This document shows, piece by piece, positions 1 through 36,857 of a DNA stretch of 36,857 bases. How positions within the stretch are numbered: position 1 is the stretch's first letter; each line of letters begins with the position of its first letter. Under the pieces are notes generated by a model, which ran no database searches, was not told the origin of the DNA, and saw only the letters and a list, made by a program, of their open reading frames with translations. Made by a program: the position numbers and the translations under genes. Source of the DNA: a virus; the IMG/VR virus record IMGVR_UViG_3300031772_000127, positions 1 to 36,857 of that record; one strand, written 5' to 3'.

Positions 1-240
1 CTCCTTGTCTAACCAGGACCAACTGCGGTCGTGGAGAATATCGCAGACTGTCTGCTCACTGATTCCATAGAGGGACGAAATTGCTCTCTGCGACAGGACT
101 CCGGCAGAGGACGCTCTACGTATTCCACTTGTGATCCTCGGAAGTTAATCTTGTAGAAGAGTCGGTTCGTGAGAGAAGCTCTTCTGTCAGATCTCTGGAG
201 TAAGTTTATTTGAGGGGTCACAATTGTTAACCTACGGTTT
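1..240 (-). pseudogene. Decayed, partial HNH-type homing endonuclease gene (C-terminal part)
   Basis: No intact gene lies left of 295, but minus-strand translation gives homing-endonuclease-like pieces in three frames. About 240-170 reads NRRLTIVTPQINLLQRSDRR, resembling the segment after an HNH motif. About 150-130 reads RLTSEDHKWN, and about 120-1 reads GVLSQRAISSLYGISEQTV followed by CDILHDRSWSWL. The last piece is the helix-turn-helix that commonly ends phage HNH endonucleases (pattern sQraIaslyGvSqqtVsdIl.gRsW). Two frame changes and a missing N-terminus, including the HNH residues, argue for a remnant. It runs off the window edge, so the true 3' end is unseen. Sequencing errors could mimic the frame changes. 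The similarity is by eye only. Confidence 0.5.
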
Positions 241-294
241 ACTTTCGTGTAAATGGCGTCAGGGGTCGGCTCAGCCGAGGCGGATCCCGAAGGA

Positions 295-1497
295 TTATTT
301 GCTCGCGCTGTCGTTACCCCCGACATGACGTTGATAGAACTTGCCCCCGACCACGGCATGGTCGGTGATCGGCACGTACTCGATATTCACGTACTTCCGG
401 ACCGTGTCGATGTGCGCGAGGGCGAAGCCGAGTCCCCACCGCTCCGCGTCCGTGTAGGTGGCGTCTCGCTTGTGCAGGCACCCGAGCTGGTGGAACTCGT
501 AGGACCCGAAGTGAGGCGACTGGAACGACCAGGACAGGTGCTTGTGCGAGTGGCCCGACACGCCCGGCATCTGCTTCGCCTTGCCCTGGTCCGTGTAATG
601 GTGGACCAGGAAGCAATCGTGATAGACCTTGAAGTTCCGCTTGATCTCGTCCCGCTGGTCGCCGCGGGTCCAGGAGGCCAGATCTGCCTTGCCGATGTAG
701 TTGACCTGGTACGTCTTCAACCCCAGGAGGTCCGAGACAGACATTCCGTGGAGCTGTTCCAGGATGCACATCATCGACGGCGTCTTGTCGCAAAGGTGCC
801 TGACTAAACGACTTTCGTGATTACCTTCGATCAGGTCAATCTGCGCCTTGGGGCAAACGGCGCGAAGCGGGGCGAGAAGCCTGTCGTGGACGGCCTTGAT
901 CCGCCCTGTCACGTCCCAATCCCGCGGATCGACGTAGTACCTACCAAACTCCGGGAGATCGAAGACATCCCCGCCCAGCACGATCGTCTCCGGCTGCGCT
1001 CTGGCGGCCGTCTCGATAAAGATCTGCAGGGCAAACGGGTCGACCTCCTTGTCATGGAAGTCCGCTCCGACCAGAATCGTCTGGAACCGACCAGACGACG
1101 GCCGCAGATACTTCCCTGCCCACGCCTCCAGCTCCTTCCGCATCTTTCGGTAATGGTCGACCGAGGCGTGCTTCGCGATCTCCAGCTCGAGCTTCTGCAC
1201 CTGCCGGCTGGTGATGATGTTCGCCTGGCGCTTGTACTCGCGGAAGGAGCCGAAGTACCTATTCCAGGTACGTTCCGTCACACCGGAATGGACGCGGAAG
1301 AAGTTCCTGGAGATGACCTGCTCCGGTAGCGCTTCCGCTACGCCGCGGAGTAGGTCGATGCAGTCCTGGGCGGTGAAGTCCAAACGGTCCTCACCAAGAG
1401 TCTCGGAGAACGGGACTCCCCGTTCCCGTGCCGCAGCGAACTTCGCCTTGTGCTCCTGGAGCAGCTTATTGACAATTCGAGACGGCTTCTTGGACAC
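295..1497 (-). CDS. Calcineurin-like metallophosphoesterase with N-terminal HTH-like module
   Basis: This 400-residue protein carries the dimetal phosphoesterase signature in order: GADFHD (D146, H148), GGDVFD (D177), GNHES (N226, H227), VHH near residue 299 and GHSHK (H316, H318). These residues normally bind two metal ions and hydrolyse phosphoester bonds; the substrate is unknown. Residues about 60-95 (TERTWNRYFGSFREYKRQA) resemble the W.FGSF..A.. DNA-binding-like module seen in phage and HNH proteins, so a nucleic-acid substrate is a reasonable guess. The start is GTG at 1497 behind AAGGAA. A TCATGA-N5-TGGTA element lies just upstream at 1525-1546, so the gene probably has its own promoter. 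It is the last intact gene of the rightward-to-leftward series. Confidence 0.88.
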   Translation of the reverse strand: MSKKPSRIVNKLLQEHKAKFAAARERGVPFSETLGEDRLDFTAQDCIDLLRGVAEALPEQVISRNFFRVHSGVTERTWNRYFGSFREYKRQANIITSRQVQKLELEIAKHASVDHYRKMRKELEAWAGKYLRPSSGRFQTILVGADFHDKEVDPFALQIFIETAARAQPETIVLGGDVFDLPEFGRYYVDPRDWDVTGRIKAVHDRLLAPLRAVCPKAQIDLIEGNHESRLVRHLCDKTPSMMCILEQLHGMSVSDLLGLKTYQVNYIGKADLASWTRGDQRDEIKRNFKVYHDCFLVHHYTDQGKAKQMPGVSGHSHKHLSWSFQSPHFGSYEFHQLGCLHKRDATYTDAERWGLGFALAHIDTVRKYVNIEYVPITDHAVVGGKFYQRHVGGNDSASK

Positions 1498-1524
1498 TTC
1501 AAATTTCCTTGTTACTGCCGAGGA

Positions 1525-1546
1525 CTACTCTACCACCCCCTCATGA
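1525..1546 (-). promoter_or_regulatory. Bipartite promoter-like element, copy A
   Basis: On the minus strand it reads TCATGA, GGGGG, TGGTA, GAGTAG. TG-G-TAGAGT resembles an extended -10 (TGnTATAAT). No sigma-70 -35 is visible at the usual distance; the TCATGA palindrome lies eight bases before the -10 hexamer. The predicted start of transcription is near 1520, giving a leader of about 23 bases with a Shine-Dalgarno before the GTG of the phosphoesterase. It is one of four matching copies in the window. Confidence 0.5.
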
Positions 1547-1551
1547 CTTGA

Positions 1552-1764
1552 TCAGGTGAAGTGGAAGATCTTGAGGAGACCGGCGACAGTACCACCGGAC
1601 ATGGCGGCAATTACAGCTACGCGAAGTTTCACGCCCCAGACGCTGTCCTTCAAGAGATCAACTTTCCCTTCGACGCGATCGAGAGTCTTTGCAGTCGTCT
1701 TGCTGCGTTCCTCCAAGCGAGCGAGGCGCGCTGCACAGTCGGGATTGATCGGGCAGGTTTCCAT
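1552..1764 (-). CDS. XhlA-like holin or holin-associated protein
   Basis: The 70-residue product has the layout of the haemolysin XhlA / small phage holin-accessory family: a polar N-terminus, a predicted coiled coil at about residues 12-42 (ARLARLEERSKTTAKTLDRV), and one C-terminal hydrophobic segment at about 46-68. Such proteins sit in the inner membrane and help release the endolysin; no endolysin is seen next to it. The ATG at 1764 is preferred over the in-frame GTG at 1788, because that GTG lies inside the TCATGA-N5-TGGTA element. From that element the mRNA would start only a few bases before the ATG, so translation could be nearly leaderless. The gene follows the tail-tip protein directly. 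Confidence 0.6.
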   Translation of the reverse strand: METCPINPDCAARLARLEERSKTTAKTLDRVEGKVDLLKDSVWGVKLRVAVIAAMSGGTVAGLLKIFHFT

Positions 1765-1772
1765 GACTTTTT

Positions 1773-1794
1773 CTAATATACCACCCACTCATGA
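1773..1794 (-). promoter_or_regulatory. Bipartite promoter-like element, copy B
   Basis: On the minus strand it reads TCATGA, GTGGG, TGGTA, TATTAG. TG-G-TATATT is a good extended -10. The ATG of the holin-like gene begins ten bases after the -10 hexamer, so a transcript from here would have almost no 5' leader. The element lies in the short gap after the tail-tip gene (stop at 1805). Confidence 0.5.
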
Positions 1795-1804
1795 CCCCGA
1801 TTTT

Positions 1805-4720
1805 TCAGAGGAGAATCACCGCATACGCATCCACCGTCGTCCCCGGGGCGTCGACTCGAAGGAAGGTTTCCGACGCCCCCGTTGTAGCCTGCGTCGAGCG
1901 AACCTCGATGGTATCGGCGGCGATGACTCCGCCGAGGTTCCCCGTGCGGTTGCCGGCGGTGATGATGGCAACCCATCCTCCGCCGTTGAGGCGGGCCTCG
2001 ATTGCCGCCCCGGCCCCCATGACCGGGCCGACGGAGAAGGCGTAGGTGCCATTGACGGGCGCCGTGTAACCCACTCCGACCTGGTTCTGGGCAAGGACGC
2101 CCATATTCTGGTCGTTATCCAACTCCGAGGCGGCGATGGCGAACGTGTATCCCAGCGCCTGGAGGGAGGTGAAGACCTCGCTCTGGAGCGTGTGCTGGGA
2201 CGATACTTCCGAGCGCAGGATGGTGGGCATGGCGCCCAGATTCGCCCCCAGGATCTTCGTCCGAGAGAAGAAGACCGACGTCACGTTAGCATAGGACGAC
2301 GCCTCAATTAGGGACGGAGACCCCAAGGGATCCTTGATGATCGACGCCGAATACTCCGTCGTGTTGGCGGCCGGGAAGTCCGCGGCGAAAGTCGAGGCGT
2401 CGGCGCCGAGTCCCTGCACCTCGTCATAGGTCCGGTAGTCGCGACGGCGGAACGTCACCACAACGCCGCGGTCGTCATCGGTCGTCCCGCCGGCCTTCAT
2501 CGTGTCGAGGTTGACCGACGCCTGGTACCGGACGGCATTCAGGTACATCTCAACCGGCGGGTAGGGGCACCGGACGCGGTCGAGCATGGTCAGGGCGACC
2601 GTGGTGGCCTGGACCGACGTGACCTCATTGTCCCGACTCTTTGGTCGAATCTGCCCCTGGACGTTGTACCCCCGGGGGATCGCCACGTCCGACAGTCCCG
2701 CCCCGGCGCAGACGAGGTAGATCGGAGCCGCGATGGCGTGCTCCTGTGGCACGGTGTCCAGGACTCCCCGGTAGACGGTCTGGAAGGAGACGTAGGAGGT
2801 GTGGTTGACCACCGTCTTGACCAGCATGAACTCCGTGCCGCAGAGGACCAGGTTGACCAGGTTCTGGCCCATGTCGGAGGCGGTGGGGTCCGGCGTGAAT
2901 GCCGCGATGATATCGTCCACGGTATCCGGGGTAGCATCGACATCGAAAGTCGTCGTGGGGTTAGCATCTTCGTCGTGAAGCGCCGAACGCAATGCACCGG
3001 CAAGCATGAAGGAGAAGACCTCTCCGGAATCGATCCAGCTCCCGGCGGGAGCGCCGGCGGCGTTGCGCTGGTAGATCTTGTAATCCGTCTCTCCGCTGCC
3101 TTGGGAGCGGCCGGCCGTGAAGAGGCGGTCCACCACCCCTGGATAATCCACGTCGCGCCGCGTCAGGGCGTAGGGCGCCTCCTCGATCACTTGCTGCGTC
3201 GGAGGGAACGCCGTGACTCCCTGCGTCGGGGGCACCCAACTCGTGGAACCGTTCTCTCCATCGAACGGCTGCGCGAACTGGAAGATGTCCTGCGTCAGGG
3301 ACAGCGAGATCCGGCCGTCGTTCATCTTCCCGAAGTCCACCCGGCCGACGCGCATGGGCATCTTCGAGAACCCCAGGCCGGCGTCGGTCCAGGCAACCAC
3401 GTCCCCAGGCTTGAGTTGCCACATGCTGCGGTCCACGACGATCGTGGCCGCGGCGAGCGGCGTCGACAGATACCGGAGCTGACGGGACGCAATGTTCGCC
3501 GCCAGGGTCTCGTTCTTCACGCCGGGGTAGGTGAGCTGGGTCGAGATGAGAGCCCCGAGCTGGATCCGCTGGTTCGCCAGGTCTGCCGCCTGGGCGAAGG
3601 TCTCCTGGTAGTCCAGGGCTCGGGAGGAGAAGGCGATGCGCACCTGGTTGATCGTCTCGTCCCACGTCCCACGGGAGAAGTTGGAGATCTCCATGATGTT
3701 CGTGGAGTCGATCTGCGGGACGGTGTTGATGTTGTACCCGCCCCGGGCGAGGGAGATCTTGAACTGCCCGGTGATGTGGTCGAGGTAAAGGGTTCCGTCC
3801 ATCTGCCTCTGGATCTCCCCCAGAATATCGCTGGCCTCCTTGGGGGTGTCGAGCATGAGCGACATCCCATTCCCTTCCGTATGGAGAGTGTCCGCCGCGG
3901 TCCGGAAGTTGACGAGGTCAACCAGGGACGGGTCGAACCCGAATCCCCAGTCCGTGTCCGTGAGGATCTCGTAGAGGGCTGCAATGGGATTCAGGTCGTA
4001 GGTGTTGACGACGTGCTTGCCGCCGGTGATTGCGAGACCGTTGGGGAATCGACTGAGTTCGAACGCCCAGGGGGCGACCTGGGTGGTGTTGCCGACCCAC
4101 CCGCGATAGGTGACGAAGCAGGTGCCTCGGTAGTTCGGCAAGGGGCTCTGGAAGTTGTAGATGTAATCCATGGCGTCGAGCGTCTGCCCCGCGGCGCCGG
4201 AGTAGATCATCCCATCGCCGTGCATTCCTCCCGAACCGAACTTGTCGCCGCCGAATAGCTTGTCATCGGCGATGAGGATCGGACCGTCGGCATAGGGACC
4301 CGGGAAGGGACCCCACAGCACTTTGTCGTTGATCCAGATTCGGCGCAGGTTGTCCACTGGCCCACGGCAGAGCGCCATCTGGAGTCCCAGGAAGTAGTGG
4401 TACCCAAGGACCATGGTCTCCGAGGACCACAGGCCCGTCTTTACCTTCTTCGACATCGCCTCCTGGTGGAAGTCTCCGTACCAGACGAGGTTCGGCCCGG
4501 CGATCTTCACGGTGCCCCAGAGAATCGGGATGACGCGCCCCTGCTCTGCGGTGGGAAACGAGAAGTCGCCCAAGGAGGCGGGGCGAGCATTCTCCACTCC
4601 GATCTTCGGCCGGAGGAACTCCGACAGGACCATGCAGGTGGCGGCCATGGCGAGAGAGATGGCCGTGAAGATCAGGGCGTCGTCCCAGCCCATGACGGCC
4701 AGGATGGGTGCATAGGTCAT
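1805..4720 (-). CDS. Tail tip / host-specificity protein (gpJ / GTA-type baseplate hub-like)
   Basis: This 971-residue protein is the last and largest tail-tip gene, placed as gpJ is in lambda after the gpL-like gene. The N-terminus has a hydrophobic stretch (residues about 15-33), then an N-terminal block typical of phage and gene-transfer-agent tail proteins (FSFPTAEQGRVIPILWGTVK). Near residue 250 NPIAALYEILTDTDWGFGF matches the conserved tail-tip motif (NPA.iiyeiLTd..WG.G) of the Phage-tail_3 / gpJ group. The C-terminal half probably carries the host-contacting domains. It starts at ATG 4720, two bases after the upstream stop. The precise subfamily is inferred from motifs and position. 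Confidence 0.8.
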   Translation of the reverse strand: MTYAPILAVMGWDDALIFTAISLAMAATCMVLSEFLRPKIGVENARPASLGDFSFPTAEQGRVIPILWGTVKIAGPNLVWYGDFHQEAMSKKVKTGLWSSETMVLGYHYFLGLQMALCRGPVDNLRRIWINDKVLWGPFPGPYADGPILIADDKLFGGDKFGSGGMHGDGMIYSGAAGQTLDAMDYIYNFQSPLPNYRGTCFVTYRGWVGNTTQVAPWAFELSRFPNGLAITGGKHVVNTYDLNPIAALYEILTDTDWGFGFDPSLVDLVNFRTAADTLHTEGNGMSLMLDTPKEASDILGEIQRQMDGTLYLDHITGQFKISLARGGYNINTVPQIDSTNIMEISNFSRGTWDETINQVRIAFSSRALDYQETFAQAADLANQRIQLGALISTQLTYPGVKNETLAANIASRQLRYLSTPLAAATIVVDRSMWQLKPGDVVAWTDAGLGFSKMPMRVGRVDFGKMNDGRISLSLTQDIFQFAQPFDGENGSTSWVPPTQGVTAFPPTQQVIEEAPYALTRRDVDYPGVVDRLFTAGRSQGSGETDYKIYQRNAAGAPAGSWIDSGEVFSFMLAGALRSALHDEDANPTTTFDVDATPDTVDDIIAAFTPDPTASDMGQNLVNLVLCGTEFMLVKTVVNHTSYVSFQTVYRGVLDTVPQEHAIAAPIYLVCAGAGLSDVAIPRGYNVQGQIRPKSRDNEVTSVQATTVALTMLDRVRCPYPPVEMYLNAVRYQASVNLDTMKAGGTTDDDRGVVVTFRRRDYRTYDEVQGLGADASTFAADFPAANTTEYSASIIKDPLGSPSLIEASSYANVTSVFFSRTKILGANLGAMPTILRSEVSSQHTLQSEVFTSLQALGYTFAIAASELDNDQNMGVLAQNQVGVGYTAPVNGTYAFSVGPVMGAGAAIEARLNGGGWVAIITAGNRTGNLGGVIAADTIEVRSTQATTGASETFLRVDAPGTTVDAYAVILL

Positions 4721-4722
4721 GG

Positions 4723-5538
4723 TCAGATTCCAGTGTTAAAAGGATTCTTGAGAGGAACGAAAGGGAATCCGCCGAAGTTGGAGACATTGGCGAACTTGGT
4801 CTGGCAGTCCGCAATCAGGCGGTGCTTGCAGCCGGCCTGGACTATCACGATCTGCCCGGCCGGGGAGACAGAGAATGGGACGAGCAGTGTCAGATCGTCA
4901 CTGTCCTGCGCCGCCACGAGGCGGTAGTCGCCCTGGAAGAGGACGTACCCGCCCACAAAGAAGTCGGATCCACAGGCACCAGCACCCGGGATGGTGAGGA
5001 CGGTGTTGACAACTGTCAACACCGTCAGCATCTTCCTCCACGTAGCGCTCAATTCGGGGACCTGGCACCGGCCGTCATAGAGCATGTGGTTGCAGAGATT
5101 CTGGTACGTCTCGCGAGGGATCAGGCGAACCTGCGCGGCGGTGATCGGCAGGATTTCCATCTGTGCCGAGGCGTAGTTGTCGTTGAACTTTACGGACTGC
5201 ACCTGCCCCTTGAAGGCGATAATGGTCTCCAGGGCCGGGTCGTTGCGGTGCATCTGGTAGAGCGTCAAGGTCGTCCGTTTGCCGGGCACGATGTTGGTGT
5301 AGTTCTGGATGAGCAGGTTGTTCCCCGGGACCGTGACCTGAAGGCGGTCCCCCTGCTTGTCGTCCTTCGATGCCATCAGGTTGTTGCGGCTGATCGGTGT
5401 GGCCGTGAACGTGGCTCCGGCGATCACGACGTCGATCGAGTTCGAGGTGTATCGGTAATAAGTGGATCCGAAGAGGAACTCATACAACTCGATCGGTTGT
5501 CCGGACTCGGCGCTGGTCTCGTAGGCGGCGAAGGTCAT
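4723..5538 (-). CDS. Tail tip protein of the BR0599 / lambda gpL family (likely Fe-S binding)
   Basis: The 271-residue product has the family hallmark C-terminal cysteines: CNHMLYDGRC (C149, C158) and GCKHRLIADC (C237, C245), followed by KFANVSNFGGFPF. In lambda gpL the equivalent four cysteines hold a 4Fe-4S cluster in the tail tip; the same is inferred here. An extra cysteine, C189, lies between the pairs. The start chosen is ATG 5538, three bases after the upstream TAG and behind CTGGAG; a longer upstream reading has arginine-rich shadow composition. A perfect 13-bp-arm palindrome lies inside the gene at 4999-5026. Order gpM-like, gpL-like, gpJ-like supports the assignment. Confidence 0.85.
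   Translation of the reverse strand: MTFAAYETSAESGQPIELYEFLFGSTYYRYTSNSIDVVIAGATFTATPISRNNLMASKDDKQGDRLQVTVPGNNLLIQNYTNIVPGKRTTLTLYQMHRNDPALETIIAFKGQVQSVKFNDNYASAQMEILPITAAQVRLIPRETYQNLCNHMLYDGRCQVPELSATWRKMLTVLTVVNTVLTIPGAGACGSDFFVGGYVLFQGDYRLVAAQDSDDLTLLVPFSVSPAGQIVIVQAGCKHRLIADCQTKFANVSNFGGFPFVPLKNPFNTGI
4999..5026. repeat. Long inverted repeat inside the gpL-like gene
   Basis: The arms GACGGTGTTGACA (4999-5011) and TGTCAACACCGTC (5014-5026) are perfect reverse complements separated by AC. They encode part of the LTVLTVVNTVLTI stretch between the two cysteine pairs. A 13-bp perfect arm is unlikely by chance and would form either a strong mRNA hairpin or an intragenic operator. No U-run follows it. 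Confidence 0.85.
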
Positions 5539-5542
5539 GTGG

Positions 5543-7240
5543 CTACTCCAGGACGGTCTTGACGGGAATCTCGACCACGGCGTCACCCAGGGCGCTGAGG
5601 TGGTGGATCGTGACCTCGTCCGAGTCCATCCGCACCTTCGTAATGAAGTCCACCCTGGACACCTGTGCAACGGATTTGTTGACGCCGAAGGTGGCGGTCA
5701 TCGTGAGCTGCTCTTCGATTGCACTAATCTCGGCACTCGACAGGACAGTCCGAATGATACTGGTCCCATCGGTGAAGGTGATCCGGACGACGTTTAGCGG
5801 CTGGCGGTTTCGAATATATTTCGTATATCCAATGTTCGTGATGGTCAGGACCGCGGAGGACGTCGAGATATTCTGCGTCACGGTCAGATCTGGGAAGAAG
5901 GTCGGAAGGTAGAAGCTGATCGCACGCCCGCGCAGCGCGTGAAGGAGCTGTCGGACCTCCCAGAGGTGTTGCCGCGTCCGGGTACTGAACCGCTTAACCG
6001 CCCCCGGGCGAGCCGCCGTCCAGTCGCTCGTGATCTGGAAGGTCCCCGTCTCATTGTCGATATTTCTGAGCAGGTTCTCCAGCGACTCCTGGAGAGTGTC
6101 TCCGGCGACCATGTTCGGATCGTCCAGGAGGACCTTGGTATTGAAGGAGGAGAAGGCGGCCGTACTGGACAGGTCCACAGTGTTGTCGTAGATAGAGAAG
6201 AGGACATTCCAGTTTTCAACAGCGCGCAGCCGCTTCCCGGCCTTGATGCTGGCGTCGGCATAGGCCATGCGGACCGGCATGATCCGCGTCCCGGCGGGGA
6301 AGGATCCCAGGAAGGCGCTGGTGAACGTGACATGGGTCGCGTCGTAGGAGTCGACGGAGAGGACCTCGAAGGTCTGGTAGTCGGTGTAGGCCACCATCAG
6401 GGATCCGGACCGGAGGTCGGTGTAGGCGGTGCTCTCGACTGCGATCGTGAAGTCGCCAGTGGTGATGGCGGCGGTCGCCACCGTTGACTCGAACCAAACC
6501 GGCATTCCCAGCGGGTTATTCTGCCCGTCGAAAATGTTCGCCTGGAATGCCTGCCGCTCCACGCCGTCCAGGAGGTAGTTCGCCTCGAACATCTGCCGGG
6601 GGAAGGCGCGGAGAGAGGAGCGCTGCTCCGTTCCGTCGCGCCGCAATCGGACGTCGGTGAGGAAACTCAGGTGCTCGATGATCGGCGTCTCGGGCTCATA
6701 GGGGAAGAGGATCGTCCGCTGCCCCGTGATAGGGAGAACGACCATCACCGTGTCGAATCCGAAGTCCAGCTCTCCCAGGATCGTCGGCGGACCGCTGGTG
6801 AGGACCTGCAGAATTAGGTTGTAGCCGGACTGCGGCGGGGTGCTGGACGGGAGGGCGGGGAGGTTCGTAATGACGATTCCTGCCCCCGCCGTGTTCAGAT
6901 AGCTCTGGAAGACCCGGGTTTCCCGCCGGTAACTGCTGTAGAGTTCGATGTAATACGTCTTGGTCGTCAACACCACTCCCGCGGCGATCGACGTGGGGAT
7001 ATAGATGATGTGCTCGAAGAAGTCGTCTCCCGGTCCGGGAATCAGATTCCCGTCGAAGTCTGTGGGGAGGGCAACAGGGGACCCGTTCCCACGTACCCCA
7101 CCGAGAATGCCCAAGGACGGACACTTCCCGGCTTGCTCAATCGACCACTGGAGCGGAGCGTCCTTCGCCACCGTCCAGTAGGTGGGATAGACCCCGTCCT
7201 GGGACAGAGAGAGAATGCTGCCGGCTCGGTTCGTAGGCAT
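5543..7240 (-). CDS. Tail structural protein, probably distal tail / tail-tip component
   Basis: A 565-residue protein between the two fibre-like paralogues and the gpL-like gene. No catalytic motif is visible. The composition is that of a beta-rich structural protein. Position suggests a distal tail or gpM-like tip protein; homologues of this size precede the BR0599 protein in many siphoviruses. The start is ATG 7240, just after the upstream TAA, and no convincing Shine-Dalgarno is seen, so translation may be coupled. The stop at 5543 is almost adjacent to the next ATG. Confidence is high that it is a virion protein and low on its exact place. Confidence 0.6.
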   Translation of the reverse strand: MPTNRAGSILSLSQDGVYPTYWTVAKDAPLQWSIEQAGKCPSLGILGGVRGNGSPVALPTDFDGNLIPGPGDDFFEHIIYIPTSIAAGVVLTTKTYYIELYSSYRRETRVFQSYLNTAGAGIVITNLPALPSSTPPQSGYNLILQVLTSGPPTILGELDFGFDTVMVVLPITGQRTILFPYEPETPIIEHLSFLTDVRLRRDGTEQRSSLRAFPRQMFEANYLLDGVERQAFQANIFDGQNNPLGMPVWFESTVATAAITTGDFTIAVESTAYTDLRSGSLMVAYTDYQTFEVLSVDSYDATHVTFTSAFLGSFPAGTRIMPVRMAYADASIKAGKRLRAVENWNVLFSIYDNTVDLSSTAAFSSFNTKVLLDDPNMVAGDTLQESLENLLRNIDNETGTFQITSDWTAARPGAVKRFSTRTRQHLWEVRQLLHALRGRAISFYLPTFFPDLTVTQNISTSSAVLTITNIGYTKYIRNRQPLNVVRITFTDGTSIIRTVLSSAEISAIEEQLTMTATFGVNKSVAQVSRVDFITKVRMDSDEVTIHHLSALGDAVVEIPVKTVLE

Positions 7241-7246
7241 GGTGGC

Positions 7247-8239
7247 TTACGCCTTTCTGTAGGCGAGCCCCATGTTCTTCGACTCAACGTTCGTCCCGCC
7301 CAGGTTCTGCTTCTTGATCCAGGGGAAAACCTTCCAGGTCTCGGCACCAACGGTGAACTCCTCCGCCGGGTCGAGGTACTTGATGTTGATGAAGCGAAGG
7401 TCCGGGATCGTGCCCAGGAGGTAGTGACTCTCGGGACTCGTGGTACGGTCCCGGTAGGCCAGCCAGAGCGGCTGCATCGGTACGAACCCATTGTTGGGAT
7501 TAGCCGCCATGGCACACATCACGTTGTTGAGTGGGCCTTCCCGGAGTCCTCCCTGGACGACGTACCTGGCGATCGACGCCCGGTCGATATTGGCGCCCCC
7601 TGCAGTGGTGTTCGCGATCAGAGCCCACTTAGAGGTTCCACCCTCGTTCGGCATACCCTCCAAGTGGAGGGTTCCGGTGTCCCAGATCGTGGTGAGACCG
7701 TAGGCGTCGAACATGGCGTAGTGCCCCGAGTACGTGATGACGCTCGGGTTCGTCACGAGGTTCCAAGCGAAGGCCGAGCAGTACTCCCCTCCGACCCAGT
7801 CCCCGATCTTGTTAATGAGACCGAACGTCATGTGTCTGAAGACCCCGGCGGCGTATTCGAGGACCACATGGATATAGGGGGAGGCAGCGTCCGTGAAGAA
7901 ATAGTAGTTCGTGAAAGCGCCGTTCCCAATCACCTGAAGGCGCCTGCCAGAGGTGATGGGGTTCACCGAGATCTGGCCATTCCCAGAGTCGTTCAGATGG
8001 TATCCAGGAGCATTGCCGCCGGTGTATCCGAGAGACTGGTAGATGGCGATGCAACCGGTCGAGGCGACGGCGTCCCAGCGGAACTGGATGTAGACTGTTC
8101 CCTTGTGGATGCACAAACGTTTGTTGGCAACACTCCACTCATCCTCGGTCCAGCCATTCGCCACGGCGAACGCATCAAGTGCCGTGAGAAATGCTTGCTG
8201 ATCAGCCGTCCCGGCGGCCGTCTCATAAACGATGGCCAT
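7247..8239 (-). CDS. Virion tail protein, paralogue of the next upstream gene
   Basis: A 330-residue protein starting at ATG 8239 behind GAGGGAG; a longer upstream reading lacks coding character. Residues around CIAIYQSLGYTGGNAPGYH and a following YYFFTDAASPYIHVVLEY block recall modules found in tail and receptor-contact proteins of siphoviruses. The block FFTD...VLEYAAGVFRHMTFGLINKIG aligns with FFVT...VFKVGTVYTNMYLGLANPFG in the neighbour at 8242-9528, so the two are probably ancient duplicates. Located between the tape measure and the tail tip, it is likely a peripheral tail-tip protein. Specific function is unknown. Confidence 0.6.
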   Translation of the reverse strand: MAIVYETAAGTADQQAFLTALDAFAVANGWTEDEWSVANKRLCIHKGTVYIQFRWDAVASTGCIAIYQSLGYTGGNAPGYHLNDSGNGQISVNPITSGRRLQVIGNGAFTNYYFFTDAASPYIHVVLEYAAGVFRHMTFGLINKIGDWVGGEYCSAFAWNLVTNPSVITYSGHYAMFDAYGLTTIWDTGTLHLEGMPNEGGTSKWALIANTTAGGANIDRASIARYVVQGGLREGPLNNVMCAMAANPNNGFVPMQPLWLAYRDRTTSPESHYLLGTIPDLRFINIKYLDPAEEFTVGAETWKVFPWIKKQNLGGTNVESKNMGLAYRKA

Positions 8240-8241
8240 GT

Positions 8242-9528
8242 TTACTCCCTCTTGATCGCGAAGTAGCTGTAGAAGTCCGTGCGACTCCCCTGTTGGAAGC
8301 AGAGATAGACATCCGACCCGATCGTGATCGTATCCTCGGAAACGATATTCGCCGTGGGAGCGCACGCGCTGATCCAGTGGACATTGTCCAGCTCCGCGAG
8401 GACAGCGAGCGGGGTGTTCATGGCGATGAAATTTGGGAACGGCACGACCTTATTTCCGCCGGAGTCTGGCGTCGGGTAGAGTTTATAAGCCGGCGCCGTG
8501 CCGGCCGCTCCCACCGGGGCGTATTTGTCGAAGGCGATGTTGTTCGCCACGCAGCAATCCTCTGCGGGGAAGGACACGTAGTCGAGCATCCCCACCGGCC
8601 AGACGTTCACGACCTTGACCGCAGAACGGTTCGCGCCGGACATCTTCGTGTTCACGACGCTACGCCAGATTCCGCCAGAGTCGCGAATGTAGGCGACCCC
8701 ATCGTCGTTGTTGGTGATGTTCACCGGGTCAACAAGGCCAGAGATCCCCTGAGTCGCCGTCGAATAGAGAGTGTTCCATGTCCCGCAGCAACCGAAAACG
8801 GCGATCGGATACGGATATTCCGAAGCGGTCCCGAAAGGATTGGCAAGACCGAGGTACATGTTCGTATACACGGTCCCGACCTTGAACACACAGATGATCC
8901 TTCGGTTCGTGACGAAGAACCAGTAGGTGATCGCGGCATTCCGGAGGGGGACGTACGCCCCACGCTGCGCGAGGTCGTAGCGCCCGGGGGAGATTCCGGG
9001 CTGGGCGGCCCAGGCAGATCCGCCGGCATATCCGGTGAGCCCCACCAACTCCCAGTTGTAGGCGCCGGATCCGGCCGCGTCGTTGAAACTCCGGATCCCG
9101 ACGTAGATCGAGTAAGCCCCGCCTCCGTCTCCCAGGAGGATCACTTCCTTGTCGGATCCGGAATAGACCGTGTTCCGCTGTTGCGTCCACCCCAGGGCGC
9201 CGGCCCACGTCACGGTGAGGGTGCAGGCGTTGTCCCCCGCACCGTTGGTCGTCGTCGCCACGTTGTTCGCCGGCTCGGAGCCGTTGCAGTAGAGGCCAGT
9301 GACGAGAGGCGTCACGGTCAACACTCCTCCGCCCCCGTCGACGGTCGCGACGGTGAACGTGGCGGCGGTCTCAGGAGTCCCGCCGACGACGGTCAGGATG
9401 TCTCCCGGAGAATTGTTCGCACCCGGCACGGCAACCACGGCCGATACCGTCTCCTTCGCGAGGGCAAAGGAGACGAGGATGTTGAGTGCGTCGATGTAGG
9501 AGGTAGCTGCGCCTGTCTTGAAAGCCAT
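8242..9528 (-). CDS. Virion tail protein with repeat of the neighbouring module
   Basis: A 428-residue protein directly downstream of the tape measure. Its N-terminal ~100 residues (glycine/threonine-rich, TVGG...VATVDGGGGVLTVTPL) look like a beta-sandwich appendage domain common in phage structural proteins. The central part (ITYWFFVTNRRIICVFKVG, YLGLANPFG) matches the module in the gene at 7247-8239. ATG 9528 lies behind AGGATAG. A tail-tip or fibre-attachment role is inferred from position; no enzymatic motif is seen. Confidence 0.6.
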   Translation of the reverse strand: MAFKTGAATSYIDALNILVSFALAKETVSAVVAVPGANNSPGDILTVVGGTPETAATFTVATVDGGGGVLTVTPLVTGLYCNGSEPANNVATTTNGAGDNACTLTVTWAGALGWTQQRNTVYSGSDKEVILLGDGGGAYSIYVGIRSFNDAAGSGAYNWELVGLTGYAGGSAWAAQPGISPGRYDLAQRGAYVPLRNAAITYWFFVTNRRIICVFKVGTVYTNMYLGLANPFGTASEYPYPIAVFGCCGTWNTLYSTATQGISGLVDPVNITNNDDGVAYIRDSGGIWRSVVNTKMSGANRSAVKVVNVWPVGMLDYVSFPAEDCCVANNIAFDKYAPVGAAGTAPAYKLYPTPDSGGNKVVPFPNFIAMNTPLAVLAELDNVHWISACAPTANIVSEDTITIGSDVYLCFQQGSRTDFYSYFAIKRE

Positions 9529-9543
9529 GGATCTATCCTACTA

Positions 9544-12027
9544 CTACGAGAGGATTTTCTTGATCGTCTCGCGGTTGCTGGAAATCGCGTTGATGAGCGT
9601 CTTATGACCGGACTGGGAATTCATAACCCCGGTGATGTCGTCCGGGTTCAGGACCACGTTGATGTGGTTCTGGACCACGGGCGACGGCCCGCCCAGCCCG
9701 CCGTTCGGCATGATCTGGCCGTTGCCAGGCGGGACGAAGATCTCTGGCCCCGTCTCGCCCACGAGGATCGGCCGGCCGCCGAAGACCGATCCACCGCCAG
9801 CGAAGCTGCCGACGGTGCCCATCATCCCGCCGCCGCCCTCCAGGCTGGAAATCCCTGCGGATCCGCCCTCGGCTCCGATTCCACCTCCGCCGCCGAACGA
9901 TCCGGCGATACCCATGACCGCCTTCATGATCAGCATCTCGATGACCATCTTCAGGATGTCCTTCGCGATAGCGGCGAAGAGGTCCGAGAACGCCTTACGG
10001 AGTTCCTGGACGCTGGCGAATCCCGACATGGCGAAATCGGCGAGAGCACCGGAGGCGCTGTCGATCGACTTGATGAGCGTGTCCCCGAGCTGTCCCGACA
10101 TCTGCCCGATGCTCAGGTCCATCTTCTGGAACTTGGCCCAAACCACATCGAGCGGACGGGCATACTCCTGGGTCTTCAGGATCGAATCCGCCAGCGCCTG
10201 GTTGTATTCGCGCTGGCTGATTACCTTGTCTCGAAGAAGTTCACCGAGAGCCGTCTGTGTGTTCTTGTAGTCCTCGTCCACTCCCTTGATGCTTTGGAGA
10301 GCCGCGGCCTTCTCGCGAAGGAGATCGATCTCCTTAATCTGGTCACCCATCTTGGAGATCAGAGCATGGTCTTCGTCAGTCAATCCCTTAATCGTCTTCG
10401 GTTCCAGGGAATCGACGAACTTGAGTTTCTCTTCGAGAGCCTTCCGCTCGATCCCATAGGACGCCGCAAGCTCCTGCTCCATCTTCAGCTCTTTGTCGAC
10501 GTCCATGAGATGCTTGTTCCCCTTCAACTGGGAGTCATGGACCGACTCGGGAGCCGCGGCAAGAACACCTCCTCCGGTCTTTCCCAAAACCCGGGCCTTT
10601 ACCGTATCAAGCCAGGCGAGAGTCTTGGCGACCATGCCGTTCGTATACTGGTCCCAGGTGTCCGAGAACGCCTTGGCGGCTGCGCCTGCCGCCCCAACTG
10701 CCGCTCCTGCATAGGGGTTCTCCAGGTCGTTCAGATGTGGAAAGGCGACACGTCCCATATTGGGAGATTCTTTACCCACCATCCTTGCCCAGTATGCCGC
10801 CTTGACCTCCAACGCTTCCAGAAGGGCGTTCATATCCATCTGGAAGTTCTCCATCAAGGAGTTGAGGCTGTGGAAGATGCCATTGACGGCCGAGATGACA
10901 ATATCGCCAACGACGTTCGGCATGTTCTTGGCAAGTACCACTACCCCGTCGATGAGTCCGTGGAACAGTCCAGCCATGCTCCCCGACGCCTGCGCAAGAA
11001 ATAGGATCACCGGGCGAAGGGCGTTTACAACACCGTCCCAGTGCTGAATCAATTCGAGTACGAGCGCAATTACAGCACCGATCCCGATGGCAATCGCTCC
11101 GAACGGGGTGACGGCAATGCCTGCCCAGAGGGCATGGATCGCGATGATAAGTGCGGGGACAACCACGGCCGCCAGGATACTGAGATGGTTAGACAGGAAC
11201 CCCATCGTGGCGATAAGCAGATTGGCGGCGCCTGTGGCCTGAGTGAATGCCCCGACTCCGGTGATGAGGTGGTTGGAGATTTTGGTCCATGCCTGCCCGA
11301 TAGTGGAGGACATGCTGTTGAACTGATCGTCGATCGCTTTTCCGGACACTGTGAACATGGTGACCATGTCCTCGGCGGTCACCTGCCCGGAGGCCACCAT
11401 TTTCTGGATGGCATTCGTGCTCACCCCAAAATGTGCCGCCATCACGTCCACCAAACTCGGGATATCCTTGAGAATGATTCTCAGATCATTCCCCATCGCT
11501 GCGCCCTGGGTCAACGCACGCACCAGGGCACGCACTCCTCCGGTTGCCCCGTCAGACGCCCCCTTGTTGATGATCTGCAGTTCGTTCATCCTGCGGGTAA
11601 TGTCCAGGACGGACTGCTGGGAGATCCCAAGCTCCTTGCTCGCACGGGAAAGCCGGCTATAGACATCGGCCGTGTCCTCCACGGAGGATCTGGTCTCGTC
11701 CGCTACGGCCACAATTCCCTTCTGGACGGCGGCCAGCATCTCAGTGCCCTTCACGACAACTGCAATGCGGTTCTGCAGATTGATATACGCATCAGCATAC
11801 TCAAGCACCTTGCTGACGCTGATCACCGCTCCGAGTGCGGCGATGGCCTTCTGGAGCATGTTGAATCCCGCGACGGCACCCTGGGCGGACTTGTTGGACT
11901 CATCCATGCCCTGCTTGACCTTCTTCGCCGCGGCATCCCCGGTGGTGCCGAGGTCCTGCAGGGATCTTTGCACTGTGCGAGTAGTGCCCCCATCCGAAAC
12001 TTCGAGAATTAAGCGTTCCGTTGCCAC
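9544..12027 (-). CDS. Tail tape measure protein
   Basis: An 827-residue protein lying directly after the tail chaperone pair and a gp10-like gene, as expected for the tape measure. It has long alpha-helical stretches and a strongly hydrophobic segment near residues 285-330 (LAAVVVPALIIAIHALW). A glycine-rich linker (GSFGGGGGIGAEGG) precedes the typical C-terminal motif GGRPILVGETGPEIFVPP, which is characteristic of lambda-type tape measures. It sets tail length and is ejected with the DNA. It starts at GTG 12027, one base after the upstream TAA, behind GGGAG. At about 1.5 angstrom per residue, the length suggests a tail of roughly 120 nm. Confidence 0.93.
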   Translation of the reverse strand: MATERLILEVSDGGTTRTVQRSLQDLGTTGDAAAKKVKQGMDESNKSAQGAVAGFNMLQKAIAALGAVISVSKVLEYADAYINLQNRIAVVVKGTEMLAAVQKGIVAVADETRSSVEDTADVYSRLSRASKELGISQQSVLDITRRMNELQIINKGASDGATGGVRALVRALTQGAAMGNDLRIILKDIPSLVDVMAAHFGVSTNAIQKMVASGQVTAEDMVTMFTVSGKAIDDQFNSMSSTIGQAWTKISNHLITGVGAFTQATGAANLLIATMGFLSNHLSILAAVVVPALIIAIHALWAGIAVTPFGAIAIGIGAVIALVLELIQHWDGVVNALRPVILFLAQASGSMAGLFHGLIDGVVVLAKNMPNVVGDIVISAVNGIFHSLNSLMENFQMDMNALLEALEVKAAYWARMVGKESPNMGRVAFPHLNDLENPYAGAAVGAAGAAAKAFSDTWDQYTNGMVAKTLAWLDTVKARVLGKTGGGVLAAAPESVHDSQLKGNKHLMDVDKELKMEQELAASYGIERKALEEKLKFVDSLEPKTIKGLTDEDHALISKMGDQIKEIDLLREKAAALQSIKGVDEDYKNTQTALGELLRDKVISQREYNQALADSILKTQEYARPLDVVWAKFQKMDLSIGQMSGQLGDTLIKSIDSASGALADFAMSGFASVQELRKAFSDLFAAIAKDILKMVIEMLIMKAVMGIAGSFGGGGGIGAEGGSAGISSLEGGGGMMGTVGSFAGGGSVFGGRPILVGETGPEIFVPPGNGQIMPNGGLGGPSPVVQNHINVVLNPDDITGVMNSQSGHKTLINAISSNRETIKKILS

Positions 12028-12028
12028 G

Positions 12029-12460
12029 TTACTTACTCCCCGTCGCGAAGGCCGCGCCGATCAGTGAATTCAAAGCAGCCGCCCTGACGGCTGCTGCCGC
12101 TGCCGCGACGGCCTGTGTCGCCATGCCGGCCGGCGCCTGCCGAGACGATCCGTGCTCCAAGGGCATGATGTAGACGACATTGTTCGTGTTGAAGATCGGA
12201 CCGTCGTCGAGACTGTAGTCCTTGAGGACCGCCGCGCCCTGCTCCAGGGCCGCCGATCCTTCCGTATCGATATTGGCGCTCCCGTAATTGGCAGGTTCGC
12301 CCTTGGTCACGATCCAGTTGGATCTGGCGCGGCCCGTGTCGACGGGAGTCCGGCGGACGACCTCGCGGTCGGCTACGAGCGCGGCGGTCCGGAGGAGTTT
12401 CTCAACTGCCTTTACCAGACCACGGCCCCGCAGGTTTAGTCTCACCGCCAGATCGGTCAT
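12029..12460 (-). CDS. HK97 gp10-like tail component
   Basis: The 143-residue product has the gp10 signature: RRTPVDTGRARSNWIV near residue 40 and an NNVVYIMPLEHGSSRQAPAGM block near residue 100. HK97 gp10-like proteins act at the head-tail or tail completion stage. Here the gene lies between the tail chaperones and the tape measure rather than in the connector block, a position also seen in some siphoviruses. The ATG at 12460 overlaps the last 59 bases of the frameshifted chaperone reading, in a different frame. Confidence 0.8.
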   Translation of the reverse strand: MTDLAVRLNLRGRGLVKAVEKLLRTAALVADREVVRRTPVDTGRARSNWIVTKGEPANYGSANIDTEGSAALEQGAAVLKDYSLDDGPIFNTNNVVYIMPLEHGSSRQAPAGMATQAVAAAAAAVRAAALNSLIGAAFATGSK

Positions 12461-13183
12461 GCTTTGCCCCGTACCATTTCAGGAACGCCGTATCCAATTC
12501 CCCCACGAAGTAGACGAGACGCTCCAGTTGCTCCTCATCGAACTCGTTGACTTCGGCGTAAGCAACCACCGCAGTCCATGGTACCGGGTAGCCGCCGCCA
12601 AATCCGGCCGGGCGGCATGTGCTGAGGTGGCCGTAGGCCACCCAGTACAACGACAATTCCGGAGGCAACTCCGGCATGTTCGCTATCGCTGCCGGGAGTG
12701 GACGTTTGTCCCGGCAGCATTCATCGATGATCTTCTGCGCGGTCTTGCCCTGCTCCAGATGCCAGAGCAGGACGTCGATCAGTTTTTTGCGTCAGCCTCG
12801 TCGATGTTCACCCGGAAGAAGGCGGCGTTGTCCGCCTGTGCCTGGACGTCCGCGAAGAGGTCAGGAAGGTCGAGGAAGAGCTTGAGGCAGTTCTCCTTCG
12901 AGAACAGGATCTCCTCGCCGTTAGGACCCTTCACGCCCTCCCACCCGAGGACGACGGTGTTGGCGTAGACCTCGGCCATGATCTGACGACTCTCGTCGAT
13001 GGAGAGGCGGCCGGTCTGGATCTGGAAGCGGTGGGTGCGGCTCAGGCGCTCGATGGCCTTGATGTAGTCCTTGTTGGCGCCGCCGGCCCGGCGGATGCGG
13101 ATCTTGCACCCGTCTCCGTAGTCGAGGAAGATTCCCTGGGTCTCGATCGACGGATCCGTGGCGAACTTCGAGTAAAGGCTCAT
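12402..13183 (-). CDS. Tail assembly chaperone, -1 frameshift fusion product (gpGT-like)
   Basis: Translation from 13183 with a -1 slip at the heptamer A AAA AAC (12782-12788) avoids the TGA at 12779-12781 and continues through KKLIDVLLWHLEQGKTAQKI to a stop at 12402. The fusion is about 260 residues. The downstream part contains LPPELSLYWVAYGHLSTCRP and FDEEQLERLVYFVGELD, like the second half of many siphovirus chaperone pairs. The downstream frame is open across the whole join, so the fusion is continuous. In lambda, gpG and gpGT help the tape measure recruit tube subunits. An internal ATG at 12677 exists but has no obvious Shine-Dalgarno. Confidence 0.88.
12779..13183 (-). CDS. Tail assembly chaperone, short form (gpG-like)
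   Basis: A 134-residue protein between the tail tube and tape-measure genes, with acidic, helical composition (GWEGVKGPNGEEILFSKEN, LFLDLPDLFADVQAQADN). It ends DAKN-stop where the mRNA reads GCA AAA AAC TGA. That slippery sequence at the stop is the feature that identifies it as the zero-frame member of a gpG/gpGT pair. It is non-structural and acts during tail assembly. A hairpin precedes the gene, so its level relative to the tube protein may be set there. ATG is at 13183. Confidence 0.85.
   Translation of the reverse strand: MSLYSKFATDPSIETQGIFLDYGDGCKIRIRRAGGANKDYIKAIERLSRTHRFQIQTGRLSIDESRQIMAEVYANTVVLGWEGVKGPNGEEILFSKENCLKLFLDLPDLFADVQAQADNAAFFRVNIDEADAKN
12782..12788 (-). promoter_or_regulatory. 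Programmed -1 ribosomal frameshift site A AAA AAC
   Basis: On the minus strand the zero frame reads GCA AAA AAC TGA. The heptamer fits X XXY YYZ, allowing both tRNAs to re-pair one base back (AAA AAA). The -1 frame is then open for 126 codons to 12402. Confidence 0.85.
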
Positions 13184-13213
13184 AGAGGGGTTCTCCCGAG
13201 GGGGTCAAGGAAG

Positions 13214-13247
13214 GGGACCCGGAACTCCCCTCTTAGTCCCGGGTCCC
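13214..13247 (-). terminator. Intercistronic hairpin after the tail-tube gene
   Basis: The arms GGGACCCGG (13214-13222) and CCGGGTCCC (13239-13247) can form a 9-bp G+C-rich stem with a 16-base loop, in the 78-base gap between the tube and chaperone genes. On the minus strand it is followed by CCTTCCTTG, a poor U-run, so it is more likely an attenuator or RNA-processing/stability element than a full terminator. That fits the need for much more tube protein than chaperone. Confidence 0.55.
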
Positions 13248-13261
13248 GCAGGAAAGAGCTA

Positions 13262-14779
13262 TCAGCAAGCAACAGTCGGCAGGTAGTCGAAGAATACCAT
13301 CAGGAGCGTGTGGTCCTGAGTCGCCAGCGCCTTCGCACCCGAAGCCGCATCCAGGGTCAGCGGCAGGGTGATCGGCTTGTCGATATCGACCTTCGGACGA
13401 CCATCTCCCAGGCAGATCATCGGGATGTCGATCGCGATCCCGTGGTTCGCCTTGGCGAGCATGAAGTCGAGCGTGATGTCACTGTTGCCCCAGACCGCGG
13501 CGACGGCCGCAATGTCGGCGAAGTAGGCCGTCACCGAACCGGCCACGTCGAACGTTCCCGCAGAGCAGTCGAACGCGCCGAGCGTCCCGACGGCCTTGTT
13601 CGGAACGATGTTGTTCTTCAGAGTGATCTTCATGTCCGTGAGGAAGGCGAAGAGCGCCGTCGCCGACCCGCAGACGGACATTTTGATCCGGCTGAAGTCC
13701 GAGGACGTGTTGAAGGCGTCACTGTCAGCGAGCGTCGGGCGGGTGGCGGTCTTCGGGCCAGCCGATCCGAGAACCTGCTCAACACCGATCCCGACGAAGG
13801 ACATGTCGAGGGTCACCTTGTCAGCCGACGGGATGTTGAGCGTCATCTCGTTCGGAATGGCCCCGATGAGGTACTCCGCCTGGATGTCGCCCGGCGCGCT
13901 GGTATCCGGCGCCCCCAATTGGCGCTCGAGCTGGTAGCTGCGCCGAACGATCGACGTGCCGGACTCGTTCTTCAGGACGCGGCCAAGATAGATGCGGATC
14001 GTCTTGACTCCGCCATTGTCGATCAGCATGACGCCCTGCGTCTTGTCGAACTCCATGGCATGAATGACAACGGACCGGACGCGGGCATATCCATTGTTTC
14101 CAGCCACTGCGAAATTTTCCAGAGCCGCATCACCACCGATATAGACCCACTCTCCCGGAATCACGCCCAATTGAGTCAGGTCCTTGGCAATGGTCACCAG
14201 TTTCGGATAGGTACCAGAGACGTCAACCGAACAATCACCGGCCGCGAACTCGTGCCCGACACGAGAAATGGTTCCAGTCTGGACCGCGGCCTTAGTAAGG
14301 GCAGTCGTCACAATGACTGACGCCGCGCCGCTGGACACCACGACTTTGAGGCCGTTGTTGCCGGCGTCAGAGAACCCCTTGGCCCAAAGAAGATCTTTGG
14401 CATAGAAGGCAGTACCTCCGGCGGCCGGCTCGTAGTCCTCGTCCCCGCCGGCCTGCTTCACGCTGGCGATGGCCAACTCGGCCTTCCGCCGCATATCTGC
14501 GAAGAAGAATCCCTGGAGCAGTTCCTGGACGTTGTCCTGGGTCAGGTCGATTCCGAACCCGCCAGAGGCGTCGAGGTCAACGGTGGTGCCCTTCTTCTTC
14601 TGCCGAGACAGGTTGATCGGACGCCGAGCGACGGTCTTGATTGATCCGCCGAAGTCCGCGAAGCCGTTCGGGTCAAGAGAATAGAAGAACGGACCTCCAG
14701 GGAGGACCCCGATGCTCGTCTCCTCCGCCCACGCGAGTCCGACCGAGTTGCTGTCCTGTTTCAACGCTGGCGTAACCAT
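13262..14779 (-). CDS. Major tail tube protein
   Basis: A 505-residue protein immediately upstream of the tail chaperone pair and downstream of two tail-terminator-like genes, the usual place for the tube protein. It starts EETSIGVLPG...FYSLDPNGFADFGG, similar to the N-termini of large siphovirus tube proteins, followed by beta-rich sequence with an inserted region. The family usually forms stacked hexameric rings. At 505 residues it is larger than lambda gpV, suggesting an additional surface domain. ATG 14779 follows AAGGAG. Identification rests on position and general character. Confidence 0.75.
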   Translation of the reverse strand: MVTPALKQDSNSVGLAWAEETSIGVLPGGPFFYSLDPNGFADFGGSIKTVARRPINLSRQKKKGTTVDLDASGGFGIDLTQDNVQELLQGFFFADMRRKAELAIASVKQAGGDEDYEPAAGGTAFYAKDLLWAKGFSDAGNNGLKVVVSSGAASVIVTTALTKAAVQTGTISRVGHEFAAGDCSVDVSGTYPKLVTIAKDLTQLGVIPGEWVYIGGDAALENFAVAGNNGYARVRSVVIHAMEFDKTQGVMLIDNGGVKTIRIYLGRVLKNESGTSIVRRSYQLERQLGAPDTSAPGDIQAEYLIGAIPNEMTLNIPSADKVTLDMSFVGIGVEQVLGSAGPKTATRPTLADSDAFNTSSDFSRIKMSVCGSATALFAFLTDMKITLKNNIVPNKAVGTLGAFDCSAGTFDVAGSVTAYFADIAAVAAVWGNSDITLDFMLAKANHGIAIDIPMICLGDGRPKVDIDKPITLPLTLDAASGAKALATQDHTLLMVFFDYLPTVAC

Positions 14780-14791
14780 CGAACTATCTCC

Positions 14792-15217
14792 TTAAACCAA
14801 CTCGTCGTACTCGAAATCAGCCACGACGTCCCACTGAAACCAAGGACCATCGAGTCCTACCTCGATAGCCCGCACATTTCGGAACCGAACTCCGCCGGGA
14901 GTCACTTGCCCCTGGAAGGACTGCTTTGCCACGTCAACGAGCAGTGCCCCGAACGTCTGGGTAGTCGGCACTCGTATCGACAGTTCAACCTTACCACTTC
15001 GTTTGAAGAGGCGTATCCCCGTGTCGTTCGCCAGGGAGATCTGCGAAGCATCGTCGAGACGGGACCGGGCCTCCACCCACGTCACGGCCGGAAGCGGGCG
15101 CGTGATGCTCCGTTCACCATCGTACCGAACCGGCGGGACGGTTCCTCCGGTGATCGACGGCGTGTACGTGTCCCAGGCCGTCTTGAATCCGGCGTAGACC
15201 TCAGTCAGCAAGATCAT
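14792..15217 (-). CDS. Tail terminator-like protein, copy 2 of a tandem pair
   Basis: A 141-residue protein starting at ATG 15217 behind GGGAGGA; the start overlaps the upstream stop (ATGA). Its C-terminal region QSFQGQVTPGGVRFRNVRAI and GLDGPWFQWDVVADFEYDE matches the upstream gene (DAFEGQCTPGGVWFRDVKVV, GADDAWYHWNVLAEFRWEE). Proteins of this size and place, just before the tube gene, are tail terminators (lambda gpU-like / DUF4128). That two sit side by side suggests a duplication with divided roles. Confidence 0.6.
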   Translation of the reverse strand: MILLTEVYAGFKTAWDTYTPSITGGTVPPVRYDGERSITRPLPAVTWVEARSRLDDASQISLANDTGIRLFKRSGKVELSIRVPTTQTFGALLVDVAKQSFQGQVTPGGVRFRNVRAIEVGLDGPWFQWDVVADFEYDELV

Positions 15218-15615
15218 GATTCCTCCCACCGGAATTCGGCGAGCACGTTCCAGTGGTACCAGGCATCGTCCGCTCCAACCTCGACAACCTTCACGTCCCG
15301 GAACCAGACACCTCCGGGGGTACACTGGCCCTCGAAGGCGTCCCTCGCGACCTCGGCTCGCGTCTGGCCGTCGTCCCGATCAATGCCGTAGACCGCGATC
15401 GTCACGATGCCCGTGTGCTCGAAGTGGGACGGTTGGAAGGTCACCCGTCGTCCGCTGACGTGGCGGATCACCACCTGCGCCCAAGGGTGCCCAGGGAGCG
15501 GCCTGGCGGGGTCCGGGAGGCCGTCGAAGTAAACCACGGGTGGAATTGCTTGCAGGGACCAGGCCGTGAAGAAGGCGGTCAGGACCTCGTCCTTGGCCTG
15601 GTCCAATGTCGTCAC
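15214..15615 (-). CDS. Tail terminator-like protein, copy 1 of a tandem pair
   Basis: A 133-residue protein: MTTLDQAKDEVLTAFFTAWS, then a beta-rich body with RRVTFQPSHFEHTGIVTIAV and the ending shared with its downstream neighbour. The ATGA overlaps on both sides show tight translational coupling. It probably joins the tail tube to the head connector or caps tube growth; which of the two copies is the true terminator cannot be told from sequence. Confidence 0.6.
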   Translation of the reverse strand: MTTLDQAKDEVLTAFFTAWSLQAIPPVVYFDGLPDPARPLPGHPWAQVVIRHVSGRRVTFQPSHFEHTGIVTIAVYGIDRDDGQTRAEVARDAFEGQCTPGGVWFRDVKVVEVGADDAWYHWNVLAEFRWEES

Positions 15616-15986
15616 GACCGCACCTTGACCTCATAGATGATCGCCTGACCAGACGGATCGAGCGGTCCGTTCTCAACGATCGCGTACCGGCGACCATCGG
15701 CCCGCACGAGGTGGTCGGTGGAAGGATCCGGAACCACTGTCGCCAGGTCCAGCGCCGCGAGCAGAGCGAAGACCTCGCCCTGCTTGACCAGCGACTCCCG
15801 CCGGAGGATCGACTCGTTGAGCCAGACTGCATGGACGAGGTAGGTGGTCACGACGGCCGTCCCGGGAATCCACGGCTTGGTGGGATCGCTCGGAGTCCCG
15901 TTCACCGTCCGGACGAGCGTGGATTCCTCTCCGAACTTCTCAAGGAGGCGGTGGGCCGTCGCGATGATCGCGGTATAGTCGGCCAC
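15612..15986 (-). CDS. Head-tail joining / head closure protein
   Basis: A 124-residue protein in the connector block between the DnaT-like adaptor and the tail terminators. Its N-terminus (DYTAIIATAHRLLEKFGEES) and following small beta-barrel-like body with a long central insertion resemble head-closure/stopper proteins that plug the connector. The assignment is from position and size. The stop overlaps the next start by ATGA. Confidence 0.6.
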   Translation of the reverse strand: MADYTAIIATAHRLLEKFGEESTLVRTVNGTPSDPTKPWIPGTAVVTTYLVHAVWLNESILRRESLVKQGEVFALLAALDLATVVPDPSTDHLVRADGRRYAIVENGPLDPSGQAIIYEVKVRS

Positions 15987-15987
15987 A

Positions 15988-16500
15988 TCAACTCCTTACG
16001 ATTTCGAACCCACCGACAACAGTGAGAGAACGGATCTTCGAATCGGCTTTCGGATATTTAGGAAATTTGAAAGCAGCTCCGGCGGCATATCCGGTCTCCT
16101 CTTGAATGGGACCCACCACGGTCCGTTTCGACAGGACCGCTCGCCCAGTGGCATCCAGAGTTGGAGCCGGATTCAACTCAGCAGTCAGAGCGAGATAGGC
16201 ATACTCACAGCATGCCTCCTTGACCTCATTCGGAATCCCACTCCGGAGAACGTCATCATCGTCGTAGGCATTGCCCCGAGGCCATTTGGTGAATTGCGTC
16301 AGGCTGGCCTGCGTGCCGATGAATTGGAAACGCCCGTCCATGTAATCCGTGGCCCGGACAAGGGCTCGTTCACAGAGATCATCGGCATATACCGAAACGT
16401 CCACGCCTCGATCGAGATGGTAATCACGGAGGTCATCAACATCGACGTAGGAATTGGCGCCGGCCACCGACCCCTGATCATCTTGAACCAGGAAGGACAT
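15988..16500 (-). CDS. Head-tail adaptor (DnaT-like family)
   Basis: A 170-residue protein with NSYVDVDDLRDYHLDRGVD near the N-terminus, then ERALVRATDYMDGRFQFIG and KEACCEYAYLAL. This arrangement (y.DvddL..Y...RG, Al.rAtdyiD, KeA..eyA) is that of phage proteins annotated DnaT-like ssDNA-binding, which occupy the head-tail adaptor position. An adaptor docking on the portal is the more likely role here. The fold is mostly alpha-helical. Confidence 0.75.
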   Translation of the reverse strand: MSFLVQDDQGSVAGANSYVDVDDLRDYHLDRGVDVSVYADDLCERALVRATDYMDGRFQFIGTQASLTQFTKWPRGNAYDDDDVLRSGIPNEVKEACCEYAYLALTAELNPAPTLDATGRAVLSKRTVVGPIQEETGYAAGAAFKFPKYPKADSKIRSLTVVGGFEIVRS

Positions 16501-16505
16501 GTCTT

Positions 16506-16697
16506 CTACCTCTTCGGAGCGTTCTTGTCAGTGCCCCCTGGCATCGTGACGCCGCGAGGACATGGGCGGGGGACCAGCATGTCACTCGCTCGCATCTGTT
16601 TTCCGGTAGGTCCCGGTCCGGTTGGGTCATTTGTCGCTTCGTAGACAGGGGTCCCCCGCCACGACTTCCCAACCGGACGGAACCTCACGCAGCCCAT
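16506..16697 (-). CDS. Small protein in connector block, unknown function
   Basis: A 63-residue basic protein starting MGCVRFRPVGKSWRGTPVYE. The ATG at 16697 overlaps the TAA of the previous gene (TAAAATG), supporting translation coupling; a longer upstream reading is arginine/serine-rich shadow. No domain is recognised. Proline and glycine are abundant (NDPTGPGPTGKQ). It lies between the capsid-adjacent proteins and the adaptor. Confidence 0.55.
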   Translation of the reverse strand: MGCVRFRPVGKSWRGTPVYEATNDPTGPGPTGKQMRASDMLVPRPCPRGVTMPGGTDKNAPKR

Positions 16698-16698
16698 T

Positions 16699-17268
16699 TT
16701 AGACCTGGAGTGGAATGGTCGCCGGAGGATCGTTCGCCGGAATGACGAGGGCCACGGCAAGAATGTCGCCGACCGCCCCATCGTGGGTGAGGGCGCCGAT
16801 CAGACTGGGCACCGGGCGGACGCACGTCGCGGGAATCGCCTCGACGGAAATCTTCCGATTCCCGATACCAGCGCCGGCAATCTTCAAATTGGGAGTGGCG
16901 TAAGCAGCACCGACGAAAGCGCCACCTTCCGCCGCAATGAGCGCGGCAAGTCCGTCGCCGATATCGTTCACACCATCTTTTCCGACTCCGACGTACGTGA
17001 TGTCGAGCGTATCCGGACCGCTGAGGGGGTCCGTCACGGGGTCACGTCCCACCCGGATCCGGTACGCGAACCCCTTGTAGTCGGCAGCGATGGGGTCAGC
17101 AGGATCAAAGAAAGTGATATCCGCCGCGTCCCAATCGCCGTCACCATCCTGAGCCGCTTGGGCAACCTCAAGCGCCTGGGCGATGTTGTCCGCGTCGATG
17201 ACGTGACCAACGAGGCCATTCTTCTTCGGGTTGGCCTTTGCGTTTCCGACGACAAACTTCTGAGCCAT
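16699..17268 (-). CDS. Capsid-adjacent structural protein, one-domain paralogue
   Basis: A 189-residue protein, second gene after the capsid. Near residue 45 it has DGDGDWDAADITFFDP, then FAYRIRVG, LDITYVGVGKDGVNDIGDGL and NLKIAGAGIGNRKISVEAIPA. The same order occurs in the preceding gene (DGDADWTDTDIT, WKFEIRVS, VASYTGVAYV, DTLQQIGVGL), so the two share a domain. Position suggests a head decoration or cement protein, or a head-tail accessory; no homologue is recognised. ATG 17268 follows AGGAAG. Confidence 0.6.
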   Translation of the reverse strand: MAQKFVVGNAKANPKKNGLVGHVIDADNIAQALEVAQAAQDGDGDWDAADITFFDPADPIAADYKGFAYRIRVGRDPVTDPLSGPDTLDITYVGVGKDGVNDIGDGLAALIAAEGGAFVGAAYATPNLKIAGAGIGNRKISVEAIPATCVRPVPSLIGALTHDGAVGDILAVALVIPANDPPATIPLQV

Positions 17269-17283
17269 TGTCGACTTCCTTTC

Positions 17284-18243
17284 TTACGCCAGCTTCTTGA
17301 GAACGAGAGGCGGCACAACGCCCTCATCAATGAATCCGATCGCCAAGGGATCGCCCCCCGCTCCGTCACACACGATCCCGCTGACCAAACGGGGAGACTG
17401 GTCCACTACCCCAGCAGGGGCGTAGATGTCCACCTCAAGAATCTGATCACCGAGAGTACTGGATCCATCGTCCACCCGGAGAATCCGCAAAATCGGATCA
17501 TAGTCGGAAACATAGGTCCCAGGCCCAATCGCCAGGAACAGTGTGACGAGGCCATCACAGACATCCTCAAGACTGTCACCAGCCCCACCAGTGTACAGAA
17601 CGGCGTCAGTCGCCGGAACACCATAGGCAGTAGAAACGCGAACGAGGAAGTTCCAGTTCTCATAGTCCGGCCCGCTGGAGAACTGGATAGAGAGATCGTC
17701 GGCCGCCTTCCCTCCGAACACCAGGCTGTCGACAATCCCGCCTCCGGCCAAGGCAATCGCTCCCGACTTCGCCCCTGGAGGAGTGGCGAAGATAGACATG
17801 CTCCTGTCACCAAGAACATCCCCGCCGCCAGTAGCAACGACAAGTGACCGTGCCTCGTGATCATAGGCCGCGTTGTCGATCTCGGGGAGCGCGTTCAGGG
17901 CAGTCTCAAGACCGACGCCGATCTGTTGAAGAGTGTCAGCAGCCGGACCTCCAAAAACGTACGCCACTCCGGTATAACTCGCGACGAGGTCCGGCTGCGG
18001 AATACCAAAGGCCGGAGGAACCGAGACGCGAATCTCGAACTTCCAACCACCGTACCCGTAGAGAGCGGGATCGGCGATGACCTCGGAGGTGATGTCCGTA
18101 TCGGTCCAATCGGCATCCCCATCGTCCATGACACTGGCGACCTCTCGGGCAGCCGCCTCGGTCGCGGCCGAAACGAGCATGCGCCGAACACAGTTGACAG
18201 ATCCGGAGCTTTCGGGAATGGAAAGCAGATAGATATTAGACAT
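17284..18243 (-). CDS. Capsid-adjacent structural protein with two internal repeats
   Basis: A 319-residue protein that follows the capsid gene and a hairpin. ATG 18243 behind AAAGGAG is preferred over the TTG three codons upstream. Two repeat units are visible: WKFEIRVSVPPAFGIPQPDL...TGV...DTLQQIGVGLETAL (about residues 60-120) and WNFLVRVSTAYGVPATDAVL...TGG...DSLEDVCDGLVTLF (about 190-240), each followed by a GD-containing strand and a hydrophobic I.A.PGA-type element. The next gene carries one more copy. Decoration or head-fibre function is inferred from position only. Confidence 0.6.
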   Translation of the reverse strand: MSNIYLLSIPESSGSVNCVRRMLVSAATEAAAREVASVMDDGDADWTDTDITSEVIADPALYGYGGWKFEIRVSVPPAFGIPQPDLVASYTGVAYVFGGPAADTLQQIGVGLETALNALPEIDNAAYDHEARSLVVATGGGDVLGDRSMSIFATPPGAKSGAIALAGGGIVDSLVFGGKAADDLSIQFSSGPDYENWNFLVRVSTAYGVPATDAVLYTGGAGDSLEDVCDGLVTLFLAIGPGTYVSDYDPILRILRVDDGSSTLGDQILEVDIYAPAGVVDQSPRLVSGIVCDGAGGDPLAIGFIDEGVVPPLVLKKLA

Positions 18244-18271
18244 CGGCTGCAATGCTCCTTTTCGTGAAAAC

Positions 18272-18305
18272 GGGGTAAGGAAAACGGTTGTGCTTTCCTT
18301 ACCCC
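18272..18305 (-). terminator. Hairpin terminator/attenuator after the capsid gene
   Basis: A perfect 12-bp stem forms between GGGGTAAGGAAA (18272-18283) and TTTCCTTACCCC (18294-18305) with a ten-base loop. On the minus strand it is followed by GTTTTC, a short U-run. It lies 14 bases after the capsid stop. A partial terminator here would give more capsid mRNA than downstream mRNA. Confidence 0.65.
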
Positions 18306-18318
18306 ATCGATTACCAAA

Positions 18319-19269
18319 TCAGTTCGTAACGCCGGTGAGCTGACCGACGCCCAGCTCGCTGAAGACGGCGAATCCGCAATACCACTTCACGCGGGTAATG
18401 GACTCGTCCGCGTCCTCCGCCTCTCCGACCTGCACGACATTGATACCCGCCGCCTTCGAGGCAGTGAGGCCCGCAATGCCGTGGGTCCGGGAGCCGTCGT
18501 CGAACGTGCCGGCATAGACCGACGCGGTGTTGGGCGTTCCGCCCTGGACCACGTTCGTCAGGATGTAGTCGTTCCGGAAGATGGGAATCCCGCGGTAGGC
18601 AGGAACCTTGTTCCCGGAGGGCAGTTCAACGGTGTCGTTGATCGATGCCCCGCCGAGCGCACGGAGCAGCGCATTGAAGCTCCGCAGCGTCCGGGCGTGC
18701 ATGAGGATGTAGTCGACCGCCCCATCCTTGTCCGAGATGGTGTCGATCAACGTGTCCAGGTCAACGAACGCCAGAACCTGTCCACCCACGGCCGGAGTGA
18801 CCTTCTGGCCAGCCGGCATGAGCTTGTCCAGGCCCGAGAACTGGAAATTCGCACCCGTTCCCGTGATGAGCATGGTCTGGAACTGACGGCCCAGGCTCTT
18901 CGCCTTCGAGGCGACCTGAACGGCGCGCTGGTCGTTGCCATCGCTGGACCGGGTAGCCTGGATCATGCCGTTCACGTTGGCATCGCCAATGATCGTGGTG
19001 AGCATGGAGGTAACCGGAGTGAAGGTGGCCGCATTCTTCGCGGTCTTGCCGGCGGCGACATCGAGCGCATCAGTGATGGCCGTGCCGACGCCCGCCACAC
19101 CGACCCCGCCGAGCACCAGCTCGCGGTTGTAGGCAAGGGCGTTCCCGTCGATACCATCGAAGGGAAGCATGTCGAACATGCGATTGACGGTGACGACGTT
19201 CTCGATGACACCGGCGACCAGATCATCCTGTGCCAAGTAGCCGGACATCTGCAGCGTAACAGACGGCAT
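18319..19269 (-). CDS. Major capsid protein (HK97 fold)
   Basis: A 316-residue protein directly after the scaffold gene. ATG 19269 lies behind a strong AGGAGGTG; an upstream in-frame start has no such site. Sequence features fit capsid proteins of the HK97 fold: NRMFDMLPFDGIDGNALAYN at the N-terminus, a VDYILMHARTLRSFNALLRAL helix with the following GIPIFRNDYILTN, and KWYCGFAVFSELGVGQLTG at the end. Several phages with DUF4055 portals have capsids of this type and size. No protease domain is fused; cleavage would need a separate enzyme. Confidence 0.85.
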   Translation of the reverse strand: MPSVTLQMSGYLAQDDLVAGVIENVVTVNRMFDMLPFDGIDGNALAYNRELVLGGVGVAGVGTAITDALDVAAGKTAKNAATFTPVTSMLTTIIGDANVNGMIQATRSSDGNDQRAVQVASKAKSLGRQFQTMLITGTGANFQFSGLDKLMPAGQKVTPAVGGQVLAFVDLDTLIDTISDKDGAVDYILMHARTLRSFNALLRALGGASINDTVELPSGNKVPAYRGIPIFRNDYILTNVVQGGTPNTASVYAGTFDDGSRTHGIAGLTASKAAGINVVQVGEAEDADESITRVKWYCGFAVFSELGVGQLTGVTN

Positions 19270-19405
19270 GGACACACCTCCTGAAAGGTTGGTGATTAAA
19301 ACAATCCGAAGAAACCTGCCCACAGTTCCTTCGAATCACTCTCAGGAAGGGCACAACAGCCGTCACGCCTTACGGATCACCCGTCTGCGTGTTCGATCTA
19401 CTTCA

Positions 19406-19414
19406 AGAATACCA
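19406..19414 (-). promoter_or_regulatory. Possible extended -10 promoter upstream of the capsid gene
   Basis: In the gap between scaffold and capsid the minus strand reads TGGTATTCT, matching the TGGTA core of the bipartite element but without TCATGA upstream. It could give extra capsid transcript. The match is short, so the call is weak. Confidence 0.25.
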
Positions 19415-19430
19415 CACGAAATCTCCGCCC

Positions 19431-20222
19431 TTAGATTCCGGCCTTCCGAAGGCCGGCGGAGATCCTATCGATTGACGACAACTTCGCTCCGGCAGGGGGG
19501 ATACGAGCGCCGGTAGACCCCGGGGGAGTGCCGCCGCCGCGAGGAACCTCCGACTTGAAGAGCGGCGCGTACTTGGGATTCCGCTTCATGTCGGCGATCA
19601 GTTCGGCAGGGGACATGGGCTGCGCCGTCGCTCCGTTGACCCGCTGGGAACCCTCGGCGTCCACCACGACCGCACGGAACCTGCCGTCCTCCTGAGAGGT
19701 CCGCATGAACGCCTTCGCGAAGGGCAGTACGAGGTCGGCGTCAACCGACTGATCCCCGATCGCAGACCGGAGAGCGTTGTCGATCAGGATCGACTCAAGC
19801 TGCGTGGTCAGGTTCTTGATCGTCCCGTCCTTGGTGCCGAGGTCCTTGGCATGGGCCGCCTTGATATCGGCCTTGATCTTCTCCAGATCCAGCTTCGCGT
19901 CCTTGCCCTTGGCAAGTTGCTCCTGGAATTCGTCGATCTTCGCCTGGATTCCCGACTTGATCTCCTCGGGAGACGTTCCGAACTCAGTGAGGGGTGACAG
20001 GTCCACAGCCCTGCCTTTCAGGTCCGTGGAGATCTTCCGCTCGGCCCTCAGTGCCTTGTTCAGGCCGACGATGGCCTCGACAGCGCCCTTCACGGCACTG
20101 TCGTCGCTCCGGAGTTTGAAGACCCCCTTCTCGGCGGGATCCTCGGCGAACAGGGGACGGAACTGATCGGGAACGATATTGATGTCCTTGACAACGGCGT
20201 TGGTTTCGAAATCGAAGGCCAT
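19431..20222 (-). CDS. Capsid scaffolding protein
   Basis: A 263-residue protein just before the capsid gene. The middle (about residues 85-150) is lysine/glutamate-rich and predicted coiled coil (KSGIQAKIDEFQEQLAKGKD, DLEKIKADIKAAHAKD), followed by QLESILIDNALRSAIGD and a flexible proline-rich tail. This matches small phage scaffold proteins that drive procapsid assembly and then leave. ATG 20222 follows AAGGAG. No protease signature is present. Confidence 0.82.
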   Translation of the reverse strand: MAFDFETNAVVKDINIVPDQFRPLFAEDPAEKGVFKLRSDDSAVKGAVEAIVGLNKALRAERKISTDLKGRAVDLSPLTEFGTSPEEIKSGIQAKIDEFQEQLAKGKDAKLDLEKIKADIKAAHAKDLGTKDGTIKNLTTQLESILIDNALRSAIGDQSVDADLVLPFAKAFMRTSQEDGRFRAVVVDAEGSQRVNGATAQPMSPAELIADMKRNPKYAPLFKSEVPRGGGTPPGSTGARIPPAGAKLSSIDRISAGLRKAGI

Positions 20223-20316
20223 GTTTCTCCTTGACTGAAATCACTTCAGCCAGCCGGGGGGTCACCCCGCCAGCAGGATAGTTGAGAGAACGGTAACACT
20301 CCGGGAGTTGTTGTGC

Positions 20317-20481
20317 TTATTTCTTGTGCGCGTCCACCTCCCTGTGTCCTTGGTGCTTGAAATACTCCACCTGCCGCTCGTGGTTCTTGGCAGCCTCCTT
20401 CGAGTCGAAGGTGCCCAGGTTCTTCTGGCCGTCCTTCGACATCAGACGCCACTTGTTCTCACCCGGTAGTTTTCGAATCAT
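20317..20481 (-). CDS. Small conserved phage protein, unknown function
   Basis: A 54-residue basic protein beginning MIRKLPGENKWRLMSKDGQK and continuing NLGTFDSKEAAKNHERQVEY. The LG.fds.e.A..he..V.yfK pattern is familiar from small proteins of phages and bacteria, with no established role. Its ATG overlaps the stop of the protease gene (ATGA) and has a GGAG-type site upstream. Confidence 0.6.
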   Translation of the reverse strand: MIRKLPGENKWRLMSKDGQKNLGTFDSKEAAKNHERQVEYFKHQGHREVDAHKK

Positions 20482-21149
20482 GAATGCGCCTCCAGGAAAG
20501 CCCTCACGCGCTCCGGCGGAGAGTAGTATCCGAGATAGGTGACGCGTTTCCACCAACTCATGACGCCCGCTATGTACCAGACTCCACCATCCTCCACCAT
20601 AAGGGCTCCGCCGGAATTTCCCGGATAGATGTCCGAGGAAGATCCCGCGAAAGGCTTGTCAATAGGACCCCCATGGACGTCCAGCGCGATGATGTGCCCC
20701 TTAGTGGACATGGGATCGAGAAGCATGGGGCATCCCACGGCATACACTTCCTGGAACAGGTGAAGTGACCCCTGATAGATGGGTGCCGCACTGGCCCCCG
20801 GGACGTACTCCATGATCAGGATCGCAAGGTCCTCGTCTTCACTAATCGCCTCGATGCAAGCGTGTATAGAGATGCGGTCTACGACATGACCCGCCTCGTC
20901 GTAGGTGAACAAGTCAACAGTCACACCATCATCCACGCAGGCACTCACGACATGCGCGGCCGTCAGGACCCAGGTTCCCCTATCCGGAGACGAGGAGATC
21001 ACCGTACCTGAACCGCCATCGTCTCCATGGGTAATTCGGACGCAGGGAGAAATGAGTTGTTCAACCAGGAATTGCTCGGTCGAGACCTTCGGACTACATG
21101 CACTGAGGAGTCCAGAGAACAGCGCAAGCACGAAGATCCGGTTCAACAT
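20478..21149 (-). CDS. Trypsin-like serine protease with lipoprotein signal peptide
   Basis: The 223-residue product has an N-terminal signal peptide ending in a lipobox (LSAC, C18) and a trypsin/DegP-type domain. The triad is readable: H66 in TWVLTAAHVVSAC, D107 in SEDEDLAIL, S179 in YPGNSGGALMV. Secreted and lipid-anchored, it would act in the cell envelope rather than inside the procapsid. It nevertheless sits between MuF and scaffold, where maturation proteases are usually found. Possible roles are envelope modification in lysogens, superinfection exclusion or virion entry; none is shown. ATG follows TAGGAGA. Confidence 0.85.
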   Translation of the reverse strand: MLNRIFVLALFSGLLSACSPKVSTEQFLVEQLISPCVRITHGDDGGSGTVISSSPDRGTWVLTAAHVVSACVDDGVTVDLFTYDEAGHVVDRISIHACIEAISEDEDLAILIMEYVPGASAAPIYQGSLHLFQEVYAVGCPMLLDPMSTKGHIIALDVHGGPIDKPFAGSSSDIYPGNSGGALMVEDGGVWYIAGVMSWWKRVTYLGYYSPPERVRAFLEAHS

Positions 21150-21156
21150 ATGTCTC

Positions 21157-22317
21157 CTATTCGACTCCGAGCTGGTCGAGCGTCAAGGTCTTGCCGGAGG
21201 AGTCAACGAACTGCGACAGGCTCAGCTTACCACTCCGGAATAGGCGCCCTCGAGCCGGGCCGAGGACCTCATCCTGAAAGGCCGCCGTCTGCTGTCCAAG
21301 CCACGTCTGGTATGTGGTCTCCCCGGGGGCCTGACCAATGTTGGCGTCCGCCCAGGCGCTGCGAACCTCCTTGATGGACTGGCCCGTCTCCTTGGCCTGC
21401 GCCCTGAAGTCGACCTCACGCTCCTTGCGGCCCCGCGTGTCGGTGACGTAGGGGCGCTCTCCGAGGGCTCCCTCGCCGTCGATGACGGCGGTCATGACGC
21501 TTCTGCAACCCCAATGCGCAGGCGGTCTTGCGTCCGGCGGCTCCAGCGGGACCGCCCACTCCGGCAGAGGTTTGTCCCCAATCGGCGCGATCATTCCATC
21601 CCGACTCATGCAGATCATCGTCGTCCGTCCATCGAGCACCGATGTCCACCGAAGCCCGATGAGAATGTCGGAGTTCGCTTCCCAGACAGCCTCCCGTGCC
21701 TCGTTCGAGATGTGGTTGACCACCGTACGAACGACGGACTCCACCTGTCTCCGCGTCGTCGCGAGTGTCCCATCACGGAAGGCGTTCGCCGCGGACCCTG
21801 CAACGCGGCGCATGATATCTGGGATGGCCTCGCCCTGGGTAACTCCCATCTGAACAGCACGCTGAATGGATTTCTGGTCCGTGTCGGCGAGATGCTTGAA
21901 CCACTCCTGCATGAAGCTGCCGGCAACCGGCTTTACCTTGGAGGCGGTCCAAGCTTCGGCAGCAGAGACCGAGGCTACCTTCACCTCGGCAGGAAGGACA
22001 GCGACGAGTGCCGCTACCTCCGCAGCAACCTCGACGGCCGAGAACTTCTTGAAGTCGTCGAACGCCTGCGTCTTGATATTGGTAAAGACTTCTTTCCTAC
22101 TGTCCCGGATGTCGGAAAGAAGTCTTTCCCACCGCTTACTCTTGAGGTCGTACTTGCCGCCCATCTCAGATAGGCGGTCGCGAAGGAGCCGCGTCAGCTC
22201 CCGGTCCGCCTTTTCGAGAATGGCCAGGATCGCAACCGCCACGGTGCCGGCGTACCGGCGCACGCGGATCTGGTGCCGCACTGACCCATGGAAGAGGTCA
22301 TCGTTGATGGTCAGCAT
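21157..22317 (-). CDS. MuF-like head morphogenesis protein
   Basis: The 386-residue protein has the MuF C-terminal motif: LRWTSVLDGRTTMICMSRDG near residue 230 and PPDARPPAHWGCRSVMTAV about 40 residues later. The preceding helix carries RTVVNHISNEAREAVW. MuF proteins are minor head components ejected or retained near the portal. The gene follows the portal directly, as usual. No toxin domain is fused at the C-terminus. Confidence 0.9.
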   Translation of the reverse strand: MLTINDDLFHGSVRHQIRVRRYAGTVAVAILAILEKADRELTRLLRDRLSEMGGKYDLKSKRWERLLSDIRDSRKEVFTNIKTQAFDDFKKFSAVEVAAEVAALVAVLPAEVKVASVSAAEAWTASKVKPVAGSFMQEWFKHLADTDQKSIQRAVQMGVTQGEAIPDIMRRVAGSAANAFRDGTLATTRRQVESVVRTVVNHISNEAREAVWEANSDILIGLRWTSVLDGRTTMICMSRDGMIAPIGDKPLPEWAVPLEPPDARPPAHWGCRSVMTAVIDGEGALGERPYVTDTRGRKEREVDFRAQAKETGQSIKEVRSAWADANIGQAPGETTYQTWLGQQTAAFQDEVLGPARGRLFRSGKLSLSQFVDSSGKTLTLDQLGVE

Positions 22318-22320
22318 GGA

Positions 22321-23823
22321 CTACTTCTTCGGTGGCAGAGGACCATCTTCCGGAGGCGGAGGCACGTCCTTCCCGGCAGCCGGCTCTGCATCCTGCGCCA
22401 GCGGATCTATCGGCTGGCCGTCTGTCGGTGCCCCCAGGTCTTCCTCCGACTTGATCTCCTCCAGGTCGACCTCTTCGTCGAAGTCCTCGGCCAGCGTCCC
22501 GCGCCGCTGTAGTTCGTGGACGTAGGTCTTCCGGCTGATGTCCTTGGACGTCCTGGCATTCGCCAGCGCCCCCATGTCTGCCTGATCGCCTGCGGCAGGG
22601 GCGAACTCGGTATTGATGAGAACCTGTCCCGGCTTCTCCACACCGATCCACTTGCCGGTCAGCACCAACGCCTGGTTGAGCGCGTCATTGAAGCGAATCA
22701 CGGCGTCCTGGAGGCCGCTTGTCGACTCAACGGAATCAAGAGCCCTCGCAGTCGCAGTCGTCGAGCCGGGGCGCTTCGTGAGGAACTCCGCCCCATAGTG
22801 CCCCATCTTCTCCTCCAGGTCCTGGAGATCCTGGCGCCCGGCGGCGATGGCGTTGCCCTGATGCTCGACGTAGTACCACTTCCCGCTGGGATCCGGCGTC
22901 GTGAGGACCTTCCTCGGCCCGAGGGGCATCTTCTTCTTGCCCTCGGACTCGTCCTCGTCCACGCCCGAGCACGCGAGGATCGGGAATCGAGCGACCGTGA
23001 GGATGCTCCGCTGGTCAGAACTCGACTGCCAGTGGGCGATGTTCAGGTCGACCAAATCCTCCAGGGGAGGCTTGCCCAACATGAGCCCCATCCGATCGGA
23101 GTAGAAGGTGACGATCGGGATCTCATCGATGTCGAGAAGAGCCGGTGCCTGGATCAACTTCCAGGATCTGTCCCGCAATTCCCATAGCGAGCACGTCACC
23201 TGACCGGCATCGTCCCGGTCGAAGATACGAATCCGGTCCACAAGTTTCTCTGTGAACCCCACCCGTACAAGAGACTGTTCCCGAATCCTGACATGCGTCA
23301 GAACCTCATGCCCGTTGACGATGGCGGAGGAGGCGAAGATCAAGTTCTCCGGCCTCACGAAAGTCCAGTAGGGGCGAAGGTTCTCCTTCAAATCGTTGGC
23401 CACCGTCCGGCCCACGCGGTCCACGCTCGGGAAGTCGACGAGGACATGGGAGACCGATTTCGCCAATCCCTCGCGGAACCAGTTTCGAGCGAAGACGGAG
23501 AGTTGGTTCCCCTGGAGGTCGACGTCGTCGAACAGGTCCTCGATCTCCTTCGGGACATCACTGCCGATCTTGACCGGCTCGCTGAAAGGTCGACCGACCC
23601 AGGAGTTCAGGGTCAACTCCGCCTCATTGAGCAACGTCGAGCACAGGAGGCGCTCCTGATAGGCCAGGTTGCTCTCCTCCTGATGCTGCGGAAGGTAAAT
23701 CTGGCCGGAGGCACGCATCGCCTTCGTCCCGCCGAGGACTGTGTCGATCTTGTCCCAGACAGGGGCCATCGCGCTATAGGCTCGCGAGCGAGTCGACGGA
23801 TCGAGTTTGGGGTCAATGTTCAT
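22321..23823 (-). CDS. Portal protein (DUF4055 family)
   Basis: A 500-residue protein between the terminase/fibre genes and MuF. Features fit DUF4055 portals: an N-terminal WDKIDTVLGGTKAMRASGQ, the LNEAELTLNSWVGRPFSEPV helix and a central VDLNIAHWQSSSDQRSIL segment. The C-terminus is acidic and proline-rich (PPPPEDGPLPPKK). The portal forms the dodecameric DNA channel. ATG 23823 overlaps the upstream stop (ATGA). Confidence 0.9.
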   Translation of the reverse strand: MNIDPKLDPSTRSRAYSAMAPVWDKIDTVLGGTKAMRASGQIYLPQHQEESNLAYQERLLCSTLLNEAELTLNSWVGRPFSEPVKIGSDVPKEIEDLFDDVDLQGNQLSVFARNWFREGLAKSVSHVLVDFPSVDRVGRTVANDLKENLRPYWTFVRPENLIFASSAIVNGHEVLTHVRIREQSLVRVGFTEKLVDRIRIFDRDDAGQVTCSLWELRDRSWKLIQAPALLDIDEIPIVTFYSDRMGLMLGKPPLEDLVDLNIAHWQSSSDQRSILTVARFPILACSGVDEDESEGKKKMPLGPRKVLTTPDPSGKWYYVEHQGNAIAAGRQDLQDLEEKMGHYGAEFLTKRPGSTTATARALDSVESTSGLQDAVIRFNDALNQALVLTGKWIGVEKPGQVLINTEFAPAAGDQADMGALANARTSKDISRKTYVHELQRRGTLAEDFDEEVDLEEIKSEEDLGAPTDGQPIDPLAQDAEPAAGKDVPPPPEDGPLPPKK

Positions 23824-24167
23824 GAAATCTTCGTCAGGTTGTCGATGAAGAAAACCGCTTCCTCATTGAAAGGAAGACCGAGTCCGAGACTTGAATCGTA
23901 CAGGGCCTCGATGGTCAAGAGGCGACTGGCGGGAGAGCTGGCCTCGTCTGACTGGATTGCCAGATCCGCTCCCTTCAACAGAATCGTAATCGTCGAACCA
24001 GGAACTCCCACCATGACGTGAGACAGTCCGTTAATAATGTCTCCCTGGCGGTTCGTCAACGTCCAGTAGATTTCATTCGGGATGACGAGGGCATTCAATT
24101 CGTCGTAGAAGGTCACCACCAAGGCGAAGGTGCTCTTCTCAACCGCCCGCGTTGCGATCGTGATCAT
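23820..24167 (-). CDS. Small structural-looking protein, unknown function
   Basis: A 115-residue beta-rich protein (STFALVVTFYDELNALVIPN, GSTITILLKGADLAI) just before the portal. It resembles the short Ig-like or beta-sandwich proteins accompanying fibre genes. No motif fixes a function. ATG 24167 has upstream GGAATC only. Confidence 0.5.
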   Translation of the reverse strand: MITIATRAVEKSTFALVVTFYDELNALVIPNEIYWTLTNRQGDIINGLSHVMVGVPGSTITILLKGADLAIQSDEASSPASRLLTIEALYDSSLGLGLPFNEEAVFFIDNLTKIS

Positions 24168-24169
24168 GA

Positions 24170-24682
24170 TCAGATTCCGTCGTCAGCAGCCGCGAAGTTG
24201 TACTGGACCACCAGCGAATCGCCACTGCTTAGAATCTTGTTGCCGGCGGTAAATGGAGCGCAGCAAAGAAGCACTCCAACTCCTCCTCCCTTGACATCGC
24301 TGGTCGTCAGGAAAGCTCCACCGATATGCGTGGTATCGACGTTGATGGAGAACGTCGCCTTCGCGGCGCTGTTGCTCTCGGTCTGGTTCGTCCGGACACC
24401 GGTATAGGTCTGACGATCACCTTCGCCATAGGCCACAACCTCGGCCCAACCAGCATGACCCCCCATATTATCTCCGGCGGCCGGAGCAGGAGTGTCCCCC
24501 GTGATACCAACGTGCCAGTCCGTATACTGGGTGCCGCCGTTGAACAGGTCGTCGATGATGAGTTGGAGCGCGGGATTCGGGACGAGATTCTTCGCCGTGT
24601 CGTGCCACAGGAACTTCCCGTCCTTGTCATACGCCCAAACATCGAACACTCCACCGAAACGAGCCTTCTGTGCTTGAATCAT
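24170..24682 (-). CDS. Putative fibre-cassette structural protein
   Basis: A 170-residue protein starting at ATG 24682 behind GAGGGA. It contains FDVWAYDKDGKFLWHDTAKN and DWHVGITGDTPAPAAGD, a pattern recurrent in phage proteins of unknown fold that accompany tail or head fibres. It lies in a cassette between TerL and portal. Beta-rich; no catalytic residues recognised. Confidence 0.5.
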   Translation of the reverse strand: MIQAQKARFGGVFDVWAYDKDGKFLWHDTAKNLVPNPALQLIIDDLFNGGTQYTDWHVGITGDTPAPAAGDNMGGHAGWAEVVAYGEGDRQTYTGVRTNQTESNSAAKATFSINVDTTHIGGAFLTTSDVKGGGVGVLLCCAPFTAGNKILSSGDSLVVQYNFAAADDGI

Positions 24683-24689
24683 TGGTCCC

Positions 24690-25985
24690 TCAACGTACCC
24701 TAATCTCGATCCTTGGATATGCCACCTGAATGGCAACAAAGGGCTTTTGTCCCTGAAGTAGACTCGACATCATTCCGTCGATCGGTTCCGGTGACCGGTC
24801 CACGGCCTCAACTCCATCATACACCCCCAAAAATGCTGTTCGAATGGAACTGGCAAGATCTTGGAAGGTAGTGACGTCACTTGCCGTCACAATGACGGTA
24901 AGAGTTCTTTGGGGAGAATCGTAAATGGATATCCCATCCGCCGATCCACAGAGAGCCGTCACCAACCGAACGACGCTTTCGGAAACCGTTAGTCCTTCAA
25001 GGATAGAAACAGGGATGTTCCCGACACGGGAAATTGCCTCAGATGCTGTGACACCGTCAACTGAATCGACCGTCAATATGACCGACGGATCATCATCTGC
25101 ACCGATGGATGGAGGAGAGTGACGTGCCTGCCCTTCGAAATCCGTCGTGAGGCCGGCCTGGTCCACACCACCCCACCTCAAGACAGAAGTGGGATTGAGA
25201 TGGAAATCTTCGGAGCCGAGAGTCACGCTTACGAAATTGGCAGTGGAATAGGCGATGCTACGAAGAGCCGGAGTAGTCGCCTCATTATTGCTCGTGGCAT
25301 CGTGATCGCCTTTGACAATGGTTCCGTGATAACAAGTACCTGCACTCAGGTAATTGTCCTGACTATCACTTCCAGCAGCCATGGCATGATAGGCATAATT
25401 AGGGGCCACAATGGTATTGCCATAAGAATTCACGGGTCCAGTGGAGAGACACGCGATACCCCAGCCTCCTCCAGATCCGTTGTTCAAAACGACACTGCTT
25501 CGCACGGTCACGAGACCAGCTCCGGCGTTGTAGACCGTTCCTCGGATCAGGTTAGATGTTGCAGCTATAATGCAAATGCACTGATCTACATAGACCTCAT
25601 GCCCGGCGGCCGGGGCTGCGTAGATGGAGTATAGGTCCGATCGACATTGCATCCTGGTAATCCGGGCGTCCTTATAAATCTCAATAATCTCGCTGTGCGC
25701 GGGATCAAGATACTCCATATACGCCTTGCTTGTACTGAAGATGCCCTGATGCTGTTCGCCGGTTGCGCCGCGAATCTCGATGTAGTGGGTAGGATTAGTA
25801 GTCCATCCAGCATTAAGCACTATATAGGTATTTGCCAAAAGAGCATTTCCGCCAGAATAGACCTCAGCCACGCGGATCTGATCCAGCGACACCAGGTCCG
25901 CTCTATTGGCGGACTCCCAAGTATTGAGACTGGAATAGTCCCCGCCCCCGGCCGGCTTGATGCTCTTAATGACGGTCGTAGTCAC
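24690..25985 (-). CDS. Beta-helix fibre-like protein 1
   Basis: A 431-residue protein opening with SIKPAGGGDYSSLNTWESAN, the N-terminal motif of phage right-handed beta-helix/adhesin-like proteins. It continues with repetitive short strands (VRSSVVLNNGSGGGWGIACL) and ends with degenerate 20-residue repeats (VDSVDGVTASEAISRVGNIP). The last ~45 residues (AFLGVYDGVEAVDRSPEPID) match those of the gene at 26292-27746. It starts at GTG 25985 overlapping the upstream stop. A receptor- or polysaccharide-binding fibre is inferred. Confidence 0.6.
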   Translation of the reverse strand: MTTTVIKSIKPAGGGDYSSLNTWESANRADLVSLDQIRVAEVYSGGNALLANTYIVLNAGWTTNPTHYIEIRGATGEQHQGIFSTSKAYMEYLDPAHSEIIEIYKDARITRMQCRSDLYSIYAAPAAGHEVYVDQCICIIAATSNLIRGTVYNAGAGLVTVRSSVVLNNGSGGGWGIACLSTGPVNSYGNTIVAPNYAYHAMAAGSDSQDNYLSAGTCYHGTIVKGDHDATSNNEATTPALRSIAYSTANFVSVTLGSEDFHLNPTSVLRWGGVDQAGLTTDFEGQARHSPPSIGADDDPSVILTVDSVDGVTASEAISRVGNIPVSILEGLTVSESVVRLVTALCGSADGISIYDSPQRTLTVIVTASDVTTFQDLASSIRTAFLGVYDGVEAVDRSPEPIDGMMSSLLQGQKPFVAIQVAYPRIEIRVR

Positions 25986-26284
25986 GCCTGCAACTGCCCC
26001 ACGGTCCTAATGATTCCGTCGCTCTTGCGAACGAACTTCTCTCCGTCCCACATCCATAGGCGTTGTCGATAAATGTCTCCATCTACATTGTTCCAACCTA
26101 CGAGCATCGGCTGTAGTTGACTGAGAGGGATTCCGGGAAGTTTAACCACCAGGAAGATAGGAGGAACCTCTTCGGTTCCCCACTTGAAACCATCCTCCCG
26201 AGCAGTGAATATATCTCCAGTGCGCCAGGATCCAATGGGATCCTTACTCACGTCATCCGATAGTTTTATAAGAATTTCGGACAT
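25982..26284 (-). CDS. Small protein between the two fibre-like genes
   Basis: A 100-residue protein (SEILIKLSDDVSKDPIGSWR, RQRLWMWDGEKFVRKSDGII). Proline and tryptophan content and its position suggest a small fibre-attachment or chaperone-like partner. No family recognised. Confidence 0.5.
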   Translation of the reverse strand: MSEILIKLSDDVSKDPIGSWRTGDIFTAREDGFKWGTEEVPPIFLVVKLPGIPLSQLQPMLVGWNNVDGDIYRQRLWMWDGEKFVRKSDGIIRTVGQLQA

Positions 26285-26291
26285 GTTGATC

Positions 26292-27746
26292 TCACGATGC
26301 TGTAATTATGAGGAACGGTCTTTCCCCTTGCATGAGGACAAAGATTGTTCCCGTAATTGGATCTGGGGATTGGTCTACGATCTCTACCCTATCATAGACC
26401 CCCATGAGGAGTGTTCGGATTGCTGCAGATAGATCGCCGAGGACAAACACGTCCACAGAACTACCCAGCGCCGTGGCAACTCCTTCTGGTGAATCCGAAA
26501 AATTGGAACCGTCTGTAACGATATCCACCGCCAGCGCGATGGCACTGATCGTCTCAGAGAGTTTCAGCCCGTCAGATGCTCCTCCTTGGATAGTCGCAAG
26601 AGCACTGATTGTCTCAGCGAGTTTCAGTCCGTCCGATGTTCCTACCCGAATAATGGAAAGAGCACTGATCGTCTCAGAGAGTTTCAGCCCGTCAGATGCT
26701 CCTCCTGGAACAAAGCGAAGGACATCAATCACCTCAGATGCGACTATTCCCTCAACAGAATCAACCGTTACCGTCTGGGTCTGAACTTCATCAGCCCCCA
26801 TGTCCCAGGTGACGTTGTTAGAGTCGCGATCGTACCCATCAATGTCGATGTTTACACCGACAGGCGTCGTGCCGAGGTCCACTCCGGCATTTATCGCATC
26901 TGCGCCGGCCTTTAGATGGAGATCTTCAGAACCCAGTACCGTTGAAACGTATTGATTTGAGGAGGATTTATTGATTAGCGAATGTGCCCCATATGCGGAA
27001 GCATCCGAGGATAAATTGTAATCCATCACCGCTTGGACAGGCGAGGAGGGAAAGTAACAGAGCTTCGTTCCTAAAGAAGTCCCCCCCATATCAGTTACGA
27101 TAAGATTTTTTACACGAAGGGTATTATAATCTACACCCCGTATACCAAAAACCCAATCACTATAAGCAGAATCATTTTTTAGATTGTGGATAGTTGAATT
27201 ATATATATTGACATTATAATACTGACTGCAAATAAGATCAAGAGCCCTTAAGGCGCCATAAGAAACTTTTAAATTATATATTATAGAATCAAAAACATCT
27301 AAATTACCCCAAGCGTATATGCCCCTAAAACCGTAAGTATAGAAACCATGCAATATTATTTTTGATATGATTGCCCCATTGTCCATGCGGATGGCTTCGG
27401 CTGTGTAAATATGGGTTTCATTACCGTCAACCTCTAACCACTCAAGTATGGTATTAGCTATTGTTGACTCTAAAAAGATAGAGCCATTATTGTTAAATCT
27501 TGCCCCAGTACCAGCCGTACCATTATGCCTATTACCCACTGCTACCGACAGTTTGCGTGAAGCAAGACCAACAGTACCGCCTCCATTGATGGTTACTGTT
27601 GCCTCGTTATAGACTTGGTTATAACACTCCCCAATTGCGACATCCCCACTGGCGTAGATTCCAGTATCATCAAGATCGGCTTCCCAAGCCGCGATGGTGG
27701 TGTAGTCCCCTCCGCTCGCTTTGATTGATTTGGTGATGGTTGCCAT
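26292..27746 (-). CDS. Beta-helix fibre-like protein 2 with 20-residue repeats
   Basis: A 484-residue paralogue of the gene at 24690-25985: ITKSIKASGGDYTTIAAWEA at the N-terminus, then a beta-helix-like body of short asparagine- and tyrosine-rich coils (NVNIYNSTIHNLKNDSAYSD). Next come three near-identical 20-residue units, for example ASDGLKLSETISALSIIRVG, and the common C-terminus (GVYDRVEIVDQSPDPITG). The body at about 27000-27480 is clearly richer in A+T than everything around it. This suggests the receptor-binding part was acquired separately. ATG 27746 has only a weak upstream site. Confidence 0.6.
   Translation of the reverse strand: MATITKSIKASGGDYTTIAAWEADLDDTGIYASGDVAIGECYNQVYNEATVTINGGGTVGLASRKLSVAVGNRHNGTAGTGARFNNNGSIFLESTIANTILEWLEVDGNETHIYTAEAIRMDNGAIISKIILHGFYTYGFRGIYAWGNLDVFDSIIYNLKVSYGALRALDLICSQYYNVNIYNSTIHNLKNDSAYSDWVFGIRGVDYNTLRVKNLIVTDMGGTSLGTKLCYFPSSPVQAVMDYNLSSDASAYGAHSLINKSSSNQYVSTVLGSEDLHLKAGADAINAGVDLGTTPVGVNIDIDGYDRDSNNVTWDMGADEVQTQTVTVDSVEGIVASEVIDVLRFVPGGASDGLKLSETISALSIIRVGTSDGLKLAETISALATIQGGASDGLKLSETISAIALAVDIVTDGSNFSDSPEGVATALGSSVDVFVLGDLSAAIRTLLMGVYDRVEIVDQSPDPITGTIFVLMQGERPFLIITAS
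26540..26719. repeat. Three tandem 60-bp repeats in fibre-like gene 2
   Basis: Units start at about 26540, 26600 and 26660 with GCACTGATCGTCTCAGAGAG or a close variant. Units 1 and 3 are identical over the first 45 bases; unit 2 differs at several sites. They encode 20-residue repeats with a degenerate fourth unit beyond. Flanking copies in the paralogous gene are more diverged. Confidence 0.9.
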
Positions 27747-27749
27747 CGT

Positions 27750-28517
27750 CTATTTACTCACCGCCGACTTGTCGATAACAATGGCAGAGCAGATAAAAGA
27801 CTTCGATGCGCGGATATCGGTCTTGGTGGCCTTGCTCTCTACAGAAGTGATGGACACCCCGAGATCCAGGGATTTCCAGGCGGTTGAATGCTGGCGTTTC
27901 TTGAGCAGGATGAGAGGTAGATTGTCCTGCCTTGCCTCATAGACTGGGGCCACGTATTTCCCCGCCATGTCATCGCCAAAATCGTCTACTTTCAACGCAA
28001 GAAAGTGCTTCAATTCGTGGTCTGAGAACGGCCATAGTATGTGGTCTGCTTTCTTAACGTGAAGTTCGTCCTCTACCAGCGGCCAGAAACTATCCAGGGT
28101 CTTTACCGAAGTATCTATAGTCCCACCGTACCAGACTTCCCTACCCTTATCGCCGAATATACAGTGGCCTGGATGTCCAAGTTGCCGGGCCAGATATTCT
28201 GTTACATAAATATGCTCTTTTTTCTTATTATTCTTTTCGCCAAACTCTTCCTTAGCGCCTGTGAGAATGTTCGTTCTTAGAACCGTCTTTTCATCGAGAC
28301 GTTCAAACCTAAATTGATGGGTGGATTCTCTGTACTTCTGCGCAAGAGTATCGAGAGGTCTCCAACCGTCTTTATTGAGCCCGTAATTGAAGACGTGACA
28401 GAGATGATCCAAATGGACTTGGCCAATCCGGCGATCCGTCAAAGCAACTACGATATCCCCATCCTGATATGCTGGAGCGGGTCCAACCGTACCGATTTTT
28501 AAAAGTAATTCAGCCAT
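27750..28517 (-). CDS. Hypothetical phage protein following TerL
   Basis: A 255-residue protein beginning MAELLLKIGTVGPAPAYQDG, with DIVVALTDRRIGQVHLDHLC and a polar middle (KEEFGEKNNKKKEHIYVTEY). It separates TerL from the fibre cassette. The early part reads like a structural or adaptor module, but no family is recognised. ATG 28517 lies behind ACGGA. Codon use is slightly more A+T-rich than in TerL. Confidence 0.55.
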   Translation of the reverse strand: MAELLLKIGTVGPAPAYQDGDIVVALTDRRIGQVHLDHLCHVFNYGLNKDGWRPLDTLAQKYRESTHQFRFERLDEKTVLRTNILTGAKEEFGEKNNKKKEHIYVTEYLARQLGHPGHCIFGDKGREVWYGGTIDTSVKTLDSFWPLVEDELHVKKADHILWPFSDHELKHFLALKVDDFGDDMAGKYVAPVYEARQDNLPLILLKKRQHSTAWKSLDLGVSITSVESKATKTDIRASKSFICSAIVIDKSAVSK

Positions 28518-28531
28518 TATCCGTATACGTC

Positions 28532-29998
28532 TTAGAAGTTACTGACTCCCATCGACCGGACCTTCTCCCGCAGCCGATATCGCATTTCGTCCGCGATGTG
28601 GTCCTCGGTTCGCGTGTCCACGTCGTCCATGTCTGTCTTGCCCCGGGGGAGGACCGGCACGGTCCGGAAGAAGTCCTCACATCGCTCGCAGATGAAGAGT
28701 CCGGGTGTTTCCCGGATTCCTTCCTTTCCAGGGATTGCCCCTTTGAGGAGTTTCCGCACCTGCTCCCATCCGTGCTTTCTGCTCCCAGGACGCTTGTCAG
28801 CGCGAGTCCACCTCACGCCTTTCCTAAGCATATCACCAGCGACACTCTTCCCCGGTTCGTAGTCGTCGAAAACGCTGGTGTCTGCGGGTCCCGGGCGCAC
28901 GCGAGCGTCGATCCCCCAGTCCGCTTGTTTCTCTCGAATGCCCTCGGCGATCTGCGTCGACAGGAGACGCACACCCTCGTTGGGGCGTTCGGTGCAGCCG
29001 TACCACTCGGCGATCCGGATGATGTCCCCGCGAACGGCGCCTACCTTCAGCGTGCCGACCATCATCGGCTCTCCATTCGACTCCGCCCACCAGCCGACGC
29101 TGAAAGGTTTAGATTGCCCGTGGTCATAGCTTCGGTTCAGTTTCCACCCGCGGGGAATCTCAGAGAAGACGAGGTTCGGGATCCGATGGTGCGCAGGACT
29201 CCATACGTCGTCGAACATGCCGCCGGCGACGATGTCCCAGTCATCGTTGAGCCAAGCTCTCAGTTCCGCCGGGCTGCGGGCAGCGGCCTTGATCTTATCC
29301 ACATAGTCCGGTTCTGCAGACAAAAGAACCTGGTTCTCTTCAAGAAGAGATCTAATTGCCACCCTGGACAAACTATCCTCAGTGACTACTCGTCCCTCGA
29401 CTTGTCCAGGAGGAATGGGAAGCTTGAATCGAGATTTAACAAAATTGTGTCCAGGACCGTATGGATTAGTTGTAGCCCGGTATTTCCTCGGCATGCCTGG
29501 ACGAGAGGATCTGGAGCAGGCCATCATGACCTTGTAGCACTTATCATCAGGCCAGGTTGTAAGTTCCTCCCAACCAATCCACGGATATGCTGCACCGTGG
29601 TAGTTCCAATAATCATCCTCTTTCTCCATGTAGGAAAGGCGGAGATTCTCTCCAGTCATGAAGACCCAGGTGAACTTCGACTCGTTGAAGATGGCATCGG
29701 GGAAAATGCGAGGGAACCACTTCTTTGTTTTCGTGATGACATCCGAAAGTTGCGGGAATGTCTGCCGAAAAAGGATTCCTCTCCACTCAGCGCCGTACCC
29801 CTGCCCAACATGCTGAGCGAAATCCATGATGAGAGCGTCAGTCTTTCCGCCGCCCCTCGGACCCTCCAGCAGACACTCAAAATGTGGACACCGAAGAAAA
29901 GCGTCCTGCGCCGGCGGCTGTGGTGCCCAAATGAATTTCTGGCCCCGAGCGAATGGAATGAGTCCCTCTTCTGTCTTCTGCCACTGAACGATGTTCAA
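28532..29998 (-). CDS. terL: Terminase large subunit
   Basis: The 488-residue protein has an ATPase Walker A, GPRGGGKT (residues 46-53), a Walker B-like YPWIGWEEL (138-146), the RATTNPYGPGHNFVKSRF motif C region, and a C-terminal nuclease domain opening RSYDHGQSKPFSVGWW with later acidic residues (DDVDTRTEDH). It is the DNA-packaging motor and cutter. It starts at TTG 29998 overlapping the methylase stop (CTTGA), behind GGAATGG. A small subunit is not recognised nearby. Confidence 0.93.
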   Translation of the reverse strand: MNIVQWQKTEEGLIPFARGQKFIWAPQPPAQDAFLRCPHFECLLEGPRGGGKTDALIMDFAQHVGQGYGAEWRGILFRQTFPQLSDVITKTKKWFPRIFPDAIFNESKFTWVFMTGENLRLSYMEKEDDYWNYHGAAYPWIGWEELTTWPDDKCYKVMMACSRSSRPGMPRKYRATTNPYGPGHNFVKSRFKLPIPPGQVEGRVVTEDSLSRVAIRSLLEENQVLLSAEPDYVDKIKAAARSPAELRAWLNDDWDIVAGGMFDDVWSPAHHRIPNLVFSEIPRGWKLNRSYDHGQSKPFSVGWWAESNGEPMMVGTLKVGAVRGDIIRIAEWYGCTERPNEGVRLLSTQIAEGIREKQADWGIDARVRPGPADTSVFDDYEPGKSVAGDMLRKGVRWTRADKRPGSRKHGWEQVRKLLKGAIPGKEGIRETPGLFICERCEDFFRTVPVLPRGKTDMDDVDTRTEDHIADEMRYRLREKVRSMGVSNF

Positions 29999-30696
29999 GG
30001 TAAGATCACCATTCCTTCCAGCCGAGCCTGCTTCTTGCCGTTGGGACGCGAGAGCCGACTAACTATCTCCTTGCCAGGATAGAACCGTTCAAGCACGTCA
30101 GCGTACTCGAAGACCACCACGGCCTCCGCCACTTCCACAATCTTGTCGACCGCATTCCAAAAGACCCGGTAGTCCTCAACATGGCAGTAAGGGACATGCG
30201 AGTTCTTGAATGGGGGATCGAGAATGACGACGGCGTCGACGTACTCCTGCACAGGGACCTTCGTCCAGTCGCCGCAGGTGACCCGTGGACGCAACTCCCG
30301 CCAGTGGGCGAGCGCCTCCTCATAGGCCGACCGAAGCATGACAGCCTCGATGCGCTTGTCGGGAGGCACGTTGAACCCGCCATCCATCTTGTGCCGGAAG
30401 ATCCCGGCGTAGGCGAACCGCTGCAGGCAGAAGGACCACTTCCACCAGTCGGACCGCTTGCGCTTCTCGTAGTAGTCGGCGAGCGTGAAAACTTCCGGCA
30501 CCTCTTGCTGGTCGAAGTGGGACAGGATATGGACGAGGACCGAGTCGATTTCGTTCCAGAGCGGATCGGGGCCGGCCAACGCGAAACTGATTGCGGCAGA
30601 TCCCGCGAAAGGCTCGACCATTCGCTTGCCCTTGAACTGGGAGAGGCGAGAGACCCACCGGCCTTTCCCCCCGAGGTAGGACGGAAGTATTTTCAC
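29995..30696 (-). CDS. D12-class DNA adenine N6-methyltransferase (Dam-like)
   Basis: From GTG 30696 the 233-residue protein reads VKILPSYLGGKGRW, the usual start of the D12 family. It has the SAM-binding PFAGSAA (29-35) and catalytic DPPF (160-163). The GTG overlaps the previous stop (GTGA) and follows GGCGGAAG; a longer reading upstream has shadow composition. It probably methylates phage DNA at adenine, protecting it from host nucleases or timing packaging, since it is translationally coupled to TerL. The target site is unknown. Confidence 0.88.
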   Translation of the reverse strand: MKILPSYLGGKGRWVSRLSQFKGKRMVEPFAGSAAISFALAGPDPLWNEIDSVLVHILSHFDQQEVPEVFTLADYYEKRKRSDWWKWSFCLQRFAYAGIFRHKMDGGFNVPPDKRIEAVMLRSAYEEALAHWRELRPRVTCGDWTKVPVQEYVDAVVILDPPFKNSHVPYCHVEDYRVFWNAVDKIVEVAEAVVVFEYADVLERFYPGKEIVSRLSRPNGKKQARLEGMVILP

Positions 30697-30998
30697 TTCT
30701 TCCGCCCGCCTCGCAAGGCTGCGGCGATGGCCATCGGGATCGCCATGAGGAACTGCTTGCGACGACGACGCCTCCTCTCGGGAATTACGGCCTTGATCTT
30801 CTTGACGGTCTCGAAGACCGCAGCACGCCGCACCAGCTCCTGGCGCTGAAGCAAGGCAACAGCCGTGGGCACCGAGAAGTTCTTCTTCTCGGGACGCGGG
30901 GTGGCGCAGTAGAGGCGCCGCAGGGCCTTCATGCCGCTGCGGGTGATCGTGGTGCCGGCGGTGGCCTTCCGAATCCATTTGACGGTCTTCTCGTTCAT
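30693..30998 (-). CDS. Small basic protein; possible small terminase or DNA-binding protein
   Basis: A 101-residue highly basic protein with an ERRRRRRKQF cluster and a short hydrophobic run (LMAIPMAIAAALRGGRKK). Position two genes before TerL would suit a small terminase subunit, but no HTH is evident, so function is open. ATG 30998 follows GGAAGGAG and overlaps the upstream stop. Confidence 0.5.
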   Translation of the reverse strand: MNEKTVKWIRKATAGTTITRSGMKALRRLYCATPRPEKKNFSVPTAVALLQRQELVRRAAVFETVKKIKAVIPERRRRRRKQFLMAIPMAIAAALRGGRKK

Positions 30999-31267
30999 CC
31001 TGCGTGCTCCTTCCAGTCCTCGCCCTCATCGTCTTCCTGACTGAGGGACTGGGTTAAGTCCTTCGTAAGTTCCGAACCAACGATCTTGGACAGTCCGAGG
31101 ACGGCATACGGACTGCCGCCGTAGTAATATGTGAGTCCTTCCTCTGTCGTTCCTATTCCAGTGATGTAAGCGAACAGGGTCACGTCCACGCGCTTCCGCA
31201 GCTCGTGAAACAACTCCTCGATACTCGCCTCGGGGAGAAGAGGGATGGGGTCTTCTGTCTCGTTCAA
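30995..31267 (-). CDS. Hypothetical small acidic phage protein
   Basis: A 90-residue protein starting at TTG 31267 behind GGAGGTGG, overlapping the stop of the lipoprotein gene. It contains IEELFHELRKRVDVTLFAYI and GLTYYYGGSPYAVLGLSKIV and ends in an acidic tail. Similar small proteins occur in many environmental phages; role unknown. Confidence 0.55.
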   Translation of the reverse strand: MNETEDPIPLLPEASIEELFHELRKRVDVTLFAYITGIGTTEEGLTYYYGGSPYAVLGLSKIVGSELTKDLTQSLSQEDDEGEDWKEHAG

Positions 31268-31572
31268 AATTCCACCTCCACTCCAATGCTCCCCGACCAC
31301 CGGACCTCGGGAATCGTGGCCTCAAGTTGCCCGCGCAAGCGGAGCCGATCGATGCTCCATGTGAACGCCGTCTGGCCGATCGGAATCGCGTCCCCGGAGG
31401 CCGCGTCGTAGCGGTACCCCGGCCCCGCATCGACCATGATGTTCTCGAACGGCCGCAGGCGAGACCCTCCGGTTGAGTCGAGATAGTGGCTTGGATAGCC
31501 GTACTCGACCCGTGCGAAGCGGGTGCAGCCTGCCGCGAGGAGTGTCAGGAAGAGGATAGCGGCGCAACGCAC
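31264..31572 (-). CDS. Small lipoprotein
   Basis: From GTG 31572, behind a strong GGAGGTG, the 102-residue protein has a short basic start, a hydrophobic core and lipobox LAAGC. The mature part alternates polar and hydrophobic residues (FTWSIDRLRLRGQLEATIPE, SGSIGVEVEF), like an amphipathic beta-strand protein. It would be anchored in the envelope. It is too beta-rich for a typical Rz1-like spanin. Envelope modification or exclusion is possible. The start lies within the end of the HTH gene. Confidence 0.6.
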   Translation of the reverse strand: MRCAAILFLTLLAAGCTRFARVEYGYPSHYLDSTGGSRLRPFENIMVDAGPGYRYDAASGDAIPIGQTAFTWSIDRLRLRGQLEATIPEVRWSGSIGVEVEF

Positions 31573-31769
31573 GGCACCTCCGAGGTGGACCTGACCTTCA
31601 CCGAAGCCATCCACTGGTCGAGGTCCACCCGGGAGTACCGCACATTGCGGTGACTGATCTTCGAGAATGGCGGACCGCCTCCGCTCACCCGCTTATGGTC
31701 GAGAAGGGACCGCGAGACATTGATATATGCAGCGGCCTCACGGGGAGATAGGTAGGATTGCTCTGTCAC
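31545..31769 (-). CDS. HTH_17 excisionase/AlpA-like DNA-binding protein, first gene of the late operon
   Basis: A 74-residue protein with the MerR-like helix-turn-helix of the excisionase family: YLSPREAAAYINVSRSLLDH, then GGGPPFSKISHRNVRYSRVD and LDQWMAS. GTG 31769 is fixed by GGAGG eight bases upstream; the ATG codons just before it run into a stop. It lies behind bipartite element D and ahead of the packaging and head genes. A role in switching on the operon or in excision is inferred. A related protein is encoded at 33229-33417. Confidence 0.8.
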   Translation of the reverse strand: MTEQSYLSPREAAAYINVSRSLLDHKRVSGGGPPFSKISHRNVRYSRVDLDQWMASVKVRSTSEVPCVAPLSSS

Positions 31770-31818
31770 ATCATGATCCTCCGTGGAAGGTTGTCGTGGT
31801 AGTGAACTGCGTCTGCGT

Positions 31819-31840
31819 CTACCCTACCACGGGGTCATGA
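31819..31840 (-). promoter_or_regulatory. Bipartite promoter-like element, copy D (late operon)
   Basis: On the minus strand it reads TCATGA, CCCCG, TGGTA, GGGTAG. It sits between the integrase terminator and the first gene of the 31-kb structural operon, and would start transcripts near 31812 with a leader of about 45 bases. No normal -35 is seen at the proper distance. TCATGA is embedded in GACTCATGACC. Confidence 0.5.
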
Positions 31841-31845
31841 GTCAG

Positions 31846-31878
31846 AAAAAAGGCCCGAGGTGATTAGCCTCGGGCCTT
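31846..31878 (-). terminator. Rho-independent terminator of the integrase transcript
   Basis: AAGGCCCGAGG (31850-31860) pairs perfectly with CCTCGGGCCTT (31868-31878) around a seven-base loop; on the minus strand the stem is followed by six Ts (31851-31846). On the plus strand no U-run follows, so it serves minus-strand transcripts. It insulates the integrase from the late operon. Confidence 0.9.
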
Positions 31879-31896
31879 CAGATCGCGTCTTGTCAG

Positions 31897-31930
31897 GTCC
31901 GGTCCCGTCCAGTCCGGTCCTATCCGGTCG
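31897..31930. repeat. Short direct repeats downstream of the integrase gene
   Basis: GTCCGGTCC occurs at 31897-31905 and 31912-31920 and, varied, as ATCCGGTCG at 31922-31930; TCGCGTCT flanks them at 31883 and 31933. They lie between the integrase stop and its terminator. They may be protein-binding sites or slippage products. Confidence 0.5.
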
Positions 31931-31960
31931 AGTCGCGTCTATTCACGACACGTCGCGAAA

Positions 31961-33127
31961 CTATTTCAACTTCTTCAAAATAAAATCGGTGACGGCTTCT
32001 TGGCAAGTCCTCAAATGTTCAAGGTCCTGTCGGATATACCCCGCCGTCACGCTGCCCTTCGGCGGGCGATGGTTTGTGAGGACATCGATGTCATAGGAGG
32101 AAAGTCCCACTTCGGCACAGGCGGTTGAAAATGAATCCCTCAATCGGTGCGGCGACTGGCTCCGCTTGCGCCCCCAGCGCCGCAGGACGATCGGGATCAC
32201 CTTCCCGCCCCTGCTCTTCGTCGGGAAGACCCAGCCCTCATCCTGATCCTGGCTCTCTTCCTTGCGCCGGCGGAGCAGCTCCACGGTGTAGGTGGAGAGG
32301 GGAATGGTGAAGGCACGGTCCTCGCCGCCCTTGGGGCAGGGGCGATGGAGCGTCTTCTCGACGAGGTCGAGATCGTCCCATCTGATCGTCGCGGCATCCT
32401 CGCTGCGAAGTCCTGTGAGGAGAACCACATATAGGTAGTCACGGAGGACCGGGGAGAGGGCGTCGACCGTTTCCCGCCACGCCGGGAGGTTCGCCCAGGC
32501 GATCGGCTCCTGGCGCCGCTCGGCCTTGTTCCAGTCGATGCCGATGGTCGGGTTGGCCGCCGGGAGGTCATGGCACTTCAGCGCGACGTTGTAGATGGCC
32601 CTGAAGTACCGGAAGACGATGTTGGCGGCGTAGGGGCCTTTCTTCCCTGTGATCTGGCGGTGTCGGGTCCGGCACTCGTCCTTCGTGATCTCGGCGAGCG
32701 GACGGGGGAGCCAGTCCCGGAGAAGCCGGCCGGTGTCCTCCTGGACGTCCGCGATCGTCGCATCACTACCGCCCTTCGAGCGCAGGCGTGCGATGTACTC
32801 GTTGATGGCCTGTGAGAAGAGGATGCCCCGCGCCTCCTGCCGGCGGCGCTCGGCGTAGGGATCCTCGCCCTTATCCAGCCCCACGATCAGCTCGGAGGCG
32901 TACTTTCTGGCGGCGTCAGGCGTCCACGGCCCGTACCGGCCGATCTTGCGGCGCCTGTCCTTCTTCTGGAGGACAAAGGTCTTCGCCACGATGCCGTTGA
33001 TCGGATCTGGTCTCCCTACGAGGAGTCCGAATCCCCCAAGTGTTGGATCCCAATAAAGTTCCTGCGTCTTGATCGTGGGCGGGTCGATGGCGTCGATGTT
33101 CTTCTTGGTCAAAATCAGCGAGGGCAT
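31961..33127 (-). CDS. int: Tyrosine integrase
   Basis: A 388-residue tyrosine recombinase of the P4-like type. The N-terminal arm-binding/DUF4102-like part (DPTLGGFGLLVG, RRRKIGRYGPWTPDAAR) and core-binding domain precede the catalytic domain with R241 (LLTGLRSEDA), H327 and R330 (SPHRLRDSF), H353 (TNHRPP) and nucleophile Y364 (TAGYIRQD). It integrates the phage at a host tRNA gene whose 3' end lies at 33644-33671. ATG 33127 lies behind GAGGAGG, and a good sigma-70 promoter with an operator-like palindrome precedes it. Confidence 0.95.
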   Translation of the reverse strand: MPSLILTKKNIDAIDPPTIKTQELYWDPTLGGFGLLVGRPDPINGIVAKTFVLQKKDRRRKIGRYGPWTPDAARKYASELIVGLDKGEDPYAERRRQEARGILFSQAINEYIARLRSKGGSDATIADVQEDTGRLLRDWLPRPLAEITKDECRTRHRQITGKKGPYAANIVFRYFRAIYNVALKCHDLPAANPTIGIDWNKAERRQEPIAWANLPAWRETVDALSPVLRDYLYVVLLTGLRSEDAATIRWDDLDLVEKTLHRPCPKGGEDRAFTIPLSTYTVELLRRRKEESQDQDEGWVFPTKSRGGKVIPIVLRRWGRKRSQSPHRLRDSFSTACAEVGLSSYDIDVLTNHRPPKGSVTAGYIRQDLEHLRTCQEAVTDFILKKLK

Positions 33128-33163
33128 GTGTTCCTCCTCATATCCAAATAGAAACTACATAGA

Positions 33164-33192
33164 AAGATACCAGGATACAGACCTGGAGTCAA
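33164..33192 (-). promoter_or_regulatory. Integrase promoter with palindromic operator in the spacer
   Basis: On the minus strand TTGACT and TATCTT are separated by 17 bases, with TG one base before the -10. The spacer contains CCAGG-N7-CCTGG, a dyad at 33170-33186 that could bind a dimeric regulator and block the promoter. Confidence 0.7.
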
Positions 33193-33228
33193 GTGAGGCT
33201 GTATCTATAGACCAGATATATGTAACCG

Positions 33229-33417
33229 TCATCTCAGGACTCGGCGCTGCTCGGCCCAAAGATGGAGATCATCCATCCGGTATTTTACGATCTTGCCTCC
33301 GAACTTGAAATACTTGGGGCCAGACCCGTCCGCTCGACGAAGAACGAGATACCGTTTCGACACACCAAGAAGATTTGCCGCTTCTTGTGGGGACAAATAG
33401 CGCTTGAGGTCTTCCAT
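33229..33417 (-). CDS. HTH_17 excisionase-like protein, upstream of the integrase
   Basis: A 62-residue protein: YLSPQEAANLLGVSKRYLVL forms the helix-turn-helix, then GSGPKYFKFGGKIVKYRMDD and LHLWAEQRR. It matches the excisionase (HTH_17) family and is likely Xis or an AlpA-like activator of int. The ATG at 33417 is chosen; the GTG at 33438 lies inside element E. No Shine-Dalgarno precedes the ATG; if E is the promoter, the transcript would start at or next to the ATG and be leaderless. Confidence 0.75.
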   Translation of the reverse strand: MEDLKRYLSPQEAANLLGVSKRYLVLRRADGSGPKYFKFGGKIVKYRMDDLHLWAEQRRVLR

Positions 33418-33422
33418 GTCCA

Positions 33423-33444
33423 CGATAATACCAGGCACTCATGA
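33423..33444 (-). promoter_or_regulatory. Bipartite promoter-like element, copy E
   Basis: On the minus strand it reads TCATGA, GTGCC, TGGTA, TTATCG. TG-G-TATTAT is the best -10 of the four copies. The ATG of the HTH gene begins seven bases after the hexamer, the distance expected for a transcription start. Confidence 0.5.
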
Positions 33445-33799
33445 GGGGATGCCAATAAGCCGGTAGTAATCAATAAATTGGACATTTATAGGATATCCAT
33501 GGCGCTCAATATGCGCTGAAAAGTTACAGGGAAAACCACACAACCTCCACAACTATCTGAAAATGCCGTATCCAAAACCCTATGGAGATTGAGGTTGTAA
33601 TTACGGGGAATTTTCCCCAGTCTGTGACTCTGGATCTCCTTGTCGAGGTTCGAATCCTCGTCCGGCAACCACTATTCTACCAGGGGTTGTGGGATTCTGG
33701 TCATGAGTCATGGTTTTAGTAGTAAGGTCATAAAAAGTAACGGGCACAAAGGTTGCTCTGGAGAAGAGTTATATGGTATTCTTTTCTGGAGGTATCCCC
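33445..33799. other. Non-coding attachment and regulatory region
   Basis: A 355-base stretch without a convincing gene. It holds an imperfect palindrome GGGGAATTTTCCCC (33605-33618), inverted ACAACCTC/GAGGTTGT repeats about 43 bases apart, the tRNA 3' end, a TGGTAGAAT core on the minus strand (33674-33682) with TCATGA further away, and the Shine-Dalgarno of the plus-strand lipoprotein. The shared inverted motifs may be integrase/excisionase arm sites. Confidence 0.6.
33616..33671 (+). other. Putative attP core: 3' part of a tRNA gene
   Basis: 33644-33660 forms a perfect T-arm (CGAGG-TTCGAAT-CCTCG), followed by TCCGGCA, discriminator A and CCA. Upstream, CCAGT-CTGTGAC-TCTGG resembles an anticodon arm with GTG. 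The D-arm and the 5' acceptor strand (TGCCGGA) are absent, and the variable region is ten bases long, so this is not a full tRNA. The discriminator A and acceptor do not fit tRNA-His. A phage attP copying a tRNA 3' end explains it. The host tRNA remains unidentified. Confidence 0.7.
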
Positions 33800-34174
33800 A
33801 TGAAGACGATCCTAATCTTCGCGCTGTTACTGTGCAGTTGCGCCCCGGTGCCCGTCTACCACGCCCAGGTCGCGCCCAGGGCGCTGGGGTTGGTGAGGGG
33901 GCCGGCGGACCCTGCCGCGGAGGCCACGGCGCTGGTCCGACGCCTGGCAGCGGGTCCGATCGACGTTCAGATCCGGAAGGTGTACACCTGCGAGCTGGCC
34001 GGGCGGGGATGCACCTGCGTCGACCTCTTCACCCGAGGCCAGGGGCTGTCCGACGGGTCACTCTTCTCATGGGATAGATACATCGTCGGGTTCTACGAGG
34101 ACCACACCATCGACATCGACCGGGTCGATCGGGAGCTGAGAAACATCGGACACGCGGAGGTCGGCCGGTGGTGA
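33800..34174 (+). CDS. Plus-strand small lipoprotein (possible lysogenic conversion gene)
   Basis: The only gene on the plus strand. ATG 33800 lies behind GGAGG. The 124-residue product begins MKTILIFALLLCSCAPVPVY, a signal peptide with lipobox LCSC. The mature part has three cysteines (YTCELAGRGCTCVDLF) and a conserved-looking C-terminus. Between attP and the methyltransferase, transcribed against the rest, it fits a moron-type gene expressed from the prophage. Its last 108 bases overlap the methyltransferase gene tail-to-tail. A TGGTATTCT core lies 15 bases before the ATG, but too close to spare the Shine-Dalgarno. Confidence 0.65.
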   Translation: MKTILIFALLLCSCAPVPVYHAQVAPRALGLVRGPADPAAEATALVRRLAAGPIDVQIRKVYTCELAGRGCTCVDLFTRGQGLSDGSLFSWDRYIVGFYEDHTIDIDRVDRELRNIGHAEVGRW

Positions 34175-34735
34175 TGGCGCCTGGTCGCCCCACACGTCCC
34201 ACCCGGGGGCGGCCGTGCGGGCGAACAACTCGATGCGAGGTCCGGGGCTGAGGGACTCGACGAGGGTGCGGAACTCCTGGGGCTTCTCGGAGTGTCGGTT
34301 GATGCGGGGGGATTCGATGACCTCGGGCAGGTCCGGTGCCTTGAAAATGTTCCCCTGACGCCGCATTGCCGCGGTGCGCTCCGGCTTGCCAGAGACGGCG
34401 AGGATCAGCACCTCCGCCTGGCTGCGGAGCCAGCGGCCGGGACCGATCCGCTTCTTGTCCCACACGATCTCCCCGACCCATCGGAGGCCCCAGTGGTCGA
34501 GGAGTTCATGGGGAATGCGGTCCCTGATTTTAGGCCAGGTGGCCCAGCACCAGAAACAGGCACCGTCTTCGGCTGCGAGTTCTGGCACACGGAGCTTCTT
34601 CAACTCGTCGAGGGACATGGTGGGGTACTGTTTGGCGGCAGCACCAGTGCAAGTAGAGTCATGGTAGGACCACGGAGGATCAAGATAGATCGTCTTGAAG
34701 CGGCCGGCGCCCTCTTCGAGCGTTGAGAGTCTCAC
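34067..34735 (-). CDS. MT-A70 family DNA adenine methyltransferase
   Basis: A 222-residue protein with FKTIYLDPPWSY (DPPW at 19-22), the QYPTMSLDELKKLRVPEL motif, CFWCWAT and the distal RQGNIFKAPDLPEV...HSEKPQEFRTLVE block. This is a full MT-A70 domain that transfers a methyl group to adenine N6; in phages it usually modifies genome DNA. Core similarity ends near FARTAAPGWDVWGDQ; the last ~40 residues overlap the convergent lipoprotein gene and may be an extension. GTG 34735 overlaps the stop of the preceding small gene. Confidence 0.9.
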   Translation of the reverse strand: MRLSTLEEGAGRFKTIYLDPPWSYHDSTCTGAAAKQYPTMSLDELKKLRVPELAAEDGACFWCWATWPKIRDRIPHELLDHWGLRWVGEIVWDKKRIGPGRWLRSQAEVLILAVSGKPERTAAMRRQGNIFKAPDLPEVIESPRINRHSEKPQEFRTLVESLSPGPRIELFARTAAPGWDVWGDQAPSPPADLRVSDVSQLPIDPVDVDGVVLVEPDDVSIP

Positions 34736-34890
34736 TGCCCGATCTCCTCGTTAATCTGCCGAATTATGGGGTCGCCAGTGTCGAGCCCATAAAGGCGCAG
34801 GAAGGTCCGGCATCGATAGAGGAGCTTCCGGCGACGATAGGAGACGTGGGCAGAGTAGGTGAGGAGGACGACGGCGGCAATGAGGGACAC
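34732..34890 (-). CDS. Small single-span membrane protein
   Basis: A 52-residue reading from GTG 34890, behind AGGAAGG, to a TGA that overlaps the methyltransferase GTG. It starts SLIAAVVLLTYSAHVSYRRR, a short hydrophobic span followed by arginines, then FLRLYGLDTGDPIIRQINEE. Good Shine-Dalgarno, membrane-span layout and coupled stop/start support it. Much of it overlaps the tail of the zinc-ribbon gene in another frame. Role unknown. Confidence 0.55.
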   Translation of the reverse strand: MSLIAAVVLLTYSAHVSYRRRKLLYRCRTFLRLYGLDTGDPIIRQINEEIGQ

Positions 34891-35027
34891 AGTGGTTCCT
34901 TCCTATTCACGGCGACATACTGACGGCAGGCGGGGCAGCGGAACACGTCATGGTGCGGGTCCTGACGGACGAGGATGCCGATGCATGGGCGGGCTGCGTT
35001 ATCTTGGCATCTACAGAGGTAGATCAT
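34764..35027 (-). CDS. Small zinc-ribbon-like protein
   Basis: An 87-residue reading from ATG 35027: MIYLCRCQDNAARPCIGILV, then HDVFRCPACRQYVAV. The CxC and CPAC pairs suggest one zinc site in the first ~45 residues. The remainder is serine/proline-rich low complexity that overlaps the neighbouring small membrane gene, and may be a non-conserved tail. Confidence 0.5.
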   Translation of the reverse strand: MIYLCRCQDNAARPCIGILVRQDPHHDVFRCPACRQYVAVNRKEPLCPSLPPSSSSPTLPTSPIVAGSSSIDAGPSCAFMGSTLATP

Positions 35028-35103
35028 GCGGCGCCTCCGCCCACCGGCCTTGTGCGTCCTTCTTAAATACAAATGTCGACGGCCACATCGAGGTCCCACG
35101 CAT
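35011..35103 (-). CDS. Possible very short ORF (overlapping frame)
   Basis: A 30-residue reading from ATG 35103, MRGTSMWPSTFVFKKDAQGR then WAEAPHDLPL, overlaps the ends of both neighbours. It has natural-looking composition but no clear ribosome site. Confidence 0.2.
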   Translation of the reverse strand: MRGTSMWPSTFVFKKDAQGRWAEAPHDLPL

Positions 35104-35167
35104 CGTCTTGGTTGTCATCCTCTGGATCAACGAGGACGCCCTCGGTCCAGCTCTGTTTTGGTCCCAC
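35063..35167 (-). CDS. Possible short acidic peptide
   Basis: A 34-residue reading from GTG 35167 containing SWTEGVLVDPEDDNQDDAWD. It is strongly acidic and fills the gap between two genes, but the ribosome site is weak and no family is known. Alternatively the gap is non-coding or frameshifted. Confidence 0.3.
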   Translation of the reverse strand: MGPKQSWTEGVLVDPEDDNQDDAWDLDVAVDICI

Positions 35168-35183
35168 ATGCCCAGACTACTGG

Positions 35184-35381
35184 TCAGGGGTAGGTGGCCT
35201 CTCGCAGGCGCTTCGCGACGAGCTTCCGAAGCTCCTCCGGGATCTTTATTAACTGCCCATCGTTGGACTCTATCCAGACCCCATGATGTCCGAGCATGTC
35301 GAGGTCAACATGCAGGCTGGCGATGGTGTGTGGACCGTCGGTCTTGAATAGGTGCGGGACGGCGTAGTCGGGATCGGTCAC
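35184..35381 (-). CDS. Small hypothetical protein
   Basis: A 65-residue protein starting at GTG 35381, overlapping the upstream stop (GTGA). It contains HTIASLHVDLDMLGHHGVWI and SNDGQLIKIPEELRKLVAKR. No family recognised; coupling with its neighbours supports expression. Confidence 0.55.
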   Translation of the reverse strand: MTDPDYAVPHLFKTDGPHTIASLHVDLDMLGHHGVWIESNDGQLIKIPEELRKLVAKRLREATYP

Positions 35382-35566
35382 TTCGGGGCGTCCCCTGCTG
35401 GATGTCCGGCCAAAACCGCTCTCAAATATTCTTCCGCCGCGAGGAGGGGCTCCAGCTCCTCCAGGGTCACGGACAACTCCTGGCGGGTGGTCGGGTTCTT
35501 GTTCTTGCGCTCGCGTGCGCGCTGCACGCGGGAGCGGAGGTCGTTGGGAAGAGAATGGTGTTTCAA
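35378..35566 (-). CDS. Small hypothetical helical protein
   Basis: A 62-residue protein from TTG 35566, which overlaps the upstream TGA (TTTTGA), behind AAGGA. It is basic then acidic (RSRVQRARERKNKNPTTRQE, TLEELEPLLAAEEYLRAVLA) and probably helical. The longer reading upstream overlaps the previous gene and is not preferred. Confidence 0.5.
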   Translation of the reverse strand: MKHHSLPNDLRSRVQRARERKNKNPTTRQELSVTLEELEPLLAAEEYLRAVLAGHPAGDAPK

Positions 35567-35772
35567 AAGGGATCCTTCAGGATCATGGCTGCGGCGTCGT
35601 TGGCGCGAGTCTCCTCGCTGTAGTGATAGGAACAATCGTTCTGGGTGTTGGACTGCTCCACTGTCATGGCGTGCGCCTCGTCGTTGCAGAAGTCACAGCC
35701 ACAGGGGTATGGGCTCCAATCGAGGTGGATGCCGTCGTCGAACCAGAGGCAGGTGCGGCAAGTTCGGATCAT
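35563..35772 (-). CDS. Cysteine-rich small protein, likely metal binding
   Basis: A 69-residue protein from ATG 35772 (ATGA overlap with the previous stop). Cysteines occur as MIRTCRTCLWFDD, PYPCGCDFCN and NDCSYH, consistent with a zinc-ribbon-like fold. Function unknown. The longer upstream reading is proline/arginine-rich shadow. Confidence 0.6.
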   Translation of the reverse strand: MIRTCRTCLWFDDGIHLDWSPYPCGCDFCNDEAHAMTVEQSNTQNDCSYHYSEETRANDAAAMILKDPF

Positions 35773-36251
35773 GGTTTTTCGATCCTGCTGTTGTTTCTGA
35801 CGGCGTCGGTAACCAGGGTCATGCGGCGAAGGATCTCTGCTTGGACTTCCGTGGTCTCTATCGAGAAGGTGTACGTGAATCCGTCGCGCCAGTTGTCGGT
35901 GACGGACTGATCGATATTGATGACGCGGATTACCTCGTAGATTTTCGGAAGGCGGTGGATGAAGGTGGGGGTCAGGACCTGCTTTGCTTGGGGGTGGAGA
36001 ATGGTCGCCCGCAGATAGGTGCCCTGGCACCCGTCGTCGAATATCAGGTGGACTCGGTCCGGACGTGCCTCTTCAGGGCCTTGGCCCTTGCGCCAGAGGC
36101 ACTGGTAGATGCGGCAGGTTGTCGGTCGGCGGCTGTAGATGTTGCATTTATGTTCCTGGTTGTTGAGGTAGGAACATGTTATGCCGGCAGGCTTCTTATC
36201 AAGCTTGAAGGGGCTGCAGCAAGCCGTACAGGGATGGCACTGTCTACTCAT
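35769..36251 (-). CDS. CxxCxxCC (YkgJ-type) metal-binding protein
   Basis: A 160-residue protein from ATG 36251 with CHPCTACCSPF at the N-terminus and EHKCNIYSRRPTTCRIYQCL further on. This is the cysteine pattern of the zinc- or iron-chelating YkgJ/UPF0153 family. The biochemical role is not established. It is in a coupled series of small genes, with ATGA overlaps on both sides. Confidence 0.75.
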   Translation of the reverse strand: MSRQCHPCTACCSPFKLDKKPAGITCSYLNNQEHKCNIYSRRPTTCRIYQCLWRKGQGPEEARPDRVHLIFDDGCQGTYLRATILHPQAKQVLTPTFIHRLPKIYEVIRVINIDQSVTDNWRDGFTYTFSIETTEVQAEILRRMTLVTDAVRNNSRIEKP

Positions 36252-36481
36252 TTCTTTTTTCGCACTCCCAACGCGGTGCCGAACGCTCCTCCCACTGAGA
36301 AGGCGAGGAGATTCGCGACGGAGTTTGTTTGGATGATCGCCCAGGCAGAGCCGAGGGTGACGATGTTCAGGGCGAGGGCGTAAATGGATGCGCGAAGTGG
36401 ACGCTGTTGGGTGACTTGTGTAATCGTTTTGGTCCACAAGATGTCCGTAATTAGGCCAACAATGAACAGGATTGGGATCAT
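36248..36481 (-). CDS. Small membrane protein with two spans
   Basis: A 77-residue protein from ATG 36481 (overlapping the upstream stop). Hydrophobic stretches IPILFIVGLITDILWTKTIT and SVANLLAFSVGGAFGTALGV flank a polar middle with RPLRASIYALALNIV; it ends in VRKKK. Similar small membrane proteins occur in many phages, and a holin-like or superinfection role is possible. Confidence 0.6.
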   Translation of the reverse strand: MIPILFIVGLITDILWTKTITQVTQQRPLRASIYALALNIVTLGSAWAIIQTNSVANLLAFSVGGAFGTALGVRKKK

Positions 36482-36849
36482 TTGGCGATCACCGCCTCCT
36501 GGAAGACCGCCTCCGCGGTTGGGGACACGGGGGAGTGGTAGCCGCGGTCCTTGACCCACTGGTGGAAGGACCGGCCACTGGCGAGGAAGTCCGTCGCGAA
36601 GTGTCCGAGGATGATGGCGCGTCGGGTGTCGGTGGGGTGCGGGGTGCCGTCCGTCGTCACGCCCAGGCGTTGGGAGGTGATCAGGATCAGGATGCCTTTT
36701 CTCGTGACGGCCACGAGGTCTGTTGGGTCAGGCATGGTGGTGGTCGGTGGTGGTCTGGGAGGGGTCGGTCGCGGCCGGCGGGCCGGGTCTTGCTTGAGGT
36801 AGAGCTGGTCGAGATACGCCAGGAGGAGGGGGAGTAGGGGGGATTTCAT
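36478..36849 (-). CDS. Hypothetical protein with proline-rich N-terminus
   Basis: A 123-residue reading from ATG 36849, near the window edge. A short hydrophobic start (LLPLLLAYLDQLYL) and a proline-rich linker precede a compact part from MPDPTDLVAVTRKGILILIT. ATG 36735 is an alternative start without the linker. RAIILGHFATDFLASGRSFH gives no recognised family. Its upstream signals are cut off by the window. Confidence 0.5.
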   Translation of the reverse strand: MKSPLLPLLLAYLDQLYLKQDPARRPRPTPPRPPPTTTMPDPTDLVAVTRKGILILITSQRLGVTTDGTPHPTDTRRAIILGHFATDFLASGRSFHQWVKDRGYHSPVSPTAEAVFQEAVIAK

Positions 36850-36857
36850 TCTGGGAT

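Follow-up and report, generated by a model that had tools for sequence, protein, structure and literature searches.

Gene Order and the Repeated Element

The window, by which the whole stretch of viral DNA under analysis is meant, comprises 36,857 nucleotides of a single strand (IMG/VR record IMGVR_UViG_3300031772_000127, positions 1 to 36,857). Open reading frames and family matches were combined by hand into a gene map, which has approximate edges and leaves 1,606 bases (4.4% of the window) as intergenic DNA. Three records belong to the same phage group: IMGVR_UViG_3300037137_002670 (G001), IMGVR_UViG_3300037137_002295 (G002) and L173, a capsid fragment. The phage records are incomplete. The phage looks temperate, as there are an integrase, an RDF-like protein and an attP-like tRNA 3′ half. 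The latter, with CCA, occupies 33627-33671 and is probably that of tRNA-Gln(CTG). No host was matched through this attP core in two scans of 84,980 genomes.

An earlier note on this DNA had described four copies of TCATGA-N5-TGGTA, that is, 11 fixed bases at fixed spacing, upstream of putative transcription units. Four exact matches were indeed found, at 1531-1546, 1779-1794, 31825-31840 and 33429-33444, all on the minus strand (Table 1). The described placement is borne out as well, since all four fall into the 4.4% of intergenic DNA, run in the direction of the neighbouring genes and lie just upstream of a gene, none being within one. TANNNT follows in each copy and three of the four run on into TANNNTAG. 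The reported NNNTAG tail stands as far as the hexamer is concerned, while TAG is present in three copies only and the copy at 33423-33444 reads TATTATC instead.

Table 1. Copies of the element and associated features of the window.
Feature	Position	Strand	Description
Copy 1	1525..1546	minus	TCATGA-ggggg-TGGTAGAGTAG; immediately past the 70-aa protein stop; phosphoesterase gene downstream
Copy 2	1773..1794	minus	TCATGA-gtggg-TGGTATATTAG; ~10 nt past the tail-protein stop, 8 nt ahead of the ATG of the 70-aa protein
Copy 3	31819..31840	minus	TCATGA-ccccg-TGGTAGGGTAG; putative promoter of the second HTH_17 gene unit
Copy 4	33423..33444	minus	TCATGA-gtgcc-TGGTATTATC; putative promoter of the HTH_17 (RDF/excisionase-like) gene, ATG 33417
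Metallo-phosphoesterase gene, after copy 1	295..1497	minus	phrog_20266, E=1.4e-97
70-aa protein gene, after copy 2	1552..1764	minus	one hydrophobic stretch; holin role unproven
HTH_17 (winged HTH, RDF-like) gene	31545..31769	minus	first gene past copy 3
HTH_17 (RDF/excisionase-like) gene, after copy 4	33229..33417	minus	Pfam HTH_17; PDB RdfS 8dgl, E=4.5e-6
Intrinsic terminator after the integrase gene	31850..31878	minus	11-bp perfect stem; −23.3 kcal/mol, z=−5.35
Integrase promoter-like sequence	33164..33192	minus	TTGACT-17-TATCTT, TGG before −10; without TCATGA

Stop codons lie within ~10 bases ahead of copies 1 and 2, and the strong terminator ends ~10 nt before copy 3, which marks a unit boundary there. 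The unit behind copy 3 begins with the second HTH_17 gene, followed by methyltransferase and terminase genes. This HTH_17 gene and the one after copy 4 are paralogues with 38% identity. The HTH/integrase unit assigned to copy 4 was right about the HTH_17 gene, but the integrase has a promoter-like sequence of its own. The holin-like label given to the 70-aa protein is weak, because no holin family matched it.

Relatives and Distribution

A motif search in related phages had been put forward as a check, and its outcome was divided: a close relative supplied a further copy, and remoter ones were without the element. G002 carries both copies of the phosphoesterase end and a fifth exact copy at 19052, TCATGACCCCGTGGTACAGTAG. 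The DNA around the fifth copy has no blastn similarity to the window, and an ATG follows ~50 bp downstream. This copy is the only independent confirmation of the element, and brings the independent copies to five. Its N5 (CCCCG) is that of copy 3, and both have GAC-repeat DNA alongside; one may thus be a paralogue or duplicate of the other. The homologous copies in G002 and G001 were rejected as footprint evidence because, around the elements, the window does not differ from G002, as over 1066-1799.

Several side observations concern these records. Two blocks of the window, 1066-1799 and 31776-32234, are fully identical to G002 and G001 and end close to copies 2 and 3, which places mosaic breakpoints near these boundaries. 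G001 retains copy 3; its sequence changes exactly at the edge of the attP-like site and lacks the stretch corresponding to 33218-33626, which contains copy 4 and the greater part of the excision-type gene. The protein encoded after the fifth copy (G002 19123-19806) has an unusual composition for a phage: an N-terminal hydrophobic segment, a coiled-coil-like middle and, at the C-terminus, a domain of ribosomal L7/L12 (E=7e-15). Degenerate GAC repeats with a period of 5 bp (NGACN) occur at window 31865-31959 (minus strand) and at G002 16676-16755, 18917-19001 and 20307-20381. They reach 23/24 matches over 8 units, lie mostly in or beside intergenic gaps in a single orientation relative to genes, and two of the four arrays stand just upstream of TCATGA copies.

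Among terminase, capsid and PolA relatives, one exact match was found in about 1.76 Mb, which is not beyond chance. PaMx11, SN1, KL1 and PAE1 contain zero exact copies and 0-4 matches with one mismatch each (control, 0-2). The absence from remoter relatives indicates that the element is specific to the phage group. A 14-base pattern gave 118 matches in IMG/VR, mostly single-copy, and these look like chance for the most part; among the stretches fetched, the phage's own group alone repeats the pattern with a promoter-like core.

Anatomy of the Predicted Promoters

TGn stands directly before TANNNT in all five copies, giving TGGTANNNT, which is an extended −10; AG often comes next. The core itself behaves as a promoter-like signal, as it is intergenic (by its first base) in 7 of 14 occurrences versus 1 of 13 for TGHTANNNT, with A, C or T before TA. 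An eighth case, at 33774 on the plus strand, lies one base past the gene-map edge and upstream of a lipoprotein ATG. A good −35 is absent from four of the five copies (at most 3/6 matches), while copy 4 has a possible one, TTGGCA, at 19 bp.

With a transcription start assumed 7 nt past the TANNNT hexamer, TCATGA would occupy −26..−21. This predicted position is between those of the −35 and the −10, and not at the −35 that TCATGA was proposed to replace. From the same predicted starts, copy 4 would yield a leaderless or near-leaderless mRNA beginning at or 1 nt before its ATG, and copy 2 would give a leader of a few nt. Shuffled sequences fold at least as well as the leaders behind copies 1-3, and an RNA hairpin element was dismissed.

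The promoter-like sequence of the integrase provides an internal contrast, with a −35 that matches 5/6 at 17 bp. Its ordinary architecture, lacking TCATGA, suggests a host sigma70 of the ordinary type. Three intergenic TGGTANNNT sites that have no TCATGA are close to the attP-like site, and the TGGTA sites there may be integrase arm sites instead, the arm consensus of the IntS integrase being TGKTGGTATC (PMC11963761). The same identity was rejected for the TCATGA copies, as distances of 1.8 to 32 kb separate three of the four from the attP-like site, and the fifth copy belongs to the early region of G002.

Chance and Rival Explanations

The expected count of TCATGA-N5-TGGTA in dinucleotide shuffles is 0.02, against four seen, which reproduces the chance figure first given; it had been calculated for a pattern picked post hoc, and copy number alone proves nothing as free dyads recur in shuffles. 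A search for any 6+5 or 5+6 pattern with a gap of 0-20 and at least four copies returned ~80 dyads in the real window and 0-26 per shuffle (8 shuffles), and TCATGA alone is not over-represented (15 observed versus 11.6 expected). That such patterns arise in seven of the eight shuffles speaks for a chance dyad, one among many possible ones, at otherwise unrelated promoters. Nevertheless, this explanation is scarcely credible. The probability that all four copies of a dyad are intergenic and co-directional is about 2e-7 per dyad, the element overlaps an extended −10, and an exact fifth copy stands in non-homologous DNA of a relative. In addition, 4 of the 14 TGGTANNNT sites have TCATGA before them at an unvarying offset, with a binomial probability of 3e-11 for this hexamer and offset only, or ~1e-6 to 1e-5 by estimate when 4,096 hexamers and some 30 offsets are allowed for. 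The significance of the element rests on its context and the fifth copy, not on copy count. Post hoc counts of gapped patterns mislead, and it is placement and the independent copy in the relative that decide.

Two rivals accept the element as genuine and differ in the protein bound to it. The promoter spacer is a classic position for repressor operators, and TCATGA sits there. Accordingly, the copies could be operators of a phage immunity repressor, which would bind TCATGA under RNA polymerase and keep lytic and excision genes off in the lysogen. The temperate appearance of the phage makes this a serious rival, and there is a precedent in RdfS, which represses its own promoter by binding over −35/−10 (PMC11963761). 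We still regard it as unlikely: for a dimeric repressor, a site with six conserved bases is short, a lysogen does not normally need an operator at each late sub-unit, and no HTH_3-type match above cut-off was obtained in three records, which are incomplete. The other rival takes the copies as loading sites of the Q/AlpA/GafZ type, where a protein binds TCATGA, boards the polymerase and reads through terminators. The AlpA binding element is GGGACG-N5-GGTA with its hexamer at −25..−20 (PMC7969949; PMC9371919) and thus GGTA at −14..−11; here the predicted positions are about −26..−21 for TCATGA and −14..−11 for GGTA. GafZ, in the Caulobacter GTA, has a palindromic element within this spacer (PMC11150451), and late genes are among those served. 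TCATGA falls between −35 and −10, as elements of the Q/AlpA type do, by predicted position only. Against this, the hexamer differs in sequence from that of AlpA and is offset by 1 bp, sites only 248 bp apart are unlike a single late promoter, and no −10-like pause common to the four copies was seen by eye in +1..+25 of the predicted starts. Two scans predicted no same-strand terminator within a few hundred bases past copies 1-4, save for a weak one at the integrase promoter downstream of copy 4, although the scanner also missed the strong terminator before copy 3. Nor was there a Phage_antitermQ (PF06530) match in the window, G001 and G002, which are incomplete records; AlpA and Q proteins in any case share no sequence homology (PMC9371919). 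Taken together, loading of an antiterminator is quite unlikely.

Proposed Regulation and Candidate Regulators

The reading we prefer, with a probability of about 0.6, is of a single phage-specific class of sigma70-type promoters, represented by the four copies, in which TCATGA is read by a putative phage-encoded regulator. As one and the same element serves four gene units and a fifth in a relative, these genes are probably switched by one putative virus-encoded protein. The set of phage-specific promoters with an extended −10 and no −35, proposed in the earlier note, is well supported by position, strand, core, the fifth copy and the absence from remoter relatives. Host RNA polymerase would read the extended −10 core without a −35, and TCATGA would be the recognition hexamer of a DNA-binding regulator encoded by the phage. 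This regulator would jointly turn on, or set the timing of, the late unit and the genes for excision, the small membrane protein and the phosphoesterase; in G002 an early-region gene would come under its control as well. We infer the start sites, the protein reading TCATGA, its phage origin and its sign; since the promoters lack a −35 and include those of late genes, we favour positive control.

The two paralogous HTH_17 proteins are the best candidate regulators available, with putative binding, as each is encoded directly after a copy and is related to RdfS. RdfS binds its own promoter with no clear motif (PMC11963761), which weakens the HTH_17 proteins as readers of a sharp hexamer. HTH_17 had no match in the available part of G002, a part that excludes the homologous regions. 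Among other types of regulator, a phage sigma factor was sought without a Sigma70_r4 match, and a T7-type RNA polymerase without a PF00940 match in three records, where control genomes were equally silent. A bolder reading is quite unlikely too: a multi-promoter regulon of processive antitermination or activation in a temperate siphophage, where one small HTH protein would recognise a 6-bp palindrome in the spacer of extended −10 promoters, and which would take in excision, late, lysis-like and early units alike.

Comparison with Known Systems

The closest arrangement is that of the AlpA promoters of Pseudomonas aeruginosa (alpB, PA0807; PMC7969949, PMC9371919), which likewise combine a hexamer in the spacer, N5 and a GGTA overlapping the −10. 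Here, however, the hexamer is another one and its position is shifted by 1 bp, there is no −35, and the search for an AlpA/Q-like protein, a shared pause and a clear terminator downstream found none. With GafZ (Caulobacter GTA, PMC11150451), the element shares a palindrome between −35 and −10 and genes of the capsid/terminase type; GafZ has a longer near-perfect palindrome, GCGCCCG-CTGGCGC, at one promoter, whereas 6 bp at four promoters are seen here. By analogy, it is possible that the element works like the AlpA/GafZ loading elements; membership is not claimed. The arrangement is of a known type, while the sequence is new.

The stoperators of cluster A mycobacteriophages, to which the element had been likened, are numerous (as many as ~30 per genome), spread genome-wide and stop elongation (PMC6550527, PMC9283540). 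They too are repeated sites mostly in a single orientation relative to transcription. The likeness does not go further, as there are only 4-5 exact sites here, all at promoters and none in a gene, and a stoperator system was rejected on these grounds. The start-associated sequences (SAS) of cluster K are also repeated, group-specific elements upstream of genes in one orientation; they typically lie 3-7 bp before the start codon and a translational role was proposed for them (PMC3203893). The TCATGA element is instead promoter-like, at a variable distance of a few to ~50 nt from the start, and this identity was also rejected.

If the promoter-class reading is true, the element would provide a sequence handle by which metagenomes could directly reveal the regulon and master regulator of a phage group that is uncultured. 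Regulators that recognise a short hexamer in the spacer of promoters without a −35, in the geometry of AlpA and GafZ, would gain a test case as well.

Other genes were noted in passing. A trypsin-like protease gene with a lipoprotein-type signal (window 20478-21149) sits inside the head gene cluster. The window contains two adenine-methyltransferase-like genes (D12, MT-A70) at 29995-31029 and 34067-34735, and G002 encodes a Mom-like DNA modification protein at 13559-14098.

Follow-up and report, generated by a model that had tools for sequence, protein, structure and literature searches.

Among the described systems closest to the locus studied here, RdfS is the excision factor (recombination directionality factor, RDF) of ICEMlSymR7A in Mesorhizobium and binds without a clear sequence motif (PMC11963761), and XisF4 of phage Pf4 is an excisionase with a further role in repressing and activating phage promoters (PMC7379572). 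Other elements carry two genes of this kind: AlpA of EcCIMP1 likewise serves in excision and at promoters, and the second AlpA there is dispensable (PMC11773190), and of VefA and VefB on VPI-2 one is needed for excision (PMC3014918). Among phage promoters, the middle promoters of T4 join a MotA box, centred at -30, to a TGn/-10 motif (PMC2988021).

The locus described below lies in a viral sequence of 36,857 nucleotides (IMG/VR record IMGVR_UViG_3300031772_000127), the whole of which we call the window. It contains two related regulator genes that a first-pass annotation had taken, together with the element TCATGA-N5-TGGTA ahead of them, for a possible lysis/lysogeny switch without a CI repressor. 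We favor another explanation and consider it, taken as a whole, probably correct: one protein would be an optional excisionase, the other a second RDF-type regulator, and the element a promoter class. Such a striking layout of two related regulators and two identical sites can stem from a genome-wide promoter element instead of a dedicated switch, and it is a partial relative together with a near-identical sibling that tells the switch and promoter readings apart.

Layout of the integration region

The window is a genome fragment, and two partial metagenome contigs, both from one metagenome sample, reach past its two ends. The sibling contig G001 (14.7 kb, 98.5-99.2% identical) spans the right half of the window and the structural start, and the relative G002 (23.7 kb) aligns with the left end of the window at 94.7%. 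The integration region comprises the following features:

31545..31769, minus strand: HTH1, a 74-residue HTH_17 protein (winged helix-turn-helix, wHTH, of RDF/AlpA type) with a GTG start behind GGAGG (open reading frame, Pfam and PDB match)
31850..31878, minus strand: intrinsic terminator between the integrase gene and element D (11-bp arms; fold -23.3 kcal/mol, z -5.0)
31882..31944, minus strand: array of GACNN pentamers by the terminator and element D, downstream of the integrase gene (10 matches versus 0.55 expected)
31961..33127, minus strand: tyrosine integrase (Phage_integrase and Arm-DNA-bind_3, phrog_1; profile matches)
33164..33192, minus strand: integrase promoter-like site, TTGACT-N17-TATCTT, in which TGG precedes the -10 and the TCATGA box is absent
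33218..33627, no strand: 410-bp stretch with HTH2 and element E, replaced in G001 by 35 unrelated bases (comparison with G001)
33229..33417, minus strand: HTH2, a 62-residue HTH_17 protein (open reading frame, Pfam and PDB match)
33628..33671, plus strand: attP core, corresponding to a tRNA gene's 3' half with T arm, acceptor end and CCA (from the sequence, with the edge at 33628 common to G001)

Both HTH reading frames are thus found on the minus strand on either side of the integrase gene, exactly where they had been placed before. From high to low coordinates, the minus strand carries small genes and an MT-A70 methylase, the att core, HTH2, the integrase, the terminator and HTH1. HTH1 is the first gene of a closely spaced operon that continues via large terminase, portal, head (including capsid) and tail genes, and at its far end stand the genes of a small protein whose C-terminal stretch is hydrophobic (1552-1764) and of a metallophosphoesterase (295-1497). 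Beyond the window's right end, G001 has a small terminase gene. With it, the coding strand reads small terminase, methylase, attP core (the tRNA 3' half), HTH2, integrase, terminator and HTH1, and then the large terminase with the remaining structural genes. The region most likely comprises the integration module of a temperate siphovirus and the beginning of its late operon, and the large terminase resembles those of the Mesyanzhinovviridae PaMx11, PAE1 and SN1 (about 56% identical).

We also considered the core as an attL or attR site with host DNA to its right and rejected this reading because G001 carries the small terminase gene beyond the core, which places the core inside the phage, as attP. 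No whole tRNA gene is present at the core, and a search of the genome collection for a host with the exact tRNA core gave no match. The integrase profile found only distant matches in genomes (22-30%), all of them in Acinetobacter except one in Rhodocyclaceae. An HTH_17-like gene accompanies the distantly related integrase in 11 of 27 such loci, mostly adjoining it, and the same 27 loci hold 0 copies of TCATGA-N5-TGGTA.

Several further features of the window deserve mention in their own right. A 60-base tandem repeat of about 3 copies lies within a coding stretch (26536-26724), and the minus strand has two adenine methylase-type genes, at 29995-30666 and 34067-34735, of the D12 class and of the MT-A70 type. 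Beside the att core, the opposite (plus) strand carries a short lipoprotein-like gene (33801-34174) and, at 33774, a promoter-like TATGGTATTCT site belonging to it, and the small-gene region includes a protein with a CxxCxxCC zinc/iron-chelating domain (35769-36437, minus strand).

The TCATGA-N5-TGGTA element

TCATGA-N5-TGGTA occurs exactly 4 times in the window, always on the minus strand, whereas 300 dinucleotide shuffles gave 0.003 on average. These copies, the genes behind two of them and two further promoter-like sites are:

1531..1546, minus strand: element A, TCATGAGGGGGTGGTA, with -10 TAGAGT, before the metallophosphoesterase gene
295-1497, minus strand: metallophosphoesterase gene, behind element A
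1779..1794, minus strand: element B, TCATGAGTGGGTGGTA, with -10 TATATT, before the gene of a 70-residue non-HTH protein
1552-1764, minus strand: the 70-residue non-HTH protein with the hydrophobic C-terminal stretch, behind element B
31825..31840, minus strand: element D, TCATGACCCCGTGGTA, with extended -10 TGG-TAGGGT (31829-31821), before HTH1
33429..33444, minus strand: element E, TCATGAGTGCCTGGTA, with extended -10 TGG-TATTAT (33433-33425), before HTH2
33674..33682, minus strand: extended -10-like site TGGTAGAAT beyond the att core, reading toward HTH2 and the integrase, with no box at the usual spacing
19406..19414, minus strand: extended -10-like site TGGTATTCT, without a box, in the gap that precedes the gene of the major head protein

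As the first-pass annotation had noticed, an exact copy is followed directly by HTH1 in the case of D and by HTH2 in the case of E, and the units led are those it named, the morphogenesis operon for HTH1 and the integrase side for HTH2. Its reading of the element as the regulatory site of the HTH proteins themselves is not supported by the wider comparison. Copies A and B lead to genes without HTH_17, and G002 holds 3 copies, namely A, B and one identical to D over 16 bp, the last of which again precedes a non-HTH gene, here for a protein with an L7/L12-like C-terminal domain. A sensitive profile search detected no HTH_17 protein in the 23.7 kb of this partial contig; the element therefore persists where HTH genes are absent, within the sequence covered, and an HTH_17 gene could lie beyond it. 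The box is not specific to HTH_17 genes, and an HTH-specific element is ruled out by A, B and the G002 copy.

The G002 gene directly behind the D-like copy (6070-6807; the contig is also labeled L027) encodes a coiled-coil-like stretch in addition to the L7/L12-like domain (TIGR00855, E=1e-11, below cut-off). Noncoding DNA of G002 also has GACNN arrays, at about 16696 and 19027; one immediately precedes the D-like copy, and another follows the DNA polymerase gene.

One extra base is common to the copies, the final T of TGGTANNNT, which makes them resemble extended -10 promoters; a T at the last -10 position is kept in 5 of 5 known copies. All copies show the TGn and TANNNT of a sigma-70-type extended -10, rightly placed before a gene and in the form TGG-TANNNT. 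Against a hand-picked gene set from the list of open reading frames, TGGTANNNT occurs at 7 coding-strand sites in about 1627 noncoding bases, versus about 0.4 expected by simple base counting, and 4 of these 7 have TCATGA exactly 5 bases upstream. The three boxless ones are the integrase promoter-like site, the site beside the att core (33682) and the one before the major head gene (19414). No -35 was found where the TCATGA box sits. Since the boxless integrase site has TTGACT and four of the seven sites are boxed, we take the box as the mark of a promoter subclass without a clear -35.

Judged from these sequence patterns, the element is most likely a phage promoter class composed of an extended -10 (TGG-TANNNT) and a TCATGA box, and a poorly known group of temperate siphoviruses would thereby gain a defined candidate class of promoters. 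The extended -10 would serve a host-type sigma factor, with the box at about -26 to -21 in place of the missing -35, and some phage or host factor would probably bind the box and thereby co-regulate at least 4 transcription units. By the usual spacing, transcripts from E and B are predicted to be near-leaderless, beginning only a few bases from the start codon, with the start at E about 1 base ahead of the HTH2 ATG if the -10 is read correctly; D and A leave space for a leader and ribosome site.

A protein at the box is also suggested by ACTCATGACCCCG, which lies beside TCATGA on the minus strand in D and on the plus strand in B: its presence in both orientations points to a bound protein rather than to a sigma contact. 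Such a pattern, as expected of a protein-binding site, would fit a rival reading in which one of the HTH proteins, more likely HTH1, binds the TCATGA of all four copies (A, B, D, E) and turns the late units on or off together, and HTH1 does head the late operon and is retained in G001. The rdfS gene likewise heads a transfer operon, and RdfS binds at its own promoter besides acting on other promoters (PMC11963761). However, the boxes are present and HTH1 is absent in the 23.7 kb of G002, and RdfS binds long stretches without a consensus motif, not a 6-bp palindrome (PMC11963761), so that we regard control of the box by an HTH protein as unlikely. The same binding without a clear motif means that an absent motif leaves room for HTH binding at D or E, and autoregulation by HTH1 or HTH2 is possible. 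The more elaborate proposal that box and extended -10 form an undescribed promoter class switched by the RDF-type HTH1, which would couple prophage excision to the onset of late expression while HTH2 served the integration side as a second, exchangeable protein, strikes us as distinctly unlikely. Should an RDF-type protein in fact control the box, a single step would link excision with late expression.

The TGGTA half of copy E might instead be an integrase arm-type site (CCTGGTA), which would assign E to attP and make its resemblance to A, B and D partly coincidental. CCTGGTA is found at 33174, 33435 and 33684, on the same strand and around the core, and IntS of ICEMlSymR7A has arm sites of the form TGKTGGTATC (PMC11963761). 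Yet three copies of some 7-mer are expected by chance at this length (265 of 500 shuffles), and we rejected CCTGGTA as arm sites because it is not significant against the shuffles. E moreover has TCATGA at the exact spacing and the -10 TATTAT, and an origin of E as an arm site therefore seems highly improbable to us; a promoter-type element is the reading that we retain.

A wider scan of viral contigs for the element gave, besides G001 and G002, a single match per contig, several of which look like ordinary -35/-10 promoters, so that these matches do not widen the class. TCATGA-N4-GTGGTATAATAG is seen in the unrelated viral contigs L030, L036, L048, L033, L038 and L045, several of which have a TTGACW -35 at 17 bases, like ordinary promoters. 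Within the window, the exact 12-base repeat GGTCATGAGTCA occurs on the plus strand at 31833-31844, in element D, and at 33699-33710, beside the att core.

HTH1, HTH2 and the question of a switch

The two proteins are indeed related factors of the excisionase/AlpA type, as had been proposed. Both are wHTH proteins that pass the cut-off of Pfam HTH_17 (PF12728; 29.8 bits for HTH1 and 36.1 bits for HTH2 versus 27), and the nearest solved relative of each is RdfS (PDB 8dgl; E=1.4e-5 for HTH1 and 3.5e-6 for HTH2), a proven wHTH RDF. Both score under the cut-off of the excisionase model TIGR01764, and their PHROG matches include an excisionase/regulator family. They share 37.5% identity across 56 residues, and each is nearer to another phage's protein than to the other, which argues against a fresh duplication. 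Relatives adjoin integrases in Rhizobium phage RHph_Y3_1 and Vibrio phage PVP-XSN; among viral contigs, we found relatives of HTH1 in G001 only and none of HTH2. As expected of RDF genes, both lie near an integrase and att site, HTH2 with the attP core on one side and the integrase on the other, and HTH1 just beyond the integrase. From family and position, HTH2 is most likely an excisionase (RDF) carried as an optional unit, and HTH1 most likely a second RDF-type wHTH regulator that heads the morphogenesis or late operon.

The optional nature of HTH2 is suggested by the sibling contig. G001 retains the integrase, the att core, element D and HTH1, and lacks HTH2 together with element E. Faulty assembly at the tRNA-derived repeat could account for this difference, but a simple collapse is disfavored because 35 replacement bases are present. 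The window and G001 form a natural pair, of which one has the excisionase-like gene and the other lacks it.

These observations bear directly on the proposal that HTH1 and HTH2 each bind their own copy of TCATGA-N5-TGGTA and together form a lysis/lysogeny switch without a CI repressor. An exact copy immediately ahead of each HTH gene as first gene speaks for it, and wHTH excisionases can govern lysis/lysogeny and their own promoters, with XisF4 of Pf4 and RdfS as examples. However, the element also stands ahead of non-HTH genes, G002 has three copies and no detectable HTH_17, and the two HTH genes are not conserved together, given that G001 has HTH1 without HTH2 and E. The 37.5% identity of the two proteins does not suggest a common site. 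A strong terminator between the integrase and element D and, between HTH2 and the integrase, the separate integrase promoter-like site are predicted to insulate the units. Since the window is a fragment, the absence of CI is not something that can be claimed from it, and a repressor may be encoded elsewhere in the genome. The CI-less switch has no specific support, and we consider it very unlikely; HTH1 and HTH2 probably do not make up a lysis/lysogeny switch on their own.

Comparison with known systems

By large terminase and a related tail module, the phage resembles the Mesyanzhinovviridae, and the exact element is absent from the scanned parts of PaMx11, PAE1 and SN1. As a putative promoter, the element is akin to the T4 middle promoters in having a phage-specific box in place of the -35 next to an (extended) -10, but the MotA box has another sequence and is centred at -30, whereas TCATGA would lie at about -26 to -21. 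A MotA-box sequence at -30 accompanied by MotA/AsiA is not what we found, and no relative of MotA or AsiA was seen among the scanned proteins.

The two-gene arrangement recalls EcCIMP1 and VPI-2, which have two AlpA/RDF-type genes per element, one alone being required for the element's own excision. These are satellite and pathogenicity islands, unlike a phage with its own structural genes, and a shared promoter element is not reported in the passages considered here. PVP-XSN similarly has two adjacent HTH genes by its integrase, the second HTH being weakly similar, but in PVP-XSN and RHph_Y3_1 no terminase/structural operon follows next within the stretch examined. XisF4 differs in belonging to a filamentous phage with a single excisionase and a partner repressor, Pf4r (PMC7379572).

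The closest parallel is RdfS, the nearest solved relative of both HTH1 and HTH2, which acts in excision and on promoters including its own and whose gene heads a functional operon; we liken the place of HTH1 at the head of the late operon to that of rdfS at the head of the transfer operon. RdfS differs in belonging to a conjugative element, in an extra N-terminal helix and in having no consensus DNA site, whereas this phage has two such proteins and a sharply conserved promoter element.
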